Shown in pieces: positions 1 through 64,000 of a stretch of 64,000 nucleotides of DNA (positions are counted from its first letter, which is position 1; each line of letters begins with the position of its first letter). The stretch spans positions 1,686,696-1,750,695 of the forward strand of contig NZ_KV917374.1 in the NCBI RefSeq assembly GCF_002019645.1. The letters are read 5' to 3'. The notes beneath the pieces were generated by a model, which saw nothing but the letters and a program-made list of their open reading frames with translations, searched no databases and was not told where the DNA came from. Both the position numbers and the translations under genes were made by a program. Origin of the DNA: Litchfieldia alkalitelluris (GTDB lineage Bacteria; Bacillota; Bacilli; Bacillales; Bacillaceae_L).

Positions 1-68
1 ATTACTCACTTCTGTGCCTTTGTTCACCGAGGAATAGATGATCCTAAGAAAAAATTAGGAGGTTTTAT

Positions 69-572
69 ATGGGTCTTGATATGTATCTTGCTTCACTACC
101 AAGGATTGATGGAATGGAATTAAAACAGCTCTATCTGGTTGATCGAAACTTAGCTAAATGGAAAGAAGAAGGGAATGAATTATATCAAAAGGTAAAAGGA
201 TTTGTACGCCACTATGAGGAATTTGGCCGGGAGTGGGATAGTATTGTAACTGAAATTGCATATTGGAGAAAGGCAAACTGGCTTCATCATTGGTTTGTTA
301 CAAATGTCCAAGAGGGTAACGATGATATGTTCTCTTATGAAGTGAAAAGACACCATATTGCAATTCTTTATAATAATTGTGAAATGATTTTATTAAACAA
401 GGTGAAACCCTATGATGCATTACCTACAATGCCAGGTCCATACTGGGGGAGTACAAGCTACGACTTTTATTATTTTCATGAGATAGAGAGAAGTTACACT
501 ATCTTTGAAAACCTCTTAAAACAACCCTCTTTTTTTGACGAAAATATTCTTCTTTATCAAGCCTCTTGGTAA
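69..572 (+). CDS. Hypothetical protein of the MGLDMYL type
   Basis: A 167-residue protein with a good ribosome-binding site (TTAGGAGG just upstream of the ATG). The N-terminus MGLDMYL is a motif I associate with a family of uncharacterised bacterial and phage proteins, but no function is known to me. It is rich in Trp, Tyr and His (for example WRKANWLHHWFV at about residues 66-77, and the segment PGPYWGST near residue 122) and has no signal peptide or membrane segment, so it is probably cytosolic. It stands alone: the next gene downstream is a broken coiled-coil ORF. Bases 2-37 could be the 3' end of an upstream gene, but that is too short to judge. Confidence 0.75.
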   Translation: MGLDMYLASLPRIDGMELKQLYLVDRNLAKWKEEGNELYQKVKGFVRHYEEFGREWDSIVTEIAYWRKANWLHHWFVTNVQEGNDDMFSYEVKRHHIAILYNNCEMILLNKVKPYDALPTMPGPYWGSTSYDFYYFHEIERSYTIFENLLKQPSFFDENILLYQASW

Positions 573-729
573 GATTACACATTCTTTCGATGACTACTCA
601 ATTAATACTTTGAAAAATTCCAACTTGTAATTATTTTTGCATTTTTATAGCCGAAGAAAGTTTACTATATTATGCATGATTAATTGGAATGAGTTGATAT
701 AATTAATAAAGAATTGGGCGGAGGGAAAT

Positions 730-992
730 ATGATGGAACAGATCTTAAGTCGAATTTTAATTGAACTAAAAGAGATGAGAACTGACATAGATGGAATGCG
801 TATAGACATCAATGAATTAAAACAAGGACAGATTAGACTAGAAGCTGGTCAAGAAAAAATGCAGAAGGAAATTATCAATAGTATGGTTTATAGACAGACA
901 AAATTGTAGATTATGTTGATGATAAAACTGAAGTGTTAAATAAAAGAGTCTACAAGGCGGAATCTGACATTGAAGGATTAAGTAGACAGTAG
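730..992 (+). pseudogene. Frameshifted small coiled-coil protein gene
   Basis: An ORF opens at ATG 730 after GGGCGGAGGG and encodes 59 residues before TAG 907-909. The sequence is heptad-like and charged (RILIELKEMRTDIDGMRIDI). From about 903 the -1 frame continues sensibly as KIVDYVDDKTEVLNKRVY and ends at TAG 990-992. Joined, the two frames give a protein of about 87 residues that looks like the short coiled-coil proteins common in Bacillus. The simplest reading is one gene broken by a frameshift near 895-905. Function unknown. Confidence 0.6.
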
Positions 993-1093
993 AGCTAGAT
1001 AAATAGGAAGATCTGTGGAATTTGAAATGGAATTTAATTAAATTTTAGCATCTGAAAAAAAAGACTTTGAAATGTTAATCTCTACTTTAAAAT

Positions 1094-1128
1094 AATCACC
1101 TTAACACTGTTGTGTTGAGGTGATTTTT
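1094..1128 (+). terminator. Rho-independent terminator
   Basis: Arms AATCACCTTAACAC (1094-1107) and GTGTTGAGGTGATT (1112-1125) pair over 14 bp with one G-T pair and a 4-nt loop, followed by TTTCT. It closes the transcript of the broken coiled-coil gene. Confidence 0.75.
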
Positions 1129-1230
1129 CTGTCTTTAATGCTAATAAAGTTGCTTAAATGAAACGGCAAAGTCTCCAGTACTCTTAAATGAAGTGTGTAA
1201 AACCTCACTAGCCCCAACTAATAATCAAAA

Positions 1231-1258
1231 GGGAGCATGAGAACCGTCCCCATGCTTC
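1231..1258 (+). repeat. REP-like palindromic element, copy 1
   Basis: Core AGAACCGTCCC flanked by arms GAGCATG and CATGCTTC that pair with each other. Same family as copies at 1332, 1375, 2421, 3623, 3941, 10073 and 22040. Opposite in orientation to the copy at 1332. Confidence 0.8.
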
Positions 1259-1331
1259 ATGCTTCAAATAATAAAATAAAAAATAAGAAGGATTTTATCC
1301 AACAAAAATGGAAATGAAAGATTTAAGAATA

Positions 1332-1359
1332 GGAAGCGCTGGGACGGTTCTCACGCTTC
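1332..1359 (-). repeat. REP-like palindromic element, copy 2
   Basis: Reverse orientation (core GGGACGGTTCT), with outer arms GGAAGCG and CGCTTC. With copy 1 it forms an inverted pair about 100 bp apart. Confidence 0.8.
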
Positions 1360-1374
1360 ACCAAAAGATTTAGA

Positions 1375-1405
1375 GGAAGCACTCAGAACCGTCCCCGTGC
1401 TTTTC
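1375..1405 (+). repeat. REP-like palindromic element, copy 3
   Basis: Forward orientation (core AGAACCGTCCC), with arms GGAAGCAC and GTGCTTTTC. It lies directly upstream of the aldo/keto reductase gene. It contains an in-frame GTG (1397) that could be mistaken for that gene's start. Confidence 0.8.
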
Positions 1406-1435
1406 AAAAATTTAGTAGAAAGTAGGTTTTCAGAA

Positions 1436-2416
1436 ATGGATTATGTGAAATTCGGTAATACAGGCATGGATGTATCCCGCCTTTGTCTTGGATGTATGAG
1501 TTTTGGGCAAGCAGAGCGTGGTGGTCATCAGTGGGTACTTGATGAAGAGAAAAGTCGTCCTATTATTAAGAAGGCTCTAGATTATGGGACTAATTTCTTT
1601 GATACTGCGAATGTGTATTCTGGTGGGTCGAGTGAGGAAATTGTTGGGCGGGCGTTGAAGGATTATGCAAATCGTGATGAAATCGTTCTTGCGACGAAGG
1701 TTCATGGTCGTATGCACGAAGGTCCTAACGGTGCGGGACTTTCTCGAAAAGCGATAATGAGTGAAATTGATAACAGCCTAAAACGACTTGGAACTGATTA
1801 TGTCGACTTGTATCAAATTCATAGATGGGATTACCAAACGCCGATTGAAGAAACAATGGAAGCACTACATGACGTCGTGAAAGCGGGAAAAGCAAGATAC
1901 ATCGGAGCCTCTTCGATGTACGCATGGCAATTTCTTAAAGCCTTACATATTGCTGAAAAGAATGGTTGGACAAGATTCGTTTCGATGCAAAATCACTTAA
2001 ATCTCTTATATCGTGAAGAAGAACGCGAGATGTTGCCACTTTGTCGCGCAGAGAAAATTGCTGTGATTCCGTGGAGTCCGATGGCAAGAGGGAAATTGAC
2101 ACGTGACTGGGATACAACAACTGCTCGTACGGAAACAGATGAATTTGGAAAAACTCTTTATGCGCAGGCAGCAGAAGCGGATCGTGCGGTGGTCGAACGA
2201 GTTGCACAGCTTGCGGAAAAACGTGGTGTTCCTCGGGCCCAAATAGCTCTCTCATGGGTGCTTCAAAAAGACCCAGTCACCGCACCAATCATTGGAGCGA
2301 CGAAAATGTCTCATTTGGAAGACGCCGTTGGTGCACTTTCCGTTAAATTAACGGAGGAGGAAGTCGCCTTTCTAGAAGAGCGTTACATTCCGCATGGGGT
2401 GCTTGGATTTAACTAG
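1436..2416 (+). CDS. Aldo/keto reductase (YajO-like)
   Basis: An NADPH-dependent cytosolic oxidoreductase with the (beta/alpha)8 fold, acting on an unknown carbonyl or sugar-aldehyde substrate. From ATG 1436 the protein is 326 residues, the normal length. The catalytic tetrad is visible: Asp56 and Tyr61 in FFDTANVYSGG, Lys88 in VLATKVHG and His129 in DLYQIHRWD. The C-terminal cofactor loop shows PIIGATKMSHLEDA. The family start MDYVKFGNTGM fits ATG 1436, preceded by AGTAGG. An in-frame GTG at 1397 lies inside a REP-like repeat and would add 13 unconserved residues. The gene is bracketed by inverted REP-like copies at 1375 and 2421 and appears monocistronic. Confidence 0.9.
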   Translation: MDYVKFGNTGMDVSRLCLGCMSFGQAERGGHQWVLDEEKSRPIIKKALDYGTNFFDTANVYSGGSSEEIVGRALKDYANRDEIVLATKVHGRMHEGPNGAGLSRKAIMSEIDNSLKRLGTDYVDLYQIHRWDYQTPIEETMEALHDVVKAGKARYIGASSMYAWQFLKALHIAEKNGWTRFVSMQNHLNLLYREEEREMLPLCRAEKIAVIPWSPMARGKLTRDWDTTTARTETDEFGKTLYAQAAEADRAVVERVAQLAEKRGVPRAQIALSWVLQKDPVTAPIIGATKMSHLEDAVGALSVKLTEEEVAFLEERYIPHGVLGFN

Positions 2417-2420
2417 TGGG

Positions 2421-2447
2421 GAAGCACGGGGACGGTTCTCGTGCTTC
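2421..2447 (-). repeat. REP-like palindromic element, copy 4
   Basis: Reverse orientation (core GGGACGGTTCT), with near-perfect arms GAAGCACG and CGTGCTTC. It begins 4 bp after the aldo/keto reductase stop and may also act as that gene's 3' hairpin. Confidence 0.85.
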
Positions 2448-2610
2448 ATTTCAGCTAATAGAATGGGAGACTTTGTATCATAAACATATAAAATGAACGG
2501 GAGAAAAAACTAATCTGCCCTTAATCTTTTTGTCGCCTTTTTTGTGTGGAAATCATGTTTAGATTTTGCTAAAATCTTAAAAAATAGTTTGCCACATAGG
2601 AAGATGAATT

Positions 2611-2889
2611 GTGAGTAAAAGGAAGAAAGATGAGGCTTGGATAGAGGCGAAAAAGAGATGTCGACTAAACGAAGCTGATATTCAAATGGCAAAACAATTA
2701 GGCATGACTCCAAAGAGCTTAATTAAAAATATACCCACAAAAGATCAGAAATGGAAAGCTCCTGTGAAATTGTGGGTTCGTGATTTGTATGAGGAAAAAT
2801 TTGGGAAGGTATTAACCATAACACCAACCTCTAAACAGATAAAGGAAGAGGCTAAAATTCCAGAAGATTGGGATGATCTACCGTTTTGA
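2611..2889 (+). CDS. Small basic hypothetical protein, partner of RQC-minor gene
   Basis: A 92-residue Lys- and Arg-rich protein with a GTG start after AGGAAGATG. The central block (KRCRLNEADIQMAKQLG, then PKSLIKNIP and WVRDLYEEKFG) is of a type I have seen in many Bacillus and Clostridium hypothetical proteins. I do not know its function. There is no signal peptide or membrane segment. Its stop overlaps the TTG start of the next gene by 4 bp, so the two are almost certainly translated as a coupled pair. The basic character and the nucleic-acid-binding look of its partner suggest a shared role on DNA or RNA, but that is inference. Confidence 0.75.
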   Translation: MSKRKKDEAWIEAKKRCRLNEADIQMAKQLGMTPKSLIKNIPTKDQKWKAPVKLWVRDLYEEKFGKVLTITPTSKQIKEEAKIPEDWDDLPF

Positions 2890-3656
2890 AAACACCTAAT
2901 AGAAATCGGTTACCTAATGAAGAAATCAAAGCAATTTTGAGAGCAGCGGATGTAATTATTGCACGAGGAGGCAGAACACTTCTTGCGAAAATCTTAAAAG
3001 GGTCACGTGAGAAAAAAGTATTAGAATTGGGACTCGATACATGCCCTGTGTATGGCTATTATAAGTCAGAGAAACTTGACATTATTACCGAAAAAATTGA
3101 TTGGATGATTGATTTTGATTTTCTTGATATTGAGTATAGTGGTAAGTTACCCATGATTGTATTCACAGAGCGAGGCTGGCAAATTGAATCTGATCAATTG
3201 ACAGATGAACTTCTTAGTGAATGGCAGGAGTGGGTAAATCAGGGTAAACTTGACCAAGATATGAGTTATCTAAAGGATCGGAATCGACAAATGATTTTAT
3301 TATTGCTTGAAAAAGTGAAAGAATCAGGAAATCCAGCATTCATTCCTTATTTAATGTTATGGGAAAAAATCGAATATAAGAAGGTAAAAGAAGCGATTCG
3401 AACGACCATAAAAGCATTAGAGAATCGTGAACCTGTTGATGAACAACTTATTCAGGTAAGAGCAGAATCGATCAATGAAGCTTTAAATGGATTAGCACCA
3501 TCAGATTTTCCTTTAAAATGCTGGGTATGTGGTAAACGATTTACATTTACAGTAGGTGAACAGAAATTTTTTAAGCAAAAAGGATTTCAGCTACCAAAGA
3601 CCTGTAAGAAGTGTCGTGAGAAGGAAGCGGAGGGACGGTTCTCACGCTTCCTATAG
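2886..3656 (+). CDS. RQC-minor domain protein with C-terminal zinc ribbon
   Basis: A 256-residue protein with two recognisable parts. Residues about 15-100 resemble the winged-helix RQC domain of RecQ helicases in its stand-alone minor form: ILKGSREKKVLELGL, then YGYYK and the closing PMIVFTERGWQI. A helical middle follows, and a C-terminal zinc ribbon shows CWVCGKRF and CKKC. Proteins of this architecture are annotated as RQC-minor DNA-binding proteins; their biological role is unknown. The start is TTG 2886, overlapping the upstream stop as TTGA. The last ten residues (from about EAEGRF to the stop) are encoded by a REP-like element, so the native C-terminus has been replaced or extended. 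Confidence 0.8.
   Translation: MKTPNRNRLPNEEIKAILRAADVIIARGGRTLLAKILKGSREKKVLELGLDTCPVYGYYKSEKLDIITEKIDWMIDFDFLDIEYSGKLPMIVFTERGWQIESDQLTDELLSEWQEWVNQGKLDQDMSYLKDRNRQMILLLLEKVKESGNPAFIPYLMLWEKIEYKKVKEAIRTTIKALENREPVDEQLIQVRAESINEALNGLAPSDFPLKCWVCGKRFTFTVGEQKFFKQKGFQLPKTCKKCREKEAEGRFSRFL
3623..3651 (-). repeat. REP-like palindromic element, copy 5 (inside an ORF)
   Basis: Reverse orientation (core AGGGACGGTTCTC), with arms GGAAGCG and CGCTTCC. It is read in frame at the 3' end of the RQC-minor gene and provides its last codons; the TAG lies 3 bp beyond it. Confidence 0.85.
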
Positions 3657-3830
3657 AAGGATGAAGACAAGTCATCGAACACCTCAAAAGCAAGGCGTTT
3701 TGCTAGAAGGTCTTCAGTAACATTTGTGCAGATGGTCCCAAAAGTTCCAGTCACAGCACTGTTCATTAGTGCATCTAAGACCCCGTAAAGGTGCACTGCT
3801 ATTAATAAGCGGATCGTAGTGCATGTATTT
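3652..3830 (-). pseudogene. Possible gene remnant between REP-like elements
   Basis: On the minus strand an open stretch reads TIRLLIAVHLYGVLDAL, then TGTFGTICTNVTEDLLAKRL, then AFEVFDDL. It has a protein-like composition, with amphipathic segments such as those seen at the C-terminus of small helical regulators. It has no credible start or ribosome-binding site and ends near a REP-like copy. I read it as the tail of a degraded gene of unknown identity, with low certainty. Confidence 0.25.
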
Positions 3831-3940
3831 ATATAACAAAAAACACTTTACCCTATTGTGCTAAGGTGTTTGTCTCCTATGATAGGGACGGTCTTAATAT
3901 CGATACTGGTGCAGGAGAAGTCGTCCAGCCCTTCCTAAAA

Positions 3941-3968
3941 GGAAGCACGAGAACCGTCCCCCTGCTTC
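3941..3968 (+). repeat. REP-like palindromic element, copy 7
   Basis: Forward orientation, arms GGAAGCAC and TGCTTC around AGAACCGTCCCC. Its 28 bases are identical to the copy at 10073-10100. A degenerate partial core (GGGACGGTC) lies at 3885-3893. Confidence 0.85.
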
Positions 3969-3971
3969 TTT

Positions 3972-4193
3972 CTTGTTATTGCCATTCCAATGTTGATCGG
4001 ATATTTCCAGACGATGGCTTATACACCAAGTATTGAAGATTCCTATGACAATGTATATTTGCTAGATAGTAGTGTCTCGTTTGGTGTAGCTTCTAATACA
4101 AGCGTATCAGCCTTATTGGCTTTCACATTTTTGGCCGGAGTGGTTTTTTATATGGTCGGAAAGCGACTATTGGTGAAAGTGTTTGTGAAATAA
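3972..4193 (+). pseudogene. 3' remnant of a membrane protein gene
   Basis: Open reading continues from the edge of the REP-like element: LVIAIPMLIGYFQTM, a polar stretch, then a hydrophobic segment (SALLAFTFLAGVVFYMVGK) and a short basic tail, ending at TAA 4193. The ATG at 3990 has no ribosome-binding site. The frame opens directly downstream of the repeat and holds one or two membrane segments. The likeliest reading is the C-terminal piece of an integral membrane protein whose 5' part was lost at the repeat. The family is not recognised. Confidence 0.4.
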
Positions 4194-4665
4194 AGGGTGT
4201 AAAACTATATGACACTATTCCTATTAGCTGTTTCACCTGAGGGGAATTAAGCGGAAATCATCACTTATAGTGAGTTGAAAAATTAAGTTCTTAAACTAAC
4301 GATTAGGGCTATGTAAATTGGGGTATAAGAAGTGTGTAAATGTGAGAAACATTGCAAGGATTTTTAGAAATTAAGATTTCTGATCAGGAATATTATGACA
4401 ACATCATTCGGTTTATTATTCTGGCAATATTAGATGTGGAGAATATGAATATAATCAGTTTTTAGTAAAGAAAATGGACCTATTAAACTTTATCATTTAT
4501 GAAGAATATGTGATTGATCATAAAAGGGAAATTCAACATTCTTTTGCAATAACTAATTAAGACGAGATCCCAACAGAGAAAGCGTGTTTGAATTTAGCTC
4601 CCTGGTTATACTAAATAAATGTATATTGCAAAGGTATTTATGAAATTTCTTAAAGGAGTGAACAC
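4194..4665. other. Intergenic stretch with decayed coding fragments
   Basis: No intact gene is visible. A stop-free stretch near 4400-4558 reads CGEYEYNQFLVKKMDLLNF, then EEYVIDHKREIQHSF, and looks like decayed coding sequence without a start. Bases 4650-4662 hold the AAAGGAGTG ribosome-binding site of the antiporter gene. Confidence 0.4.
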
Positions 4666-5625
4666 ATGACCTACCTTATATTGCTTATAGGATTTGCTCT
4701 ATTAATTAAGGGGGCTGACTATTTTGTGGAAGGAGCCTCGAAGATAGCACAAACTTTGAGGGTTTCTCCAATGTTAATCGGCTTGACAATCGTAGCCTTT
4801 GGTACGAGCGCACCGGAAGCATCGGTCAGCTTTATTGCTGCTTTTGAAGGAAACAGCGATGTTGCAGTTGGAAATGTCGTTGGAAGCAATATCTTTAATG
4901 CAACGTTTATTTTAGGAGTGACGGCGCTTGTATTTCCATTAGCTGTTCAAAGCGATACAATAAGAAAAGAAATCCCCTTCGCTTTGCTAGCAGCCATTTC
5001 ACTTCTAATCCTCATTAGTGATGTCCAACTTCAATACTCAGAACTAAATCTTATTACGAGAACCGAGGGTATCCTTTTGCTACTTTTCTTTGCCGTATTT
5101 CTTTACTATGTTTTTGAGATGGCAAGGAATAATCGTGATCAGATAAACGCTGAGAATCCTGCTATTGTGGTGAATCCATCGTGGATGAAAAACATTCTAT
5201 TTACAGTCGGTGGCCTAGTTGGGATTGTTTTTGGAGGATATCTTGTTGTCGAAAATAGTATCCAAATTGCTCTCTCGCTTGGGATGAGTGAAACTCTAGT
5301 TGGTTTGACTATAGTAGCTGTGGGAACATCACTTCCTGAGTTGGTCACTTCTGTAACAGCAGCTATGAAGAAACAAACTGAGATCGCTTTAGGTAATATT
5401 GTTGGTAGTAATATCTTCAATATCTTCTTCATTTTAGGGGCATCAGCAACTATCCACCCATTAGCTGTGGATCCAAAAATATTTCTTGATATGTGGGTTA
5501 TGATTGTTGTGACAATCCTATTACTTATAATTTCAAGAACCAATCACAAAATTTCAAGAATTGAGGGTACTATATTAGCAATCATCTATATCGTTTACCT
5601 GGTTTTTATTATTTTCCGAAATTAA
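4666..5625 (+). CDS. Calcium/sodium antiporter (CaCA family, YrbG-like)
   Basis: A 319-residue integral membrane cation exchanger, the usual length for the prokaryotic K+-independent Na+/Ca2+ exchangers. The two inverted alpha repeats that form the ion pathway are clear. Alpha-1 has GTSAPE at residues 46-51 and GNVVGSNIFN shortly after; alpha-2 has GTSLPE near residue 222 followed by GNIVGSNIFN. The acidic Glu of each GTSxPE motif is the conserved ion ligand. About ten hydrophobic segments span the sequence. It starts at ATG 4666 after AAAGGAGTG and is monocistronic, with a strong terminator downstream. The physiological ion (Ca2+, or Na+/H+ in an alkaline setting) cannot be told from sequence. 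Confidence 0.92.
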   Translation: MTYLILLIGFALLIKGADYFVEGASKIAQTLRVSPMLIGLTIVAFGTSAPEASVSFIAAFEGNSDVAVGNVVGSNIFNATFILGVTALVFPLAVQSDTIRKEIPFALLAAISLLILISDVQLQYSELNLITRTEGILLLLFFAVFLYYVFEMARNNRDQINAENPAIVVNPSWMKNILFTVGGLVGIVFGGYLVVENSIQIALSLGMSETLVGLTIVAVGTSLPELVTSVTAAMKKQTEIALGNIVGSNIFNIFFILGASATIHPLAVDPKIFLDMWVMIVVTILLLIISRTNHKISRIEGTILAIIYIVYLVFIIFRN

Positions 5626-5676
5626 GTTTGATTGTAGAAAGCTGCTAAAAGCAAGATTAGATTCATTTTTTAAGAT

Positions 5677-5712
5677 AAAAACAGACAGAGAAAATTGCTG
5701 TCTGTTTTTATT
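5677..5712 (+). terminator. Rho-independent terminator of the antiporter gene
   Basis: Arms AAAAACAGACAG (5677-5688) and CTGTCTGTTTTT (5698-5709), 12 bp perfect, with a 9-nt loop; T-rich on both strands. Confidence 0.85.
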
Positions 5713-5926
5713 GTTTTAGTCTAAAACTAGTTCTTTTCGCAGAGTCATCTAGTGTGTTTGCGCAATATTAGTTAATAAGATACTGTTAAATAAGCCGTAA
5801 TTTTTTTCAACAAATGATTGTTTATGTTAATTGTTTTAAAAGTAATTCACCATAAATAATAATTATGTTTCACAAAGTTGCTAAAGTCATCAAGAGCACC
5901 GATAAACGATAAAGGAGGTAACATTG

Positions 5927-6398
5927 ATGAGTAACTATGGCAGTCTCCATGAAGAAGATGGAAGACAAGTGTTAGTTTTTGAACGGAAATATCCATTTAG
6001 TCCTGAAAAAGTATCTCGTTTATATCGGATCCAGAACAGTTTACTCAGTGGTATCCATTTGCAACTGGGGAGATAGATCTTCGTGTTGGTGGCAAGATAA
6101 AGTTCGATGATGGTGAAGGGGCCATTTATGAGGCAGTGATTACCGAATTTAATCGTCCATATTCCTTTGTGTTTCGGGAAGTTAATGATTTGTTAGAGAT
6201 GCGCATAGATGTAGTGGATGAAGGGTGCACCTTGAACTTTGTCATACGTTTGATGATCGAGAAATGGCGATATATATAGCTGCAGGTTGGCATAGGTGCT
6301 TGGATGTTCTCGATCAATTGATCCATGGACGTATAATAGAATGGAAAGAAAATGCACCTGAACTACGTGAATATTACAAGAAACCTTTGGATAAATAA
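5927..6398 (+). pseudogene. SRPBCC (AHSA1-like) domain gene broken by two frameshifts
   Basis: A strong ribosome-binding site (AAAGGAGGTAACATTG) precedes ATG 5927. Frame 1 gives LVFERKYPFSPEKV, then drifts. From about 6015 a second frame continues as SDPEQFTQWYPFATGEIDLR and GGKIKFDDGEGAIYEAV, ending at TAG 6277. From about 6250 a third frame gives MAIYIAAGWHRCLDVLDQL and ends at TAA 6396-6398. Together these reconstitute a normal SRPBCC/AHSA1-type ligand-binding protein of about 155 residues, including the typical SPEKVW, DPEQF.QW and GWHRCLD.L landmarks. It has no intact reading frame, so it is a pseudogene unless both shifts are sequencing errors. Confidence 0.85.
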
Positions 6399-6744
6399 AT
6401 TGGGTTTTAGTTGTAAATTACATACGTGGAAGTCGAATGCGGAATAAGTAATGCGATCAACAATAGTTGGTCGTTTATTTGTTTTTGTAATTTCATGATT
6501 AGTGTTAAAAAATAAAAAAAGTGGCATTTTTAAGAGAGGAATTTAGAAATGAAACTTATTAAGTTGAAAAACGTATAGTTAAACAAGGAACTGTGGGTGA
6601 TGATTACCATGGTCTATTACTGTTATTTTGTTGATTTTAGGTGCTTATCTTACAAATTATATCCCAATATCTAAAACATGATTGATTATTAAACAAACGG
6701 GTCCTTGTAGCAGTTTAACAAAGTTATATTAGAGGAGGGAACAG
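6399..6744. other. Gap with remnant of a small membrane protein
   Basis: AGAGAGGAATTTAGAA precedes ATG 6549, which reads MKLIKLKNV and stops. A second frame further on gives ITVILLILGAYLTNYIPISKT, a membrane segment, stopping near 6680. This looks like a small membrane-protein gene broken by frameshifts. Nothing else is visible here. Confidence 0.3.
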
Positions 6745-7146
6745 ATGGTCATTTCAAAACTCTTATTATTTGGAGCACTGTTTTTTTGTTTAAAATTTTT
6801 ATTGAATGTGGCATTTATAAAGATATTCAAGGTGGAAAAAGCGCCTTATCATAAGGAGTTTGTTAGCAAGAAACACAAAATCATTAATATAATTGTAGCT
6901 ACTATCGTCATTCCAGTACTTGTACTCTTTTATTACTTTCAGCATGTAGGAATTATTTCACAGATGTTATTACTAGGACTCTGTTTTTTACTTGCAGCTA
7001 TACCTTCAGTAATCGAATCAATCTTTTGGTGGAAGGATGATCCTAAATCTAGGTATTACGTATTGTGTGTCGGGGAAGCACTATTATTTACTATTTTTGG
7101 AGTCATTATATGGCAGTTTGGCATATTTGGTCTAACAACCATTTGA
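6745..7146 (+). CDS. Small integral membrane protein (DUF4181-like)
   Basis: A 133-residue protein with about four hydrophobic segments (residues near 3-28, 48-66, 70-92 and 106-130) and a short charged loop with KIFKVEKAPYHKEF after the first. Its size, topology and the K.LKVEK-like loop resemble the Bacillus DUF4181 membrane proteins. I am not certain of the family and the function is unknown. The ATG 6745 follows TTAGAGGAGGGAA. A second small membrane protein gene follows after 74 bp, and the two may be cotranscribed. Confidence 0.7.
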   Translation: MVISKLLLFGALFFCLKFLLNVAFIKIFKVEKAPYHKEFVSKKHKIINIIVATIVIPVLVLFYYFQHVGIISQMLLLGLCFLLAAIPSVIESIFWWKDDPKSRYYVLCVGEALLFTIFGVIIWQFGIFGLTTI

Positions 7147-7220
7147 GTAGAAAATGAACTATGTAGTTTATTCTGAAGTCGTATAGTTATTATACATTGA
7201 AAAATGGGAGGGATAGCAGT

Positions 7221-7517
7221 TTGGCGATTAATCCACAAACGTCTCAAAATGTTGAAATAGTGACAAAAAAGGAAATTACAATAAGAACTGTGTTAAATAT
7301 ATATGGAGTTTTTGCTGTTATAGGATTAATACTATCAATCTTTACAGCTCCTATTACGTTAAGTGAAAATATGAATCTTTATTTTAACGAGGAAATAATG
7401 ATGGGAGAAAAAACGATAAAGGATTTCTTAGTATTTATTATTAGTTCTGCTGTTGTTTACTTTAGCTTCGTAAACCTCTATTACAAATTTTTAATAGATA
7501 GCTTGTTGAAAAATTAA
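7221..7517 (+). CDS. Small two-span membrane protein, unknown function
   Basis: A 98-residue protein with two hydrophobic segments (about residues 23-43 and 69-92) separated by a polar region. I chose TTG 7221 because GGGAGGGA lies 8 bp upstream; a TTG at 7197 would add eight residues but has no ribosome-binding site. No family is recognised. It sits downstream of another small membrane protein in a region rich in broken genes. Confidence 0.6.
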   Translation: MAINPQTSQNVEIVTKKEITIRTVLNIYGVFAVIGLILSIFTAPITLSENMNLYFNEEIMMGEKTIKDFLVFIISSAVVYFSFVNLYYKFLIDSLLKN

Positions 7518-7705
7518 ATTGGTTTAACGGAGGTAAGCCATGTGAAGTCGGTTAAGATCCATGAGTATGAATTAGAAATATAAAGTGCAGATGAAACGTT
7601 GATATTAAATAAACTGGTGCTTCCTTTTAACAATAAACTTTAAGAATCGGGTGCGCTACCCACATAAATTGGTGTAATAGGAACAGATTAAGGGAGGACT
7701 TTATT
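7518..7705. other. Gap with a decayed short ORF
   Basis: ACGGAGGTAAGCC (about 7528) is a good ribosome-binding site, but the ATG at 7540 stops at once and GTG 7542 gives only 13 codons (VKIHEYELEI). A later frame reads SADETLILN. It is probably the remains of a small gene. The ribosome-binding site of the next gene (AAGGGAGGAC) is at its end. Confidence 0.3.
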
Positions 7706-8530
7706 ATGAATAGTATTTGGCAAAAAGATAATGAGTATGGCAAATTGGAGCCGTTATCAGATGAGGCTGTAAAAATTGCGGAAGAAACTTTAAACATTAA
7801 ATTGCCTATTTCCTACATAAATATCTTAAAACAACAAAATGGTGGTTATATAAAATTTAATGCTCATCCCACAGATGTACCAACGTCATGGGCGGATAAC
7901 CATGTAAATGTTGATCACTTATTTGGTATAGGATTAGGTAAGGAAAAAGGCATTTTAGATAGTGAATATCTAATTAAAGAATGGGGTCTACCAAAGAACG
8001 TTGTAATACTCGCTGGGGACGGACATTCCTGGATCGCACTTGATTATAGGAAAAGGAAAGCAGAACCTTCTGTTATTTATATTGATGTTGAAGAAAATCA
8101 AGTAATTAGATTAGCAAAGAGTTTTGAAGAATTTATTAACGGACTTGTTGTTTATAATGAAGAAGAGGAAACCAATTTGTTTAATACTGTCCTGTCCGAA
8201 AAAGAGATCAAAGATTACTACACTAAAATAGATGATGTGATAAGCAAGGGGACACCAAAAGAAATTGACCGTTTATTCACAAAGATCCTTTCAACTGATA
8301 ACGAATTGCTACGATATATGGTTGAAAAGATGAGGCATCATGAAAAGCCAAAAGTTCATTTTAATCTACTTCTATATTTATCATGCTGTGCGGAAGGCGA
8401 CAATAAAGGGGACTTAGAAGATGAATATCTATTTGAGGTTTTGCAGGAGCTTTCTAAGAGTAAAAAAAAGGATGTAAAAGAATTTGCGTTATTTTCTTTA
8501 GAACAACTGCAAAACAGACTTCAGAAGTAA
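7706..8530 (+). CDS. SMI1/KNR4 (SUKH) family protein, probable immunity protein
   Basis: A 274-residue cytosolic protein. The N-terminal ~150 residues form a SUKH domain: LPISYINILKQQNGG near residues 33-47, GDGHSWIALDY near residue 108, and the closing LAKSFEEFINGL near residue 140. The C-terminal ~110 residues are helical and HEAT-like (DELLRYMV-type helices). Many bacterial SUKH proteins are immunity proteins against polymorphic toxins, and Bacillus YobK is an example. No toxin gene is seen beside it here, so it may be an orphan immunity gene. ATG 7706 follows AAGGGAGGAC, and a terminator follows the stop. Confidence 0.85.
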   Translation: MNSIWQKDNEYGKLEPLSDEAVKIAEETLNIKLPISYINILKQQNGGYIKFNAHPTDVPTSWADNHVNVDHLFGIGLGKEKGILDSEYLIKEWGLPKNVVILAGDGHSWIALDYRKRKAEPSVIYIDVEENQVIRLAKSFEEFINGLVVYNEEEETNLFNTVLSEKEIKDYYTKIDDVISKGTPKEIDRLFTKILSTDNELLRYMVEKMRHHEKPKVHFNLLLYLSCCAEGDNKGDLEDEYLFEVLQELSKSKKKDVKEFALFSLEQLQNRLQK

Positions 8531-8593
8531 ATTCTTTAACTGTCTGTTTTGGTGAACAGAAATCCTACTATCCATTTTAAGCAATCCAATAAA

Positions 8594-8630
8594 GGACGCA
8601 TTTCTCTAGGAAACGCGTCTGTTTTATTTT
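8594..8630 (+). terminator. Terminator after the SUKH gene
   Basis: GACGC-A-TTTC pairs with GAAA-C-GCGTC (8595-8619) around a short loop, followed by TGTTTTATTTT. Confidence 0.75.
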
Positions 8631-8693
8631 AAGGAACATATAATTAGAAAGTTTTCTGTTAAACTTTAAGTTTAATAGAGGAGGAATGTTTCT

Positions 8694-8849
8694 ATGAAAG
8701 AAGAAGTAAAGATACCTTGTGGAATGGTTGTCGTTTGTTTGTTAGTCATTTTAGTGTGTAAAATAAACATCACTCTTAAAGAGCACGAGCAAAAAGAGGC
8801 TTTGCTAGATAAAAATATGGTTATCTATTGTAAATCACAAACAATTTAA
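8694..8849 (+). CDS. 51-residue single-span membrane protein
   Basis: A short gene with an excellent ribosome-binding site (AGAGGAGGAA, 8678-8687) and ATG 8694. The product has a hydrophobic segment (GMVVVCLLVILVC, residues 10-22) followed by a polar, charged tail (LKEHEQKEALLDKN) and a Cys near the C-terminus. It could be a small membrane anchor or regulator. I recognise no family. Confidence 0.5.
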   Translation: MKEEVKIPCGMVVVCLLVILVCKINITLKEHEQKEALLDKNMVIYCKSQTI

Positions 8850-8899
8850 GATTAATATTTTATTAATAAGGTAGAAACTCAACTAGGGAGGGAAATTAA

Positions 8900-8998
8900 A
8901 TGGACTTTGTTATTGCAATTATGTTAATCGGCTTTGTTGTATTAGTTCCTACGACAATGTCAATCGACGGTAAACTAAAGAGGATAACAGCAAAATAA
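8900..8998 (+). CDS. 32-residue hydrophobic peptide
   Basis: ATG 8900 follows AGGGAGGGAA with ideal spacing. The product is a single membrane segment (VIAIMLIGFVVLVP) followed by a short basic tail (KLKRITAK). It lies 50 bp after another tiny membrane-protein gene and may share its transcript. Candidates are a small regulatory membrane peptide or a type I toxin-like peptide. No antisense RNA gene is evident, so the latter is only a possibility. Confidence 0.4.
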   Translation: MDFVIAIMLIGFVVLVPTTMSIDGKLKRITAK

Positions 8999-9121
8999 AG
9001 AAATAATCGGTTGTTAAAAAAGTCAAAAAGTCATTAGAGAAGGATAGTCGCACCTGTTGGCATGACTATGTGAAAAATTACATTTAAAATAACGCTGTAG
9101 CTTTTAATTAGAGCAAACGGA

Positions 9122-9160
9122 AAAAAGCTTGCGGTTAGAAAATTCCCTCAAGCTTTTTGT
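9122..9160. terminator. Bidirectional terminator
   Basis: Arms AAAAAGCTTG (9122-9131) and CAAGCTTTTT (9149-9158), a perfect 10-bp stem. A and T tracts on both sides let it serve the small plus-strand genes and the minus-strand gene ending at 9237. Confidence 0.85.
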
Positions 9161-9236
9161 GCTATTTACTTCGTAATGGAAGCTCTACAAGTTGACGGGC
9201 TGCTTCCTCTTAAGTAATGCCTCTACCCGAATTGGT

Positions 9237-9858
9237 CTATATGCGAAATTCCCGTTCATACGTTTTCTGCAATAAATATCGTTGTAGACCTTTTGATTGT
9301 AACACCGCATTTTTTGCATAATGTTTGGCGTTTGGTAAGTTGTTCAGTTTCCTAGCATGTTCGGCTAATAAGGCATCCTTCATCCACTTTGTTGATAATT
9401 TTTCCATTAAATCAACGGCACCATCTAAATCGCCTTCTTCTAATAGAATGTAAGATTGATAGTATAAGCGATAAGTTAGTGGTTTGATTTGATTGATAAA
9501 TAATTTTGCCTCGTCAATATCCTTGAAATACAATGCTTGGACGACCTTATACATCGCTCGACGTGACTCTTGTTTGTGTTTTTTTTAAAAGCAAATCTGT
9601 TATAGCCTTCACATCTTCATCGATTTCGTTAGCTAAAGCATAAATCATATAAAAGTTAGGATTTCTTTTATTCTTTAATAAAAATCGCTCGAGTTTATCG
9701 ATCTTTGTTTCATAAACAACGGTATGAAGAATCAGATAAAAGACAATGGCTAATATAATGAGAAAGACAAGAACGTTTATAAATACATTGTCGATGTTAA
9801 AATGTTGTAATGCGAAAAAACTAATAAAACTGATGATAAATGCAATAATGTATCTCAA
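9237..9858 (-). pseudogene. Membrane-anchored TPR-like protein gene split at an 8-nt homopolymer
   Basis: Two minus-strand ORFs overlap near 9550 and look like one gene. The 5' part starts at TTG 9858 (GGAGG at about 9866-9870, 7 bp upstream) with two membrane segments (IIAFIISFISFFA; VLVFLIILAIVFYLIL) and continues to LTDLLLKK-like sequence at a run of eight A (plus strand T 9579-9586). Removing one A joins it in frame to KHKQESRRAMYKVVQALYF and the C-terminal part. That part is rich in paired helices (YYQSYILLEEGDLDGAVDLM, LLAEHARKLNNL) like TPR units. The joined protein would be 206 residues. It could be a real frameshift mutation, a phase-variable tract, a slippery site or a sequencing error. 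The family is not named. Confidence 0.75.
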
Positions 9859-10072
9859 ATTGACAACCTCCATGTAATATATTAACTTTGTAAATCTAAA
9901 AAATTTAGGATAAAGTAAATTAATCGCTCTCATAAACTCTTTTTATTCATACGTTTAATCCTAACAGGAAGTTTCACTTATTATATCTTTGTTTGAATTG
10001 ATGAGGTAAAAAGAACCAGATAAATCTTCTAATCACTTTTGTGTATAGAATCGATAGTGATTTACTTTAAAA

Positions 10073-10100
10073 GGAAGCACGAGAACCGTCCCCCTGCTTC
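10073..10100 (+). repeat. REP-like palindromic element, copy 8
   Basis: Its 28 bases match the copy at 3941-3968 exactly, including the preceding AAAA. It sits upstream of the xylF-like sensor gene. Confidence 0.85.
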
Positions 10101-10140
10101 TGATTCTGTCATTTGCGAGTCCCTCATTTATTTCCCTTTC

Positions 10141-10149
10141 TGCTATAAT
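10141..10149 (+). promoter_or_regulatory. Candidate extended -10 promoter for the sensor operon
   Basis: TGCTATAAT is a perfect extended -10 (TGnTATAAT), 35 bp before ATG 10184; no convincing -35 is seen. Confidence 0.45.
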
Positions 10150-10183
10150 GTAAAATAGTTTATTAAGATAAAGGAGTTACCCC

Positions 10184-11158
10184 ATGAGAAAAGTCGTTAC
10201 GATTGTAACCGTTGCCATATGTATGTTCCTTTTTTATAATACGTTGCAGTCAGCATTAACAGTATTTAATGATGATTGGCAGCTGCCGGCGAAATCTACC
10301 GGAGAGCTTATTGATAACCGAATCGTTTTAATTACTCAAGAGTTGGACACGCCTTTTTGGGATAAAGTGAGTGCAGGAGCGAGGCAGCAGGCCGAGAAGG
10401 ATGGTGCAAGGCTTGAGGTATGGGGAAGCTACGGTAATCAGGAAGATTTTCTAAAGCAAATAGAAATCGCGATTTATTCACAAGTAGATGGAATCATCGT
10501 GCAAGGACTTGACACAAGTGGATTTAAAGAACTCACAAAGGTTACGGCAGCTTCCTATGGAATACCTGTTTTAACGGTTGCGAATGATGTGCCGATGGCT
10601 GAAAGTTTACGCAGAACGTACGTGGGTTCAAACCAGTATCTAGCAGGAAAACTGATCGCCGAGCAGCTTGTAAAGGATATGGGAGAATCGGGCGAAGTTG
10701 TACTGATGCTTGATAGTAAGCAGGAGTATTACCAAACGCAACGATTAAAGGGAATTCAAGACTTTCTTTCCGATTATCCAAACGTGACGTTAATTGAAGC
10801 AGAAACGGAAGATACAAGAGAACAAGTCATCGCGACAACAAAGGATCTATTAAATCGAATGCCAAATGTAGATTCATTTATTACCGTTAATGCCAAGTTT
10901 TCCGATGATCTTATTGAAGAAATAGATAGACGCTCAAACTCTGAAACGTATCATATTTATTCGTTTGATGACGATCTTGCATCAGTAACCCTACTAAAAC
11001 AAGGGAAAATAGATGGAATCATTCAACAGTCTCCAGAAATGATGGGAACACTCAGCGTGGAATTAATGATGAATTGGTTAAACGGAGAGATTTTGCCGCT
11101 TAATTTGGATGGCTATCTTACAGACATACAAATGGTAAAACAGGTGGACGAACAATGA
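10184..11158 (+). CDS. Membrane-anchored XylFII-like sugar-binding sensor protein
   Basis: A 324-residue protein of the type I periplasmic-binding (ribose/xylose) fold. An N-terminal hydrophobic helix (residues about 5-22, VTIVTVAICMFLFYN) has no lipobox or signal-peptidase site, so it should stay as an anchor. The binding domain follows (RIVLITQELDTPFWDKV; QVDGIIVQGLD; NVDSFITVNAKF; IYSFDDD). Its stop overlaps the kinase start by 4 bp. In Clostridium beijerinckii the equivalent XylFII binds xylose outside the membrane and activates the LytS kinase. The same gene order here supports a sensing role rather than transport. The exact ligand is inferred. Confidence 0.85.
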   Translation: MRKVVTIVTVAICMFLFYNTLQSALTVFNDDWQLPAKSTGELIDNRIVLITQELDTPFWDKVSAGARQQAEKDGARLEVWGSYGNQEDFLKQIEIAIYSQVDGIIVQGLDTSGFKELTKVTAASYGIPVLTVANDVPMAESLRRTYVGSNQYLAGKLIAEQLVKDMGESGEVVLMLDSKQEYYQTQRLKGIQDFLSDYPNVTLIEAETEDTREQVIATTKDLLNRMPNVDSFITVNAKFSDDLIEEIDRRSNSETYHIYSFDDDLASVTLLKQGKIDGIIQQSPEMMGTLSVELMMNWLNGEILPLNLDGYLTDIQMVKQVDEQ

Positions 11159-12621
11159 ATAGTATACAAAAGAAAATCTGGGGACTTGCGATTATTGTTG
11201 TGTTGATCATGGCGATAACGTGGGTTTCACTCATTTACTATAACCAAAAGATGCTTGATCAATATAATGATATTCTCGAACGATATTTAATCATGAATGA
11301 AATATCAAGGAAAAGTCAGCAGACCGTAACAGCGTTGAATAACTATTTGTTGATTCCATCGATTGAGAACTTTGAAGTGATTGATGAGAACAAAAAGCAA
11401 ATTCAAAAAATGAAACAGGAAGTTACTTCATTTAAAAATGTAGAAAACGAATTAGCTTTAACGAATTATGTGAATTTGATGGATAGTCTTGTTGATACAG
11501 TAGAACGATCAATGTTTTTCCAAACAGAAGAAGAAACCGAATACTCGAGGACAGCGTTTAAAGAAGCAACTCATATATCCAACTTTATATCAGAAAGAAC
11601 ACTAACATTAATTGATTTAGAGCTACGAACGTATGATGTATTTTATCGAGGAATAATGAATCAGTCAGAAGATTTGAAGCAGCTTGGATTTTGGTTACTG
11701 TTGTTAATCACATTTTTGCTTTTATTGTTTACTTATTGGTTCTCTCTTCGAATTACAAAACCTGTCGAAAAGCTAACACGTGCAGCGAACGAGCTTTCCA
11801 AAGGACGGTTTGATTTAAAAATCGAAGTGGATTCTCATGATGAAATTGCATTTTTAGCAAAAATGTTTGATCGAATGCGGGTGAACATTAATAATTTGAT
11901 TTCAGAGATTCAGCATAAAGCACAGCTAGAAAAAGAGCTACAGCAAAACAAGCTTCTTTTAAAAGAAAGTCAGCTGCGTAACCTTCAAAGTCAAATAAAC
12001 CCACATTTTTTGTTTAATACGTTAAATACACTTTCGAAAAAGGCGTATATGGAAGGGTCAGAAGAAACGAGTGATCTTCTTGTAAGTGTTGCTGGTTTGT
12101 TAAGGTATAATTTAAAGCATTTGGATAAGCCGATGACATTATCTGATGAAGTGAACGTGTTGAAACAATATATTGATATTCAAAAATCAAGATACACCGA
12201 TCGACTCCATTTTGTTACTGAGATCGATGAATCATGCCTTACCATTGATATTCCAGGTCTGACGTTGCAACCTCTTGTTGAAAATGCTGTGATTTATGCG
12301 GTTGAACCACAAGAAGAAGGGGGAACGATTTGGTTTCGGATCAAAGATAACGGCAGCCGGGTAACTATCGAAGTAGAAGACAATGGTCCCGGTATGAGAG
12401 AAGAAAAAATTCAAGAGATTTTAGAGGGGCAGGAAGACACCGCTAGCGGGCACGCCACCGGAATTGGCTTAAGTAATGTGGTGAAACGCCTTCGCCTTTT
12501 CTATGGAAGTGAAGACGTGATGAATATTGAAAGTACAAAAGGTAGTGGAACGAAAGTGATGATCCATCTTTTAAAGGATAGGGGGCTTGAGAAGGTTGAT
12601 AAAAATACTAATCGTGGATGA
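11155..12621 (+). CDS. LytS/YesM-type sensor histidine kinase
   Basis: A 488-residue membrane kinase. TM1 is at about residues 8-26, an extracellular helical domain of ~145 residues follows, and TM2 is at about 177-197. A HAMP segment (SLRITKPVEKLTRAANELSK) leads to a linker helix and the YesM-type phosphoacceptor motif NPHFLFNTLN with His284. The ATPase boxes are present (LTLQPLVENAV; VEDNGPGM; GIGLSNV). The sugar-binding subunit is encoded directly upstream with an ATGA overlap, and the response regulator overlaps the 3' end by about 35 bp. It therefore probably responds to the ligand-bound upstream protein and phosphorylates the AraC-type regulator. Confidence 0.93.
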   Translation: MNSIQKKIWGLAIIVVLIMAITWVSLIYYNQKMLDQYNDILERYLIMNEISRKSQQTVTALNNYLLIPSIENFEVIDENKKQIQKMKQEVTSFKNVENELALTNYVNLMDSLVDTVERSMFFQTEEETEYSRTAFKEATHISNFISERTLTLIDLELRTYDVFYRGIMNQSEDLKQLGFWLLLLITFLLLLFTYWFSLRITKPVEKLTRAANELSKGRFDLKIEVDSHDEIAFLAKMFDRMRVNINNLISEIQHKAQLEKELQQNKLLLKESQLRNLQSQINPHFLFNTLNTLSKKAYMEGSEETSDLLVSVAGLLRYNLKHLDKPMTLSDEVNVLKQYIDIQKSRYTDRLHFVTEIDESCLTIDIPGLTLQPLVENAVIYAVEPQEEGGTIWFRIKDNGSRVTIEVEDNGPGMREEKIQEILEGQEDTASGHATGIGLSNVVKRLRLFYGSEDVMNIESTKGSGTKVMIHLLKDRGLEKVDKNTNRG

Positions 12622-14128
12622 TGAACAAGTGGAACGTGACGGGCTACAGACTATTTTGGAAAAACACTTTTCTAATATTATCATTCAACAAGCAAAAAAC
12701 GGAAGAATCGCTTTAGAGATTGCAGGCGAATACAAACCAGACTTAGTGTTCATGGATATTCAAATGCCAGGTATGACTGGACTTGAAGCAATTAAGAAAA
12801 TGCAATCAGATAATCCCTTTATTAAATTTATATTAGTAACTGCTTTTGCACAGTTTGATTACGCAAAGATTGCGATGCAGCTAGGTGTTGTTAACTATTT
12901 AGTGAAACCTAGTCGGGTGAAGGAGATTGTTGAAGCTGTTGAAGCGATACTCTCACAGATTATGGAGGAGCAAAGAATAGTAGAAGCGAATAAACAGCAA
13001 GAAAATACACTGCAAAAAGCAATGTCCTTGTTTGAAACGGATGTTGTAACCCAGCTGTTATTTGATCACGTTCATGAAGTCCACTTGGTAGAGTTAATGG
13101 AGCTGTTAGATATACAAGCAACAGACGAAAAATTTGTCGTTAGTTTGATCGTGCCAAAAGGATTTGAAACCTACTATTCAGCAGTAAAAGAAAAAGTGAA
13201 TAGAACAGGTAGTGCGTTGGTTGGTGCTTTATATGGACGTCAATTACCAATTATCGTGTTTCGCAAGCAAGAGCAATCGTTCCGAACGCAGGCTACATTG
13301 CTAGCTAGAGAAATATTGACCTTAGCCAAGAAAGATGGAGATAAGGGATGGTTTATTGGGATTGGTAATGTATATAACACACTAGGACAAATTAGGCAGT
13401 CATACCAAGAATCGCTGATTGCGACGAGAGATACAACCACTCCGGGCAAATTTCGGTTTTATGCCGATCTGCCTGCAATTGCACCGAACATAGACGAGCA
13501 AAAGAAGAAGGAAAATGAACAGCTGTACTTTGAACGAATCCGGAACGGAGAATGGGAGAAAATCCTCCAAGAACTATCCTTCATTATTGATCGGTTAGAA
13601 CAAGAAGGAACAGTTTTACAGCAAGCTAAACAACGAATAATGGAGCTGTTTTGGATTGCCACCCGCGTTTTAAGTGAGATGGGGGTAGATTCAGATGTCC
13701 CATTATATTCATTTCAATCAACTGATTTCAGACAACTGCGCGCAGAGACACGTCAGCTGCTAGAAAGGATGAGAAAGTCTCACGAGGATCATTCCGCTGA
13801 ACTTGAAGCAGATACAATTCAACAAATAAAACAATACATTATTGAACATGCCCATGAAGATATCTCTTTAGATACGATAGGAAGAGAAGTAGGCTTGAGT
13901 CCAATTTACATTAGTAAAATTTTCAAAGAGCAGCTTGGCATTAATTATATTGACTTTTTAACTGACTGTCGCATAGAAAGAGCGAAGAAATTAATGCGAG
14001 ACCCAGCTAGAAGCTTAAAGGAAATTACGTTTGAAGTTGGCTATCATGATCCGAATTATTTTAGTAAAGTATTTAAAAAGATTTGTAATGTCTCTCCAAA
14101 AGAGTATCGGAAAAACCTACTTTCTTAA
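12587..14128 (+). CDS. YesN-type response regulator with AraC DNA-binding domain
   Basis: A 513-residue transcription factor. The N-terminal receiver domain has the phosphoacceptor Asp57 (VFMDIQMPGMTG), acidic residues in VDDE and Lys in LVKP. A long middle region of about 260 residues leads to two AraC/XylS helix-turn-helix units (SLDTIGREVGLSPIYISKIF and ITFEVGYHDPNYFSKVFKK) at the C-terminus. The TTG at 12587 is listed; TTG 12596 gives the more family-like MIKILIVDDE and is equally possible. It overlaps the kinase gene in another frame. The likely targets are the XylF lipoprotein gene and the sugar ABC operon downstream, as in XylFII-LytS-YesN systems. Confidence 0.92.
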   Translation: MRRLIKILIVDDEQVERDGLQTILEKHFSNIIIQQAKNGRIALEIAGEYKPDLVFMDIQMPGMTGLEAIKKMQSDNPFIKFILVTAFAQFDYAKIAMQLGVVNYLVKPSRVKEIVEAVEAILSQIMEEQRIVEANKQQENTLQKAMSLFETDVVTQLLFDHVHEVHLVELMELLDIQATDEKFVVSLIVPKGFETYYSAVKEKVNRTGSALVGALYGRQLPIIVFRKQEQSFRTQATLLAREILTLAKKDGDKGWFIGIGNVYNTLGQIRQSYQESLIATRDTTTPGKFRFYADLPAIAPNIDEQKKKENEQLYFERIRNGEWEKILQELSFIIDRLEQEGTVLQQAKQRIMELFWIATRVLSEMGVDSDVPLYSFQSTDFRQLRAETRQLLERMRKSHEDHSAELEADTIQQIKQYIIEHAHEDISLDTIGREVGLSPIYISKIFKEQLGINYIDFLTDCRIERAKKLMRDPARSLKEITFEVGYHDPNYFSKVFKKICNVSPKEYRKNLLS

Positions 14129-14233
14129 GGGGTGTATTCAAGGTCTATAAAAATCACTATGAACGATGGAGAGTGCATCTTTTCATGTTGTTTTATGTAA
14201 CACAACAAAAGAGCCTAATAAGGAGAGAGATGA

Positions 14234-15322
14234 ATGAGAAGGTTATGTCCCTTATTCAATATAGGAATGGTGCTCATTTTAATCGTACTTCTCACGGCGT
14301 GTACGGAAAAAAAAAGCCAGAGAAGCGAAACTGAGACACCATCAAAGACAGGAACTAACGAGGAAAATGAAGAACAAATGACGGACGAACCCCTTAAAAT
14401 TGGCTTTGCGATGGATACATTAACAGAGGAACGATGGTTAAAAGATCGAGATTTCTTCGAAGAATCGATCAGGAAGTTAGGTGCAGAAGTTGAGGTAATG
14501 GCTTCGCATGGTGACGATGCTTTACAGATTTGGCAGGCGGAAACGATGATTAGTAAAGGTATTGATGTACTAGTTATTGTTCCACATAATGCAGAATCAA
14601 CTGCCGCTATTGTCAAAAAAGCACATTCTGCTGGGATAAGGGTATTATCCTATGATCGTCTCGTGAAAAATGCAGAAGTTGATATGTATGTTTCTTATGA
14701 TAATGAGCAGGTTGGTGTTCTTCAAGCAGAGGCAATTACAGGCATGGTCCCCAAAGGAAAGTATGTTTATATTGGTGGAGCGGAGACGGATAATAATGCA
14801 CATATTCTCAAAAAAGGTGTCTTTAAGATACTACAGCCACTAATTGATCAAGGTGATATCACTGTTGTGTTTGATCAGTGGACGAAGGACTGGATGCCAA
14901 TACATGCAAAAGAAAATATGCTACTTGCGTTAGACGCTAACAATAACGATATTGATGCAGTCATTGCTGCTAATGATGCAACGGCTGGTGCAGTGGTGGA
15001 AGCGTTAAAGGAACGAGGACTTGAAGGGAAAATTCCTGTTGCCGGTCAAGATGCAGAGCTTGCTGCAGTTCAGCGTATTGTCCAAGGTACACAGACAATG
15101 ACTGTGTACAAGCCGATAAGAGAGCTATCTGAGTTAGCGGCTGAGCTAGCGATTAAGCTAGCAAAGGGTGAAAAAGTTGGGGATGTAATGAAAGTAAACA
15201 ACGGAAAGATGGAAGTACCTTCGATTCTGCTAACACCCGTTGTCGTGAATCAATCAAATATAGAAGAAACAATCCTTGCAGATCACTTCCATAAGAGAGA
15301 AGATGTTTATTTGGATGAGTAG
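14234..15322 (+). CDS. xylF: D-xylose-binding lipoprotein (XylF-like)
   Basis: A 362-residue lipoprotein: signal peptide with lipobox LTAC (Cys23) after ATG 14234, preceded by AAGGAGAGAG. The mature part follows E. coli XylF closely in landmark segments: KIGFAMDTLTEERWLKDRDF, VLVIVPHNA, YDRLVKNAEVDMYVSYDNEQ, then DAVIAANDATAGA, GQDAELAAVQRI and GTQTMTVYKPI. It should deliver xylose or a related aldose at the outer face of the membrane. It stands alone between terminators, with no transporter genes of its own. It may supply the ABC transporter encoded 1.9 kb downstream, or serve the sensor system. Confidence 0.9.
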   Translation: MRRLCPLFNIGMVLILIVLLTACTEKKSQRSETETPSKTGTNEENEEQMTDEPLKIGFAMDTLTEERWLKDRDFFEESIRKLGAEVEVMASHGDDALQIWQAETMISKGIDVLVIVPHNAESTAAIVKKAHSAGIRVLSYDRLVKNAEVDMYVSYDNEQVGVLQAEAITGMVPKGKYVYIGGAETDNNAHILKKGVFKILQPLIDQGDITVVFDQWTKDWMPIHAKENMLLALDANNNDIDAVIAANDATAGAVVEALKERGLEGKIPVAGQDAELAAVQRIVQGTQTMTVYKPIRELSELAAELAIKLAKGEKVGDVMKVNNGKMEVPSILLTPVVVNQSNIEETILADHFHKREDVYLDE

Positions 15323-15383
15323 TTAAGGTGTCCGCCAGCTACTCGCCAAAACATCGCCTTCTGCTTAATACTAAATAATTGCT

Positions 15384-15421
15384 AAGCCTAAGTACACCTA
15401 CTTGTGTATTTAGGCTTTTTT
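15384..15421 (+). terminator. Terminator after the xylF-like gene
   Basis: AAGCCTAAGTACAC pairs with GTGTATTTAGGCTT (15384-15417) over a 6-nt loop, followed by T6. Confidence 0.85.
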
Positions 15422-15470
15422 AAAAGATAAAAGCATGAAATTTAATTTTTCGCGTAGGTATAGGAACTCA

Positions 15471-15660
15471 TAGGCGGAGAAATTCCGGTTAATGTATCTA
15501 GTAGGGGCTTAAGAAGCAGATATAAGCGGACAAATTCCTGTTAACGTCTCTAATATATGACTAAATCTAAAGATTAGGTTCATATAAGCGGAAAAATCCT
15601 GTTATTTTTAGGGAAATGTTGATATTTCCCAATTTAAGCGGAATTTTTCCGTTTAAATTC
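15471..15660 (+). repeat. Tandem hairpin array with GCGGA units
   Basis: Four units with the core AAGCGGAnAAATTCC followed by GTTA start (at GCGGA) at 15474, 15526, 15588 and 15638, a spacing of 52, 62 and 50 bp. Each core is a small hairpin (CGGA/TCCG). The last is a long palindrome (TTTAAGCGGAA, then TTCCGTTTAAA). It lies in the 700-bp gap before the ABC operon. Confidence 0.7.
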
Positions 15661-15745
15661 AACCACAGTGAAATCAACATGAAAGGACACATCCATTTAA
15701 AAAGAAAGAAAAAGTAACTCAACTCCTAGAGTGTGATGGAGAAAT

Positions 15746-15836
15746 GTACCCTTTCTATTACAAAAATAGCATAGGGTACAAATAATCGGACTTTCACTCA
15801 CTAAAAAAATTGCCCGGGATTTGCCCGGTTTTTCTT
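15746..15836 (+). other. Structured non-coding segment, possible small RNA or leader
   Basis: GTACCCT and AGGGTAC (15746-15752 and 15773-15779) enclose an inner CTATT/AATAG stem. Downstream CCGGG-ATTTG-CCCGG-TTTTT (about 15814-15835) is a compact terminator-like hairpin. No ORF is present. It could be a small transcript or the remains of a regulatory leader before the ABC operon. Confidence 0.4.
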
Positions 15837-15861
15837 AGTTGCACAAGCATTAACGGTTTCT

Positions 15862-15894
15862 TACTAGTTTTTTATGAACTAGTCTTTTTTTTTT
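15862..15894 (+). terminator. Terminator upstream of the sugar ABC operon
   Basis: ACTAGTT (15863-15869) pairs with AACTAGT (15877-15883), followed by C and a run of ten T. It isolates the ABC operon from upstream transcription. Confidence 0.75.
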
Positions 15895-15938
15895 GCAAAG
15901 TTGAAAAAGTACAGGTGAATAACAAAATAGTACTATTA

Positions 15939-15952
15939 GTAAGCGTTTCCAC
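15939..15952 (+). promoter_or_regulatory. Candidate cre (CcpA) site 1
   Basis: GTAAGCGTTTCCAC resembles the catabolite-responsive element consensus around its central CG and lies 70 bp before ATG 16022. Confidence 0.5.
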
Positions 15953-15979
15953 TCTCTAACTCTACTGATATAGTTAACT

Positions 15980-15993
15980 TGTAAGCATTTACA
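15980..15993 (+). promoter_or_regulatory. Candidate cre-like palindrome 2
   Basis: TGTAAGCATTTACA is palindromic in its outer five bases (TGTAA/TTACA) and 28 bp before ATG 16022. The centre is CA instead of CG. Together with site 1 it suggests glucose repression of the transporter. Confidence 0.4.
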
Positions 15994-16021
15994 AAAACAT
16001 TTTCGAGAGGGGTTCTATAAA

Positions 16022-17131
16022 ATGAAAAAAGGATTTAAATTTTTTGGTGTTTTAGTAACAGCACTTATGATGACTTTTATTGCAGCTTGTGGTAATGGAG
16101 GTAGCGGTTCAAGTGAAGTTAGCGTTGGAATCGTATTACCAACAAAGGATGAGCCAAGATGGGTTCAAGATGAAGCAAGATTTAAAGCAGCACTAGAAGA
16201 TTCTGAATATACAACTGAAATCTTATTTAGCCAAGGTTCTTCTGCAAAAGAAAAAGAGAACGTAGAAACGTTAATTAGTAAAGGGATCGATGTGTTAATC
16301 ATTGCACCTCATGATGGTCCAGCAGCTGGTTCTGCAGTAGAAGCAGCGAAAAAAGAAGGCATTAAAGTTATTTCTTACGATCGTTTAATCACTGATACAG
16401 ACGCAGTTGATTATTATGTAACATTTGACAGCATCGCTGTTGGTCAAGCACAAGGTCAATATTTAGTTGATAATGCACAAGGTTCTGGCGTACCACTTTA
16501 CTTATTCGCTGGTGCATCTTCTGATAACAACGCATTCTTATTCTTTGAAGGTGCTTGGAGTGTTCTTCAACCAAAAATTGCTGATGGTACATTTGTAATC
16601 GCTAACTCTAGTGAAGCTGAAGCATTAAAAGATAAAGCAACGTTAACTCGTGATGAAATGGGTAAAATCTTAGGTCAGGTTACAACGAACTGGGATCCAA
16701 ACGAAGCAAAAAACAAAGCACAAACAAACTTAACAGCTGCAGCTGCTGATGCTAAAGGTGATGTAGCAATTCTTGCTCCAAACGATGGTACTGCACGTTC
16801 AATCGCTGATGTATTCGGATCTGATAGTGCAATAACTAGCTATGTGATCACTGGTCAAGATGCTGAAAAAGCTTCGATTCAATATATCATTGATGGCAAA
16901 CAATCGATGACAGTATTCAAAGATGTTCGTACGTTAGTTGAAGATGCAATGGGAATGGCTGTTACAATCTTAGATGGTAACACTCCAGAAACGACTGGAA
17001 CTTACAATAACGGTGCAACAGATGTAAAAGCAAAACAAACAGATGTAATCGTAGTCAATAAAGACAATGTGAAAGCAGAATTAGTTGACTCAGGATATTA
17101 TGATGCAAGTGAATTTACAGGATTAGAATAA
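16022..17131 (+). CDS. chvE: Multiple-sugar-binding lipoprotein (ChvE-like)
   Basis: A 369-residue lipoprotein with lipobox IAAC (Cys23) and a type I sugar-binding fold. Landmarks match ChvE/MmsE-type proteins: VGIVLPTKDEPRWVQDE, GIDVLIIAPHDG, SYDRLITDT, VTTNWDPNEAKNKAQ, ILAPNDGTA, TGQDAEKASI and KQSMTVFKDVRT. It binds aldoses such as glucose, galactose, arabinose or xylose outside the membrane and docks on the GguAB-type transporter encoded next. ATG 16022 follows GAGAGGGG. A hairpin in the downstream gap fits the usual excess expression of binding protein over the membrane components. Codon use is notably even (highly expressed type). Confidence 0.92.
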   Translation: MKKGFKFFGVLVTALMMTFIAACGNGGSGSSEVSVGIVLPTKDEPRWVQDEARFKAALEDSEYTTEILFSQGSSAKEKENVETLISKGIDVLIIAPHDGPAAGSAVEAAKKEGIKVISYDRLITDTDAVDYYVTFDSIAVGQAQGQYLVDNAQGSGVPLYLFAGASSDNNAFLFFEGAWSVLQPKIADGTFVIANSSEAEALKDKATLTRDEMGKILGQVTTNWDPNEAKNKAQTNLTAAAADAKGDVAILAPNDGTARSIADVFGSDSAITSYVITGQDAEKASIQYIIDGKQSMTVFKDVRTLVEDAMGMAVTILDGNTPETTGTYNNGATDVKAKQTDVIVVNKDNVKAELVDSGYYDASEFTGLE

Positions 17132-17149
17132 TAGAAAAGTAGAATAAGT

Positions 17150-17185
17150 GGAATGAGTGTTAGCACAACGTCTAACGCTCATTCC
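17150..17185 (+). terminator. Intercistronic hairpin between chvE and gguA
   Basis: GGAATGAG-T-GTTAG pairs with CTAAC-G-CTCATTCC over an 8-nt loop (17150-17185). No strong U tract follows (CTCAATTG), so it probably stabilises the binding-protein mRNA or reduces read-through. Confidence 0.6.
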
Positions 17186-17221
17186 TCAATTGTAAAGTTG
17201 TCTTGTTAAGGAGGCAGAACG

Positions 17222-18742
17222 ATGAGCGATTATATTTTAGAGATGAACCAAATATCAAAAGAATTTACAGGTGTGAAGGCGCTCTCTAATGTCAATTTTA
17301 AAGTTGAAAGAGGAGAAATCCACTTCTTAGTAGGAGAAAATGGTGCAGGTAAGTCGACATTAATGAAAGTGCTAAGCGGTGTTTATCCGTATGGAGCGTA
17401 TTCAGGAGATATTGTTTATAATGGGCAAGTTCAACAGTTTAACAAAATCACTGACAGTGTAGATGTAGGAATTGCCATTATTTACCAAGAACTAGCGATG
17501 TTTCCAGATCTTTCCGTTTATGAAAATATATTTGTAGGTAATGAGATTCAAAATGGCGGCGTGATGAACTGGAACAAAGCGATTGTTGAAGCGAAAAAAA
17601 TGTTAGATAAAGTAGGCTTAAAAGTAAACCCCGAATCATTAATTAAAGATTTAGGAGTAGGGAAACAGCAGTTAATCGAAATTGCAAAAGCGTTAAGTAA
17701 AGAAGTAAAGCTACTGATTTTAGACGAACCAACTGCAGCACTTAACGAAGATGATAGTGCCAACTTGCTGGAACTACTTCTCGAATTAAAAAAGCAAGGA
17801 ATCACCTCAATTATGATTTCCCACAAATTAAAAGAAGTAACCGCGATTGCAGATAAAGCAACCGTACTCCGTGACGGGCAAACGATTTGTACATTAGATG
17901 GCTCAAAAGGCGAAATTACAGAAGAGGCCATTATTAAAAACATGGTTGGTCGTGAAATCGAGGATATTTATCCAAAACGACCGAAAAAAGACTTTGGTGA
18001 AAATGTCCTTGAATTATCCAATTGGACAGCTTACGACCCACAGCTTGGACGAAATGTTGCCAATGATGTCAATCTTCATGTGAAACAAGGAGAAATTGTT
18101 GGGATAGCAGGATTAATGGGCTCTGGGCGTACCGAGCTAGCATTAAGTATCTTTGGAAATGCAGCAAAATACAAGATTCAAGGCGATTTATTTATAAAAG
18201 GGCAAGCGGCAAAATTAAAACATCCAAGTGAAGCAATAAAAGCAGGAATCGCTTATGTAACCGAAGATCGTAAAGGTGACGGATTATTTTTACAACAAGA
18301 TATAAAAAGTAATATATCTATTGGGAATTTAAATAATATCTCACCAAAAGGTGTTGTTAATGAAAATGAGGAGATTGTTATTGCGCAAGGATATAGAGAG
18401 TCTTTAACAATTAAAACACCATCATTACAACAGCTTGTTGGAAACTTAAGTGGTGGAAATCAACAAAAAGTTTCTTTAGGGAAATGGTTATTTGTTGGTC
18501 CAAAACTATTAATTTTAGATGAACCGACACGAGGTATTGATGTTGGGGCGAAATTTGAAATTTATACGGTTATGAATGAACTGATCAATAAAGGTATGAG
18601 TATTATTATGATTTCATCAGAGCTTGGTGAAGTTCTGGGTATGAGCGATCGCGTATATGTAATGGCTGAAGGCGAGATCAAAGGTGAGTTGTCTTCAGAG
18701 GAAGCAAATCAAGAAAAGATTATGGAACTTGCGACGCAATAG
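17222..18742 (+). CDS. gguA: Multiple-sugar ABC transporter, double ATPase subunit (GguA/MmsA-like)
   Basis: A 506-residue protein with two ABC ATPase domains, as is normal for CUT2 monosaccharide importers. Domain 1 has Walker A GENGAGKST, a degenerate signature (LGVGKQQLIEIAKAL) and Walker B LLILDEPTAAL. Domain 2 has the altered Walker A GLMGSGRTE, the intact signature LSGGNQQK and LLILDEPTRGID. The segment RPKKDFGENVLEL marks the linker. The PYGAYSGDIVYNG stretch near residue 56 is typical of GguA/XylG relatives. It energises uptake with the adjacent permease, 13 bp downstream. ATG 17222 follows AAGGAGGCAG. Confidence 0.93.
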   Translation: MSDYILEMNQISKEFTGVKALSNVNFKVERGEIHFLVGENGAGKSTLMKVLSGVYPYGAYSGDIVYNGQVQQFNKITDSVDVGIAIIYQELAMFPDLSVYENIFVGNEIQNGGVMNWNKAIVEAKKMLDKVGLKVNPESLIKDLGVGKQQLIEIAKALSKEVKLLILDEPTAALNEDDSANLLELLLELKKQGITSIMISHKLKEVTAIADKATVLRDGQTICTLDGSKGEITEEAIIKNMVGREIEDIYPKRPKKDFGENVLELSNWTAYDPQLGRNVANDVNLHVKQGEIVGIAGLMGSGRTELALSIFGNAAKYKIQGDLFIKGQAAKLKHPSEAIKAGIAYVTEDRKGDGLFLQQDIKSNISIGNLNNISPKGVVNENEEIVIAQGYRESLTIKTPSLQQLVGNLSGGNQQKVSLGKWLFVGPKLLILDEPTRGIDVGAKFEIYTVMNELINKGMSIIMISSELGEVLGMSDRVYVMAEGEIKGELSSEEANQEKIMELATQ

Positions 18743-18755
18743 GAGGTAAATACGT

Positions 18756-19931
18756 ATGAAATATATTAACGAACTAAAAGGGCTTGTAAAGCATAATATA
18801 CGTGATTATGGGATGTATATCGCATTATTTGTTATTATGATCACATTTCAAATCCTTACAAACGGACTATTCATGTCCTCACGAAATATTAGTAACTTAC
18901 TAGATTCTGCAGGTTATATTGCTGTCCTAGCTGTCGGTGTGATGCTTGTCATTGTCATCCGACATATTGACTTATCGATTGGATTTTTAGCTGGTTTTCT
19001 TGGAGCAATAGCAGCAATTCTCCTCATGCAGTTCGGAATGCCAGTATATATCGTCATTCCAATTATTCTAGTTCTCGGTATGTGTGCTGGAGGAATTACG
19101 GGTGTATTAGTAGCAAAAGTGGGAATTCCTGCTTTCGTTGCCACATTAGCTGGATGGCTTATCTATCGTGGTGCAATCCTGATGGCAACAGAAAAAACGG
19201 GTACGATTATTGTAGATAATGATGCATTTAATGCAATTGGTAACGGATATATCCCGTCAATTGCTCAAGTAGGTGGATTACATTTATTATCCTTACTTGT
19301 TGGTTTAGTTGGAATTTTGTTTTACATTTATAGTGCAATTTCTAGTCGTAAAAACAAAATTAAATATGAATTTGATGTAGTATCAAAGCCGATTTTTATT
19401 TTACAATTATTATTCGTTTCAGGAATTATGGCGTATGTAACTTGGCTTCTTGCAGGCTACAATGGGTTCTCTTGGACTGTGATTATTATTCTTCTAGTTG
19501 TTCTAGTTTACCACTTTATTACAACGAAGACAGTTCTTGGACGTCATATATATGCAGTGGGTAGTAACCCTGAAGCAGCCCATCTTACAGGTATTAACGT
19601 AAGCAAAATTACCTTCATTGTGTTTGGTTCAATGGGTATGCTTTCCGCATTATCTGGTATTTTATTCACAGCACGCTTACAATCAGCTACAACAACAGCT
19701 GGAACGTTATTTGAACTTGATGCTATCGCTGCGGCCTTCGTTGGTGGAGTATCTGCAGCTGGTGGGGTTGGTAAAGTAACCGGAGCTGTAATTGGTGCTA
19801 TTGTTATGGCGACATTAACAAATGGAATGAATTTATTAGGTGTAGGTATTGCTCCTCAATATATGATTCGTGGTGGAGTACTAGCAGCAGCCGTTATCTT
19901 TGACGTAATGACACGTAAACAAAGAGCTTAA
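18756..19931 (+). CDS. gguB: Multiple-sugar ABC transporter permease (GguB/MmsB-like)
   Basis: A 391-residue integral membrane subunit of the BPD_transp_2 (CUT2) family, with about ten hydrophobic segments and the family signatures [35 protein letters not shown] and [19 protein letters not shown], then [20 protein letters not shown]. It is longer than RbsC because of an inserted central loop with [17 protein letters not shown], as in XylH/GguB. It forms the translocation channel for the sugar delivered by the ChvE-like protein. The RBS TAGGAGGTAA gives ATG 18756, and a hairpin terminator follows. Confidence 0.93.
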
Positions 19932-19949
19932 TAGTAATGGTGGGGATTG

Positions 19950-19985
19950 GCCCCTTGTCCATGAGGGACAAGGGGCTATTCCTGT
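19950..19985 (+). terminator. Strong hairpin after the sugar ABC operon
   Basis: GCCCCTTGTCC (19950-19960) and GGACAAGGGGC (19966-19976) form a perfect 11-bp stem with a 5-nt loop. The following U tract is weak (TATTCCTGT), so read-through into the chemoreceptor gene is possible. Confidence 0.75.
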
Positions 19986-20008
19986 ATCTCTTTATAGAAG
20001 GTGAGTAT

Positions 20009-21718
20009 ATGAAAAACAAAGTATTTCAGCAGTTTAAGATAAAGTCAATCCGAACAAAAATTTTACTAGGATTTTCAATGGTCATCCTACTCACTGTAGG
20101 ATTTGGTACATATAACTTTATTTCTTCTCAATCGATTAACTCACATGCGAAAGATATGATTACCCATCAAATCCCTTTATTAATTGCCGATGAAACATTA
20201 GGTCAAAATATGGCAGATCGTATTGGAAGTGCAAGGGGATTTGTGTTAACAGGAAAACAAGAGTATATCGATCAATTTAATACATCTTCAGATAAAAGCA
20301 GAAAGGTAGAGGAAACTGCTCTTCAAATTAGTGACTCGGAAGATTTTAAACAATTGGTAGCAAGAAGTGTAGAGTGGGAACAACGTGTGAGAGAAGAAGT
20401 TTTTGCAGTATATGAAAGTGGAAATGAGGCAGTAGCGCAGGACAACCTAGAAGGTCCTTTACGGATAGAGGCTCAAGAAATCATGAGCGGTTATCGATAT
20501 TTAATCAATAATCGTGAAAAGCTTATTGATCGTGCAGGTGAAAATTTACTGAAAAATAATGATTCCAATATGGTTGTTGGAATAACAATCTCTGGTGTTG
20601 TTGCAGTTCTAGGTATTGCCATTGCCATTATGATGTCGACAATCATTTCTAAACCGATTCAAACGGTTACATATCGAATGGGCATACTTGCAGAAGGAGA
20701 TTTAAGTCAAGAACCACTAGTGACAAAATCTGGTGATGAAATTGGCCGATTATTTACAGCGACAAACAAAATGAATGAAAATATTAAAGGATTAGTGAGC
20801 GAAATTCGAACTGTTTCGGGTACAGTATCAGCACAAAGTGAAGAACTAACACAAGCTGCTACTGAAGTGAAAGAAGGAAGTTCTCAAGTTGCCATAACGA
20901 TGCAGGATTTGTCCTCAGGTGCTGAAGTGCAAGCCGATACGGCAAGTGAATTATCTTCTTCGATGCAAGAATTCGCAGACAAAATAAATGATGCGAGTAA
21001 AACCGGAAAAGAAGTTTACCATTCTTCTCAAACTGTGATTAGAATGACAGAAAAGGGAAGCGAACTGATGACGTCTTCTATTCAACAAATGGCCACAATT
21101 CATTCAATAGTAGAAGATGCGACAAATAAAGTAAAGTTACTGGACAAGCAGTCAGAAGAAATTTCTAAACTAGTTGGAGTCATTCAGAGCATTGCTGAAC
21201 AAACAAATCTATTAGCCTTAAATGCTGCCATTGAAGCAGCAAGAGCAGGAGAACATGGAAGAGGCTTTTCAGTGGTAGCAAGCGAAGTAAGAAAGCTAGC
21301 AGAGCAAGTGTCATTCTCTGTTGCTGATATTACCGAGATCGTTGGTAAGATTCAATCTGATTCGAATCTTGTGGCAAAATCCTTACAAACTGGCTATCAA
21401 GAAGTTGAAAATGGAACAGAGCAAATTAAAACGACTGGAGAAATGTTTGAGAAAATCAATCAAGCTCTCTTAGAAATGACTAGAGGAGTACAAGTCATTT
21501 CAGAGAGTCTTAGCACCATTGAAAACAGCAGTGATGAAATCAATAAATCAATCGAAGATATCGCAGCAGTCTCGGAGCAATCTGCAGCAGGAATCCAACA
21601 AACAGCTGCATCTGTGCAACAAACGAGTAGCTCAATGGAAGGCGTTGCTGGTAATGCCGCTCAATTAAACAAATTAGCGGAAAACTTAAATCAACAGGTT
21701 GGTAGGTTTAAGATGTAA
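20009..21718 (+). CDS. Methyl-accepting chemotaxis protein
   Basis: A 569-residue chemoreceptor from ATG 20009 (GAAGGTGAG upstream). An in-frame ATG-like start further upstream lies across the preceding terminator and is rejected. TM1 is at about residues 16-38, an extracellular four-helix-bundle sensor of about 145 residues follows, and TM2 is at about 188-212. A HAMP domain with [18 protein letters not shown] precedes the long cytoplasmic signalling coiled coil with the conserved tip [14 protein letters not shown]. It probably controls the flagellar motor through CheA/CheW. Its position behind the sugar transporter suggests it reads sugar-loaded binding protein, as Trg does for ribose and galactose in E. 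coli; that is inference. Confidence 0.93.
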
Positions 21719-21734
21719 GGAAGATGATAACAGG

Positions 21735-21764
21735 GTTCTCTCCTATTAGGGGGAGAGCTTTTTT
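21735..21764 (+). terminator. Terminator of the chemoreceptor gene
   Basis: GTTCTCTCC and GGGGGAGAGC pair around TATTA, followed by T6. Confidence 0.8.
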
Positions 21765-21927
21765 AGTTCAGACAATAATTCTTTATGATCGTATTGGCTA
21801 ATCCATTAATCTATGATTTTTCTTAAAATAGATATGAAGGACAATGCAGAAAGGTGTCGAATAGTTAAAAATAAAGGATTACAAAATTTAACGGTTAGCA
21901 AGATTATACATTATAGGAGAAGAGACT

Positions 21928-22039
21928 ATGAATTAAGAATATGAAAAATTACTAGAATCTAAGAAAATCATTGAAGCAATAGCAAACGGAATAAACCCTT
22001 TAAATGGTGAACAAATCACTGAGGGGGGTATGCACCATA
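21928..22039 (+). pseudogene. Nonsense-mutated gene start cut off by a REP-like element
   Basis: TATAGGAGAAGAG precedes ATG 21928, but codon 3 is TAA. The same frame then reads EYEKLLESKKIIEAIANGIN, PLNGEQITEGG, and runs into the REP-like copy at 22040. The text resembles the N-terminus of a conserved Bacillus hypothetical protein. A nonsense codon plus loss of the 3' part mark it as a pseudogene. Confidence 0.5.
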
Positions 22040-22068
22040 GGAAGCACGAGAACCGTCCCCACACTTCC
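22040..22068 (+). repeat. REP-like palindromic element, copy 9
   Basis: Forward orientation, GGAAGCACG and ACACTTCC around AGAACCGTCCCC; right arm partly degenerate. It forms the 3' boundary of a broken ORF. Confidence 0.8.
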
Positions 22069-22112
22069 TTAAATTATTTTTATCCAAATTTAAAAATTTT
22101 TGGAAATTATAA

Positions 22113-22141
22113 TTGACAGAAAATATTGATTCGTTTATCAT
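22113..22141 (+). promoter_or_regulatory. Promoter of the allose operon
   Basis: -35 TTGACA (22113-22118), a 17-bp spacer and -10 TATCAT (22136-22141), a near-consensus SigA promoter. The operators lie downstream of it. Confidence 0.65.
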
Positions 22142-22147
22142 AAAAGT

Positions 22148-22161
22148 TGTAAAGGCTTACA
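22148..22161 (+). promoter_or_regulatory. Cre-like palindrome near the allose promoter
   Basis: TGTAAAGGCTTACA has cre-like arms (TGTAA/TTACA) but GG instead of CG in the centre. It overlaps the expected start of transcription. Confidence 0.35.
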
Positions 22162-22177
22162 GTTGTTAAACTTTAAA

Positions 22178-22307
22178 TGGTTAATCGATTTCCCAATACA
22201 TAAAAAACTACTAATCTGTTAAATTAACAGATTAAGGTTTACAGTGGTTAATCGATTACTCTAAAACATAAGCCTTTTTAAAAAATATTTGGTTAATCGA
22301 TTTCTCA
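22178..22307 (+). promoter_or_regulatory. Three LacI-type operators before alsB
   Basis: Copies of TGGTTAATCGATTnCCCA start at 22178, 22245 and 22290, with the palindromic core TAATCGATTA (last base variable). A fourth copy at 28781 lies before rpiB, next to the LacI-family gene, which makes that protein the likely ligand. Between the first and second copies (22212-22234) is a separate 11+1+11 palindrome with arms TAATCTGTTAA/TTAACAGATTA. The operators lie downstream of the -10, consistent with roadblock or looping repression. Confidence 0.75.
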
Positions 22308-22396
22308 AAAAAGGAGGATAGCATTTAAAGAGAAATTTTATCGTCACAATTAGTAAATGAAAGGTTAAAACTATATTAAAAAAGGGGAAATTTCAA

Positions 22397-23383
22397 ATGA
22401 AAAAAATACGTTTAATATCTTGTGTAGTATTATTTGCTTTATTTTCATTTTTAATTGGTTGTAATTCAGGTCCAGCAAGCTCTACTGAAGATACTGGTAA
22501 TAGCTCTGAAGGTTCTGACGATAAAATTAAAGTGGCAATCATTCTGAAAACGCTATCTAACCCATTCTGGACAGCAATGGAAGAAGGAATTAGAGAAGAG
22601 GCAGAAAAACTTGGTGTTGAAGTAGAAATCCTAGCATCTCAGTCTGAAGAAGATTCACAAGGTCAACTAAGAATGTTTGAGGATTTATTAAATAAAGATT
22701 ATGACGGGATTGGTTTCGCACCATTATCTCCAGTAAACTTAATTGCTCCTGCTGTAACAGCCTATAAAAACGGCATTCCAACAGTGAATATTGATGAAAA
22801 AATTGATATGGAAGAATTGAAAAATGCAGGTGGAAATGTAAACGCTTTTGTTACGACAGATAATGTAAAAGTGGGAGAGCAAGCAGCAAACTTTGTTGTT
22901 GAACAAATTAGCAAAGGGCAAGTGGCAATCGTTGAAGGTAAGGCAGGTAATGCATCAGGTGAAGCAAGGAAGAACGGTGCATCTTCGGTATTTGAAGCAA
23001 CTGCAGGAATTGAACTAGTAACAAGTCAACCAGCTGATTGGGATCGTAACAAAGCATTAGATGTAGTTTCTAACATGATTCAAAGATATCCAGATTTGAA
23101 AGCGATTTATGCGGCAAACGATACAATGGCACTTGGAGCACTTCAAGCAGTACAAAATGCAGGTAAACAAGATCAAATTATTGTTGTAGGAACAGATGGG
23201 CAGCCTGAGGCTATCGATTCAGTAAAAGCTGGAGAACTAACAGGTACTGTAGCCCAGGATTCAGCTGAGATTGGTAGAGAGAGTTTAAGATTACTTGTAA
23301 ACGCAATCAAAGAAAAGAAGCTTCTTGAAGTTGGTGAAGAGGCAGAGTTCGTAACTGTTGATTCATACATCGTAAGTGAATAA
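22397..23383 (+). CDS. alsB: D-allose-binding lipoprotein
   Basis: A 328-residue lipoprotein (lipobox IGC with Cys22) of the ribose-binding fold. It follows E. coli AlsB very closely: ILKTLSNPFW, GIGFAPLSPVNLI, NIDEKIDMEELKNAGGNV, VEGKAGNASGEARKNGA, SQPADWDRNKALDV and AANDTMALGALQAVQNAG. The NIDEKID, GKAGNASGEAR and PADWDR blocks are AlsB-like rather than RbsB-like. It captures D-allose (perhaps also D-ribose) outside the cell for the AlsAC importer. It is the first gene of the operon, preceded by a SigA promoter and three operators. Confidence 0.9.
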   Translation: MKKIRLISCVVLFALFSFLIGCNSGPASSTEDTGNSSEGSDDKIKVAIILKTLSNPFWTAMEEGIREEAEKLGVEVEILASQSEEDSQGQLRMFEDLLNKDYDGIGFAPLSPVNLIAPAVTAYKNGIPTVNIDEKIDMEELKNAGGNVNAFVTTDNVKVGEQAANFVVEQISKGQVAIVEGKAGNASGEARKNGASSVFEATAGIELVTSQPADWDRNKALDVVSNMIQRYPDLKAIYAANDTMALGALQAVQNAGKQDQIIVVGTDGQPEAIDSVKAGELTGTVAQDSAEIGRESLRLLVNAIKEKKLLEVGEEAEFVTVDSYIVSE

Positions 23384-23411
23384 CTTCAAAAAAATACTAG
23401 GAAGTGTTTTT

Positions 23412-24923
23412 ATGAAATACATTGTGGAAATGGAGAAAATATCAAAGGAGTTCCCTGGAGTCAAGGCATTACAGGAGGTTGATTTCAACCTCCTTCCAGG
23501 TGAAGTACATGTACTCTTAGGTGAAAATGGGGCAGGGAAATCCACTCTGATGAAAATATTATGTGGTGTCTATGAACCTACTGAAGGAAACATCATCATT
23601 GATGGAGTCTCAAGCTCAAAATTAACACCTAAAGAAGCGACTAGTCAGGGAATAAGTATCATCTATCAAGAGTTAAGTGTCATTGATGATTTATCAATTG
23701 CAGAAAATTTATTCGTCGGTAAAATTCCTACGAAAAAAGTATTTGGGATGAACCTCGTTGATCGAGATTATATGAAAAAGGTGGCTATTAAACTCCTAGA
23801 GAGAGTTGGCCTTAATCGAGATCCTTATGAACTTGTTGGAGAGTTATCGATCTCGGAAAAACAACAAGTAGAAATAGCAAAAGCGTTAGCTTCTGATGCA
23901 AAGGTTTTGATTATGGATGAACCAACCTCATCGTTAACTGATGGAGAGATTGAAAAACTATTTAAAGTCATTAGGCAACTTAAAAGTGAAGGAGTAGGAA
24001 TTGTCTATATCTCTCACAAACTAAAAGAAATAAAAATCATTGGTGATCGAATTACCATTTTAAAGGATGGAAAATATGTTGCAACAAGAGACCTGGCCAC
24101 AACAGAAACGAATGAAATGATTAAGTTGATGGTAGGGCGCGAGTTGCAATCAAAATATATTGCTAGAAAAGAAGAAAATGGAACATCTGAAGTGATTTTT
24201 GAGGTGAAAAACCTAACTCGAAAAGATGAAGTTGTGAAAGATATAAATTTTGAATTATACAAGGGTGAGATTTTAGGATTTGCGGGATTAATTGGTTCAG
24301 GCAGAACAGAACTAATGAATGCAATTGTAGGATCAGATCAGCTAAAAGAAGGAGAACTAATTCTTAATGGAAAGGTTCTAAAAAATAAGACACCTTATGA
24401 TGCAGTTAAAAACCGAATTGCTTATATTACAGAAAATAGACGTGAAAGTGGTTTTTTCCCTAACTTTGAAATATGGAGAAATATATCCATATCATCACTG
24501 ATCAATGATTCGAAATTTGGTGGCTTATCTGGTTTCGTTAATCGGAAAAAAGAGATGAGTTGGGCAGCAGAGCAGAAAGATCGACTCTCTATCAAATGTT
24601 CTTCATTAGAACAAAATGTGACTGAATTATCAGGTGGTAACCAGCAAAAAGTAATTATTGGTAGATGGCTTGCCGCAGGTTCAGACTTATTTATCTTTGA
24701 TGAACCGACTAGAGGAATTGATGTTGGTGCTAAAAGTCAAATTTATAAAATCATGAGGGAATTAGCCGATAGTGGTAAAGGTGTATTAGTCGTATCATCA
24801 GAACTTCCAGAATTACTATCAATTTGTGATCGAATTGCTGTATTCCATGAAGGAAAACTAAATGGAATTCTAACAAGTGAAGAAGCAACTGAAGAGAAAA
24901 TTATGGCAAAGGCAACATCCTAA
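23412..24923 (+). CDS. alsA: Allose/ribose ABC transporter, double ATPase subunit
   Basis: A 503-residue CUT2 double ATPase. Domain 1 has Walker A GENGAGKST, signature LSISEKQQVEIAKAL and Walker B LIMDEPTSSL. Domain 2 has the degenerate Walker A GLIGSGRTE, signature LSGGNQQK and IFDEPTRGID. I chose ATG 23412 (MKYIVEMEKISKEFPGVKAL), which has AGGAAGTG upstream; an in-frame ATG at 23376 inside the end of alsB is not family-like. It couples ATP hydrolysis to uptake through the AlsC permease, whose gene follows after 13 bp. Confidence 0.92.
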   Translation: MKYIVEMEKISKEFPGVKALQEVDFNLLPGEVHVLLGENGAGKSTLMKILCGVYEPTEGNIIIDGVSSSKLTPKEATSQGISIIYQELSVIDDLSIAENLFVGKIPTKKVFGMNLVDRDYMKKVAIKLLERVGLNRDPYELVGELSISEKQQVEIAKALASDAKVLIMDEPTSSLTDGEIEKLFKVIRQLKSEGVGIVYISHKLKEIKIIGDRITILKDGKYVATRDLATTETNEMIKLMVGRELQSKYIARKEENGTSEVIFEVKNLTRKDEVVKDINFELYKGEILGFAGLIGSGRTELMNAIVGSDQLKEGELILNGKVLKNKTPYDAVKNRIAYITENRRESGFFPNFEIWRNISISSLINDSKFGGLSGFVNRKKEMSWAAEQKDRLSIKCSSLEQNVTELSGGNQQKVIIGRWLAAGSDLFIFDEPTRGIDVGAKSQIYKIMRELADSGKGVLVVSSELPELLSICDRIAVFHEGKLNGILTSEEATEEKIMAKATS

Positions 24924-24936
24924 GGAGAGGTATCTT

Positions 24937-25887
24937 ATGAAAAAAGAACGATTTAATTTAATCTGGCAGAAATATGGAACGATTGGGATCTTAATTCTTA
25001 TTATTCTAGTACTGGGAATACTCTCACCAACGTACTTTTTTACACCTTCTAATCTCACACAAATCATTTTACAAAGTTCTATCAATATATTAGTTGGAGT
25101 TGGTGAATTCTTCCCAATCTTGATTGCTGGTATTGATTTATCAGTTGGATCGATCATGGCATTAACAGGTATGATCACTGCAAAGTTATTAGTAGCAGGC
25201 GTTCCTATTATCCTTGCTATTTTACTAGGTGGAATTCTTACAGGGGCATTATTAGGTTTTATCAATGGTTTTCTTGTTGTTAAGACAAATCTTCACCCTT
25301 TCATTATTACGTTAGGTACTTTATCTATTTTTAGAGGGTTAACGCTTATTATTTCAGATGCAAGACCAGTATATGGGTTACCTACAGAGTTTACCCAAGG
25401 TGTAGCAGGGTGGTTATGGTTTGTTCCAATCCCGGTTATCATCGCGTTTGTATTAGCCGGTATCTTAATGTTCATCACGAACAAAACAAAAATGGGAAGA
25501 AACATTTATGCGCTAGGTGGAAATCCTCAGGCTGCATGGTTCTCAGGAATCAACATTAAATTGCATACGATTGTCGTATTTATGATTTCAGGTATTTGTG
25601 CAGGGATTGCAGGGGTTGTTTTAACTGCTAGATTAGGAGCCGCTGAACCATTAGCTGGAACAGGATTTGAATTATTTGCAATTGCTGCAGCAATCATTGG
25701 AGGAACTAGTTTCTTCGGTGGTAAAGGTAAGATCTTAGGCGTTGTTATGGGAGCATTAATTATTGGAGTTATTAACAACGGATTAAACATTTTAAATGTA
25801 TCAACATATTATCAACAAATTGTTATGGGATCATTAATCATTGGTGCTGTAGCATTAGATCGATTATTTGGCGGAAAAAAAGCATAA
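24937..25887 (+). CDS. alsC: Allose/ribose ABC transporter permease
   Basis: A 316-residue CUT2 membrane permease with about ten hydrophobic segments and the family signatures FPILIAGIDLSVGSIMALTG, VKTNLHPFIITLGTLSIFRG, GRNIYALGGNPQAAWFSGI and IIGGTSFFGGKGKILGVVMG. ATG 24937 follows TAAGGAGAGG directly after the ATPase stop; the open frame upstream of it overlaps alsA and is rejected. With AlsB and AlsA it forms the complete importer. The gene for the epimerase follows after 27 bp. Confidence 0.92.
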   Translation: MKKERFNLIWQKYGTIGILILIILVLGILSPTYFFTPSNLTQIILQSSINILVGVGEFFPILIAGIDLSVGSIMALTGMITAKLLVAGVPIILAILLGGILTGALLGFINGFLVVKTNLHPFIITLGTLSIFRGLTLIISDARPVYGLPTEFTQGVAGWLWFVPIPVIIAFVLAGILMFITNKTKMGRNIYALGGNPQAAWFSGINIKLHTIVVFMISGICAGIAGVVLTARLGAAEPLAGTGFELFAIAAAIIGGTSFFGGKGKILGVVMGALIIGVINNGLNILNVSTYYQQIVMGSLIIGAVALDRLFGGKKA

Positions 25888-25914
25888 AAAACAAATCGGA
25901 AGGCGGAAAATAAC

Positions 25915-26607
25915 ATGTATAAATTTTCACCATCATTAATGTGTATGGAATTAACTAGATTTAAAGAGCAAGTAGAGGCATTAAATGAAAGAGCGCATTT
26001 TTACCATGTTGATATTATGGATGGTCATTTTGTAAAGAACATTACTCTTTCGCCATTTTTCATCCAAGAACTAAGGAAGATTTCTAAACTACCAATTGAT
26101 GCACATCTTATGGTCGAAAAGCCAAGTGATTTTGTAGATATGGTCATTGATGCAGGGGCTGACTATTTAAGCTTACATGCAGAAACGATCAATGGTGATG
26201 TGTTTCGATTAATCAACCACATTAAAGATCGCGGCAGAAAGTTCGGAGTGGTCTTAAATCCAGCTACGCCTTTAGATTCCATTAAGCATTACATTCATCA
26301 TGTAGATAAATTAACAATTATGACAGTAGATCCAGGATTCGCAGGCCAAAAATTTGTGAGTGAGATGTTAGATAAAATCAAAGAAGCAAAGAAGCTAAAA
26401 GAAGAAAATAACTATAAATATCTGATTACAATCGATGGATCATGTAATAAAAATACCTTTAAACAGCTTGTTGAGGCTGGAGCAGAAGTATTGATTGTAG
26501 GTACATCTGGACTATTTAACCTGGATGAAGATGTTAACAAAGCTTGGGATAAGATGATGGAAACATTTAATCATGAAGTAAAAGACATCACGAATGTAGC
26601 GAATTAA
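25915..26607 (+). CDS. alsE: D-allulose-6-phosphate 3-epimerase
   Basis: A 230-residue TIM-barrel enzyme of the ribulose-phosphate 3-epimerase family, converting D-allulose 6-phosphate to D-fructose 6-phosphate. It matches E. coli AlsE rather than Rpe in its landmarks: SPSLMCMELTRFKEQVE, HVDIMDGHFVKNITLSPFF, AHLMVEKP, SLHAETINGDVFRLI, LTIMTVDPGFAGQKFV, TIDGSCNK and VGTSGLF. The metal-binding His and Asp residues in HVDIMDGH and the two later barrel motifs are intact. It is part of the allose operon between the permease and the kinase genes. Confidence 0.92.
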   Translation: MYKFSPSLMCMELTRFKEQVEALNERAHFYHVDIMDGHFVKNITLSPFFIQELRKISKLPIDAHLMVEKPSDFVDMVIDAGADYLSLHAETINGDVFRLINHIKDRGRKFGVVLNPATPLDSIKHYIHHVDKLTIMTVDPGFAGQKFVSEMLDKIKEAKKLKEENNYKYLITIDGSCNKNTFKQLVEAGAEVLIVGTSGLFNLDEDVNKAWDKMMETFNHEVKDITNVAN

Positions 26608-26620
26608 AAAGTTATCATAT

Positions 26621-26646
26621 TACTTTCACTGAGTAACGTGAAAGTA
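26621..26646 (+). other. Intercistronic hairpin between alsE and alsK
   Basis: TACTTTCAC (26621-26629) and GTGAAAGTA (26638-26646) form a 9-bp stem with an 8-nt loop and no U tract. It is probably an mRNA processing or stability element that sits just before the kinase ribosome-binding site. Confidence 0.5.
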
Positions 26647-26668
26647 GTAAAAAGTGAGGATACGCCAA

Positions 26669-27604
26669 ATGGATAAAGAAAAACAGCAATATGTAGTAGG
26701 TGTTGATATCGGTGGAACTCATATTCGGATTGGTGCTATCACAACTGAAAAGAAACTATGCTTTTTCACCAAGAAAAAAATAAATGATGTGTTAGATCAT
26801 AACCAACCAATTACATCTTTGATTAAGTTTCTAGAAGAGTATATCCAAACACATTTTAGTATAGAAGATACATTGGCGATTGGTATAGGGTTTCCATCGA
26901 TTGTGAGCAAAGACAAAAAGAGTATTTATTCAACTCCAAATTTAGAATGCTTGAGTAACATAAACATTGTAGATCCACTTCAAGACTATTTAGAGGTTCC
27001 CGTTTTTATTGATAATGACGTGAATCAACTATTACAATTTGAGATTTCAAAACGTGATATATTAAAGGATGATATTGTACTAGGTTTCTATATCGGGACT
27101 GGATTTGGAAATTCCATTTATATCAATCAACAGTTTTTAGATGGAAAAAATGGGGCAGCTGGAGAATTAGGTCATATTCCTGTTCTGAATAGTGATGACA
27201 TGTGTTCATGTGGAAATCCTAGCTGTATTGAAACGAAAGCTTCTGGGAAAAAATTAGTTTCAATCCATAAGGAATCCTTTTCAGATGTTCCTTTTGAAAA
27301 GATTTTTTCCTATTATTCTAATCACCAAATAATAGATGAATTTATTAAGGCTATATCAATTCCTATTGTGACAGAGATTAATATATTTGATCCACACCTA
27401 GTGATCATTGGTGGTGGGGTAACAGGAATGGATAATTTTCCAGTCAAGCGGTTAGAAGAATATATTTTAACATATTGTAGAAAACCATTTCCTGCAGAGG
27501 GGTTAAGAATTGAATATGCAGAAGACACAGATTCTGCTGGAGTGATTGGTGCTGCAACAAGTATTCTTAATAGATCGAACTTTGAAGATAAAATCACTTC
27601 CTAA
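26669..27604 (+). CDS. alsK: D-allose kinase (ROK family)
   Basis: A 311-residue cytosolic sugar kinase giving D-allose 6-phosphate. The ATP-binding motif GVDIGGTHIRIG is near the N-terminus, the catalytic Asp lies in FIDNDVNQ, and the ROK zinc site is present (GHIPV with CSCGNPSCIE). The C-terminal VIIGGGV box follows. The segments IGFPSIVSKDKKSIYSTPNL and LGFYIGTGFGNSIYINQ match E. coli AlsK. ATG 26669 has GTGAGGATA upstream. A ROK kinase instead of a PfkB-type ribokinase is the main reason to call this operon allose-specific. Confidence 0.88.
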   Translation: MDKEKQQYVVGVDIGGTHIRIGAITTEKKLCFFTKKKINDVLDHNQPITSLIKFLEEYIQTHFSIEDTLAIGIGFPSIVSKDKKSIYSTPNLECLSNINIVDPLQDYLEVPVFIDNDVNQLLQFEISKRDILKDDIVLGFYIGTGFGNSIYINQQFLDGKNGAAGELGHIPVLNSDDMCSCGNPSCIETKASGKKLVSIHKESFSDVPFEKIFSYYSNHQIIDEFIKAISIPIVTEINIFDPHLVIIGGGVTGMDNFPVKRLEEYILTYCRKPFPAEGLRIEYAEDTDSAGVIGAATSILNRSNFEDKITS

Positions 27605-27758
27605 TAAATATGGCTATATTATATCGGCATAATGAGCAGTAGTATATTGCCAATTCTTAGAAAAAATGAGTCGTAGCAAAGGTTGGAACATTGATTTCAT
27701 ATTGAAAGCCCTTTATAATTTAACTACAAAATCATTTAGGAATCGGAGTTTTGATTTA

Positions 27759-28739
27759 ATGAGCGATAAAATAACAATTAAAAAAATTGCTGAATTAGCG
27801 GGCGTTTCAAGTGCTACTGTCTCCAAAGTCTTAAATAACACTGGCAGATATTCAGATGAAACAAAGGATCGGATTCTGAATCTTGTAAAGGAACTAGATT
27901 ATCGACCGAATGCTGTTGCTAAAAGTTTACGAACAAGAAAGTCAAAAACAATTGGTGTGATTGTACCTGATATAACAAATGAATTTTTTGCACGAATTGT
28001 ATTAGCGATTGAAAAATATTGTGATCCCCAAGGCTATTCTGTTTTCATTTGTAATTCTGATGAAAAAGAAGAAAAGGAGATTCAATATTTAAAGGAATTA
28101 GAAATTAAGGGTGTAGATGGACTTATTTACTTATCTGCAAATGATAAGTTATTTAAAACAAATACTCTATTACCGATTGTTTGTATTGATCGAAAACCGA
28201 TGCAACAAAATGTGGCAACTGTCACCTCAGATAATGTTCATGGTGGTAGACTTGCTGCTACTGAGTTAATTAATAGTGGTTGCAAAAACATACTGTTAAT
28301 TAGAGATTATCGCGATGTTTTTCCGACGGTAGAAAGAATTAAAGGGTTTGAAAAGGTATTGCAGGAAAATAATCTTCAGTTAAAAGACGTGTTAGAGGTT
28401 GAAATAGTAGGGATTGAGCAGTCACAGGAAGCTGTTGAGAACTATCTTAAAGAGAAAAAGATTGAGTTTGATGGGATCTTTGCAACAACTGATGGATTGG
28501 CTTATGGTGCAAAACTTGCGCTTCAAGCACACGGGATCAATGTTCCGAAAGATGTGAAAATAGTAGGTTATGATAATATCACTCTTGCGAAATATACATC
28601 ATTAACTTCCATTAACCAAAATAAAGAACTGCTAGGGGATTATGCCGCTGAAAAAATCATTAATATGATTGAGCGAGGAAATAAAACGAAAAACTTTATG
28701 TCAGTACCGGTTGAATTAGTTAAGCGCGGTTCTACGTGA
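27759..28739 (+). CDS. LacI-family transcriptional regulator of the allose operon
   Basis: A 326-residue repressor from ATG 27759 (GGAG 11 bp upstream), with helix-turn-helix TIKKIAELAGVSSATVSKVL, the hinge helix YRPNAVAKSLRTRKS, and a periplasmic-binding-type effector domain (TIGVIVPDITNEFFARI; GYDNITLAKYTSLTSI). It is encoded inside the operon whose two halves carry the TGGTTAATCGATT operator, so it is the obvious binder. The inducer is presumably allose, a phosphate ester of it, or ribose. E. coli uses an RpiR-type regulator for als, so the LacI type here is a different solution. An in-frame start 93 bp upstream is not supported. Confidence 0.88.
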   Translation: MSDKITIKKIAELAGVSSATVSKVLNNTGRYSDETKDRILNLVKELDYRPNAVAKSLRTRKSKTIGVIVPDITNEFFARIVLAIEKYCDPQGYSVFICNSDEKEEKEIQYLKELEIKGVDGLIYLSANDKLFKTNTLLPIVCIDRKPMQQNVATVTSDNVHGGRLAATELINSGCKNILLIRDYRDVFPTVERIKGFEKVLQENNLQLKDVLEVEIVGIEQSQEAVENYLKEKKIEFDGIFATTDGLAYGAKLALQAHGINVPKDVKIVGYDNITLAKYTSLTSINQNKELLGDYAAEKIINMIERGNKTKNFMSVPVELVKRGST

Positions 28740-28780
28740 TGGTAAAATTTTATAGTAACATTTTTATATACCATCACAAA

Positions 28781-28798
28781 TGGTTAATCGATTACCCA
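28781..28798 (+). promoter_or_regulatory. LacI-type operator before rpiB
   Basis: TGGTTAATCGATTACCCA, the best-conserved of the four operator copies, 57 bp before rpiB and one base before a terminator stem. Confidence 0.75.
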
Positions 28799-28835
28799 AC
28801 CTAGAAGACCAAAAAGTCTTCTAGGTCCATTTTTT
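28799..28835 (+). terminator. Terminator between the LacI gene and rpiB
   Basis: ACCTAGAAGAC (28799-28809) and GTCTTCTAGGT (28816-28826) form a perfect 11-bp stem, followed by CCA and T6. It lies downstream of the operator and upstream of rpiB, so it also acts as a potential attenuator for rpiB-tkt-tal. Confidence 0.85.
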
Positions 28836-28854
28836 AAAGAGGAGAGATTATTAC

Positions 28855-29301
28855 ATGAAGGTTGCGATTGCAAGTGATCATACGGCATTACCGATGAAAG
28901 ATGAGATCAAAAGTGAATTAGAAGAATTGAAGATTGAGTTTGTTGACTTAGGGCCATTTTCAATTGAACGAGTTGACTACCCAGATTTTGCACTTAAGGT
29001 TGTGGAACTAGTTGCTTCTGGTGAAGTTGATAAAGGTATCTTAATTTGTGGAACTGGAATTGGAATGTCGATTATGGCTAATAAGGTAAAAGGGATAAGA
29101 TGTGCACTTGCTCACGATACATTTAGTGCGAAGTACACTCGATTACACAATGATAGTAATGTCCTTGCATTAGGTCAGAGAGTCATCGGACATGGTTTGG
29201 CTCGTGAGATTGTCAATGTATGGCTAAACACGGAATATGAAGCCGGACGTCATGCAGTAAGAGTACAGAAAATTGCAGATTATGAGAATGAGCGTAACTA
29301 A
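28855..29301 (+). CDS. rpiB: Ribose-5-phosphate isomerase B / allose-6-phosphate isomerase
   Basis: A 148-residue RpiB/LacAB-family isomerase. The N-terminus MKVAIASDHTALPMKDE holds the active-site Asp8-His9 pair, the catalytic Cys65 is in ICGTGIGMSIMANKVKGIRC, and HNDSNVLALGQRVIG follows. E. coli RpiB also isomerises allose 6-phosphate to allulose 6-phosphate, which is exactly the step needed between AlsK and AlsE; ribose 5-phosphate isomerisation would feed the transketolase encoded next. AAAGAGGAGAG precedes ATG 28855. Confidence 0.92.
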   Translation: MKVAIASDHTALPMKDEIKSELEELKIEFVDLGPFSIERVDYPDFALKVVELVASGEVDKGILICGTGIGMSIMANKVKGIRCALAHDTFSAKYTRLHNDSNVLALGQRVIGHGLAREIVNVWLNTEYEAGRHAVRVQKIADYENERN

Positions 29302-29332
29302 ATATTTATTTCCATAAAGGAGAGAAAAAAGA

Positions 29333-31363
29333 ATGATAGAGATTTCTAATTCAATTGATCAACTATCTATTAATACCATTCGAACGTTATCAATTGATGC
29401 GATCGAAAAGTCGAACTCCGGGCATCCAGGTTTACCAATGGGAGCCGCTCCAATGGCATATGAACTCTGGACGAATCATATGAATCATAATCCTAAAAAT
29501 CCACAATGGTTTAATCGAGACCGATTTGTATTGTCGGCGGGTCATGGGTCAATGCTGTTATATAGCCTTTTGCACTTGAGTGGATACGATTTACCTATGG
29601 AAGAGATTAAGAACTTTCGACAATGGGGGAGTAAAACACCCGGTCACCCAGAGTATGGTCATACAGTAGGTGTGGAAGCAACGACAGGACCTTTAGGCCA
29701 AGGAATTGCCATGGCTGTTGGAATGGCAATGGCAGAACGACACTTAGCAGCGAAGTATAACAAAGAAGGCTATGAAATCATCAATCATTACACATATAGT
29801 CTATGTGGAGATGGTGATCTAATGGAAGGTGTTTCAGCCGAGGCGGCCTCATTAGCTGGTCATTTAGAGTTAGGTAGATTAATAGTGATGTATGATTCGA
29901 ATGATATATCTCTTGACGGAGATTTGAATTTATCATTCTCTGAAAGTGTTGAAGCTCGGTTCAAGGCATATGGATGGCAAGTGATACGTGTTGAAGATGG
30001 GAACAATATTTCTGAAATTAGACAGGCTCTCGAGGAAGCGAAACGGGAACTAAATCGTCCTACATTGATTGAAGTAAAGACAGTGATTGGGTTTGGATCA
30101 CCTAATCATGCTGGTACTTCTGATGTTCACGGAGCACCACTTGGTAAAGAAGAAATTAAGTTAACGAAGGAATTCTACAAATGGGAGTCAGAAGAGGATT
30201 TCTTTGTTCCAGAAAAGGTCTATTCTCATTTTAACGAAAAAATTGTTAAAAATGGAATGAAGAAAGAAGAAGAATGGAATCAGTCACTATCAGAATATCA
30301 TGCTAACTACTCAGATCATGCTAAAGAACTCGAACAAGCAATAAGTGGTGAGCTGCCTAAGGGTTGGGAGCAGAATCTACCAGTTTATGAAGAGGGTACA
30401 TCACTCGCTAGTCGGGCTTCTTCAGGTGAAACGCTCAATAAAATAAGTCAAACTGTCCCAAGCTTTTTTGGAGGATCAGCAGATTTAGCGGGTTCAAACA
30501 AAACGACGATGAAGGGGCAAGGAGATTTCCAAGCTGAGAGTTATGAAGGTCGAAACATCTGGTTTGGTGTTCGTGAATTTGCGATGGGTGCGGCATTAAA
30601 TGGGATGGCTTTACATGGTGGTTTAAAGGTATTTGGAGGTACTTTCTTTGTCTTTTCTGATTATTTGCGTCCAGCAATTCGATTGGCAGCACTGATGAAG
30701 TTACCAATTACCTATGTGTTTACACATGACAGTATTGCTGTTGGAGAAGATGGACCAACACATGAACCAGTGGAGCAGCTTGCATCCTTTAGAGCGATGC
30801 CTAATCTACAAGTGATTCGTCCTGCTGATGGTAATGAAACGGTGGAAGCATGGAAGGTAGCGATGGAGTCTACTGAGACACCTACCATCCTTGTTCTTAG
30901 TAGACAAAATCTTAACACTATACCAAATTTAAGAAAACAACAAGAAGCAAGTTTAGTACATGGTGCATATCAAGTTTCACAAGCACGAAGTACTCAACCA
31001 GATGCTCTATTACTAGCTTCAGGCTCAGAAGTAAATCTTGCAATTGCAGCCCAAAAGCAATTAGAGAAAAGCAATATAAACGTAGCAGTCGTTAGTTTCC
31101 CTTCATGGGAACTGTTTGAGAAGCAATCACAGGAGTACAAGGACTCAGTTTTACCTCCTAATGTACCAATCCGACTAGCGCTAGAAATGGGATCATCAAT
31201 TGGTTGGCATCGATATGTTGGCGCTCAAGGTGATGTATTAGCAATTGATCAATATGGTGCTTCAGCTAATCAAGACAAGATTTTAGCTGAATATGGTTTT
31301 ACTGTAGAAAATGTGATTCATAGATTGAATAACTTGCTATCTAAAGAGAAGAAGGAGAGTTAA
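29333..31363 (+). CDS. tkt: Transketolase
   Basis: A 676-residue cytosolic thiamine-diphosphate enzyme of the pentose phosphate pathway, full length. The N-terminal domain shows [33 protein letters not shown] and the ThDP motif GDGDLMEG with DSNDIS. The middle domain shows [28 protein letters not shown] and [16 protein letters not shown]. The C-terminal domain holds LSRQNL and [10 protein letters not shown] genome normally has a housekeeping copy elsewhere, so this is probably a sugar-induced paralogue. ATG 29333 follows AAAGGAGAG, and the gene is 2 bp from tal. Confidence 0.94.
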
Positions 31364-31365
31364 TC

Positions 31366-32025
31366 ATGAAAATATTTATCGACACGGCTAATGTAGAAGA
31401 CATCGCTAAAGCCCATCGACTTGGTATTCTTTCCGGGGTAACGACCAATCCAACGTTGGTTGCGAAAGAAGGAGTTGACTTCAAGGAGAGAATAAAAGAA
31501 ATCTGTGGAATCACAAATGGTTCAGTGAGTGCAGAAGTCATATCGTTAGAAGCTGAAGAAATGATTGCTGAAGGAAAAGAATTAGCTAGTATCGCTAGTA
31601 ACGTAACGGTAAAAATCCCAATGACAACGGAAGGCCTAGCAGCCGTATCTGAGCTAACAAAACAAGGAATCAAAACAAATGTGACGTTAATTTTTTCAGC
31701 CAATCAAGCACTATTAGCAGCCAGAGCTGGTGCAACATATGTTTCACCATTTTTAGGCAGGTTAGATGATATCGGACAAAATGGTGTAAACCTAATTGAA
31801 GATGTTAAAAGTTTATTCGATAAGCATAACCTTACGACTGAAATCATAGCAGCATCCATTCGTCATACGGAGCACGCACATCAAGCAGCTCAAGCTGGAG
31901 CTCATATTGGCACAATGCCTTATAAGGTCATTGAGCAAATGACGAAGCATCCATTAACAGATCAAGGAATAAAGCAGTTTTTACTAGATTGGGAGCAAAC
32001 AATTCAACAAAAACTACCTCTATGA
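31366..32025 (+). CDS. tal: Transaldolase, small TalC/MipB type
   Basis: A 219-residue class I aldolase-type transaldolase (decameric small form). The N-terminus [13 protein letters not shown], the segment [13 protein letters not shown] and the Schiff-base Lys83 in TVKIPMT are clear, followed by [29 protein letters not shown] and AASIRHTEH. With transketolase and RpiB it can return pentose phosphates to glycolysis. A fructose-6-phosphate aldolase activity cannot be excluded in this family. The start follows GAAGGAGAG, and the operon ends with a terminator. Confidence 0.92.
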
Positions 32026-32051
32026 TATAGATATATTCAAGACGTATCAAA

Positions 32052-32088
32052 CACCTCTCAACCTTTTTGGCTGAGGGGTATTTGTTTA
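32052..32088 (+). terminator. Terminator of the allose operon
   Basis: ACCTCTCA pairs with TGAGGGGT (32053-32060 and 32072-32079), followed by ATTTGTTT. Confidence 0.7.
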
Positions 32089-32124
32089 ATGTTTGATTTA
32101 GGGTTATTAATGGTCATCAACACG

Positions 32125-32154
32125 TTGTCAGCTTTATCCAAAGAATGGTACTAT
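32125..32154 (+). promoter_or_regulatory. Candidate promoter of the RNase J gene
   Basis: TTGTCA (32125-32130), an 18-bp spacer and TACTAT (32149-32154), about 90 bp upstream of the start. Confidence 0.4.
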
Positions 32155-32243
32155 GATAGTAGACATGTGTCCTTCATGTTGGAACCGGAAAAACATGAAA
32201 TTAAAATAACCTAGAAATAGAAAAGTCTAGAAATGGAGTGGCT

Positions 32244-33893
32244 ATGAATAAGAAAAATGATTCAGCAAAAATCAAAATTATCCCTTTGGGTGGTTTAGGG
32301 GAAATTGGTAAGAATATGTATTTGGTTGAATATGATAATGAAATCGTCATTATTGATTCTGGGATTAAGTTTCCTGATAATGAGCTTTTCGGGATCGATT
32401 ATATTATCCCTGATTATACATATTTATTGGACAACGCCGAAAGGGTAAAAGGATTATTTATAACACACGGACATGAAGATCATATTGGTGGAATTCCTTT
32501 TCTGCTCAAAAAGCTAAATGTACCGATTTATGCTGGTAGGTTAGCGGTAGGTTTTATAAAAAGTAAACTAGAAGAGCATCGTTTACTAAATGAAGCGACT
32601 ATTCATGAGATATCCGAGCAAGATATCATCTCGTTTTCAGCTTTACAAATCTCTTTTTTCCGAACCACTCATAGTATTCCAGATTCGTTTGGAATTGTTG
32701 TGTCTACGAATATTGGGAATGTTGTTCATACCGGAGATTTTAAGTTTGATTTTACCCCAACAGGTCCTCCAGCAGACTTGATCAGAATGGGAGAAATAGG
32801 CGGGAAAGGTGTACTTTGTCTTTTATCTGATAGTACAAACAGTGAAGTACCCGGAATTTCATTATCAGAGCAACATATCGGAAATACGATTATTGATCTG
32901 ATTAAAAAGCAGGATGGACGAGTCATTTTTGCCACGTTTGCTTCCAATGTATATAGACTGCAGCAGGTGATCAAAGCATCAGTCCTTACGAATCGGAAAG
33001 TATTTATTACAGGCCGAAGCATGGAAAAATCGATCACGATTGGAAGAGAGTTAGGTTACATAGAGGCCCCTGATTCGACGTTTATAAGTGAATTTGAGCT
33101 TAGACAGCTACCTGCAAACGAAGTGACGATTCTTTGTACTGGTAGCCAAGGTGAACCTTTTGCAGCACTATCAAGAATTGCATCTGGAAGACATCGTCAA
33201 ATTTCTCTCATACAAGGAGATACCGTTGTGTTCTCATCTTCGCCTATTCCAGGTAATACATTAAGTGTGAATCGAGTGATTAACCAATTAGCAAGAGCTG
33301 GGGCAGAAGTAATTCATCATAAATTAACGGATGTTCATACATCAGGACATGCTGCTCAAGAAGAGTTGAAGCTGATGATTAGTCTCATGAAACCCACATT
33401 CTTTGTTCCGATTCATGGGGAATATCGAATGCAAAAGAAACATCAATCGTTAGCCATCGATTGTGGTGTACCAGAAGAAAACACGTTTCTTCTCGAAAAT
33501 GGAGATGTATTAGCGGTTTCCAATGAATCTTCGAGAATCGTTGGAAAAGTCCCAGCATTTCCAGTCTATATTGATGGTCACGGAATCGGTGATATCGGCA
33601 GAAGTGTGTTACAAGAACGAAAAATCCTGTCAGAGGATGGAATGATTTCCATCTTCGTATTAAGAAGAGACAAGAAAGTGATAGGAACTCCTCAAATTAT
33701 CTCAAGAGGATTTGTGTATGTAAGAGAATCAGAGGATTTAATGAAACAAATTCAATCTCTTGTGAGTTCATTTATCAATGAGCCAAAGAGTCGGTTTGAG
33801 ATGGAAAGATTAATAAAAGATAATCTATCACGGTTTATTTATGAAAGTATAAAGCGAAATCCTTTGATTATTCCGAGAATTATTGATCTGTAA
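32244..33893 (+). CDS. Ribonuclease J (RnjA-like paralogue)
   Basis: A 549-residue metallo-beta-lactamase/beta-CASP ribonuclease with 5'-3' exonuclease and endonuclease activity in mRNA turnover. The motifs are complete: LGGLGEIGKNMYLVE, metal ligands in THGHEDHIGG, HTGDFKFD, the beta-CASP segments LSDSTNSEVPG and FATFASNVYRLQQVI, then TGSQGEP, SSPIPGNTLSVNRV and PIHGEYRMQ. The opening LGGLGEIGKN is closer to RNase J1 than J2. I used ATG 32244 rather than GTG 32238. Since Bacillus normally keeps rnjA and rnjB in other contexts, this stand-alone gene may be an extra paralogue; only the genome can tell. Confidence 0.9.
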   Translation: MNKKNDSAKIKIIPLGGLGEIGKNMYLVEYDNEIVIIDSGIKFPDNELFGIDYIIPDYTYLLDNAERVKGLFITHGHEDHIGGIPFLLKKLNVPIYAGRLAVGFIKSKLEEHRLLNEATIHEISEQDIISFSALQISFFRTTHSIPDSFGIVVSTNIGNVVHTGDFKFDFTPTGPPADLIRMGEIGGKGVLCLLSDSTNSEVPGISLSEQHIGNTIIDLIKKQDGRVIFATFASNVYRLQQVIKASVLTNRKVFITGRSMEKSITIGRELGYIEAPDSTFISEFELRQLPANEVTILCTGSQGEPFAALSRIASGRHRQISLIQGDTVVFSSSPIPGNTLSVNRVINQLARAGAEVIHHKLTDVHTSGHAAQEELKLMISLMKPTFFVPIHGEYRMQKKHQSLAIDCGVPEENTFLLENGDVLAVSNESSRIVGKVPAFPVYIDGHGIGDIGRSVLQERKILSEDGMISIFVLRRDKKVIGTPQIISRGFVYVRESEDLMKQIQSLVSSFINEPKSRFEMERLIKDNLSRFIYESIKRNPLIIPRIIDL

Positions 33894-34300
33894 AGGAAAT
33901 TGATAGGGATAAAGGAAAACCTTATTCCTTTTTAAAAATAAAATAGTAATAAATATAGACAACTAAAATCCTAATAGAAGTAGTAAGTTTTGAACGAAAA
34001 AAAGGACTGTAATTTCAAGAAGTTAAAAATTCTCCCAGGTTAGCTAGAACAACTACTTCGGGAGATTTTTTTATTAGCTTTAACCAAAAGACATGACTTA
34101 TAAGACACTAATAATTAGTTCAATTATAATTCTAGTGAACATATTTATTATATTCTAGTAGAACCCGATGTCCCGAGGCACACTGAATGAGTGTGGCTTA
34201 TTTTATTTTTATAGCAAAAAAGTTTATTGAATATTTTGAATCTTTTCGCATAGATTAGTTTATTAAATTTGAATTATCTAAAGGTATGACTAATTATAAA
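33894..34300. other. Intergenic stretch with two hairpins
   Basis: No gene is visible. It holds the terminator at 34031-34073 and a second hairpin, CACACT (34179-34184) with AGTGTG (34190-34195), followed by GCTTATTTTATTTTT. The second hairpin would end a transcript starting within the gap, so a small RNA between about 34075 and 34210 is conceivable. Promoter-like sequences are too AT-rich to pick out. Confidence 0.35.
34031..34073 (+). terminator. Terminator after the RNase J gene
   Basis: TCTCCC (34031-34036) and GGGAGA (34060-34065) close an imperfect stem, followed by T7. Confidence 0.65.
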
Positions 34301-34313
34301 AGAGGTGAACCTT

Positions 34314-35069
34314 TTGTTAGATGAATTAAGTTTACTAGAATGGCTTGTTTCTGTGCTAGTTGGTATTGGAATTGGTTTTGCGAAAACTGCTGTTGCTACA
34401 TTGGGAATCTTCAATGTAGCTTTATTAGTGCAAGTCTTTCCAGCGAAGGAATCAGTAGGAATCATGCTTCCTATGTTAATTATGGGTGATATTTTTGCTG
34501 TGATTTATTATCGTCGTAGTGTCGTCTGGAAATACCTCTTTTCTCTAGTCCCGTGGGTTTTGATAGGAATCCTTTCTGGTTATTTTGTTCTAATGCACAT
34601 CAAAAATGATCAGCTATCCTTATTACTTGGTATCCTTATTTTGTCGTTAATCATTCTACAATTCTGCAAAGATTCTATCCAGTTAAAAGTTGACCGATTT
34701 TTTCAAAATGCGAAATGGTTTACATATCTCATGGGGATTTTAGCAGGGTTTGCAACAATGATAGGGAATGTATCCGGGGTCATTATGTCTATCTATTTAC
34801 TTTCGAAAGGCCTTCCGAAAAAAGAATTTATCGGCACGGGTGCTTGGTTTTACTTATTTGTCAATATTATTAAAATCCCGTTTTTTCTCTCATTAGGAAT
34901 GATTGCGTCTGAATCAATTGTGTTTAATTTAACTATTTTACCATTTATCCTGATTGGATGTTATATCGGTATTAAAATCGTCAAATTAATACCACAGAAG
35001 ATATTCCAATGGACGATTCTAATCCTAGGTATTCTTGGTTCGATAAATCTTATTATTCTTAATTGGTAA
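34314..35069 (+). CDS. TauE/SafE (DUF81) family membrane permease
   Basis: A 251-residue integral membrane protein with about eight hydrophobic segments and the two half-repeats of the TauE/SafE family: VGIGIGFAKTAVATLGIF near the start and GILAGFATMIGNVSGVIMSI in the middle, then GTGAWFYLFVNIIKIPF. Family members move organic or inorganic anions such as sulfite, sulfoacetate or taurine breakdown products; the substrate here is unknown. I chose TTG 34314, placed 8 bp after AGAGG; the GTG at 34305 sits on the ribosome-binding site. It is monocistronic between RNase J and the XRE-cupin gene. Confidence 0.85.
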   Translation: MLDELSLLEWLVSVLVGIGIGFAKTAVATLGIFNVALLVQVFPAKESVGIMLPMLIMGDIFAVIYYRRSVVWKYLFSLVPWVLIGILSGYFVLMHIKNDQLSLLLGILILSLIILQFCKDSIQLKVDRFFQNAKWFTYLMGILAGFATMIGNVSGVIMSIYLLSKGLPKKEFIGTGAWFYLFVNIIKIPFFLSLGMIASESIVFNLTILPFILIGCYIGIKIVKLIPQKIFQWTILILGILGSINLIILNW

Positions 35070-35131
35070 CATTATTAGGTTTAAATATCAGTAATCATAT
35101 GTGTCTAGTATGTTACAATTAAGGAAATTAT

Positions 35132-35175
35132 TTGACTATTTTAAAAAGGTTGAATTATAATAAACATAGTTGAAC
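35132..35175 (+). promoter_or_regulatory. Promoter and GTTGAA operator of the XRE-cupin gene
   Basis: -35 TTGACT (35132-35137), an 18-bp spacer and -10 TATAAT (35156-35161). GTTGAA direct repeats start at 35149 and 35169, exactly 20 bp apart and flanking the -10. The same layout occurs at 35950-35992. Confidence 0.75.
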
Positions 35176-35205
35176 CAAATGAAAACGACAAAAGGCGGGA
35201 CGTAG

Positions 35206-35751
35206 ATGGATTTAGGGCAGAAAATAAGAAAACTCAGGAAAGAACAAAACAGGAGTTTGTCAGATATTGCAGATTCTTGTGGTTTTTCAAAAAGTTTATT
35301 GTCAAAAATCGAAAATGGAAAGACAGTGCCTCCAATCGCTACTTTAGTCAAAATTGCTGAGGCTCTATGTACGAAGGTATCCGCTTTACTTGATGATAAT
35401 GAGCAAATAGGATCGATTTATTCAACAAAGGATAATAGTTTACAAAAGTTAGTGAAAACTGAAAAGGGATATTCCTTCTATGCTTTTGCAGTAGAGCGAC
35501 AAGATAAATTAATGCAACCATATTTATTCGTTGCTAAAAAAGGTGAAACAAAGAAAAGTACATTGTCACATGGAGGAGAAGAGTTTGTTTACGTTCTAGA
35601 AGGAGAAATGCACTATCGTGTTGGTAATACCCAGTATACACTTAAGTCCGGGGACAGCATTTACTTCGATTCAATTGAAGAACATAGGTTAGATCCTATT
35701 ACAGATGAGGTTATTTATTTAGCTATATTTAGCCAATCAAAAGAAGAATAA
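35206..35751 (+). CDS. XRE-family regulator with cupin sensor domain
   Basis: A 181-residue transcription factor. An N-terminal XRE helix-turn-helix (IRKLRKEQNRSLSDIADSCG, FSKSLLSKIENGK, residues about 7-42) is joined to a C-terminal cupin_2 barrel with GGEEFVYVLEGEMHYRVG and LKSGDSIYFDSIEEHRL. Such proteins sense a small molecule through the cupin and act on neighbouring genes. The promoter carries two GTTGAA sites 20 bp apart, and the next operon has the same arrangement, so it probably regulates both. The ligand is unknown but may be a sugar or sugar acid handled by that operon. The gene ends in a strong terminator. Confidence 0.9.
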   Translation: MDLGQKIRKLRKEQNRSLSDIADSCGFSKSLLSKIENGKTVPPIATLVKIAEALCTKVSALLDDNEQIGSIYSTKDNSLQKLVKTEKGYSFYAFAVERQDKLMQPYLFVAKKGETKKSTLSHGGEEFVYVLEGEMHYRVGNTQYTLKSGDSIYFDSIEEHRLDPITDEVIYLAIFSQSKEE

Positions 35752-35780
35752 AAAATTTTTTTTAAATAAAATTTCTATTG

Positions 35781-35811
35781 AAACAACTATCCTAAGATAG
35801 TTGTTTTTCTT
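35781..35811 (+). terminator. Terminator of the XRE-cupin gene
   Basis: AAACAACTATC and GATAGTTGTTT, a perfect 11-bp stem with loop CTAA, followed by TTCTTTT. Confidence 0.85.
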
Positions 35812-35949
35812 TTCCTTTTCTCTTAATATCCGTATTTTACCATTTTAAATAAATGGTGTTATCGGATTTAATCTCTGAGCCAAGTTATTTTAAAAAAAGA
35901 GTTTATAACTTTAAGATTATTGAATTTTAAAAATAGTAAAAAAATACGA

Positions 35950-35992
35950 TTGACTATTCAACATTGTTGAACTAAACTGAAAACAGTTGAAC
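35950..35992 (+). promoter_or_regulatory. Promoter and GTTGAA operator of the 36-41 kb operon
   Basis: -35 TTGACT (35950-35955), a 17-bp spacer and -10 TAAACT (35973-35978). GTTGAAC repeats start at 35966 and 35986, again 20 bp apart. The first is half of an inverted repeat (TTCAAC-ATT-GTTGAA). Confidence 0.75.
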
Positions 35993-36043
35993 GATAGTAA
36001 AAGTTTAACGAGAATATTTACGAAAATAAGGGGTGATTGGTTG

Positions 36044-37042
36044 ATGGTTAAAAAGTATAAAGTTGGTCTAATCGGTGCAGGTGGAGTAACAGAGTTACAT
36101 TTAGAAGGTTACAAAGATCAAACGGACAGAGTAGAGGTTGTTGCTATATGTGATTCTAATTCTGAAATATTAAAAGAACGTGCAGATAAGTATGGGATTC
36201 CTCAAAGATTTACTAGTCTAGAAGATTTTATTCAATTTAGTAACGTAGATGTTGCAATTGTATGCACCCCTACATCCATTAGAAAAGACATTGTGTTTCC
36301 TCTTATTGAAGCAGGTTTACCAGTATTTGTTGAAAAGCCATTTTCTGATTCGTTGGAAGAAGCAACAGAAATTGTAAACAAAGCTAACCAACACAAAATT
36401 CCCATCTCCGTCAATCAGAATTTTAGACGCCACTATCCATTTGAATTAGTAAGGAGAATTGTAGAGGAAGGAGTAATTGGAAGTGTAAATCAAATCATTT
36501 TCAATGAAATATTCTTTAGACAAGATCAAGGTTGGCGACTAAATTGTGAGCGTCATGCGATGTCAGTCATGGGGATACATTGGTTTGACGGCTTTAGATT
36601 AATTCTTGATTCTGCCCCCAAATCGATTGCTTGTCTGACACGTTCAGCCTCAGTTATTAATTGTGTTGGAGAAACAGAAGCAACTGTGCAAATTGCTTTT
36701 GAAAATGATTCAATCGTGACATATGTCCAAAGTTTTTCAAGTACTTATGGGAAGAATGAAATGATCGTCATCGGTGAAAAAGGGACACTAATTTGCAATC
36801 ATACTTCTGTGAAACTCTATCAAAAAGGCGAGAGAGAACCTGTTCAAACATGGGAAAATAAGGTGTCTAGAGAAGAAGCGACATTTGAAGGATTAAATCA
36901 ACTATTAACTTCATTAGAAACTGGAATAGAAGCAAAAAATAGTGCAATCGATAATTTGAAAACGGTTTCATTATTGGATGCAGCATACCTTGCTGCAAAT
37001 GAAAATAGAATTGTTACTTTTAAACAAGGAGCATTAATATGA
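36044..37042 (+). CDS. Gfo/Idh/MocA-family sugar dehydrogenase
   Basis: A 332-residue NAD(P)-dependent oxidoreductase with N-terminal Rossmann fold (VGLIGAGGVTELHLEGY), the family EKP motif (VFVEKPFSDS), NQNFRRHYP at the domain junction and the active-site His in MGIHWFDGFRLIL. ATG 36044 follows AAGGGGTGA; the earlier in-frame TTG lies within the operator. Members oxidise or reduce sugar or inositol hydroxyls. Its stop overlaps the start of the isomerase gene (ATGA), and an LplABC importer follows, so it should act on the imported glycan or a part of it, possibly by 3-oxidation. The substrate is not known. Confidence 0.88.
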   Translation: MVKKYKVGLIGAGGVTELHLEGYKDQTDRVEVVAICDSNSEILKERADKYGIPQRFTSLEDFIQFSNVDVAIVCTPTSIRKDIVFPLIEAGLPVFVEKPFSDSLEEATEIVNKANQHKIPISVNQNFRRHYPFELVRRIVEEGVIGSVNQIIFNEIFFRQDQGWRLNCERHAMSVMGIHWFDGFRLILDSAPKSIACLTRSASVINCVGETEATVQIAFENDSIVTYVQSFSSTYGKNEMIVIGEKGTLICNHTSVKLYQKGEREPVQTWENKVSREEATFEGLNQLLTSLETGIEAKNSAIDNLKTVSLLDAAYLAANENRIVTFKQGALI

Positions 37043-37803
37043 CATTAAAACTAGCATTTTCTAGACCGACAGACACTTTGGAGGAGCAAAGGATATTATT
37101 TGAGAATTATCGTCAAATCGGATATGACGGGCTTCAATTAAAGAATGGTCAATATGCTAGCTATCTTGAATGTCCAGAACAATTTTTGGAAGATTGGGGC
37201 GCACCAAAAGGCCTGGCGTCGGGATTAATTACAGCTGGAGTGCTTGATGAACAGAATATTCAACAACTTCGTAATGTCTATAAGTTCGCTGAGAAAACTG
37301 GAACTGATTTAATCGTATTTTGTCATTTGGTTCCTAGAAGTGAAGTAAGCATTGAAGAAATACGTAAGTATGCTGACTTATTTTCTGAACTGGGAAAAGA
37401 AGCAGAGCAGTGCGGTGTGAAGCTATCTTTGCATCATCATTATAATAATCCGGTTATGCATAGAGAGGACTTTGATATTTTTTTCGATCGCATACAGAAT
37501 CAATCAGTTGGTTTAACTGTTGACACTGCTCATCTTGTAAAATCGGGTATTACGGATATTCAAGAATTGATTCAGAGTTATGGAAAAGTGATCGATAATT
37601 TTCACCTGAAGGATTTTGCGAATGGAGATTGGCGTGTATTGGGTCAAGGTGAGATAGACTTTAAACCAATTTTCAAAGCAATTGAAGCGATTAAATATAA
37701 TGGCTGGATATCTGCTGATGAAGAAAGTGGAAGCGGTATCATTGGTGGGATGAAAGATTGTCATTCTTATATAAAGCAAGGTCTGTCAATTGCAATAGAT
37801 TAA
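37039..37803 (+). CDS. Sugar phosphate isomerase/epimerase-like TIM barrel
   Basis: A 254-residue protein of the xylose isomerase-like TIM-barrel (AP endonuclease 2) superfamily. Probable metal ligands appear in KLSLHHHYNNPV, VGLTVDTAHLVKSG, DNFHLKDF and WISADEESG. The family includes isomerases, epimerases, 2-keto-inositol dehydratases and the lyases/hydratases that open 3-keto-glycosides. Translational coupling to the upstream Gfo/Idh/MocA gene (4-bp overlap) suggests that it acts on that enzyme's keto product. A hairpin and 100 bp separate it from the ABC transporter genes. Confidence 0.87.
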   Translation: MTLKLAFSRPTDTLEEQRILFENYRQIGYDGLQLKNGQYASYLECPEQFLEDWGAPKGLASGLITAGVLDEQNIQQLRNVYKFAEKTGTDLIVFCHLVPRSEVSIEEIRKYADLFSELGKEAEQCGVKLSLHHHYNNPVMHREDFDIFFDRIQNQSVGLTVDTAHLVKSGITDIQELIQSYGKVIDNFHLKDFANGDWRVLGQGEIDFKPIFKAIEAIKYNGWISADEESGSGIIGGMKDCHSYIKQGLSIAID

Positions 37804-37809
37804 TATAGA

Positions 37810-37865
37810 TAGGCTACCTTTTTCTTAGTTGTATCCCCCTTACGATCTATAGAAAGGGTAGCCTA
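37810..37865 (+). other. Intercistronic stem-loop
   Basis: TAGGCTACC (37810-37818) and GGTAGCCTA (37857-37865), a perfect 9-bp stem around a 38-nt loop with no U tract. It lies between the isomerase gene and the ABC permease gene; it may partly separate enzyme and transporter expression. Confidence 0.45.
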
Positions 37866-37912
37866 CCCAATTGAATTGAATTTATCTCAAAATTAGAAGG
37901 GATGTGATTAAT

Positions 37913-38875
37913 GTGGAAACAACTACAACTACTCCTGCTTCAATTAAAGTAGTTGAAAGGAAAAAGAAAAGATTAAAACTTGTATCAGATTTAAAACGCG
38001 ATCGGTACTTATATCTTCTCATTCTTCCTGGTTTATTGTTTTTCATTATCTTCAAATACGTTCCAATGTGGGGGATTATCATTTCCTTTCAAGATTATTC
38101 ACCATATTTAGGAGTATTAAAAAGCGAATGGGTAGGATTTGCTCACTTTCAACGTTTTTTCACAAATCCTGATTTTATCATACTGTTCCGCAACACGATG
38201 ATGATCAGCCTATTAAACTTAGTATTCTTTTTTCCGATTCCAATCATCTTAGCCATCCTCTTAAATGAAGTTCGTTCCCAGGTATTTAAAAGATCGATTC
38301 AATCTATTGTCTATCTACCTCATTTTCTATCATGGGTTATTATCGCTGGGATTTCATTTTTATTGTTATCAGAATCCGGAGGAATTGTAAATATGATGAT
38401 GGAAAAGTTAGGGTTTAGTCGCTTTGACTTTTTAACAAATGAGAGTACATTTTGGTATTTGTTAGTTGGTCAAAATATTTGGAAAGAAACTGGCTGGGGA
38501 ACGATTATCTTTTTAGCTGCAGTTGCGGGAGTTAATCCGGCTTTGTATGAAGCAGCAAAAATGGATGGTGCAAGCCGAGTCAGGCAAATCTGGCATATTA
38601 CTCTACCAGGAATAAGAAATGTCATCATCGTTCTCTTCATCTTACGTCTTGGAAATATTATGGATGTAGGATTCGAGCAAGTTTTTCTAATGATGAATGG
38701 AGCTGTTTCGCAAGTAGCTGACGTATTTGAAACCTATGTCTATCGTAATGGTATTCAGAGTGGCCAGTTTAGTTACACGACAGCAGTTGGGTTGTTCAAA
38801 TCTGTGATAGGGTTAGCTCTTGTTGTGTTAGCAAATTGGCTAGCGAAATTATTCGGCGAGGAAGGAATTTACTAG
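37913..38875 (+). CDS. LplB-type oligosaccharide ABC permease 1
   Basis: A 320-residue CUT1 permease of the LplB/YtcP class, with a charged N-terminal tail (KVVERKKKRLKLVSDLKRDR), six membrane segments and the coupling motif EAAKMDGASRVRQIWHITLP. The YLLILPGLLFFIIFKYVPMW block is typical of the first span in LplB proteins. I used GTG 37913; the GTG at 37904 overlaps the ribosome-binding site AAGGGATGTGAT. It pairs with the next permease and the lipoprotein at 39813. No ATPase is encoded here, so a shared MsmX-type ATPase would be needed, as in Bacillus subtilis. Confidence 0.92.
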   Translation: METTTTTPASIKVVERKKKRLKLVSDLKRDRYLYLLILPGLLFFIIFKYVPMWGIIISFQDYSPYLGVLKSEWVGFAHFQRFFTNPDFIILFRNTMMISLLNLVFFFPIPIILAILLNEVRSQVFKRSIQSIVYLPHFLSWVIIAGISFLLLSESGGIVNMMMEKLGFSRFDFLTNESTFWYLLVGQNIWKETGWGTIIFLAAVAGVNPALYEAAKMDGASRVRQIWHITLPGIRNVIIVLFILRLGNIMDVGFEQVFLMMNGAVSQVADVFETYVYRNGIQSGQFSYTTAVGLFKSVIGLALVVLANWLAKLFGEEGIY

Positions 38876-38891
38876 GAAAGAGGGTGAAGTA

Positions 38892-39773
38892 ATGAAAGAA
38901 AGCTCGGGGGATCGGCTATTTAATATCGCTAATATAACAATTCTAGTCATTATTGGGATTGTTACATTATTTCCACTTTATTATGTATTTGTAGTTTCAT
39001 TTGCAACCCCTTATGAATATGTCGAGAAAAACGGATTTATATTGTTTCCAACAGAATGGACCCTTGCCTCTTATAAATATCTCTTAACAACCTCAGCCTT
39101 TATGAAATCTACGGGGGTTAGTGCATTTCTAGCTACGGTTGGAACTGCGCTTAGTTTAGTCGTCACAGCAGGGATTGCGTTCGGTCTTTCTCGTAAAAGA
39201 TTAAGAGGAAGAAAGATTATCTTAATGCTTATTCTATTTACCATCTTATTCAACCCAGGAATCATCCCTCAATATATTTTGGTTCGTGATTTGGGGTTGA
39301 TTAACAGTGTATGGTCCTTGATTTTGCCAGTTCTTTCTAGTGGTTGGTACGTAATTTTGATGAAAAGCTTCTTTGATAACATTCCAACTGAATTAGAGGA
39401 AGCAGCCACAATAGATGGATGTAATGATTTAGGAATCTTCTTTAGAATTGTCCTGCCATTGTCCATCCCAGCTCTTGTAGCATTTGGATTATTTTATGCG
39501 GTGGCATATTGGAACACATTCTTTAATGCAATTTTATTCATCAATGACTTTGATAAAGTCCCATTACAGGTTGTGTTAAGAAATATGTTAATAGATTCTG
39601 ATACGTCTACAAGTGGTGCTGCAGCGGTTGAGATGGTATCGGAACAACAACTCCCAGCACAAACAATCAAAATGGCAGCGGTTGTTATTTCGACATTACC
39701 AATACTATTAATTTATCCATTTTTACAAAAACACTTTGCGAAAGGGGTCATGCTGGGTTCTGTTAAAGGATAA
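38892..39773 (+). CDS. LplC-type oligosaccharide ABC permease 2
   Basis: A 293-residue CUT1 permease (YtcP/LplC class), six membrane segments, with the ATPase-coupling motif LEEAATIDGCNDLGIFFRIVLP and the C-terminal KHFAKGVMLGSVKG that is characteristic of LplC proteins. The gene starts 16 bp after permease 1 with GAAAGAGGGTGAAG as ribosome-binding site. It should form the heterodimeric channel with permease 1 for an oligosaccharide such as a pectic or hemicellulose fragment. Confidence 0.92.
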   Translation: MKESSGDRLFNIANITILVIIGIVTLFPLYYVFVVSFATPYEYVEKNGFILFPTEWTLASYKYLLTTSAFMKSTGVSAFLATVGTALSLVVTAGIAFGLSRKRLRGRKIILMLILFTILFNPGIIPQYILVRDLGLINSVWSLILPVLSSGWYVILMKSFFDNIPTELEEAATIDGCNDLGIFFRIVLPLSIPALVAFGLFYAVAYWNTFFNAILFINDFDKVPLQVVLRNMLIDSDTSTSGAAAVEMVSEQQLPAQTIKMAAVVISTLPILLIYPFLQKHFAKGVMLGSVKG

Positions 39774-39812
39774 TCTGTTTTTACTATTAAATGAAAAAAG
39801 GGAGGATTCGAA

Positions 39813-41321
39813 ATGAGTCATAAGGAGATCTCAATAAAGCATGGATTTAAATCAGTTTTAATCGGTGGATTGTTATTAAGTACACTTTTAACAGGCTGTA
39901 CAACCGATTCAAGTAGTTCTGAGGCGGATGGAGGACCAGTCAAAATTTCAATTATGTCAGATTTTACGATAGCACAACCTCCTTCAGAGGATAATCCAGT
40001 CTTATTAGAACTAGAGAAACGTACTAACACTGATTTAGATATCACATGGGTGTCAGGTCCAGATTATATTGATCGTTTAAATGTTGTGCTAAGCTCAGGA
40101 GATCTTCCTGACCTCATAAAGATCGATGATGTAACAAATCCGGTCTTTCAACAACTGGTTGAACAAGGAGCATTCTGGGACCTAACTCCTTATGTAGAAG
40201 AATATGAAAACTTAATGAATTATCCAGAAGTTATCTGGAAAAACACATCAATTGATGGGAAAAACTTCGTGATTCCAGTTGCCAGACCATTAGATGGATT
40301 TGTTACTCCTTCCATTAGAAAAGATTGGTTGGATGAACTTGGACTTGAAGTGCCTCAAACTACAGATGAACTATATGAAGTGTTAAAAGCGTTTAAAGAA
40401 AACAAACCAGATGGTGAAGACCCAACTTACGGCTACACAATGCGTGCAGATTACTGGTTACAATCTGTATTTACTGGAGCAAGAGATAAATGGAAGGAAG
40501 TGGATGGGGAGCTTGTAGATGTCACGTTAGAACCGGAAATGAGAGAAGCCTTATTATATAAACACAAATTATATAATGAAGGATTAATTCCTCCAGATTA
40601 TGCAGTTATGAAAGAAACTCAATTCTGGGATCTTGCCACTGGTGGTCGTGCTGGGTTAACAGCTGAGACGATTGAAGCTACATGGCGTTGGACTTACGAC
40701 CAGTGGAAAAGAGAATCAAGCGTTGATTGGCTTCCACTCACAGCGTTAAGTGCACCTAACAGAGAGCCATATGCAGAGCAATTTAGAGGGTACATTGGCT
40801 GTATAGCAATTCCGAAATCTGTTCCAGAAGAAAAGATGAAGAAAATTTTATCACTAGTAGACTATGGTGCGTCTGAAGAAGGCGGCACATTAACCCTATA
40901 CGGTATTGAGGGTACTCATTACAACGAAGAAGATGGCTTTAAAGTGGCAACAGAACAAGCTGTTAAAGATAGCGTAGGTGTTGGAGCCTTCGGAAAAATG
41001 TTCATGAAATTCGATCCATATATGTATGCGTATGCACCAGGTATGCCAAAAGAAAAATTTGATCGTAACAAGCAAATTATCGACCAAAAGGAACCAATTA
41101 GTGAACCAGATCCAGCCATTGGTTTAGTTTCTGAAACTCACTTAAAAATGGGAGCAGACTATACCAAGAAAATTGATGATTTAAAAATACAAGTTATTAT
41201 GGGCAAACAGCCTATCGAAGCTTGGGATAAATATGTTGAAGAACTAAAGCAAGATGCAACCTATCAAAAAATTATTGAGGAAATGAACGCAGCTTATAAG
41301 GCTCGTGAGGAATCATACTAA
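39813..41321 (+). CDS. LplA-type extracellular solute-binding lipoprotein
   Basis: A 502-residue lipoprotein (lipobox LTGC, Cys29) of extracellular solute-binding family 1. The mature part has IDRLNVVLSSGDLPDLIKID, PQTTDELYEVLKAFKENKPDG and WKRESSVDWLPLTAL, typical of LplA/YtcQ proteins. Aromatic-rich segments fit an oligosaccharide ligand. It is the last gene of the transporter unit, opposite to the more usual binding-protein-first order. ATG 39813 follows GGGAGGATTC, and a strong terminator ends the operon. Confidence 0.92.
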   Translation: MSHKEISIKHGFKSVLIGGLLLSTLLTGCTTDSSSSEADGGPVKISIMSDFTIAQPPSEDNPVLLELEKRTNTDLDITWVSGPDYIDRLNVVLSSGDLPDLIKIDDVTNPVFQQLVEQGAFWDLTPYVEEYENLMNYPEVIWKNTSIDGKNFVIPVARPLDGFVTPSIRKDWLDELGLEVPQTTDELYEVLKAFKENKPDGEDPTYGYTMRADYWLQSVFTGARDKWKEVDGELVDVTLEPEMREALLYKHKLYNEGLIPPDYAVMKETQFWDLATGGRAGLTAETIEATWRWTYDQWKRESSVDWLPLTALSAPNREPYAEQFRGYIGCIAIPKSVPEEKMKKILSLVDYGASEEGGTLTLYGIEGTHYNEEDGFKVATEQAVKDSVGVGAFGKMFMKFDPYMYAYAPGMPKEKFDRNKQIIDQKEPISEPDPAIGLVSETHLKMGADYTKKIDDLKIQVIMGKQPIEAWDKYVEELKQDATYQKIIEEMNAAYKAREESY

Positions 41322-41352
41322 ACAAGGAATAGCAGATAAACTGAATAATTTT

Positions 41353-41397
41353 GGGGCACTATTTTCACAAGTCATAACCACAGTGCCCCTTTTGTTA
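41353..41397 (+). terminator. Terminator of the LplABC-type operon
   Basis: GGGGCACT (41353-41360) and AGTGCCCC (41382-41389), followed by TTTTGTT. Confidence 0.85.
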
Positions 41398-41439
41398 TAT
41401 TGATTTATTAATCTAAAAAACCTTATTGGTAGTATTATC

Positions 41440-41530
41440 AGAGAGTTACTCCAGCTCCTTTGGGATGAAGCGGTTTCGGGAGAATCCACTGATAGGAAGC
41501 TCCCGGCGGACCGCCCCGTGATGTTCCAAT
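41440..41530 (+). repeat. Degenerate copy of the pseudoknot-type intergenic element
   Basis: GCGGT-TT-CGGGAG (41470-41482) pairs with CTCCCG-GCGG-ACCGC (41500-41514), and CTCCTTTGGG precedes it, as in the element at 53363-53482. The second crossing stem is largely lost. No gene is seen in this gap. Confidence 0.5.
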
Positions 41531-41611
41531 GGTGTATTGTATTGAATGGAGTGATCTACAATCTATGTATTTTAAAGGTAACTAAAAAAATCTTAAAAGG
41601 AGATGTTGAAT

Positions 41612-41968
41612 TTGGCGACAATTACTAATTTAAAAGATCAAAAGCACGTTTTAAATATGGATTGGGGTAAAATTCAATGGTTGTGTGGCAAGGAAATTGA
41701 CCCAGATAGTGAAATGACATTTGGAATGGTTTTCATCAATGCAGGAGATTCAAACCCTAGACATATCCATCCGAACTGTGAGGAGTATATCTTTGTTCTC
41801 TCAGGAGAATGTGATCATTCGTTAGGGGATGAAATGTATCACCTCAAACCAGGTATGATGTTGCGAATCCCTCAAGGAGTTCCACATAACGCCACTGTTA
41901 CTAGCTGGGAGCCTTGTCGAATGATCATTACTTATTCAGCACCTGATCGTCAAACAATTGGTGAGTAA
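41612..41968 (+). CDS. Small cupin protein
   Basis: A 118-residue single-domain cupin_2 protein. Metal-binding motifs are intact: RHIHPNCEEYIFVLSGE (His, His, Glu) and IPQGVPHNA (His). TTG 41612 lies 9 bp after AGGAG, while the ATG at 41603 touches the ribosome-binding site, so I prefer TTG (MATITNLKDQ). It could be a sugar or keto-acid isomerase, a lyase or a small-molecule sensor. It is followed by a Tm-1-like gene after 75 bp and a PEP-hydrolase-like gene, and the three probably form one operon. Confidence 0.85.
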   Translation: MATITNLKDQKHVLNMDWGKIQWLCGKEIDPDSEMTFGMVFINAGDSNPRHIHPNCEEYIFVLSGECDHSLGDEMYHLKPGMMLRIPQGVPHNATVTSWEPCRMIITYSAPDRQTIGE

Positions 41969-42043
41969 TTTTCATTTTAGAAAATTGGCTTGTTATTATG
42001 AAAACATTCTGCTTCTAATAATTTAATTACAAGGAGTGATATA

Positions 42044-43273
42044 GTGGAGTCTAAAAAAGTTATACTTATTGGTTCTTTTGATACAAAGGGGACTGAATTT
42101 GAATTTGTAAAAGATACATTAGAAAGGTTAGGGATAGAAACCTATTTGGTTGATATAGGCGTACTTAACACTCCTCAGATTCAACCAGACATCCCAAGTA
42201 GTGAGGTAGCTAAATTAGCAGGGACAACATTAGAAGTTCTTAGACAGGACAATGACAGAGGTAAAGCGGTTTCAGCAATGGCTGAAGGAGTAGCAAAAGT
42301 CATGGAGCAACTAATCCACAAAGGGATTGTTGCTGGTGTGATTGGGATGGGTGGTACAGCTGGTACAACGGTTGGCGCATCAGCTATGAAGGTTGTTCCA
42401 ATCGGTATTCCTAAGTTATTAGTTTCAACAGTTGCATCAGGAAATACTAGGCCATATGTTGGGGTCAAAGACGTAACGATGATGTATTCTGTAATCGATA
42501 TTGCCGGGATTAATAAATTATCGAGTCGTATTTTAAGTAATGCTGCTTATGCAATGGCTGGAATGGTCAAAGGTATCTATAGTGAATCTATAGAACAAGA
42601 TGACAAAATCACAATTGGAATGACGATGTTTGGAGTTACTACACCTTGTGTTACAAAAGTAAGGGAAATCCTCGAAGAGCAAGGTTACGATATTTTAGTG
42701 TTCCATGCGACAGGCACTGGTGGTCTTGCAATGGAAGAATTAATTGATGGTGGTTTTATTAAGGCCGTAGCAGACATTACCACTACTGAATTAGCAGACG
42801 AGTTAGTCGGAGGAATCTTCACCGCTGGCCCTACAAGATTAGAAGCAGCGGGTAAAGCTGGTATTCCTCAAGTTGTTTCCGTTGGAGCATTGGATATGGT
42901 TAACTTTGGCACGCCGGATTCTGTGCCTGTACAGTTCAAAAACAGAAAGTTTTACCAGCACAACCCTACAACTACATTGATGAGAACAACGACCGATGAA
43001 AATCGAAAATTAGGAGAAATAATTGCTATAAAGTTAAATCAAGCTATAATCCCACCTATAGTAATCTTTCCTAAGGGAGGAGTATCACTTATTGATCAAG
43101 AAGGGCAGGCCTTTGAGGGGGTTGAGCAACGGGAAGTTTTGTATTCGACACTTAAGGAAAATTTAAGACCTGATATCCCGTTCATTGAAACCGAGAAGGA
43201 TATCAATGATGAGTCAGTGGCAGAACTGATTGCTAGTAAGTTATTAAGTAGTTTAAGAGAGACTGTTAAATAG
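42044..43273 (+). CDS. Tm-1-like / UPF0261 family ATP-binding protein
   Basis: A 409-residue protein of the UPF0261 family, related to the N-terminal half of tomato Tm-1. It shows the N-terminal nucleotide-fold [17 protein letters not shown], the glycine-rich [21 protein letters not shown], then [19 protein letters not shown] and [12 protein letters not shown] near the middle. The metabolic role is not established. GTG 42044 follows AAGGAGTGATA. It sits 17 bp upstream of the TIM-barrel partner; in Tm-1 the two kinds of domain are fused in one protein, which supports a functional pair here. It may act in catabolism of an organic acid or sugar derivative. Confidence 0.87.
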
Positions 43274-43290
43274 AGAGAGGAGTTGTCGCT

Positions 43291-44115
43291 ATGGTATTAT
43301 CAAGAGAAGAAATTCTGAACCGTCTTAGGTCTAATATAGAGAGAAACGTTGCTGTTGTTGGGGCAGGCGCAGGAACGGGTCTTTCGGCTAAATGTGCTGA
43401 AATGGGTGGAGTAGATTTAATTATTATATACAATTCAGGACGTTATCGCATGTCAGGTAGAGGTTCCTTATCTGGGTTAATGCCTTATGGGGATGCGAAC
43501 CAAATTGTGGTTGATATGGGAAGAGAGGTCTTACCAATCGTTGAGGACACGCCTGTATTAGCTGGTGTTTGTGGAACAGATCCATTTAGAGTGATGAGCG
43601 TGTTTTTAGAAGATTTAAAACGAATGGGATTTTCTGGTGTTCAAAACTTCCCAACTGTTGGGCTATGCGATGGGATATTCAGGCAAAACCTTGAAGAAAC
43701 AGGAATGGGATATGATCTTGAGGTTGAAATGATTCGAAAAGCAAATGAAGTCGGTTTATTGACAACGCCGTATGTTTTTAATGAGGACGATGCAATAAAA
43801 ATGGCTAGGGCTGGCGCAGATGTGTTAGTTGCTCATGTTGGGTTAACAACGAAGGGAAGTATTGGTGCCAAAACAGCACTAACATTAGATGAGTCTGTAG
43901 ACCTTGTCCAAAGAATACACGATGCAGGAAAGTCAATAAATCCCGATATTATTGTTTTGTGTCACGGAGGACCTATATCCGAGCCAGAAGATGCGGAATA
44001 TGTATTAAGTAAAACAAACGGCATTAGTGGATTCTTCGGTGCTTCCAGTATGGAGCGTTTACCTACTGAAAGAGCTATTACTGAGCAGGTTAAGAGATTT
44101 AAAAACATACTTTAA
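43291..44115 (+). CDS. Phosphoenolpyruvate hydrolase-like TIM-barrel protein
   Basis: A 274-residue TIM barrel of the PEP hydrolase/phosphonopyruvate hydrolase-like family that forms the C-terminal part of Tm-1 proteins. Landmarks: [81 protein letters not shown] and [17 protein letters not shown]. It probably catalyses a C-C or phosphoester cleavage on a small carboxylate, but the substrate is unknown. ATG 43291 follows AGAGAGGAG. It ends the cupin-Tm-1-like operon. Confidence 0.87.
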
Positions 44116-44166
44116 AGAAAATGTATTTCCTATTTCCTTAAAAATATTTCAACATATCTAAATAAG

Positions 44167-44200
44167 TAGCCTAAATCGAAAGCTGATTTAGGCTATTCGT
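44167..44200 (+). terminator. Terminator of the Tm-1-like operon
   Basis: TAGCCTAAATC (44167-44177) and GATTTAGGCTA (44185-44195), a perfect 11-bp stem; weak U tract (TTCG). Confidence 0.7.
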
Positions 44201-44210
44201 AATTATAACA

Positions 44211-44233
44211 GGAACTTAGGGACAGTTATGTTC
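44211..44233 (+). repeat. Divergent REP-like palindrome
   Basis: Outer arms GAAC and GTTC enclose GGGACAGTT, close to the GGGACGGTT core of the REP-like copies on the left of the window but with different arms. Single copy here. Confidence 0.35.
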
Positions 44234-44627
44234 GTTTAATTTGATTCATGGTAGTGTATCCTAAAAAAACAACCTATTAGGATCACATCCAAGTCAGAAT
44301 TTTACAGGCTTTTTTATAAGCATAATAGAAACTAACGGATTTCAAAACTGATTTTGTACAATTGTATATTTCTCCTCAAATATCCGAATGCCGTACCAAG
44401 CATGTAAAAACACAAATAACAACTGAACTCCTTTTAATCCACGAGGGGTAGAGCTTAACTTATAATATACTATTTACTGAAGATAGAATCAGTGTGCCAT
44501 GCACTATTCTCTTCACTAATCTTGTGTAAAACTATTAAATTTTGTCCGTTGATCGGATTTTTACTGTCTATGTAATAGACTTTCTTGTGGAAAATCTCGA
44601 TTGTGATTGCTCCTCTATCACTTTTCT

Positions 44628-44656
44628 CCAACAACCCTAGCTTCGAGGGTTGTTGG
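44628..44656. other. Perfect 11-bp stem-loop
   Basis: CCAACAACCCT, a 7-nt loop and AGGGTTGTTGG; no U tract on either side. It lies 40 bp before the tandem array. Confidence 0.55.
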
Positions 44657-44694
44657 TATCTTAATACCAATAAGGGCGGAGCATTAGAGAGGTT

Positions 44695-44915
44695 TCACCG
44701 ACAAAACGACCAGAGCAAGCGGTCAAAATGTCGTGGAGGAAAGGTGTCACCGACAAAACGACCAGAGCAAGTGGTCAAAATGTCGTTGAGTAGAGGTCTC
44801 ACCGACAACACCCCACATCAAGCCTTCCGAACTGTCGTTGATGCAAAGTCTCAACGATAAATCTACCAAAAAAAACAAGTTGTCCATACGTCCTTGAGTC
44901 GAGGTCTTTAGGACA
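44695..44915 (+). repeat. Tandem hairpin array with CGACA...TGTCG units
   Basis: Units beginning TCACCGACA start at 44695, 44747, 44799 and 44851 (52 bp each), with a degenerate fifth at 44907. The first two are nearly identical and later ones drift. Each unit folds as CGACA...GACC...GGTC...TGTCG, a two-part stem. Confidence 0.75.
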
Positions 44916-45097
44916 AAATTAACAGATGAAGTACTACACGATTGTGGAGCGAGGAATCTATCTCCTAAATTCCTGTCGTTAATTGTTTAAAATGCTCATA
45001 ATTTTTGTTTAAATAAGCATTGAAAAGAGACTAGAAAAAATAGAATAATAAAAGTGTAATCACCTTTAATGAAAAGGAGGTAGAATATAATTTTTAA

Positions 45098-45111
45098 AGA
45101 AAGCGTTTTCT
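45098..45111 (+). promoter_or_regulatory. Candidate cre site before the XylR-like gene
   Basis: AGAAAGCGTTTTCT is near-palindromic around a central CG and matches the catabolite-responsive element well. Confidence 0.55.
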
Positions 45112-45183
45112 GGGATGGGGTTAGCAACAAGTGTGGACCTACTTAGCACGTATATTTATTCCTTGTATAAGGTAGTTGATGTT

Positions 45184-46368
45184 GTGAGGACAGGGAACTT
45201 AGGTTTAGTGAAGAGAATCAATAAAAATACTGTTCTTAACATAATTCGTGATTACAAACGAATTTCTCGTGCAAACATTGCAAAGGTAGCAGGATTAAAT
45301 AAAGCAACAGTTTCCTCCTTAGTCGATGAACTAATTCAAGAACATTATGTCATTGAATTGGGCACTGGGGAGTCAACAGGTGGAAGAAGACCGCTTATGC
45401 TTGAATTTAATAGAAATGCTGGTACTTTAATAGGTGTTGAGCTAGGAGTTAATTTCATTTTAGTTGTTTCAACCAACTTGCAAGCTCGGATCATCTGGAA
45501 AAAACAAGTGTATTTGAAAAAGGATGAGCTGCAACAGCATATTGTTGAAAAAATGGTAGAAACGATTAAAGAAGCAATAGAGCTGTCACCCAAAACCCCC
45601 TATGGAATTATAGGGATTGTTGTTGGAGTACCAGGTATTGTGAATCATGAGACAGGGTCTATTTTATTTGCACCTAATCTTAACTGGGATTATGTCCCGA
45701 TCGCTTCTATGCTTACACAGCAGTTACCCCACTATAGAATTCATGTTGAAAATGAGGCAAAGCTCGCAGCACTTGGGGAAAAGTGGTTTGGTTCAGGTAA
45801 GGAATATAAAAATATTGTTTATATAAGTGCTGGTACTGGGATTGGTGCTGGGGTTATTTTAAATGAGCAGCTCTACACTGGAGTTGAAGGATTAGCTGGA
45901 GAAGTTGGTCACCATATAATCGACGTGAAAGGATTGAAATGTAGCTGTGGAAATTACGGATGCTGGGAAATGTATGCATCTGAAAAAGCACTTCAAAATC
46001 GCCTTAAACCATTATTGTTAGAAGAATACTCGATTGACTCTATTCTATTACTAGCTAGATTAGGGAACAGCGAGATCAATAAGGTCCTATCAGAAACAGG
46101 GATGTACTTGGGTGTTGGTCTATTAAATATTATCAATTCTTACAACCCGGAAGCAATTATCATCGGAAACTCACTTGTAGAAGCTGGTGACTTGATTCTT
46201 GATCCGGCTAAGAAGTTTGTTAAAAAAAGTATGTTAAATAAAGCCAATCATCCTAACATTATTAAAGCTCAACTTGGAGACAAAAGCTGTGTGATTGGTG
46301 CCGTTTCACTAATTTTAAAGGAACTATTAAGTATTGAAGAGGAAGAAGACTCAGAAATAATTGGGTGA
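45184..46368 (+). CDS. XylR-like ROK-family repressor
   Basis: A 394-residue ROK repressor. The N-terminal winged helix (FVKRIN-like start LVKRINKNTVLNIIRDYKRI, then ISRANIAKVAGLNKATVSSL) and ESTGGRRPLMLEFN match Bacillus subtilis XylR, as do the sugar-binding core (GSGKEYKNIVYISAGTGIGA), LAGEVGHH and the zinc site CSCGNYGCWE. I chose GTG 45184, which gives MRTGNLGLVKRIN and has AAGGTAG upstream; longer frames reach into the cre region. A xylO-like palindrome lies 28 bp after its stop, in front of the next operon, so it should repress that operon. The inducer may be xylose or another aldose. A cre site upstream suggests CcpA control. Confidence 0.88.
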   Translation: MRTGNLGLVKRINKNTVLNIIRDYKRISRANIAKVAGLNKATVSSLVDELIQEHYVIELGTGESTGGRRPLMLEFNRNAGTLIGVELGVNFILVVSTNLQARIIWKKQVYLKKDELQQHIVEKMVETIKEAIELSPKTPYGIIGIVVGVPGIVNHETGSILFAPNLNWDYVPIASMLTQQLPHYRIHVENEAKLAALGEKWFGSGKEYKNIVYISAGTGIGAGVILNEQLYTGVEGLAGEVGHHIIDVKGLKCSCGNYGCWEMYASEKALQNRLKPLLLEEYSIDSILLLARLGNSEINKVLSETGMYLGVGLLNIINSYNPEAIIIGNSLVEAGDLILDPAKKFVKKSMLNKANHPNIIKAQLGDKSCVIGAVSLILKELLSIEEEEDSEIIG

Positions 46369-46395
46369 AAAATTTTTAGAATTTTTTTACTATTG

Positions 46396-46420
46396 TTAAT
46401 TTATTTATTAAACAAACTAA
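46396..46420 (+). promoter_or_regulatory. xylO-like operator
   Basis: TTAATTTATTT (46396-46406), spacer ATT, AAACAAACTAA (46410-46420). The right arm equals the classic Bacillus XylR operator half-site; the left arm differs at two positions. It sits 36 bp before GTG 46456. Confidence 0.7.
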
Positions 46421-46455
46421 CTAACTAACCGAGTAAGAAAGGAGTTGTCGTCTTA

Positions 46456-47292
46456 GTGAAGGTATCGTGTCATTTAATTACTTGGGGGGAAGATCTCCTT
46501 ACAGGCTTAAAGGAAGCATCTGAGTTAGGATATCAGGCGTGTGAAACATTTACTCATATTGCTTTACAATATGAGAACCGAATGGAGGAATTTAAAGAAT
46601 TACTCGCAAATCATCAATTTGAGCTTTCCGCTTTATATGGTGGCGGGAGATTTAGTGAAAAGGCTAAACAAAAGGAAGTTATCGAATATAACACTCGTGT
46701 GGCTAAATTCTTAGCGGCAAATAATAGTGACATTATTGTATTCGGTCCAGGTGGGCCAAGAAATCCAACAGGCACCTCTTTAGATGAATTGAAAATCGCC
46801 GCTGAAACGATTAATGAGGCAGCAAAACGCTGCTATGATTTAGGTGTGAAAGCTTGTGTTCATCCACACCTATGGACGGAGATCCAAGATGAAAATGAAA
46901 TAGATGCTATTATGGAATTGACAGACCCTAACTACGTATTTTTCTGTCCTGACACCGCCCATTTAACAAAAGCTGGAATGGACCCCGTAAAGGTCATGAG
47001 ACGTTATAAAGATCGAATTCAATATTTGCATTTGAAGGACGTGACACCTGATGATGCAGTCGATGTTGAAAAGTTCCCAATTTTAACAGGAAATGAAGCT
47101 TTACCTATTTTTTGTGAGCTAGGTTTAGGGACGATTGATTTTCAACCAGTGTATGCATTTTTAGAAGAAATAAATTATAACGGTTGGGTAACTGTCGAAA
47201 TTGACAAATCGACGAGTACTCCTTATCAAAGCTTAAAAACGTGTAAGGAATTTGTCGAAGAACAGCTAGGACTTTTAGTAAGTCAGAAGTAG
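46456..47292 (+). CDS. Sugar phosphate isomerase/epimerase-like TIM barrel
   Basis: A 278-residue xylose isomerase-like TIM barrel. The probable metal ligands lie in ACVHPHLWTEIQDENEID, FFCPDTAHLTKAGMDP, QYLHLKDVTP and WVTVEIDKS. The GTG start follows AAAGGAGTTGTCG. It is the first gene of a long catabolic operon and is followed 9 bp later by a Gfo/Idh/MocA gene. Proteins of this family include inosose dehydratase (IolE) and the LgdB1/LgdB2 enzymes that eliminate and hydrate 3-keto-levoglucosan. A role in converting a keto-sugar intermediate is the best guess. Confidence 0.87.
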   Translation: MKVSCHLITWGEDLLTGLKEASELGYQACETFTHIALQYENRMEEFKELLANHQFELSALYGGGRFSEKAKQKEVIEYNTRVAKFLAANNSDIIVFGPGGPRNPTGTSLDELKIAAETINEAAKRCYDLGVKACVHPHLWTEIQDENEIDAIMELTDPNYVFFCPDTAHLTKAGMDPVKVMRRYKDRIQYLHLKDVTPDDAVDVEKFPILTGNEALPIFCELGLGTIDFQPVYAFLEEINYNGWVTVEIDKSTSTPYQSLKTCKEFVEEQLGLLVSQK

Positions 47293-47301
47293 GTGAGGTT
47301 A

Positions 47302-48408
47302 TTGAGAAAGATAAAAGCAGGAATTATTGGTTGTGGAAATATTAGTGGTATTTATTTTAAAGCAGGTAATAGATTTAAAGATTTTGAGATTATCGCTTGC
47401 GCTGATTTAGAATTAAACCGAGCACAATCAAAAGCAGACGAATTTCGAATAAAGAAAGCTTATACAGTTGAAGAGTTATTAGCAGATCCTGATGTAGAAT
47501 TAGTCATCAATTTAACCATTCCACAGGCACATGCAGAGATTTGTTTGGAAGCGCTTTATTCAGGAAAACACGTGTATGTGGAGAAGCCTCTTTCTATTTC
47601 TAGAGAGGATGCAAGACAAATTTTAGACGTTGCGAAGGAAAAGGGGTTACTTGTCGGTGCAGCACCAGATACCTTTTTAGGAGGTGGAATTCAAACTTGT
47701 CGAAATCTCCTTGATGAAGGTGTGATTGGTGAGGTAGTCGCTGCTACAGCATTTATGATGATCCCAGGTCATGAAAGGTGGCATCCAGATCCAGCTTTTT
47801 ATTATCAAAAGGGTGGAGGACCAATGTTTGATATGGGACCTTATTATCTTACAGCACTTATTACTTTGATTGGTCCTATTCGAAGAGTTAGTGGTACAAC
47901 AAGGATCACCTATCATAACCGAATGATTACAAGTCAACCAAAGCATGGAGAATCGATCCATGTCGAGACGCCGACCCATATTGCTGGATTAATTGATTTC
48001 CAGAATGGTGCGATTGGTTCCATTATCACTAGTTTTGATGTGTGGGGAACTCGATTACCACATATTGAGATTTATGGATCCAAGGGTTCATTATATGTAC
48101 CAGATCCAAATACATTTGGAGGTCCAGTTTATGTGCGTAAAGCGGGAGAATCTAGTGAAGTGGAAGTGCCATTAACACATGGATACACAGATAATAGCCG
48201 TGGCCTTGGTGTTGCTGATATGGCAAATGCAATGATGACTGGTAAAACTCATCGAGCAAATGGCGAAATGGCTTATCACGTGTTAGATGTCATGCAAGCA
48301 TTTCTTGATTCTTCAGACCAAGGATCGCATATCGAACTTTCCAGTAGTTGTAAGAGACCAAGTCCTCTACCAGTAGGCCTGGTGGATGGAGAAGTAGAAA
48401 TTTACTAA
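47302..48408 (+). CDS. Gfo/Idh/MocA-family oxidoreductase (GPYY subtype)
   Basis: A 368-residue dehydrogenase-fold protein with Rossmann motif [14 protein letters not shown] and EKP motif [10 protein letters not shown]. The position that usually holds the catalytic His is Tyr: [16 protein letters not shown]. The C-terminus has [14 protein letters not shown]. It closely resembles the product of the gene at 53540, so the operon holds two paralogues. TTG 47302 is used after AGGTGAGG; GTG 47293 is also possible. It may reduce or oxidise a 3-keto sugar, or, given the Tyr, act as a lyase. Confidence 0.88.
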
Positions 48409-48475
48409 GCATACCTACTATTTAATAACGACGAATTTAGTCGAAAGATAGTAATGAAAGCCCTTACAAAACACA

Positions 48476-48532
48476 TTGACCTGTCTGAATCTTCAAAAAT
48501 ATAATTAATATTGTGTTAGTTTAACAACTGAA
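48476..48532 (+). promoter_or_regulatory. Promoter and possible XylR site before the binding-protein gene
   Basis: -35 TTGACC (48476-48481), an 18-bp spacer and -10 TATAAT (48500-48505). Just downstream TTAGTTTAACAACTGAA (48516-48532) is an imperfect inverted repeat of the xylO half-site TTAGTTT. An internal, co-regulated promoter for the transporter genes is likely. Confidence 0.55.
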
Positions 48533-48559
48533 CTTTTTAAAATAAAGGGGGAAAAGAAG

Positions 48560-49837
48560 ATGTTAAGGAAGTTTGGAATTCAAAAGATCTTACTAGTTTT
48601 TGTGAGTGTTATGCTTTTTATTGGTGTAGTTGGTTGTAGTAAAGATACGTCTACTGATTCAAATGGAAAAACAAAGTTAACCATTTGGTTGTGGCCTGGA
48701 ATGGGAATTGAAGACCAAATTAAACAATATGCCGAAGAAAACGGAATTGAAGTAGACATTCAACTTTCTGAGTTTGCCGATGTCCATAACAACTTAACAA
48801 CTGCGCTAGCAGCTGGCAGTGGTGCTCCAGATATCTCAGCTGTCGAAGTAAAGGGTATTGATAAGATGAAAGGAAATCCTGAACATTTTCATAACCTCCT
48901 TGATTTAGGGGCAGATGACGTAAAAGGAGATTATTTAGATTGGAAATGGCGGCAAGCGCTTACAGCTGATGGTAAACACCTACTAGGCTTACCAACAGAT
49001 ATCGGTCCACAAGCAATGGCATACCGTTTAGACATATTTGAACAAGCTGGTTTACCTACTGACCGTGAAGAAGTGGCAAACCTAATTAAAACATGGGATG
49101 ACTTCATTCGTGTAGGGGAAGAAATTAAAGCGAAAACAGGTAAGGCAATGATCGACTCTCCAAATGGTGCTTACTCAGTAATGGAAGGTCAAGGAAGTGA
49201 AAAATATTTTGATAAAGATGGCAATGTGATTGTGCAAGATAATCCACAAATCAAAAAAGCATATGATTTTGCCGTACAGTTAATTGAAAAAGATCTTACT
49301 TCAGGTTTCGAACAATGGTCAGCTGAATGGGGTACAGGGATGACAAATGGCGATTTTGCTACATTACTTGCTCCAGCTTGGATGATGACATTTATGAAGG
49401 AAAATGCTCCCGATGCAGCTGGTATATGGGATATTACATTATTACCAGAAGGTTCAGGTAACTGGGGTGGTTCATTCTTAACGATTCCGAAAGAATCAAA
49501 GAATGCTGAAGAAGCTTACAAATTAATCAAATGGTTACTATCTCCAGAACAACAATTAGCTACATTCAAGACGGCAGGGAATTTCCCATCAACACCAGGA
49601 ATCTATGATTCTGAAGAAATTCAAAGCTTTACAAGTGATTATTTCAACAATGCTCCTGTAGGTAAAATTTATGCAGAAGCTGCTAAACAGGTAAAACCAA
49701 TTATCGAAGGTCCTGAATCAATTCAAATTGAAGGATATATCGGTGACGCAATTACACGTGTGAAGGACGGTCAAGCTGAGCCACAAGCAAGCTGGGATCA
49801 AGCAATGGAACAAATTGAGCGTGAGTTAAGCCGATAA
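48560..49837 (+). CDS. CUT1 sugar-binding lipoprotein
   Basis: A 425-residue lipoprotein (lipobox VVGC, Cys26) of the family 1 solute-binding proteins. Landmarks: TIWLWPGMGIEDQIKQYA, LTTALAAGSGAPDISAVEVK, GLPTDIGPQAMAYRLDIF, WGGSFLTIPKESKNAEEAYK and WLLSPEQQLATF. The many Trp residues and the GP.AM.YR.D motif fit a di- or oligosaccharide or anhydrosugar ligand. It has its own promoter and ribosome-binding site (AAAGGGGGAAAAG) and is followed by a hairpin before the permeases, consistent with excess binding protein. Confidence 0.92.
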   Translation: MLRKFGIQKILLVFVSVMLFIGVVGCSKDTSTDSNGKTKLTIWLWPGMGIEDQIKQYAEENGIEVDIQLSEFADVHNNLTTALAAGSGAPDISAVEVKGIDKMKGNPEHFHNLLDLGADDVKGDYLDWKWRQALTADGKHLLGLPTDIGPQAMAYRLDIFEQAGLPTDREEVANLIKTWDDFIRVGEEIKAKTGKAMIDSPNGAYSVMEGQGSEKYFDKDGNVIVQDNPQIKKAYDFAVQLIEKDLTSGFEQWSAEWGTGMTNGDFATLLAPAWMMTFMKENAPDAAGIWDITLLPEGSGNWGGSFLTIPKESKNAEEAYKLIKWLLSPEQQLATFKTAGNFPSTPGIYDSEEIQSFTSDYFNNAPVGKIYAEAAKQVKPIIEGPESIQIEGYIGDAITRVKDGQAEPQASWDQAMEQIERELSR

Positions 49838-49847
49838 CTCTAGTTAG

Positions 49848-49874
49848 GAGAGACTGGTCATTTATCAGTCTCTC
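49848..49874 (+). terminator. Intercistronic hairpin after the binding-protein gene
   Basis: GAGAGACTG (49848-49856) and CAGTCTCTC (49866-49874), a perfect 9-bp stem. A second GGAGAGACTGGTC occurs near 49922. No U tract follows, so it probably attenuates rather than ends transcription. Confidence 0.6.
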
Positions 49875-49981
49875 TAAACTGAAACAAATGATTTTGAGTA
49901 CATTAAACCCGTTGAAAACAATGGAGAGACTGGTCTTTTTACAATCTCTTATCTTATAGAAAATTGAAAGGGGGAAATACA

Positions 49982-50932
49982 ATGTCCTCGAATGTAAATC
50001 TAAATAAACAGCAACCTGCGAATAGTCCTTCCTATAAGAAGACATGGAAGCAGTCTACGAAGGATCATATATCTGGATACTTATATATCTCTCCATTTTT
50101 TATTATATTTGGAGTGTTTGGAGTCTTTCCAATCATCTTCACAGCCTGGATCTCATTTCATAAGTGGAATATCTTAGGGACGAAAGAATTCGTTGGATTA
50201 AGAAACTATCAACTTCTCTTTACAGATGACCCTCTTTTTTGGAAAGCATTAGGAAATACCTTTAGTATTTGGTTCATTTCAACGTTACCACAGCTGTTTT
50301 TGGCACTGATTTTAGCGTTTATATTAAATTCCGCCTTTGTTAAAGGGAAACAATTCTTTCGACTAGCCGTTTTCTTACCTAATATTACGTCTGTTGTTGC
50401 AGTAGCGATTATCTTTGGGGCCATCTTTGGTCAACAATATGGAATCTTAAATTACTTGCTATCATTCTTTGGTATTGAGCCGATTAACTGGCAAGGGACC
50501 TATTGGGGAACACATCTTGCGATATCTTCCATGGTTATGTGGAGGTGGACAGGATATAATGCCATCATCTATTTAGCGGCGTTACAAAGCATTCCTAAAG
50601 ATTTATATGAAGCAGCCCGGATTGACGGTGCAAGTAAAGCTCAACAGCTTTTCCATATCACCATTCCGATGATTCGTCCAATGATCATTTTTACAGTGAT
50701 TTTATCAACGATTGGTGGAATGCAAATTTTTGCGGAGCCTCTTATGTTCTCAGGTCCTGGTGGTGGAGCAATGGATCAAGGCTTAACAATGACACTATAC
50801 CTATATGAAGAAGCATTTACACGAAATTCCTTCGGATATGCTTCAGCAATTGCTTGGGTATTGTTCCTAATCATTGTCCTTTTCTCACTAGTGAATCTGT
50901 TTGTAACAAGACGTATAAAATCCGCTGAATAA
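49982..50932 (+). CDS. CUT1 sugar ABC permease 1 (MalF/UgpA-like)
   Basis: A 316-residue inner membrane permease with six membrane segments and the coupling motif LYEAARIDGASKAQQLFHITIP. ATG 49982 follows GAAAGGGGGAAATAC; the open frame upstream is rejected. The N-terminal tail is polar (NKQQPANSPSYKKTWKQ). It should pair with the next permease and the lipoprotein at 48560. As in region 4, no ATPase is encoded, so a MsmX-like shared ATPase is implied. Confidence 0.93.
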   Translation: MSSNVNLNKQQPANSPSYKKTWKQSTKDHISGYLYISPFFIIFGVFGVFPIIFTAWISFHKWNILGTKEFVGLRNYQLLFTDDPLFWKALGNTFSIWFISTLPQLFLALILAFILNSAFVKGKQFFRLAVFLPNITSVVAVAIIFGAIFGQQYGILNYLLSFFGIEPINWQGTYWGTHLAISSMVMWRWTGYNAIIYLAALQSIPKDLYEAARIDGASKAQQLFHITIPMIRPMIIFTVILSTIGGMQIFAEPLMFSGPGGGAMDQGLTMTLYLYEEAFTRNSFGYASAIAWVLFLIIVLFSLVNLFVTRRIKSAE

Positions 50933-50946
50933 GGAAGTGAGTGTAT

Positions 50947-51789
50947 ATGAAGGAAGTAGGAGTAAAATGGTATAGTCCAGGAAAGATTATCACTTATTTA
51001 TTATTAATTATTATTACATTTTTATCTATTTTCCCATTTTATTGGATGTTTGTAATTGGTTCTCATCACACTTCAGCAGTAAATAAGTTCCCACCGGCGA
51101 TGCTACCTGGTGCAAACTTTTTCGAAAATGCCGGCAAGGTCTTTGATAATATCCAATTTTTCCAAGCAATTATAAACTCTGTAATTGCCTCAACTGCGAT
51201 TACAGCAGCCGTTTTATTCTTTTGCTCATTATCAGGATTTGCTTTTGCCAAATTAAACTTCAAGTGGAAGAATGGTTTATTTGTCTTTATTATTGCGACA
51301 ATGATGGTTCCTTCTCAATTGGGGCTTATTCCATCTTATATGATTATAAGTAAACTAGGGTGGATTAATAGTTTAAATGCCATTATTGTGCCGGCAATGG
51401 TAAACGCTTTCGGAGTGTTCTGGATGAGACAATATATCATGGCAACCATTCCTAATGAACTGATGGATGCAGGTCGGATCGATGGATGCTCAAATTTCCG
51501 GTTATATTGGAGTGTTGTCCTACCATCCGTTCGTCCAGCGATGGCAACACTAGGATTAATCACATTTATGAACGTTTGGAATGATTTTTTGTGGCCTTTA
51601 GTTGTATTAAAAGACCGAAGTGTTCACACCATTCAAATTGCACTTCGTACACTTAATGGCGCCTATTACCAAGATTTTGCAATGATCTTAGCAGGTACCT
51701 TTATGGCAACCGTTCCGATTTTAATCGTCTTTTTAATGTTTAGTAAGCAGTTTATTTCGGGGTTAACTGAAGGGTCTGTGAAAAATTAG
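50947..51789 (+). CDS. CUT1 sugar ABC permease 2 (MalG/UgpE-like)
   Basis: A 280-residue permease with six membrane segments, the span LIIITFLSIFPFYWMFVIGS and coupling motif MDAGRIDGCSNFRLYWSVVLP; it ends in the usual KQFISGLTEGSVKN. ATG 50947 follows AAGGAAGTGAG, 14 bp after permease 1. A six-unit hairpin array lies between this gene and the next dehydrogenase gene, within the same apparent operon. Confidence 0.93.
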   Translation: MKEVGVKWYSPGKIITYLLLIIITFLSIFPFYWMFVIGSHHTSAVNKFPPAMLPGANFFENAGKVFDNIQFFQAIINSVIASTAITAAVLFFCSLSGFAFAKLNFKWKNGLFVFIIATMMVPSQLGLIPSYMIISKLGWINSLNAIIVPAMVNAFGVFWMRQYIMATIPNELMDAGRIDGCSNFRLYWSVVLPSVRPAMATLGLITFMNVWNDFLWPLVVLKDRSVHTIQIALRTLNGAYYQDFAMILAGTFMATVPILIVFLMFSKQFISGLTEGSVKN

Positions 51790-51814
51790 GGTAGCCCCCT
51801 TCATCCAGGCGTCC

Positions 51815-52115
51815 AGGCGAAAACAAGTAGGAAGTAAATATTTGGCCTCTATGATTCAGTTGCTCAATAGAAAATAAGGAGAAAGTAAATCATAGGGCCT
51901 TTTTGATTTAGTTGCTGAAGCGAAAACAAGGGGAAAGTGAATCATAGGCTCTCTATGATTTACTTACCGAGGCGAAAACAAGGTGGAAGTAAATCATAGG
52001 GCCTTTATGATTTAGTTGCTGAAGAGGAAACAAGGAGAAAGTGAATCATAGGGCCTCTATGATTTAGTTGCCGAGGCGAAAACAAGGAGAAAGTAAGTCA
52101 TAGGGTCTATTTTCA
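51815..52115 (+). repeat. Tandem hairpin array inside the operon
   Basis: Six units of about 52 bp with AGGCGAAAACAAGGnGAAAG followed by a hairpin (AATCATAG-GGCCT-CTATGATT in the best copies). Successive anchors fall near 51817, 51868, 51920, 51972, 52024 and 52076. The outer units are degenerate. No gene is present in this 360-bp gap. Confidence 0.8.
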
Positions 52116-52149
52116 AGATAGACACCAACAAAAAAAGAAGGTGAAATCA

Positions 52150-53316
52150 ATGAACGAAAAGAAACAAATACGTGTAGGAATGATAGGTTACAAGTTCATG
52201 GGGAAAGCCCATAGTCTTGCTTATCGAAATCTACCTTTTTATTTTGACACAGATGCAATTCCCATCACGCAGGCTATTTCCGGGCGCAATGAAGAGAATG
52301 TCAAACAAGCAGCCGAAAAGATGGGATGGGCCTCATATGAAACAGATTGGCGTCGATTAATTGAACGTGATGACATTGATTTGATTGATATCGTGGCTCC
52401 AAACGACTCACATGCAGAAATGGTGATTGCTGCTGCTGAAGCTGGAAAGCATATCATTTGTGAAAAACCACTTGCGATGACCGTTGAACAAGCAGAACGA
52501 ATGCTTGAAGCGGTTGAGAAAAATAAAGTCGTACATATGATTTGTCATAACTATCGATTTGCTCCAGCTGTACAGTTTGCAAAAAAGCTGATTAAGGAAG
52601 GAAGATTAGGAAAAATACGCCATATCCGTGCAACCTATCTACAGGATTGGATTATGGACCCGAATTTCCCACTCACATGGAGGCTACGTAAAGATGTGAC
52701 TGGAACAGGGACGTTGGGGGATATCGCTGCCCATAGTATCGATTTAGCTAGATTCCTAGTAGGTGAGTTTACAGAGGTTGTCGGAATGATGGAAACCTTC
52801 ATTAAGGAGCGTCCTATCGGAGAGATGACTGGGGGCTTAAGTGGAAAGGTAGAAGGTGGGGAAATGGGAGAAGTCGATGTAGACGATGCTGCTGCTTTTA
52901 TGGCTCGATTTGAAAACGGTGCTCTTGGAGTGTTTGAAGCAACTAGACTTGCTGGGGGAAATCGAAATGGCAACCGCTTTGAAATTAACGGAGAGTTAGG
53001 CTCGATTCGCTGGGACATGGAAAATATGAATAACCTACAAGTGTACTTTGATCAGGATGAACATGGTCTGCAAGGCTTTCGAACAATTAATTGTACAGAA
53101 GAATACCATCCTTTCGCAGGTGCCTATTGGCCAGCAGGTCATATAATCGGCTATGAACACACTTTTATTAATCTATTCACCGAGTTAATGAATGGGATAG
53201 CAACAGGTAAAAGCCCCGAACCTAATTTCGTGGACGGCCTAAAGAACCAAAAAGTATTACATGCAATAGAAGAGTCGGCTAAAAAGAAATCATGGGTAGA
53301 AATAGAACGAAGCTAA
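52150..53316 (+). CDS. Gfo/Idh/MocA-family sugar dehydrogenase (YKFMGKAH subtype)
   Basis: A 388-residue oxidoreductase. The dinucleotide loop reads GMIGYKFMGKAHSLAY, a recognised variant of GxGxxG. The EKP motif (ICEKPLAMT), NYRFAPAVQFAKKLI and the catalytic Asp and His in GTLGDIAAHSIDLARFL are intact, as is EGGEMGEVDVDDAAAFMA. ATG 52150 follows GAAGGTGAAA. With a full set of catalytic residues it is the best candidate for the oxidising step, making a 3-keto sugar from the imported substrate, as LgdA does with levoglucosan. It is the eighth-from-left element of the XylR-like regulated cluster. Confidence 0.9.
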   Translation: MNEKKQIRVGMIGYKFMGKAHSLAYRNLPFYFDTDAIPITQAISGRNEENVKQAAEKMGWASYETDWRRLIERDDIDLIDIVAPNDSHAEMVIAAAEAGKHIICEKPLAMTVEQAERMLEAVEKNKVVHMICHNYRFAPAVQFAKKLIKEGRLGKIRHIRATYLQDWIMDPNFPLTWRLRKDVTGTGTLGDIAAHSIDLARFLVGEFTEVVGMMETFIKERPIGEMTGGLSGKVEGGEMGEVDVDDAAAFMARFENGALGVFEATRLAGGNRNGNRFEINGELGSIRWDMENMNNLQVYFDQDEHGLQGFRTINCTEEYHPFAGAYWPAGHIIGYEHTFINLFTELMNGIATGKSPEPNFVDGLKNQKVLHAIEESAKKKSWVEIERS

Positions 53317-53362
53317 TTGAATTCGCACCATCGAGTGTGAAAAGTTTTACACTCAGTGTGGA

Positions 53363-53482
53363 ATGAGCGGAGAGCCACTCGACTCCTGTGGGATCTAGCG
53401 GTTACGTGAGACCCCGCAGGAGCCAAAAGCGACGAGGAGGCTCACGAACCGCCCCACGGAAAGCGAGTGGATCGCAGCTCAT
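53363..53482 (+). repeat. Intergenic structured element with crossing stems
   Basis: About 120 nt with outer stems ATGAGC/GCTCAT and CCACTCG (53375) /CGAGTGG (53464). Two inner pairings interleave: CTCCTGTGGG (53383-53392) with CCCGCAGGAG (53413-53422), and GCGGTT-A-CGTGAG (53398-53410) with CTCACGAACCGC (53441-53452). The order 1-2-1-2 is that of a pseudoknot. I recognise this GCGGAAAGCGAGTGG-type sequence as a kind of intergenic repeat spread in Bacillus genomes. A degraded copy is at 41440. It has no coding capacity. Confidence 0.75.
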
Positions 53483-53539
53483 GGAACTCCACTATCTAGG
53501 TTCGTTTCAGGGTAAATAGATTATTATGGAGGGATTACA

Positions 53540-54655
53540 TTGAAAAAAGTAAAAGTAGGTATCATAGGCTGCGGGAACATAAGTGCAATCTACTTACAAG
53601 CCCCAAAAACACTTGAAATATTAGACGTTATAGCCGTTGCCGACATCGATGTGGAACGGGCAAAATCCAAAGCAGAAGAATACGGCATCAGCAAGGCTTA
53701 TACAGTGGAAGAGCTCCTAGCAGATCCAGAAGTTGAAATTGTCATCAATCTAACGATACCAGGTGCTCATTTTGAAGTATGTATGAAAGCTCTTGAAGCT
53801 GGAAAGCATGTATATGTTGAAAAACCACTCTCGATCGAGCTTGAAGATGGTAAAAAACTATTGCAAGTAGCTGTGGAAAAAGGTCTTCGAGTAGGGTGTG
53901 CTCCAGATACCTTTTTAGGTGGTGGCCTACAAACATGCAGAAAGCTAGTGGATGATGGTTGGATTGGTGAGCCAATTGCAGCAACTGCTTTTATGATGGG
54001 AAATGGACCAGAGGGGTGGCATCCGGATCCAGAGTTTTTTTATAAAAAAGGCGGAGGACCGATGCTTGATATCGGACCTTATTATCTAACAGCACTCATC
54101 AATCTTATCGGACCTATTAAGCGAATCACTGGTTCAGCGCGGGCATCATTCCCAGAGCGGACGATATTAAGTCAGCCAAAATATAAGCAGAAAATTACTG
54201 TTGATGTACCAACACATACAACCGGAATCATCGATTTTGAAGGTGGTGCGATTGCCACTTTGATTACAAGCTTTGATATTTTTGGAGGGTCTAAGCTTCC
54301 GCGCATTGAGTTATATGGGACAGAGGGAACATTAGTGGTCCCTGATCCAAATGAGTTTGGCGGCCCTATTTTTATAAAACGTCGTGGAGAGAAGGAGTGG
54401 TCTCAAGTTCCACTTTCACATGGCTTTACAGAAAATAGCCGTGGGATCGGTGTGGCAGATATGGCGTTTGCGATCGTAAATAATCGACCACATCGTGCTA
54501 GTGGAGAACTAGCCAATCACGTGTTAGAAGCGATGCACGCGTTTCATCTTGCATCTGAAACTGGACAGCACTATGAGATGACAACAAGCTGTGAACGCCC
54601 TGCACCTTTTCCGGTAGGCTTAACAAAAGAAACGCTTGAATTAATTAATCGTTAA
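53540..54655 (+). CDS. Gfo/Idh/MocA-family oxidoreductase (GPYY subtype), second copy
   Basis: A 371-residue paralogue of the 47302 gene product, sharing [46 protein letters not shown] and the Tyr-for-His motif [19 protein letters not shown] 53540 follows ATGGAGGGATTACA. The structured element at 53363-53482 lies directly upstream. The tandem paralogues and their TIM-barrel partners suggest two rounds of similar chemistry, or a duplication of an enzyme pair. Whether it is a dehydrogenase or a reductase in vivo cannot be told from sequence. Confidence 0.88.
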   Translation: MKKVKVGIIGCGNISAIYLQAPKTLEILDVIAVADIDVERAKSKAEEYGISKAYTVEELLADPEVEIVINLTIPGAHFEVCMKALEAGKHVYVEKPLSIELEDGKKLLQVAVEKGLRVGCAPDTFLGGGLQTCRKLVDDGWIGEPIAATAFMMGNGPEGWHPDPEFFYKKGGGPMLDIGPYYLTALINLIGPIKRITGSARASFPERTILSQPKYKQKITVDVPTHTTGIIDFEGGAIATLITSFDIFGGSKLPRIELYGTEGTLVVPDPNEFGGPIFIKRRGEKEWSQVPLSHGFTENSRGIGVADMAFAIVNNRPHRASGELANHVLEAMHAFHLASETGQHYEMTTSCERPAPFPVGLTKETLELINR

Positions 54656-54679
54656 CAAAACTATTTGGAGGTAATGAAT

Positions 54680-55438
54680 ATGGCGAAAATAGGTTTACAA
54701 CTCTACTCCGTTCGGGACAGTGCAGCAGAGGACTTTTTAGGAACAGTAAGTCAGGTAGCAGAAATGGGGTATGATGGAATTCAATTTGCTGGATTTTTTG
54801 ATACACCTTCTCATGAACTTAAGAGAGTACTAGATGAAAAAGGAATCGTCCCTGCAGGTGGTCACTTGGGGCTAGATGTTTTAAAAGGAGAATTCTTAGA
54901 AAAAACACTTCAATATAATAAAGAGATTGGAAACGATTTAATTATATGTCCGTATTTACCTGAAGAGCTTAGGAGGACAGAAGAGGATTATAAAAAAATT
55001 GCCCAGGAATTAAATGAAATTGGCTTAAAGTGTAAGGAACATGGCTTTCGTTTTGCTTATCATAATCATGATTTTGAGTTTCAAACGCTGGGAAAACAGA
55101 CAGGATTTGAACTTTTATTCCAACAAACGGATCCTGAGTTAGTAAAAATGGAACTGGATTGCTATTGGGCCACTTTTGCAGGACTTGATCCGCGCAAAAT
55201 TATTGAGTCATATGGTGACCGTGTCGTTTCTCTACATATTAAAGACATGAAAGTGGTGAATGGTAAAAAGCGTAGTATTGAAATTGGGTCAGGTGAGTTA
55301 GACATTGATGGACTACTACAGGTTGGAAATGACATAGGTGTTGAATGGTATATTATCGAACAGGAGCAATTCGATGGTGACCCGATGGAAAGCTCAGCTA
55401 TTAATATTAAAAACTTACATTCACTCGTAAAACAGTAA
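54680..55438 (+). CDS. Sugar phosphate isomerase/epimerase-like TIM barrel, second
   Basis: A 252-residue xylose isomerase-like TIM barrel starting at ATG 54680 (GGAGGTAAT upstream). Probable metal ligands are in FAYHNHDFEFQ, KMELDCYWATFAG, VSLHIKDMK and YIIEQEQFDG. GLQLYSVRDS at the N-terminus is typical of the subgroup that includes bacterial 3-keto-glucoside hydrolases/lyases and LgdB-like enzymes. It is the last gene of the operon, 24 bp after the Gfo/Idh/MocA gene, and is closed by a strong terminator. Confidence 0.88.
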   Translation: MAKIGLQLYSVRDSAAEDFLGTVSQVAEMGYDGIQFAGFFDTPSHELKRVLDEKGIVPAGGHLGLDVLKGEFLEKTLQYNKEIGNDLIICPYLPEELRRTEEDYKKIAQELNEIGLKCKEHGFRFAYHNHDFEFQTLGKQTGFELLFQQTDPELVKMELDCYWATFAGLDPRKIIESYGDRVVSLHIKDMKVVNGKKRSIEIGSGELDIDGLLQVGNDIGVEWYIIEQEQFDGDPMESSAINIKNLHSLVKQ

Positions 55439-55445
55439 TTTAACC

Positions 55446-55484
55446 ATAGGAAAAGAGTAGGAATCATCTCTTTTCCTATTTTTA
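55446..55484 (+). terminator. Terminator of the XylR-like regulated operon
   Basis: ATAGGAAAAGAG (55446-55457) and CTCTTTTCCTAT (55468-55479), a perfect 12-bp stem followed by T5. Confidence 0.9.
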
Positions 55485-55518
55485 TATGTAACTTAGGGTT
55501 TAGCTGGAGGTGAGTTCG

Positions 55519-56196
55519 ATGAATTCGTTTATTGATGTAAAAGGGGTTCAGCGAGATTTTGGTCAGGGAAATCAAACAATCTCTGTTCTTAAGGGGATAA
55601 ATCTTTCGATTGATCAGCATCAAATGATTGCCTTAAAAGGAAGGTCTGGCTCTGGAAAAACCACACTTTTGAATTTAATAGGGGGCTTGGATCAACCAAC
55701 AAAGGGAGAAATCTATGTTGATGGTCAACAAATTAATACCTTAAGTGATCGGGAATGTTCCGAATATAGAAGAACGAATATCGGCTTTATTTTTCAATCA
55801 CATGGACTGGTTCCTCTAATGACAGTTGAGGAGAATGTGGAATTTAGTCTTCGAGTAGCTGAAATACCTAGAGAAGAATGGAAGACTCGTGTGGAAGAAG
55901 CGTTAGAGCTTGTTGGATTAACGAAAAGAATGAAGCATCTGCCACTAGAAATATCCGGTGGTGAACAACAAAGGGTAGCGATTGCACGTGCAATCGCAGT
56001 CTGTCCCGTTCTCATTTTAGCCGATGAACCTACTGCTGAATTAGACAGTAAACGGTCATATCAATTAATTAATGTATTACAAGAGCTTGTACAGGAGAAA
56101 AAAACGACGATTATCATGACCACCCACGATCCAGCGATTCTAGAAATGCTTGACCATGTCTATCAATTGGAGGATGGAAGAATTGAAGCTGTATAG
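55519..56196 (+). CDS. MacB-type ABC exporter ATPase 1
   Basis: A 225-residue ATPase of the LolD/MacB type: Walker A GRSGSGKTT, Q-loop FIFQSHGLVPLMTVEENVEF, signature ISGGEQQRVAIARAI, Walker B LILADEPTAELDSK and switch His in MTTHDP. ATG 55519 follows TGGAGGTGAG. It overlaps the next gene by 14 bp and should power the FtsX-like permease encoded at 57230, together with the second ATPase gene at 60041. The exported substrate is unknown. Confidence 0.92.
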   Translation: MNSFIDVKGVQRDFGQGNQTISVLKGINLSIDQHQMIALKGRSGSGKTTLLNLIGGLDQPTKGEIYVDGQQINTLSDRECSEYRRTNIGFIFQSHGLVPLMTVEENVEFSLRVAEIPREEWKTRVEEALELVGLTKRMKHLPLEISGGEQQRVAIARAIAVCPVLILADEPTAELDSKRSYQLINVLQELVQEKKTTIIMTTHDPAILEMLDHVYQLEDGRIEAV

Positions 56197-57214
56197 ACGA
56201 TATCGATTGGCAGTGTTGATGATTATTACATTTTTACTATTGTTTCCGTTATCAGCATGTTCACTTCTTCCTAAAGAAGAGCCTGTCCTTGCACCTCCGT
56301 TAGTAGAACCTGCAACAATCGATTATGATACGGTAACGATAAAAACGGGGGACATTGTAAAGCGAGTAAAAGGGATGGGTACGATTGTGCCGCTAGATCA
56401 TCAGCCATTGTCCTTTACACAATCAGGCGGAAGAATAAAGAAAATCCATGTAACAAAGGGAGATGCTGTGAAAAAGGGTCAGGTGTTGGCAGAAGTCGAT
56501 ACAGGGAATCTACAGTATCAACTCGAGTTAGCAAGGATTAACTTAAAAAAGGCGGATTTACGACTAAAACAGCTCCAATCACAACGCTCTGATACATATA
56601 CGATTGACATGGCGAAGTTAGATCAACAAGGCATTGAAATTCAAATCCGTCAGCTTGAGGGAGAACTAACTAACTCATCAATCGTCTCACCTCTTACAGG
56701 AATGGTTACGTTTGTAACAGAGTTAAAGATAGGCGATCTGATACAGGCATTTGAACCAGTTGTCCAGATTGCCGACACGTCTAAGCTGCAAGTCATTTAT
56801 ACGGCTACAGGAGCTGAAGAATTAACGGATATAAAAATTGGTATGAAAGCAGCGTTAAGTGTGGATGGTAAATCGTTAGAAGGAAAAATAACCCAAACCC
56901 CACGGGATGTCCCAAAAGAACTGTTGGAAAAAGATCCTGATCTTTATCAAAGAAGCATCTTTATCTCACTAAATGATATACCAAAGGAAGCAGAGGTAGG
57001 AAGCTCCATTGATCTTGAAATCATTACTGCGAAAAAAGAGAATGTATTAATTTTACCAAAAAGTGCGCTTCGAAGCTCAGGAGGACGTCAATATGTTCAT
57101 GTGTTTGTAGAAGAAGCAAAACGCGAGGTCGATATTGAGGTAGGAATTGTATCAGCTACAGAGGTAGAAGTGATAAGTGGCTTGGATGAAGGTGATACCG
57201 TTATTTTAAAATAA
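56183..57214 (+). CDS. HlyD/MacA-like membrane fusion lipoprotein
   Basis: A 343-residue adaptor protein. TTG 56183 (9 bp after GGAGG) gives an ideal lipoprotein signal: MKLYRRYRLAVLMI then LLLFPLSAC. The body shows an unknotted lipoyl/barrel-sandwich (GGRIKKIHVTKGDAVKKGQV, SPLTGMVTFVTELKIGDLI), a short coiled-coil hairpin (LELARINLKKADLRLKQLQS) and a beta-barrel region ending in GLDEGDTVILK. In Gram-positives such proteins assist MacB-like permeases. It overlaps the upstream ATPase gene and is followed 15 bp later by the permease gene. Confidence 0.88.
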   Translation: MKLYRRYRLAVLMIITFLLLFPLSACSLLPKEEPVLAPPLVEPATIDYDTVTIKTGDIVKRVKGMGTIVPLDHQPLSFTQSGGRIKKIHVTKGDAVKKGQVLAEVDTGNLQYQLELARINLKKADLRLKQLQSQRSDTYTIDMAKLDQQGIEIQIRQLEGELTNSSIVSPLTGMVTFVTELKIGDLIQAFEPVVQIADTSKLQVIYTATGAEELTDIKIGMKAALSVDGKSLEGKITQTPRDVPKELLEKDPDLYQRSIFISLNDIPKEAEVGSSIDLEIITAKKENVLILPKSALRSSGGRQYVHVFVEEAKREVDIEVGIVSATEVEVISGLDEGDTVILK

Positions 57215-57229
57215 AGGGAGGAGAGCTGC

Positions 57230-60040
57230 ATGACAATTATTAAAATTATCATCAGAAAAATGCTAAGTAATCGATGGCTAACTGGCAGCTTATTCCTCGG
57301 ATTACTGATCACGGTGTCACTAGTCTCGAGCATTCCGACTTATACCTCGAGTGTTTTACACAAGCTGTTAGTGAGTGAGCTTGAAGATTATCAAATCAAG
57401 CAAGGGCAGTTTCCTGGGGAGTTCTCATTTTTAACGAATTTTTCGGAGTCAACCGATGTCGATTCTCTTAAGAAAATAGGAGAAATCAATGATGGAATGA
57501 TTAGTGATGTGGGTTTGCCGGCTTTAGCAAAAACATTGATTTTAAGCACTCATCCATATGAAATTAAGTTAGGTGAAAACAGTGACCAACCATTTGGCCG
57601 AATGGTGAGTATGACTAACATTGAAAACCATATTACGATAACCGATGGTGAATTTCCACAATCCTCTAAGGATGACATCATTCAAGTGTTAGTACCTGAA
57701 AAGGCATTACAGAAGAGAGGAATCGTTTTAAACTCACAATTGACGTTAAAAGATGGCGAAGAAACGCTCACCATTCAGCCAGTAGGGACCTTTCGGGCGA
57801 AGGAAACAAATGACCCTTATTGGTCGATTCCACCGGAACGTTATACAGATGATTTTATTGTTGTGGAAGAACTGTTTCAGCAGTTGTTTTTAAAAGATGG
57901 GGTGTTAGCGTCTGCACGCTTTTATACAGCATTTGACTATCACTTGATCCAAGAAAAACAAAGTCAGAAGCTATTAAACTTAGAAAATCGTTTAAAGTCA
58001 GAAGTAAGTGAAGTGAATAAAGAACCGATCATCATCCAATTTCCAATTCATGATCTATTGGTTAGCTATTTAAGTAAAGGGAAGCAGTTAACCATCATGT
58101 TTTGGTCACTAAACATACCAGTGATCATCATGCTCGGTTTATATTTGTTCATGGTATCGCGCTTAATTGTTGAACGGCAGCTGACTGAAATTGCCGTTTT
58201 ATCAAGCAGAGGTGCTAAAAGATCACAAATCATGATGATTTATTTTATCGAAGTCAGCATTCTTGGGATGGTTGCGGTAGTAATTGGTCCCATGATTGGA
58301 TTCGCCTTTTGCAAATTCTTAGGTGCAACAAATGGTTTTCTTGAGTTTGTCCAGAGAGAACCACTTCAAGTTGCTGTGACGATGAAGTCTTATTTGTACG
58401 GAATATGCGCTATCCTTGTTTCAATGGTGATGGTGATGCTACCAGTCTATCAAGCTTCAAAAAAGAGTATTGTCCATCATAAGCAAACATTGACAAAGGC
58501 GATGGTTGCTCATGAATGGTATTCGCTACTTGTGGCGGTTCTCTTTTTAATTTTTTCAATATATGGTTTATTTGTATTTAAAAATAGACAGCCAGCTGCG
58601 CATGGAGAGGAGTTATTTGTTGATCCGATTCTCTTTTTCATTCCAGCGCTATTCATTATTGGTGTTGCGTTGCTATTCTTACAAATTTATCCTTTACTAT
58701 TAAAGACTTTGTATCGTATAGGAGAGAAGTATTGGAGCTTATCATTGTTTAGTACGTTTATACAGGTTAGTCGATCATCAAGGCAGTATCAGTTTCTGAT
58801 GCTTTTTCTAATGATGACGATTGGTATTGGAATCTTTAGTGCAAGCTCTGCACGTACATTGAATCTAAACCTTGAGCAGCAGATTCGCTATAAAAATGGA
58901 GCAGATCTTGTTTTAGACGTCAAATGGGAAAGTACTAGCATTCAGTCACTTCCTGTATCAGGATCCACGACTCCAGCTACCTCAGAAACCGAGGAAAATG
59001 CTGTGACCGAGAAAGACGTTGTGTATTCAGAACCACCATTTGATCCTTTTTTAAAACTAGAAGAAGTTGAACATGCTGCAAAAGTTTTACAAAAAGATGA
59101 TATAACGGTTGAAGCAAAAGGGAAATCTCTCTTTTCAATGAAGTTAATGGGAATTGAGCCAAATGAGTTTGGTCAAACGGCTTGGTTTAAATCATCTTTA
59201 CTTCCGTCTCATTGGTATGGCTATTTAAACTTGTTAGCAGCCGAACCCAGCTCAGTGTTAATCTCTAGTAAAATAGCAGATTCATTAGATGTAACAACCG
59301 GTGATTATTTAACGTTAAAAGATTCATCATCAAACTCAATGGAAGTAGTCATATATGAAATTATGGACTATTGGCCGACATTTAACCCCTCCCTTAAAAA
59401 TGAAGATGGAGGAGAAGCGGGACTGATTGTGGCGAACCTTCCATATGTACAAAACAGAATGTCACTTGAGCCTTATCAAGTATGGCTGAAGGTAAAAGAA
59501 GAGAAATCAAGAGCAACTTTGTACGAAAGTGTGAAAAAAGCAGAAATCCCAGTTATCAATATAAGTGATATCCATCCAAAGCTAGTAGAGTTGAAAAATA
59601 GCGCCTTTCTACTAGGGTTAAATGGTACCCTTTCACTAGGTTTCTTGATTTCGGTAGGGATTGCGTTCGTAGGTTTTTTACTTTATTGGATTTTAACAAT
59701 CCAAGCACGAACTCTTCAATATGGGATTTACCGTGCAATGGGTGTGCCATTAAGAAAATTAATAGCTATCTTAGTTTATGAGCAGTTGTTTACATCAGGG
59801 GTTGCAGCGGTTTTAGGCCTGATCATCGGAGGAATAACAAGTATCTTATATGTTCCCTTATTTCAAATTTCCTTTGATCCACAGCAAATGGTACCACCTT
59901 TTCAAGTAATCTTTGATCCAAGTGATGAACGGAAGATTTATGTATTTGTTACATTGATGTTGGTGATTGGCTTAACCATTTTTATTTTATTTTTAAAGAA
60001 GCTGAACATTCATCAAGCCGTAAAGTTAGGTGAGGATTAA
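57230..60040 (+). CDS. Large FtsX-family ABC permease
   Basis: A 936-residue permease with two FtsX-like modules. An N-terminal span (LTGSLFLGLLITVSLVSSI) leads to a large extracellular domain. Membrane segments cluster at about residues 287-410 and 425-530, a second extracellular domain follows at about 545-775, and the final spans lie at about 780-930. The segments ERQLTEIAVLSSRGAKRSQI and ARTLQYGIYRAMGVPLRKL are the two cytoplasmic coupling motifs of the FtsX fold. It forms the exporter with the flanking ATPases. Possible roles are peptide, lipid or antibiotic export or envelope stress response; the sequence does not decide. Confidence 0.9.
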   Translation: MTIIKIIIRKMLSNRWLTGSLFLGLLITVSLVSSIPTYTSSVLHKLLVSELEDYQIKQGQFPGEFSFLTNFSESTDVDSLKKIGEINDGMISDVGLPALAKTLILSTHPYEIKLGENSDQPFGRMVSMTNIENHITITDGEFPQSSKDDIIQVLVPEKALQKRGIVLNSQLTLKDGEETLTIQPVGTFRAKETNDPYWSIPPERYTDDFIVVEELFQQLFLKDGVLASARFYTAFDYHLIQEKQSQKLLNLENRLKSEVSEVNKEPIIIQFPIHDLLVSYLSKGKQLTIMFWSLNIPVIIMLGLYLFMVSRLIVERQLTEIAVLSSRGAKRSQIMMIYFIEVSILGMVAVVIGPMIGFAFCKFLGATNGFLEFVQREPLQVAVTMKSYLYGICAILVSMVMVMLPVYQASKKSIVHHKQTLTKAMVAHEWYSLLVAVLFLIFSIYGLFVFKNRQPAAHGEELFVDPILFFIPALFIIGVALLFLQIYPLLLKTLYRIGEKYWSLSLFSTFIQVSRSSRQYQFLMLFLMMTIGIGIFSASSARTLNLNLEQQIRYKNGADLVLDVKWESTSIQSLPVSGSTTPATSETEENAVTEKDVVYSEPPFDPFLKLEEVEHAAKVLQKDDITVEAKGKSLFSMKLMGIEPNEFGQTAWFKSSLLPSHWYGYLNLLAAEPSSVLISSKIADSLDVTTGDYLTLKDSSSNSMEVVIYEIMDYWPTFNPSLKNEDGGEAGLIVANLPYVQNRMSLEPYQVWLKVKEEKSRATLYESVKKAEIPVINISDIHPKLVELKNSAFLLGLNGTLSLGFLISVGIAFVGFLLYWILTIQARTLQYGIYRAMGVPLRKLIAILVYEQLFTSGVAAVLGLIIGGITSILYVPLFQISFDPQQMVPPFQVIFDPSDERKIYVFVTLMLVIGLTIFILFLKKLNIHQAVKLGED

Positions 60041-60925
60041 ATGATACTTTGTCAAAATCTATTAAAGATTTATAAGGTCGATGACGATCATGAAGTGATG
60101 GCATTACAAGGGCTTGATTTAGAGGTTGAACAAGGCGAATTCATGGGGATTATTGGAACCAGTGGGAGCGGGAAATCGACTTTATTAAACATTCTTGGGG
60201 GACTAGATCGTCCAACTGCAGGCACGTGCAGCATTGATGGGAAAGATTTAGTGAAGATGTCTGATAAAGAGCTTGTGAGATATAAACTAGAAACCGTAGG
60301 GTTTGTTTGGCAAAATAACGCAAGAAATCTTATTCCATATTTAACTGCGATGGAAAACGTCGAGCTTCCAATGCTTCTAAAAGGAAAACAAAGCCGTGAA
60401 CGAGCAAGGGAGCTTCTTGAACTAGTGGGAATGGGTCATCGATTAAATAGTAAGTTAAGCATGCTCTCTGGTGGTGAACAGCAACGAGTAGCGATTTCGA
60501 TTGCACTTGCTAATAGCCCTAGATTATTACTAGCAGATGAACCAACAGGAAGTGTGGATTCGAAAACAGCTGATGTCATTTTAGATGTGTTTCGTGAAAT
60601 CAACCGTAGCCTAAATGTTACCATTGTCATCGTGACTCATGATACTGAACTGATGAAAAAAATGGATCGAGTCGTCGCGATTCGCAATGGAAAAACATCA
60701 AGTGAAATCATAAGACGTACTTTTGATGAAATGGAAGGAATCGAGCAGCAGCAAGGAAACACACTAGAGGACACACATGTAGAGTTAGCTGTCATTGACA
60801 AAGCGGGTAGAATTCAAGTGCCTCGAGACTACCTAAACGCGATTGGTCTTGAAAAAGAGAAAGCGAATAAACTAGAGGTTAAATTAGAGAATGGGAAGAT
60901 TATTTTAGTGAATCCGAAACGGTAA
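60041..60925 (+). CDS. ABC exporter ATPase 2 with C-terminal AbrB-like domain
   Basis: A 294-residue protein. Residues 1-225 are a MacB/LolD-type ATPase: Walker A GTSGSGKST, Q-loop FVWQNNARNLIPYLTAMENV, signature LSGGEQQRVAISIAL, Walker B LLLADEPTGSVDSK and switch VTHD. Residues about 248-294 form a swapped-hairpin AbrB/SpoVT-like segment (VIDKAGRIQVPRDYLNAIGL then LEVKLENGKIILVNP). An AbrB DNA-binding-type fold on an exporter ATPase is unusual; it may serve dimerisation or tie transport to regulation. ATG 60041 directly follows the permease stop. Confidence 0.9.
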   Translation: MILCQNLLKIYKVDDDHEVMALQGLDLEVEQGEFMGIIGTSGSGKSTLLNILGGLDRPTAGTCSIDGKDLVKMSDKELVRYKLETVGFVWQNNARNLIPYLTAMENVELPMLLKGKQSRERARELLELVGMGHRLNSKLSMLSGGEQQRVAISIALANSPRLLLADEPTGSVDSKTADVILDVFREINRSLNVTIVIVTHDTELMKKMDRVVAIRNGKTSSEIIRRTFDEMEGIEQQQGNTLEDTHVELAVIDKAGRIQVPRDYLNAIGLEKEKANKLEVKLENGKIILVNPKR

Positions 60926-60992
60926 GGGCTATTGTCGTAAGTAATGTAATCAGGCACTGGCTTTGATTCCCTTATTAGGGCTTTTGGCGAGA

Positions 60993-61429
60993 GAAAGGGA
61001 ATCAAACAACGTCTTTCGTTCCCTTGCACCGGTGTTTGGCGGGAGAAAGGGAATCAAACAACGTCTTTCGTTCCCTTGCACCGGCTTTTGGCGAGAGAAA
61101 GGGAATGAAACAGCGCCTTTCGTTCCCTTGCACCGGCTTTTGGCAAGAGAAAGGGAATGAAACAGCGCCTTTCGTTCCCTTGCACCGGCTTTGGCAAGAG
61201 AAAGGGAATGAAACAGCGCCTTTCGTTCCCTTGCACCGGCTTTGGCAAGAGAAAGGGAATGAAACAGCGCCTTTCGTTCCCTTGCACCGGCGTTTGGCGA
61301 GAGAAAGGGAATCAGACACCGCCTTTCGTTCCCTTGCACCGGCTTTTGGCGAGAGAAAGGGAATCAAACAGCGTCTTTCGTTCCCTTCCGACGGCTTTTG
61401 GCAAGAGAAAGGGAATCAAACAGCGCCTA
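60993..61429. repeat. Nine-unit 52-bp hairpin array between convergent genes
   Basis: GAAAGGGAAT anchors occur at 60993, 61045, 61097, 61149, 61200, 61251, 61303, 61355 and 61407, spaced 52 bp (twice 51). Each unit holds AAGGGAA-T-GAAA pairing with TTTC-G-TTCCCTT, then GCACCGGCTTTTGGC. The ninth unit is cut off at the yesL-like stop codon. A weaker half-unit precedes the first. Long open frames across it are products of the repeat. Confidence 0.92.
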
Positions 61430-62032
61430 TAAATCTAATTTTACCGAGCTACTAATCTTTTCAAAAGCATGGTTACAGATTAAGTAGACTAAATACGCTC
61501 CTGAACTGAAGCTAACTAAAGTGGTGTAGGGAATCCATAAAAAGAGTACACCGATCCCTAAAATAACGAGTACACCAAGTAATGTATAAGGAAAAAATGT
61601 CATCGAATAGATGAATGAGTTCTTCATTACCTGAAAGGTTCGTAGCTCGTAATTCACCATAACGGGAAACAAAAAGATTGTCGTTGAAAGAAGTAGAAAG
61701 CAAGCAAGAAAAAACACAGGGAAAAATAATAGCTTATATGATTCTAAGCTCGAGATGATGGTATAATTCATGTATAGTATGAAAGCGAATACAAACCAAA
61801 ACATCCCAATGATAAAGCTTTGCTTAAAGTTGTCTTTGAATAAAGTAAAGAAAACCCTGAAAAGAGTGCTCTCATCTTTTTGTGTCCATTTTCGAACCAC
61901 ACCGAATAGTGCAGCTGTTGCTGGGAAGATCGTGATTAGTGGTAAACAACATAGAAACCATACGAGATTTAATAAGAAGACATTTGAAACAATTTCTAGA
62001 AATCGTACAAAACGACTGTTAAATAAGGTCAT
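61427..62032 (-). CDS. yesL: YesL-family (DUF624) membrane protein
   Basis: A 201-residue integral membrane protein with about five hydrophobic segments and the YesL landmarks: FLEIVSNVFLLNLVWFLCCL near the start, PLITIFPATAALFGVVRKW and TLFKDNFKQSF. The minus-strand ATG at 62032 has GGGAGA 7 bp upstream; a GTG 15 bp earlier lies on the ribosome-binding site. YesL proteins accompany rhamnogalacturonan and other glycan-use operons in Bacillus, usually beside LplABC/YesOPQ transporters; the molecular function is unknown. It is divergent from the GH42 gene. Confidence 0.88.
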   Translation of the reverse strand: MTLFNSRFVRFLEIVSNVFLLNLVWFLCCLPLITIFPATAALFGVVRKWTQKDESTLFRVFFTLFKDNFKQSFIIGMFWFVFAFILYMNYTIISSLESYKLLFFPVFFLACFLLLSTTIFLFPVMVNYELRTFQVMKNSFIYSMTFFPYTLLGVLVILGIGVLFLWIPYTTLVSFSSGAYLVYLICNHAFEKISSSVKLDL

Positions 62033-62120
62033 AATCGTATCTCCCACTATTTTTTAAATTTTCTATAAATCTATCATATTTGTTCTAAAATTAAAACGCA
62101 ATCCTAGGAGGCTAAATCAA

Positions 62121-64000
62121 ATGAAAAAATCACTAGTTAATCAAACGATTCAGCTTGGTGTTTGTTATTACCCAGAGCACTGGAATGAAGAGCTTTGGGA
62201 GGATGATTTTAAACGAATGAAGGACCTTAATTTCTCAGTTGTGAGGATGGCTGAATTTGCATGGTCTATTTTCGAACCTGAGGAAGCTCAATTTAGCTTT
62301 GAATTCTTTGACCGGGTGCTAGATCTAGCTCATCAATATGGATTAAAAGTAGTTTTAGGTACACCAACAGCTACACCGCCAGCCTGGCTTACATATAAAT
62401 ATCCTGAGGTACTGAATGTTTCGCAGGAAGGTGTTCAATATCAGCATGGTCAGCGCCGTCATTATAACTATAATTCTCCAATCTATCAGGAACTATCTGC
62501 GAGAATTGTTGAGAAAATGGCAGAGCATTATAAGAGTCATCCGGCAGTCATTGGTTGGCAGATTGATAATGAATTAAATTGTGAAATCAATGTTTTTTAC
62601 TCAGAAGCAGATCATACGGCTTTTCGTTCTTGGGTAAAAAATAAATATGATAGTCTTGAAAAACTAAATCAAGCATGGGGTACGGTGTTCTGGAATCAAA
62701 CGTATACAGAGTGGGAACAGGTCCATTTAACAAGGCCGACTGTCAGTGATTCACCGAACCCTCATCAAGCTCTTGATGAAAAACGCTTCATCTCAGATAG
62801 TGCAATCTCTTACGCAGAGCTTCAGGAAAAAATTATCCGAAAGCATGTGGGCGATAAGCAGTGGGTAACAACAAATGGTCTTTTTGGTCATTTAGATAAT
62901 CATAAAATGACAGATGAGCTATTAGACTTTTTTGCTTATGATTCTTATCCGAATTTCAGCACGATCTATCCTGATACAGGTGAAAAACCGTTACTGGACC
63001 GAAAGTGGAGCTGGAACTTAAGTACCGTTCGTAGTATTTCACCTAATTTTGCGGTGTTTGAACAGCAATCTGGCCCTGGTGGGTGGGTGAATCGAATGGA
63101 GCAGCCATCTCCAAAGCCAGGTCAAATGAGATTGTGGACATATCAATCGATTGCCAATGGTGCAGATATGGTGTTGTATTTCAGATGGAGAACAGCAACA
63201 ATGGGAACGGAAATTTACTGGCATGGACTAAATGATTACCACAATCAGCCAAACCGACGTATAAAGGAAGTCTCTCAGATTAGCGAGGAATTACAAAAAA
63301 TTGGGGAGAAAATTGCAGGATCTACCTATAAAGCGGAAGTCGCAATCTTGAAAGATTATGAGAATGAATGGGACGGGGAATTAGATCTTTGGCATGGGCC
63401 ACTTGAACAAAAAAGTGTGATGGCATGGTTTAAAGCGCTTCAATACAACCATGTTCCAGTGGATGCTTTTTATTTGAGTCAGGATACAAGCATAAACGAC
63501 CTGGAAGGCTATAAAGTCCTTATTTATCCACACCCAACAATTTTAACGGAAGAAACAGCAAGTTTGTTACAAGAATTTGCAGAACAAGGCGGGACCGTGA
63601 TTTTTGGCTGCCGCACAGGCTACAAAAACCTAGATGGACAGTGCTATATGAAACCATTCCCAGGACCAGTCTCCTCACTTTGTGGGGTAACAGTTGAAGA
63701 CTTTTCATTAGTTGGTCCATATGAGAATGCACCAAGTATACAGATGGATGGGGAGCAACTTTCAGCTGATAGCTTTATTGAAGCATTAAAGGTGGAAAGT
63801 GAAGAAGCTGAAGTGATTGCAAGATTTGCGGAAGGATACATGAGCGAAAAGCCTGTTCTTGTGAAAAATCCTGTTGGAAAAGGTGCTAGCTATTATTATG
63901 GTAGTACATTTACACTTGGAACGGCGGAAAAACTCCTATCACTGTTAAACATATCAACGCCAATAGATTGGGTAAAAGCACCAGAAGCTGTTGAAATTGC
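62121..64000 (+). CDS. GH42 beta-galactosidase, 3' end beyond the window
   Basis: The reading frame is open from ATG 62121 (CTAGGAGGC upstream) to the last base, giving at least 626 residues. It is a glycoside hydrolase family 42 enzyme: GVCYYPEHWNEELW at the start, the acid/base Glu151 in GWQIDNELN, FAYDSYPNF, the nucleophile Glu314 in FEQQSGPGGWVN, and MVLYFRWRTATMGTEIYWHG. The trimerisation domain follows. There is no signal peptide, so it should act in the cytosol on imported beta-galactosides such as galactan or arabinogalactan oligosaccharides. About 50-60 residues remain outside the window. Confidence 0.93.
   Translation, partial: MKKSLVNQTIQLGVCYYPEHWNEELWEDDFKRMKDLNFSVVRMAEFAWSIFEPEEAQFSFEFFDRVLDLAHQYGLKVVLGTPTATPPAWLTYKYPEVLNVSQEGVQYQHGQRRHYNYNSPIYQELSARIVEKMAEHYKSHPAVIGWQIDNELNCEINVFYSEADHTAFRSWVKNKYDSLEKLNQAWGTVFWNQTYTEWEQVHLTRPTVSDSPNPHQALDEKRFISDSAISYAELQEKIIRKHVGDKQWVTTNGLFGHLDNHKMTDELLDFFAYDSYPNFSTIYPDTGEKPLLDRKWSWNLSTVRSISPNFAVFEQQSGPGGWVNRMEQPSPKPGQMRLWTYQSIANGADMVLYFRWRTATMGTEIYWHGLNDYHNQPNRRIKEVSQISEELQKIGEKIAGSTYKAEVAILKDYENEWDGELDLWHGPLEQKSVMAWFKALQYNHVPVDAFYLSQDTSINDLEGYKVLIYPHPTILTEETASLLQEFAEQGGTVIFGCRTGYKNLDGQCYMKPFPGPVSSLCGVTVEDFSLVGPYENAPSIQMDGEQLSADSFIEALKVESEEAEVIARFAEGYMSEKPVLVKNPVGKGASYYYGSTFTLGTAEKLLSLLNISTPIDWVKAPEAVEI

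Follow-up and report, generated by a model that had tools for sequence, protein, structure and literature searches.

The unit length of a tandem repeat is usually regarded as an accident of the founding duplication. A 64,000-nucleotide stretch of the Litchfieldia alkalitelluris genome (hereafter the window) raises the question of whether this holds generally, as a preliminary description placed in it four hairpin arrays of different sequences that share a period of about 52 bp. A sharply defined length shared by unrelated sequences in different genera implies a physical ruler, which could be either a phased DNA-binding protein or an amplification process that measures length. The matter is directly testable, since such arrays are dense (11 in 460 kb of the window's genome) and easily found in complete genomes.

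Three of the four arrays stand. TRF gives a period of 52 in the window at 44687-44808, 51817-52105 and 60979-61428, and we name these arrays F4, F2 and F1 after their unit families (Table 1). The steps previously read in two of them are recovered: in the F1 array six steps measure 52 and two measure 51, and the F4 array, set out in rows of 52 and followed past 44808 through degenerate units to about 44915, has steps of 52, 52, 52 and 56, with a scan by a reference motif giving 52, 52 and 56. The F2 array is flanked by a permease gene and an oxidoreductase gene, both on the same strand, and the F1 array lies in the convergent gap between genes for an ABC ATPase and a DUF624 protein. None of the window's three arrays has a flank that matches the flanks of other arrays, no further copy of F4 was matched in the window's genome, and there is no Rfam match at gathering score within the window. 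No empty site could be read near the gene at 52141, the relatives with this gene lacking the adjoining permease gene in the five loci examined; a search of 16 further genomes of the family for the gene at 60041 gave nothing at E 1e-60, which leaves no empty site readable there.

Table 1. Repeat features of the window and of further sampled loci, with their coordinates
Feature	Locus	Coordinates	Strand	Remarks
F4 array	window	44687..44915	+	two good 52-bp units, then degenerate ones; arms CGACA/TGTCG
F2 array	window	51815..52108	+	5.6 units of 52 bp; arms AATCATAG/CTATGATT
F1 array	window	60979..61428	+	8.7 units of 51-52 bp; boxes AAGGGAAT/ATTCCCTT
Dispersed element (~220 bp)	window	15450..15670	+	one copy, not an array; no TRF row; copies genome-wide
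GC-rich hairpin element (~221 bp)	window	53322-53511
GC-rich hairpin element (~221 bp)	L030	12429-13106
GC-rich hairpin element (~221 bp)	L048	8132-8563
20-21 bp array	L032	11273-12053
20-21 bp array	L031	18871-19732
20-21 bp array	L193	1-175
20-21 bp array	L241	5758-5911
20-21 bp arrays	L265, L267, L268	~2816-2932
Array of period 104 (2 x 52)	L031	1600-2029		AAATCCGGC-like boxes ~20.8 bp apart
CRISPR-like arrays	L254	3357-14652		73-bp period; genome G318 of another order

The fourth array, which had been placed at 15474, is rejected as a 52-bp array: it yields no TRF row, its motifs are unevenly spaced (52, 62 and 50) and match one another over just 12-16 bp, and the sequence belongs to an element scattered through the genome, of which it is a single copy. 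This element is present in at least 40 copies in the genome, the window's included (40 of 82 first-look candidates were scored), the other listed copies being 78-95% identical to that of the window. Its strand tracks the replication arms, as judged by the GC skew of the sampled stretches, in all 39 placeable copies among those listed; the copy at 385706 falls between sampled stretches. As RNA the element folds better than its shuffles (z -4.0). Its strict strand bias would fit insertion via single-stranded DNA, or a transcript.

Unit length was surveyed with TRF over 180 stretches (3.50 Mb), and 29 of the 49 non-coding arrays so obtained have a period of 51-53 bp. Such a survey had been named beforehand as the refuting test for the idea of a shared unit length, and it returned a sharp excess at 51-53 bp and not a broad distribution. 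A coding period as its cause is rejected: an array was classed as coding, and excluded prior to counting, when an ORF of 100 aa or longer covered at least 90% of it and its period was a multiple of three. This filter removed two 51-bp arrays (L072:12832 and L197:18709), so the figure of 29 is conservative. TRF is blind to units less than about 70% alike, and loci L200 and L201, having been located via hits of a further family, F3, were omitted. The remaining 20 periods are scattered, the commonest being 73, from three CRISPR-like arrays of one genome. From the window's genome (5.43 Mb) the sample comprised 20 stretches on an even grid plus the window, together 460 kb, with 17 non-coding arrays of 2.5 copies or more and a period from 25 bp upwards; 11 of these have period 52, and the other six have periods of 82, 104, 164, 214, 221 and 256.

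Beyond these 11, the 51-53 bp arrays come from genome G006 of the same family (four), from two other families of the order (three), from genomes G128 and G292 of one genus (five), from Litchfieldia alkalitelluris together with Ammoniphilus resinae (three), from a Litchfieldia follow-up (two) and from one genome of another order (one). Survey groups E, G and H consist of genomes picked for bearing arrays, and sampling of the G006 grid was completed after its first half had shown arrays. None was seen in the follow-up of genome G026, in three other stretches of the same family or in 30 stretches outside Bacillota. The trait is patchy: among 38 stretches of the order, one per family, two have a 51-53 bp array, five have any non-coding array and 33 have none.

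Within the window's genome there are at least three large unit families, F1, F2 and F3, together with the lone F4. F1 occurs at no fewer than about 40 places; its exact pattern has 224 matches (115 forward and 109 reverse), some units matching on both strands, which gives at least 115 exact units. F2 occurs at no fewer than about 30 places, and F3 is marked by the arms AAAGCTGTCCGAA. Litchfieldia has at least three additional unit families. A search for F1 in 16 further genomes of the family gave no match, and its exact pattern has none in 120 other genomes of the class. The F3 pattern is present in four of 299 genomes of the order, namely the window's and three from one genus of another family, in which the F3 arrays likewise have 52-bp steps. 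Carriage by phages or plasmids was considered and rejected, as the exact F3 and F1 patterns have no match in viral contigs, and one F3 and one F1 array have no blastn match in plasmids.

When 20 unit families were compared without gaps in all rotations and on both strands, four of the 190 pairs reached p <= 0.01 (1.9 expected) and seven reached p <= 0.05 (9.5 expected); since these counts are near expectation, the families are no more alike than chance. The core of the original idea, a shared spacing without shared sequence, is thus supported. The accompanying statement that the arrays of the window differ in sequence is doubtful for one pair, those at 51817 and 60979. Aligned in register, the consensus units of these two arrays share 30 of 52 positions (z 6.6; 0 of 60 shuffles), and other representatives of F1 and F2 agree at 29 of 52, with p 0.007, which is the minimum of the test and belongs to one of the 190 pairs. 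At L028 584-1310 an F1 array has F2-type palindromes on both sides, approximately in 52-bp phase. One family seems here to have grown inside another, and judging by these alignments F1 and F2 may be distant relatives.

The units of F1, F2, F3 and some others contain two inverted arms, often of 13 bp, and two spacers that together make up 26 bp (7 + 19 in F1, 5 + 21 in F2 and 11 + 15 in F3). Among arrays with arms, the arms are less variable than the spacers in 46 of 50 distinct cases (47 of 51 rows, one array being entered twice as L038 and L052), with pooled values of 5.6% and 12.3%. This comparison was made without the duplicates L010 and L012, the pattern-fetched loci L147, L148, L149 and L152, and arrays with fewer than five clean units or a weak palindrome. 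The F3 arms are constant between the window's genome and the other family of the order, and the spacers vary from array to array; in L237 the spacer sequences are shuffled and spacer length is constant. Wherever boxes are visible, the conserved part is the box sequence. Counting steps to the next box within 160 bp on one strand, in the sampled loci of the window's genome, we found steps of exactly 52 in 356 of 508 cases for F1 (a further 95 being 51), 57 of 72 for F2 and 93 of 118 for F3, and an inner spacing of 24 in 219 cases for F1. Over 629 steps in all, with five arrays entered twice, 74 are of 51 and 23 of 53, and L011, an array of 25 copies, has mostly 51-bp steps.

The hairpin fared less well than the period. 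The preliminary description gave each unit one palindrome, whereas a palindrome is significant (p <= 0.05) in just 10 of 21 units; in the window those at 51817 and 44687 pass, and that at 60979 has p 0.079. Paired arm changes within arrays number one in F1 (1.8 expected), eight in F2 (3.5 expected) and four in F3 (2.0 expected), and they retain Watson-Crick pairing in four of eight cases in F2 and four of four in F3. Compensatory stem changes of the kind that mark structured RNA are thus absent from F1 and slightly above chance in F2 and F3. Mismatches are moreover fixed, with C.C in 19 of 25 F1 arrays and G.G in 15 of 18 F2 arrays. As a significant palindrome is missing from 11 of the 21 units and compensation of arm changes is rare, the hairpin is rejected as the common factor and as the general cause of the period; length is what stays constant.

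Arrays favour convergent gaps and avoid divergent (promoter) gaps. In the long stretches, 33 arrays were eligible, of which four were dropped for want of a clear gap; the 29 placed lie in 11 convergent, 17 co-directional and one divergent gap, whereas the remaining gaps of 100 bp or longer comprise 84 convergent, 367 co-directional and 104 divergent ones (Fisher test, p 0.003 for the convergent excess and 0.043 for the divergent deficit). Flanks matching at least five other array flanks are found in 21 of 25 F1 arrays and 15 of 18 F2 arrays, and a single left-flank motif recurs at 12 distinct F1 loci. Many F1 and F2 arrays lie in or beside dispersed elements, other copies of which contain a GC-rich hairpin. 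Among F3 arrays one in 10 has such a flank match, and arrays of other species match within the same genome only. If the arc borders are taken to lie at 0.45 and 3.15 Mb, the listed copies of F1 are unbiased in strand relative to replication (19 of 40) and those of F2 are biased (24 of 30, p 0.001).

Observed directly are the period and its occurrence in unrelated sequences of several genera, the conserved arms and near-constant spacer length of those families that have arms, and the bias towards convergent gaps. The reading that we prefer, at a probability of roughly 0.4, is that these are intergenic, satellite-like arrays of boxes in which the unit is held at five helical turns (51-53 bp) by phased protein binding; it is favoured because arms and spacing are both conserved. 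Each unit would be a box, often an inverted pair, for a putative sequence-specific DNA-binding protein, with a different putative protein for each unit family. Neighbouring units would stand five turns apart (5 x 10.4 = 52 bp), a spacing at which proteins bound to them would face the same way and bind cooperatively. The arrays would grow and be homogenised through slippage or ordinary recombination, and changes in length would be lost where they disturb the phase. The spacing is near a whole number of turns in the 29 of 49 arrays at 51-53 bp, although the tolerance of L011 for 51 bp speaks against strict phase, and conserved boxes with free spacers are seen in the 46 of 50 distinct arrays with arms mentioned above. 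The suggestion that all hairpins face one side of the helix is only hinted at: 52 bp is five turns of 10.4 bp, and the periods of nine further short non-coding arrays tend towards whole turns (p 0.009 with 10.4 bp to the turn and 0.02 with 10.5, a post hoc selection), whereas all 17 other periods together have no such lean (p 0.17 at 10.4 and 0.15 at 10.5). This lean and a class of 20-21 bp arrays described below are post hoc hints. Phased binding is weakened because the 51-bp units of L011 would rotate out of phase at 10.4 bp per turn, because several families in one genome would require several proteins, because the 11 units lacking a significant palindrome have no evident boxes, and because the many F1 and F2 arrays inside dispersed elements would suit selfish DNA as well.

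An unlikely but serious alternative is a ruler blind to sequence, by which an enzyme or replication event that duplicates a fixed length of about 52 bp seeds and extends arrays anywhere, so that no later binding is necessary. Such a generating process is favoured because some families have no palindrome, the period being more general than the palindrome; it also agrees with families that are private to species or genera, as F1 is among the genomes of its family and class, and with F3 and other-species arrays that mostly have unrelated flanks. Pure copying, however, requires no conservation of arms over spacers, as seen in 46 of 50 arrays, and we know of no enzyme with a fixed duplication product of about 52 bp. 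Rather more doubtful is descent from one old 52-bp array, the sequence of which has become saturated while its unit length drifted little. The possible kinship of F1 and F2 (30 of 52 positions, and the nesting at L028) and the greater rarity of indels relative to substitutions are in line with it, but the 190 pairs of families are near chance similarity (4 against 1.9 and 7 against 9.5), and because one-base length changes do arise and spread, as attested by an entire 51-bp array and by the 629 steps, of which 74 measure 51 and 23 measure 53, saturation of the sequence should have widened the lengths too.

Mobile palindromes of the IS200/IS605 or RAYT type, comparable to REP/BIME arrays, are an improbable source. 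A Y1_Tnp domain (PF01797) is encoded in nine of nine array-bearing genomes searched and in five of the search tool's 14 control genomes. Many F1 arrays lie inside a dispersed element with conserved ends, and L227, from the window's genome, contains about two F1-type units (~2701-2796, steps ~51) at a distance of some 400 bp from fragments of a broken Y1_Tnp. In a search by family motifs of 17 distinct Y1_Tnp loci (at most 5.7 kb each, one locus having been entered twice), L227 is nevertheless the sole one with array-like units of a family belonging to its own genome, and six further Y1_Tnp loci have no 52-bp array by TRF alone; the link to Y1 transposases, at one of 17 loci, is weak. A RAYT-like gene (a 265 aa ORF) in the window's genome, at L224 2180-3200, is followed by an array of 37 bp and of different sequence, which also tells against mobile palindromes. 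More improbable still is that the arrays are transcribed and act as RNA hairpins, whether terminators, 3' ends or sponges. The bias to convergent gaps and the few paired changes in F2 and F3 speak for this reading, but the window has no Rfam match, mismatches are kept in F1 and F2, F1 has fewer paired changes than expected and no strand bias with respect to replication, and a significant palindrome is absent from 11 of 21 units.

Tandem repeats in intergenic DNA are familiar; what is new is a single fixed unit length across unrelated sequences and genera. Bacterial minisatellites of the VNTR type, e.g. mycobacterial interspersed repetitive units, vary in copy number and as a set have a broad range of unit lengths. 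The present arrays, by TRF, have tandem units within the minisatellite range of about 10-100 bp and share with VNTRs an intergenic position and units of tens of bp, but 29 of 49 fall at 51-53 bp despite unrelated sequences. Phased protein-binding arrays such as iterons use one sequence at an origin; they resemble our arrays in the near whole-turn spacing of their boxes, whereas the latter are scattered along the chromosome, with avoidance of divergent gaps. CRISPR arrays likewise have a regular period and conserved palindromic parts with variable parts between them, but their identical repeats with unique spacers are not found here: the spacers are about 5-21 bp long and largely repeated within an array. 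The REP sequences or PUs of enterobacteria are palindromic units of 30-37 bp that are intergenic and often clustered, and most E. coli minisatellites are PUs (PMC2884548). F1-F3 arrays are similar in being intergenic, multi-copy, palindromic and sometimes clustered, but REP/BIME are one sequence family, whereas the families described here are numerous and unrelated and share one fixed period. A significant palindrome is moreover missing from about half of the units (11 of 21), and there is little sign of a linked transposase, array-like units lying near one Y1_Tnp locus in 17 (about two F1-type units at L227). No description of 52-bp arrays in Bacillales was found in the literature searched, which was covered mainly by abstracts, most subscription papers being outside reach. 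We tentatively suggest, while considering it somewhat doubtful, that Bacillales may possess a process responsive to the length of DNA and indifferent to its sequence, which would make or keep non-coding arrays of five turns (51-53 bp) in any sequence and would have run separately in several genera to give private families with or without palindromes, i.e. a satellite DNA defined by spacing alone.

Two further kinds of repeat were noted. The GC-rich hairpin element of about 221 bp (Table 1) is represented by 41 blastn pieces in the 460 kb sampled and by none in six transposase loci; some copies are tandem, its ends are common to elements that bear F1 arrays, and its copy in the window is not recognised by Rfam. 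Direct-repeat arrays of 20-21 bp, about two turns, form a second class of arrays in the same bacteria, and three of them, each from a different species, lie upstream of one and the same oxidoreductase gene.

What the first reader, a model, noticed from the sequence alone, without database searches (positions are those of the whole stretch)
60993..61429. Nine near-identical 52-bp hairpin units between convergent genes
The units are so alike that recent expansion or active homogenisation is likely. The array fills the whole gap between the exporter operon and the convergent yesL-like gene, and its last unit runs up to the yesL-like stop codon. It could act as a two-way transcription barrier, a supercoil sink or an mRNA 3' protector, since each hairpin is present on both strands.
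Basis: partly seen in the sequence, partly recalled or inferred. Interest (0 to 1): 0.62.

Follow-up and report, generated by a model that had tools for sequence, protein, structure and literature searches.

The report
Species-specific 52-bp satellite DNA in bacilli
The nine repeats are one of at least 40 scattered arrays of a repeat found in only this species; the surprise is that unrelated repeat arrays in related bacteria share almost the same 51-53-base unit length, about five turns of the DNA helix, so the length rather than the sequence seems to be kept.

Summary
In detail: 60979-61428 has 8.7 copies of a 52-bp unit with an inverted repeat, filling most of the gap between an ABC-exporter operon and a convergent DUF624 (yesL-like) gene and overlapping its TAG stop. 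It is not a local device. The same unit (F1) forms at least 40 arrays (2-26 copies, 310 units) in this 5.4-Mb genome and is absent from 395 other genomes of the order. Arms are conserved, loops vary, arrays are homogenised, edge units are more degenerate. About half the arrays are the core of a MITE-like element with fixed leader and tail; the window copy lacks these. Arrays lie in all gene orientations and the window array has no strict intrinsic terminator, so a two-way barrier is not the family's role. Main result: in sampled noncoding DNA of three genomes of the family, 18 of 24 tandem arrays have period 51-53 and 5 more are multiples, across about ten unrelated unit sequences. At one conserved gene gap a related genus carries an unrelated 52-bp array where this species has F1. 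I infer a DNA-level length constraint of about five helical turns; its agent is unknown. Closest known kinds: MITE-borne minisatellites (BrickBuilt) and MIRUs.

The parts
60979..61428 (+). F1 array: 8.7 tandem copies of a 52-bp unit, each with inverted arms AAAGGGAATSAAA / TTTCRTTCCCTT
   Evidence: TRF, profile hits and unit spacings, unit alignment
60957..60978 (+). degenerate leading half-unit (CTGGCTTTGATTCCCTTATTAG) that extends the array towards the exporter operon
   Evidence: sequence read directly; coordinates approximate
61427..61429 (-). TAG stop codon of the DUF624 gene, overlapping the truncated last unit
   Evidence: sequence and ORF list
55510..60925 (+). exporter operon: ABC ATPase, HlyD-like adaptor, FtsX-like permease, second ABC ATPase
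   Evidence: Pfam
61427..62047 (-). DUF624 (yesL-like) gene, convergent with the operon
   Evidence: Pfam
51817..52105 (.). F2 array: unrelated 52-bp unit, 5.6 copies, arms TAAATCATAG / CTATGATTTA
   Evidence: TRF, fold
44687..44808 (.). F4 array: unrelated 52-bp unit, 2.3 copies, long arms CTCACCGACA..GACC / GGTC..TGTCGTTGAG
   Evidence: TRF, fold

Best explanation
The array is one copy of a species-specific dispersed minisatellite (F1). Steps: (1) shown: F1 is at many loci, tandem almost everywhere, and found only in this species among 396 genomes of its order. (2) Shown for about half the loci: the array is the core of a MITE-like composite element with fixed leader, tail and outer motif, so these copies probably spread as that element (inferred); the window copy and about nine others lack those ends and are remnants or the parental form (inferred). 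(3) Supported: arrays grow and are homogenised locally by slippage or unequal exchange; neighbours resemble each other, edges decay, higher-order repeats occur, and a 51-bp variant spread through about 24 units at one locus. (4) Shown in samples: unit length is held at 51-53 bp although unit sequences differ completely between families and genera. (5) Inferred: the length is kept because 52 bp is about five turns of B-DNA, so that arms and A/T tracts stay on one face of the helix for a nucleoid protein or for the repeat-making process; the ruler is not identified. Any effect on transcripts of the neighbouring genes is most likely incidental.
For: At least 40 arrays, all period 51-53; 238 pattern hits here and 0 in 395 other genomes. 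Leader at 22, tail at 21, outer motif near 29 of 40 arrays. Within-array identity 0.93 against 0.81 between arrays; lag and edge effects. 23 of 40 noncoding arrays in samples have period 51-53, 18 of 24 in the family plus 5 multiples; units mostly unrelated. Convergent ypdA/asparaginase gap: F1 here, an unrelated 52-bp array in G010, no array in 15 others. A/T power at 10.4 bp 1.95 against 1.22 in noncoding controls, P about 0.014.
Against: The five-turn reading rests on a weak periodicity test and does not explain why four- and six-turn arrays are missing. Period counts come from samples, with the window itself chosen for its arrays (15 of 21 without it). Some unrelated-looking units may share remote ancestry (F3 and G010 unit, z 5.7). 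The mobility of the MITE-like element is inferred; no transposase was tied to it and no target duplication was tested. No transcript or strain data exist here.
Confidence: 0.62

Rival explanations
1. Two-way transcription terminator or mRNA 3' protector: the hairpins between convergent genes stop or stabilise transcripts from both sides and were amplified because more copies insulate better.
For: Convergent gaps are about twofold over-represented (10 of 40 against 16 of 124 long gaps). Neither flanking gene has another strict terminator at the window locus. In relatives the ypdA/asparaginase gap holds a terminator-like hairpin where this genome has an array. A loose rule flags hairpin plus T-rich sites in 64 of 80 array strands.
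Against: 30 of 40 arrays are not between convergent genes; most facing gene ends have their own terminator-like site first; no strict terminator in the window array; no covariation, persistent stem mismatch.
Confidence: 0.15
2. Common descent without constraint: all 52-bp arrays of the family derive from one old satellite whose sequence has diverged while its length drifted little; no ruler exists.
For: Two pairs of units within G005 are clearly related and F3 resembles the G010 unit. Length changes are rarer than substitutions in F1: arrays 75-81% alike still have 52 bp.
Against: Median pairwise similarity between units is at the shuffle level (z 0.1), and stem and loop sizes differ. A 1-bp length change can sweep an array (L044, period 51), so beyond-recognition divergence should have scattered the lengths. 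Similar periods occur in Cohnella and Lachnospiraceae samples.
Confidence: 0.15
3. REP-type element spread by the RAYT (Y1) transposase of this genome.
For: Palindromic, intergenic, high copy; the genome encodes a full-length Y1 transposase of RAYT type, 265 aa.
Against: That gene is flanked by 37-bp GAAGCACGAGAACCGTCCC repeats, not F1. The F1 consensus has no GTAG or CGTC tag. Free single F1 palindromes are nearly absent: one in 400 kb.
Confidence: 0.05

Closest known systems
BrickBuilt, a minisatellite inside a MITE of Porphyromonas gingivalis (PMC4596501)
   Same: Species-specific, intergenic, tandem core without spacers between a leader and a tail, many loci, variable copy number, no own transposase
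   Different: Unit is 23 nt there and 52 bp here; F1 has an inverted repeat in each unit and occurs also without leader and tail; terminal inverted repeats and target duplications were not tested here
MIRU minisatellites of Mycobacterium tuberculosis (46-101 bp repeats at 41 loci, PMC3914561)
   Same: About 40 dispersed intergenic tandem arrays of one repeat family with a unit of similar size
   Different: No sequence relation; unit length here is held to 51-53 bp; strain-to-strain copy number variation is known for MIRUs and untested here
REP/BIME elements with RAYT transposases (PMC3733652, PMC8266576)
   Same: Intergenic palindromes in high copy, some between convergent genes
   Different: REPs are 20-50 nt palindromes with a GTAG or CGTC tag and a cognate RAYT; F1 lacks the tag and is not beside the RAYT-type gene of its genome

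Membership tests
REP / RAYT-associated palindromes | GTAG or CGTC tetranucleotide beside the palindrome | tested here: not met
   No such tag in the consensus of 26 units from different arrays; defined in PMC3733652 and PMC8266576
REP / RAYT-associated palindromes | same palindrome flanks the RAYT gene of the genome | tested here: not met
   The 265-aa Y1 transposase gene (L267 4180-4977) is flanked by a 37-bp GAACCGTCCC repeat
MITE-borne minisatellite (BrickBuilt-like) | tandem core between conserved leader and tail at many loci | tested here: met
   Leader at 22 and tail at 21 of 40 arrays; not at the window locus
MITE-borne minisatellite (BrickBuilt-like) | terminal inverted repeats and target-site duplications | not tested
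   The outer motif recurs near 29 of 40 arrays, but element ends and empty sites were not resolved
Dispersed VNTR minisatellite (MIRU-like) | one repeat family in tandem arrays at many intergenic loci | tested here: met
   40 arrays, 310 units
Dispersed VNTR minisatellite (MIRU-like) | copy number differs between strains | not testable with these tools
   One genome per species is held
Intrinsic transcription terminator | GC-rich stem directly followed by a T run | tested here: not met
   Strict scan finds none in 60979-61428; a looser rule flags T-rich sites in most F1 array strands
Known structured RNA family (Rfam) | match to an Rfam model at gathering score | tested here: not met
   No hit in the window

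The most novel reading that the evidence does not exclude
Bacillaceae, and perhaps other Firmicutes, carry a class of isoperiodic noncoding satellites: unrelated, lineage-specific sequences, each amplified in tandem at 51-53 bp (about five helical turns), arising repeatedly at different and sometimes the same gene gaps because a cellular ruler (the wrap of a nucleoid protein, or the repeat-making machinery) accepts only that length.
Probability: 0.4. Interest if true: 0.78.

Novelty: new variant of a known kind. Interest (0 to 1): 0.56.

Why it matters
If a fixed period is kept while sequence turns over completely, bacteria have a satellite class defined by DNA geometry rather than by sequence. 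That would point to an unrecognised length ruler in repeat amplification or nucleoid packing, and it predicts a 51-53 bp peak in noncoding tandem repeats of Bacillaceae that can be checked on public genomes. It also warns genome readers that such arrays between convergent genes are not by themselves evidence of a local regulatory device.

Tried and rejected
RAYT/REP membership: rejected, the RAYT-type gene has another cognate repeat. Rfam: no hit. Plasmid or phage origin: no blastn match. Compensatory base changes as proof of an RNA hairpin: none beyond shuffles. Array as a coding repeat: several open frames cross it on both strands, but the two tested match nothing in Pfam and 52 is not a multiple of 3. 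Orthologues of the exporter or of this DUF624 gene for an empty-site comparison: no close one in the family, so the ypdA/asparaginase locus, another F1 locus, was used. A strong 10.4-bp A/T signal in a first set of 20 units shrank to P about 0.014 with unrelated units and a noncoding control, so it is called suggestive. Full-text searches for a 52-bp Bacillus repeat or a period peak found none; only CC-licensed papers are held. An E. coli stretch was fetched as a possible control and not used.

Full report
OBSERVATION. The array is real: 60979-61428, 8.7 copies of a 52-bp unit, 93% matches, the highest-scoring tandem repeat of the window. Spacings are 52,52,52,51,51,52,52,52. It occupies the gap between an ABC-exporter operon of at least four genes (last stop at 60925) and a convergent DUF624 gene whose TAG stop (61427-61429, - strand) overlaps the truncated last unit. 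The unit holds AAAGGGAATSAAA and TTTCRTTCCCTT as inverted arms around a 7-nt loop. It folds at about -15 kcal/mol on either strand, but shuffles of the same composition fold almost as well (z -1.1), while the length of the inverted repeat exceeds all of 100 shuffles.

ONE OF MANY. The window is C1:1686696-1750695 of a 5.43-Mb genome. I fetched 36 stretches around these: all hold tandem arrays with period 51-53, with 2 to 26 copies. A profile search of these stretches plus 400 kb of evenly spaced sequence gives 310 units in 40 arrays plus one solo unit. The pattern AAAGGGAATSAN{8,14}TTYRTTCCCTT hits 238 times here and in none of 395 other genomes of the order, including two congeners. Many of those are short-read assemblies, which can shorten arrays but should not erase 40 of them.

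ANATOMY. Across 310 units most arm positions are 95-100% conserved, while the loop and part of the spacer vary. There is no sign of compensatory change, and 18 of 26 representative units keep a mismatch inside the stem, so selection on an RNA hairpin is not shown; conservation as a DNA motif fits equally well. Units are 93% alike within arrays and 81% between arrays; 242 of 310 have their nearest relative in their own array. Neighbouring units are more alike than random pairs of the same array (0.936 against 0.928, 0 of 500 shuffles), and edge units are further from the array consensus than inner ones (0.927 against 0.964). One array (L044) has a 51-bp period through about 24 units, and several show higher-order periods of 103, 155 or 207. 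These are the marks of satellite-type turnover.

DISPERSAL. Flanks of most arrays carry other dispersed repeats. Reading them shows a composite element: a leader ending TTCGGTCTCGAATATC, the F1 array, a tail GGGACTCTCCGACCTAGG, and an outer motif TTTTCAGGGTAGACATCCATGCTAAT that also joins other repeat modules. The leader is present at 22, the tail at 21 and the outer motif within 250 bp at 29 of 40 arrays; 10 arrays, the window's among them, have none. The outer motif is also confined to this genome within the family (159 hits). The closest published parallel is BrickBuilt of Porphyromonas gingivalis, a 23-nt minisatellite between leader and tail of a MITE (PMC4596501).

CONTEXT AND FUNCTION. 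With ORFs of at least 110 codons, the arrays sit in 26 codirectional, 10 convergent and 4 divergent gaps; background gaps over 200 bp are 91, 16 and 17. Convergent gaps are thus about twofold over-represented but a minority. Of 46 gene 3' ends facing an array, 30 have a terminator-like site before it, the same fraction as control gene ends (92 of 139); the same loose rule also flags something in 64 of 80 array strands, so some terminator activity inside arrays is not excluded. The strict scan finds none in the window array. A dedicated two-way barrier is therefore not the family's function, though a local effect here remains possible.

THE PERIOD. Three unrelated arrays in one window share the period 52, so I looked for tandem arrays of any sequence in samples: 464 kb of this genome, 600 kb of G005 and 400 kb of G016 (same family, other genera), 360 kb of nine other genomes of the order, 169 kb of congeners, and 1.31 Mb around 80 GH42 genes, mostly Firmicutes. 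Of 40 noncoding arrays with periods 25-160, 23 have 51-53, three have 104 and two 153-154. In the three genomes of the family 18 of 24 have 51-53 and five more are multiples. If periods were uniform on a log scale the chance is about 1e-22, or 2e-13 if unrelated families count once. Among the others 5 of 16 fall at 51-53 (P about 1e-4). The window is a biased part of the sample; without its three arrays the family count is 15 of 21. Unit sequences are mostly unrelated (median pair z 0.1), and stem and loop sizes differ. Eleven of 20 units tested have an inverted repeat that at most 2 of 100 shuffles match; others have none beyond chance. So the hairpin is common, but the period is the shared trait.

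INDEPENDENT ORIGIN AT ONE SITE. The convergent pair ypdA/asparaginase is kept in all 17 genomes of the family. In 15 relatives the gap is 49-329 bp without an array, often with one terminator-like hairpin by eye; here it holds a 12-copy F1 array; in G010, another genus, it holds 4.9 copies of a 52-bp unit of different sequence. So this F1 array is a recent addition, and the same gap was filled twice with arrays of one period and two sequences.

WHY 52? It is five turns of B-DNA (established helical repeat, about 10.4-10.5 bp). A first look at 20 units gave strong A/T periodicity at 10.4 bp, but that set held related units and used plain shuffles. With 17 largely unrelated units and noncoding DNA of the same genomes as control, the power at 10.4 bp is 1.95 against 1.22, P about 0.014: suggestive only. 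Peaks at four or six turns are missing, so something with a specific size, not helical phase alone, would have to act. I could not identify it.

VERDICT. The finding as stated is a correct sighting with an over-local reading. The locus is an ordinary member of a species-specific, partly MITE-borne satellite. The fixed period across unrelated arrays is the part that deserves follow-up; I found no report of it in the papers available.

Noticed in passing
L050:2440-3740, L061:2450-3950, L092:13618-14248 and other sites of G000: Modular dispersed repeats of about 190-220 bp (several different bodies) are joined by one outer motif, TTTTCAGGGTAGACA..CTAATT..CACCATGG..TGAAAA, like cassettes with a shared joint; 159 motif hits, none in 16 other genomes of the family.
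   Followed up: partly
L062:3147-4638 and L047:1532-3014: A Mutator/IS256-family insertion sequence (99% identical copies) sits inside F1 arrays, apparently at the same base of the unit spacer (after CCAAAAGC), which suggests F1 units are a preferred target.
   Followed up: partly
L267:4180-5200 (G000) and L260:1200-2460 (G002): RAYT-type Y1 transposase genes each flanked by their own palindromic repeats: a 37-bp GAAGCACGAGAACCGTCCC unit here and a 77-bp array with GTGCTG/CAGCAC palindromes in the congener.
   Followed up: partly
L095:18435-19086, L095:3749-4118, L079:18031-18303, L076:15499-16187: Further unrelated satellites in the same genome: a CCGCCGCATTTT family with period 104 (2 x 52), a TTCGGACAGCTT family with periods 52 and 104, and a TATCGGTCTAAC family with a 20-bp subunit.
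   Followed up: no
L044:3001-4290: The second longest F1 array (25 copies) has a 51-bp unit throughout, so a 1-bp deletion has spread over the whole array.
   Followed up: partly
L224:4853-17660 (G051): Four short arrays of a 37-bp unit around AGCGTGTCAGACACCC within 13 kb of another genome of the order.
   Followed up: no
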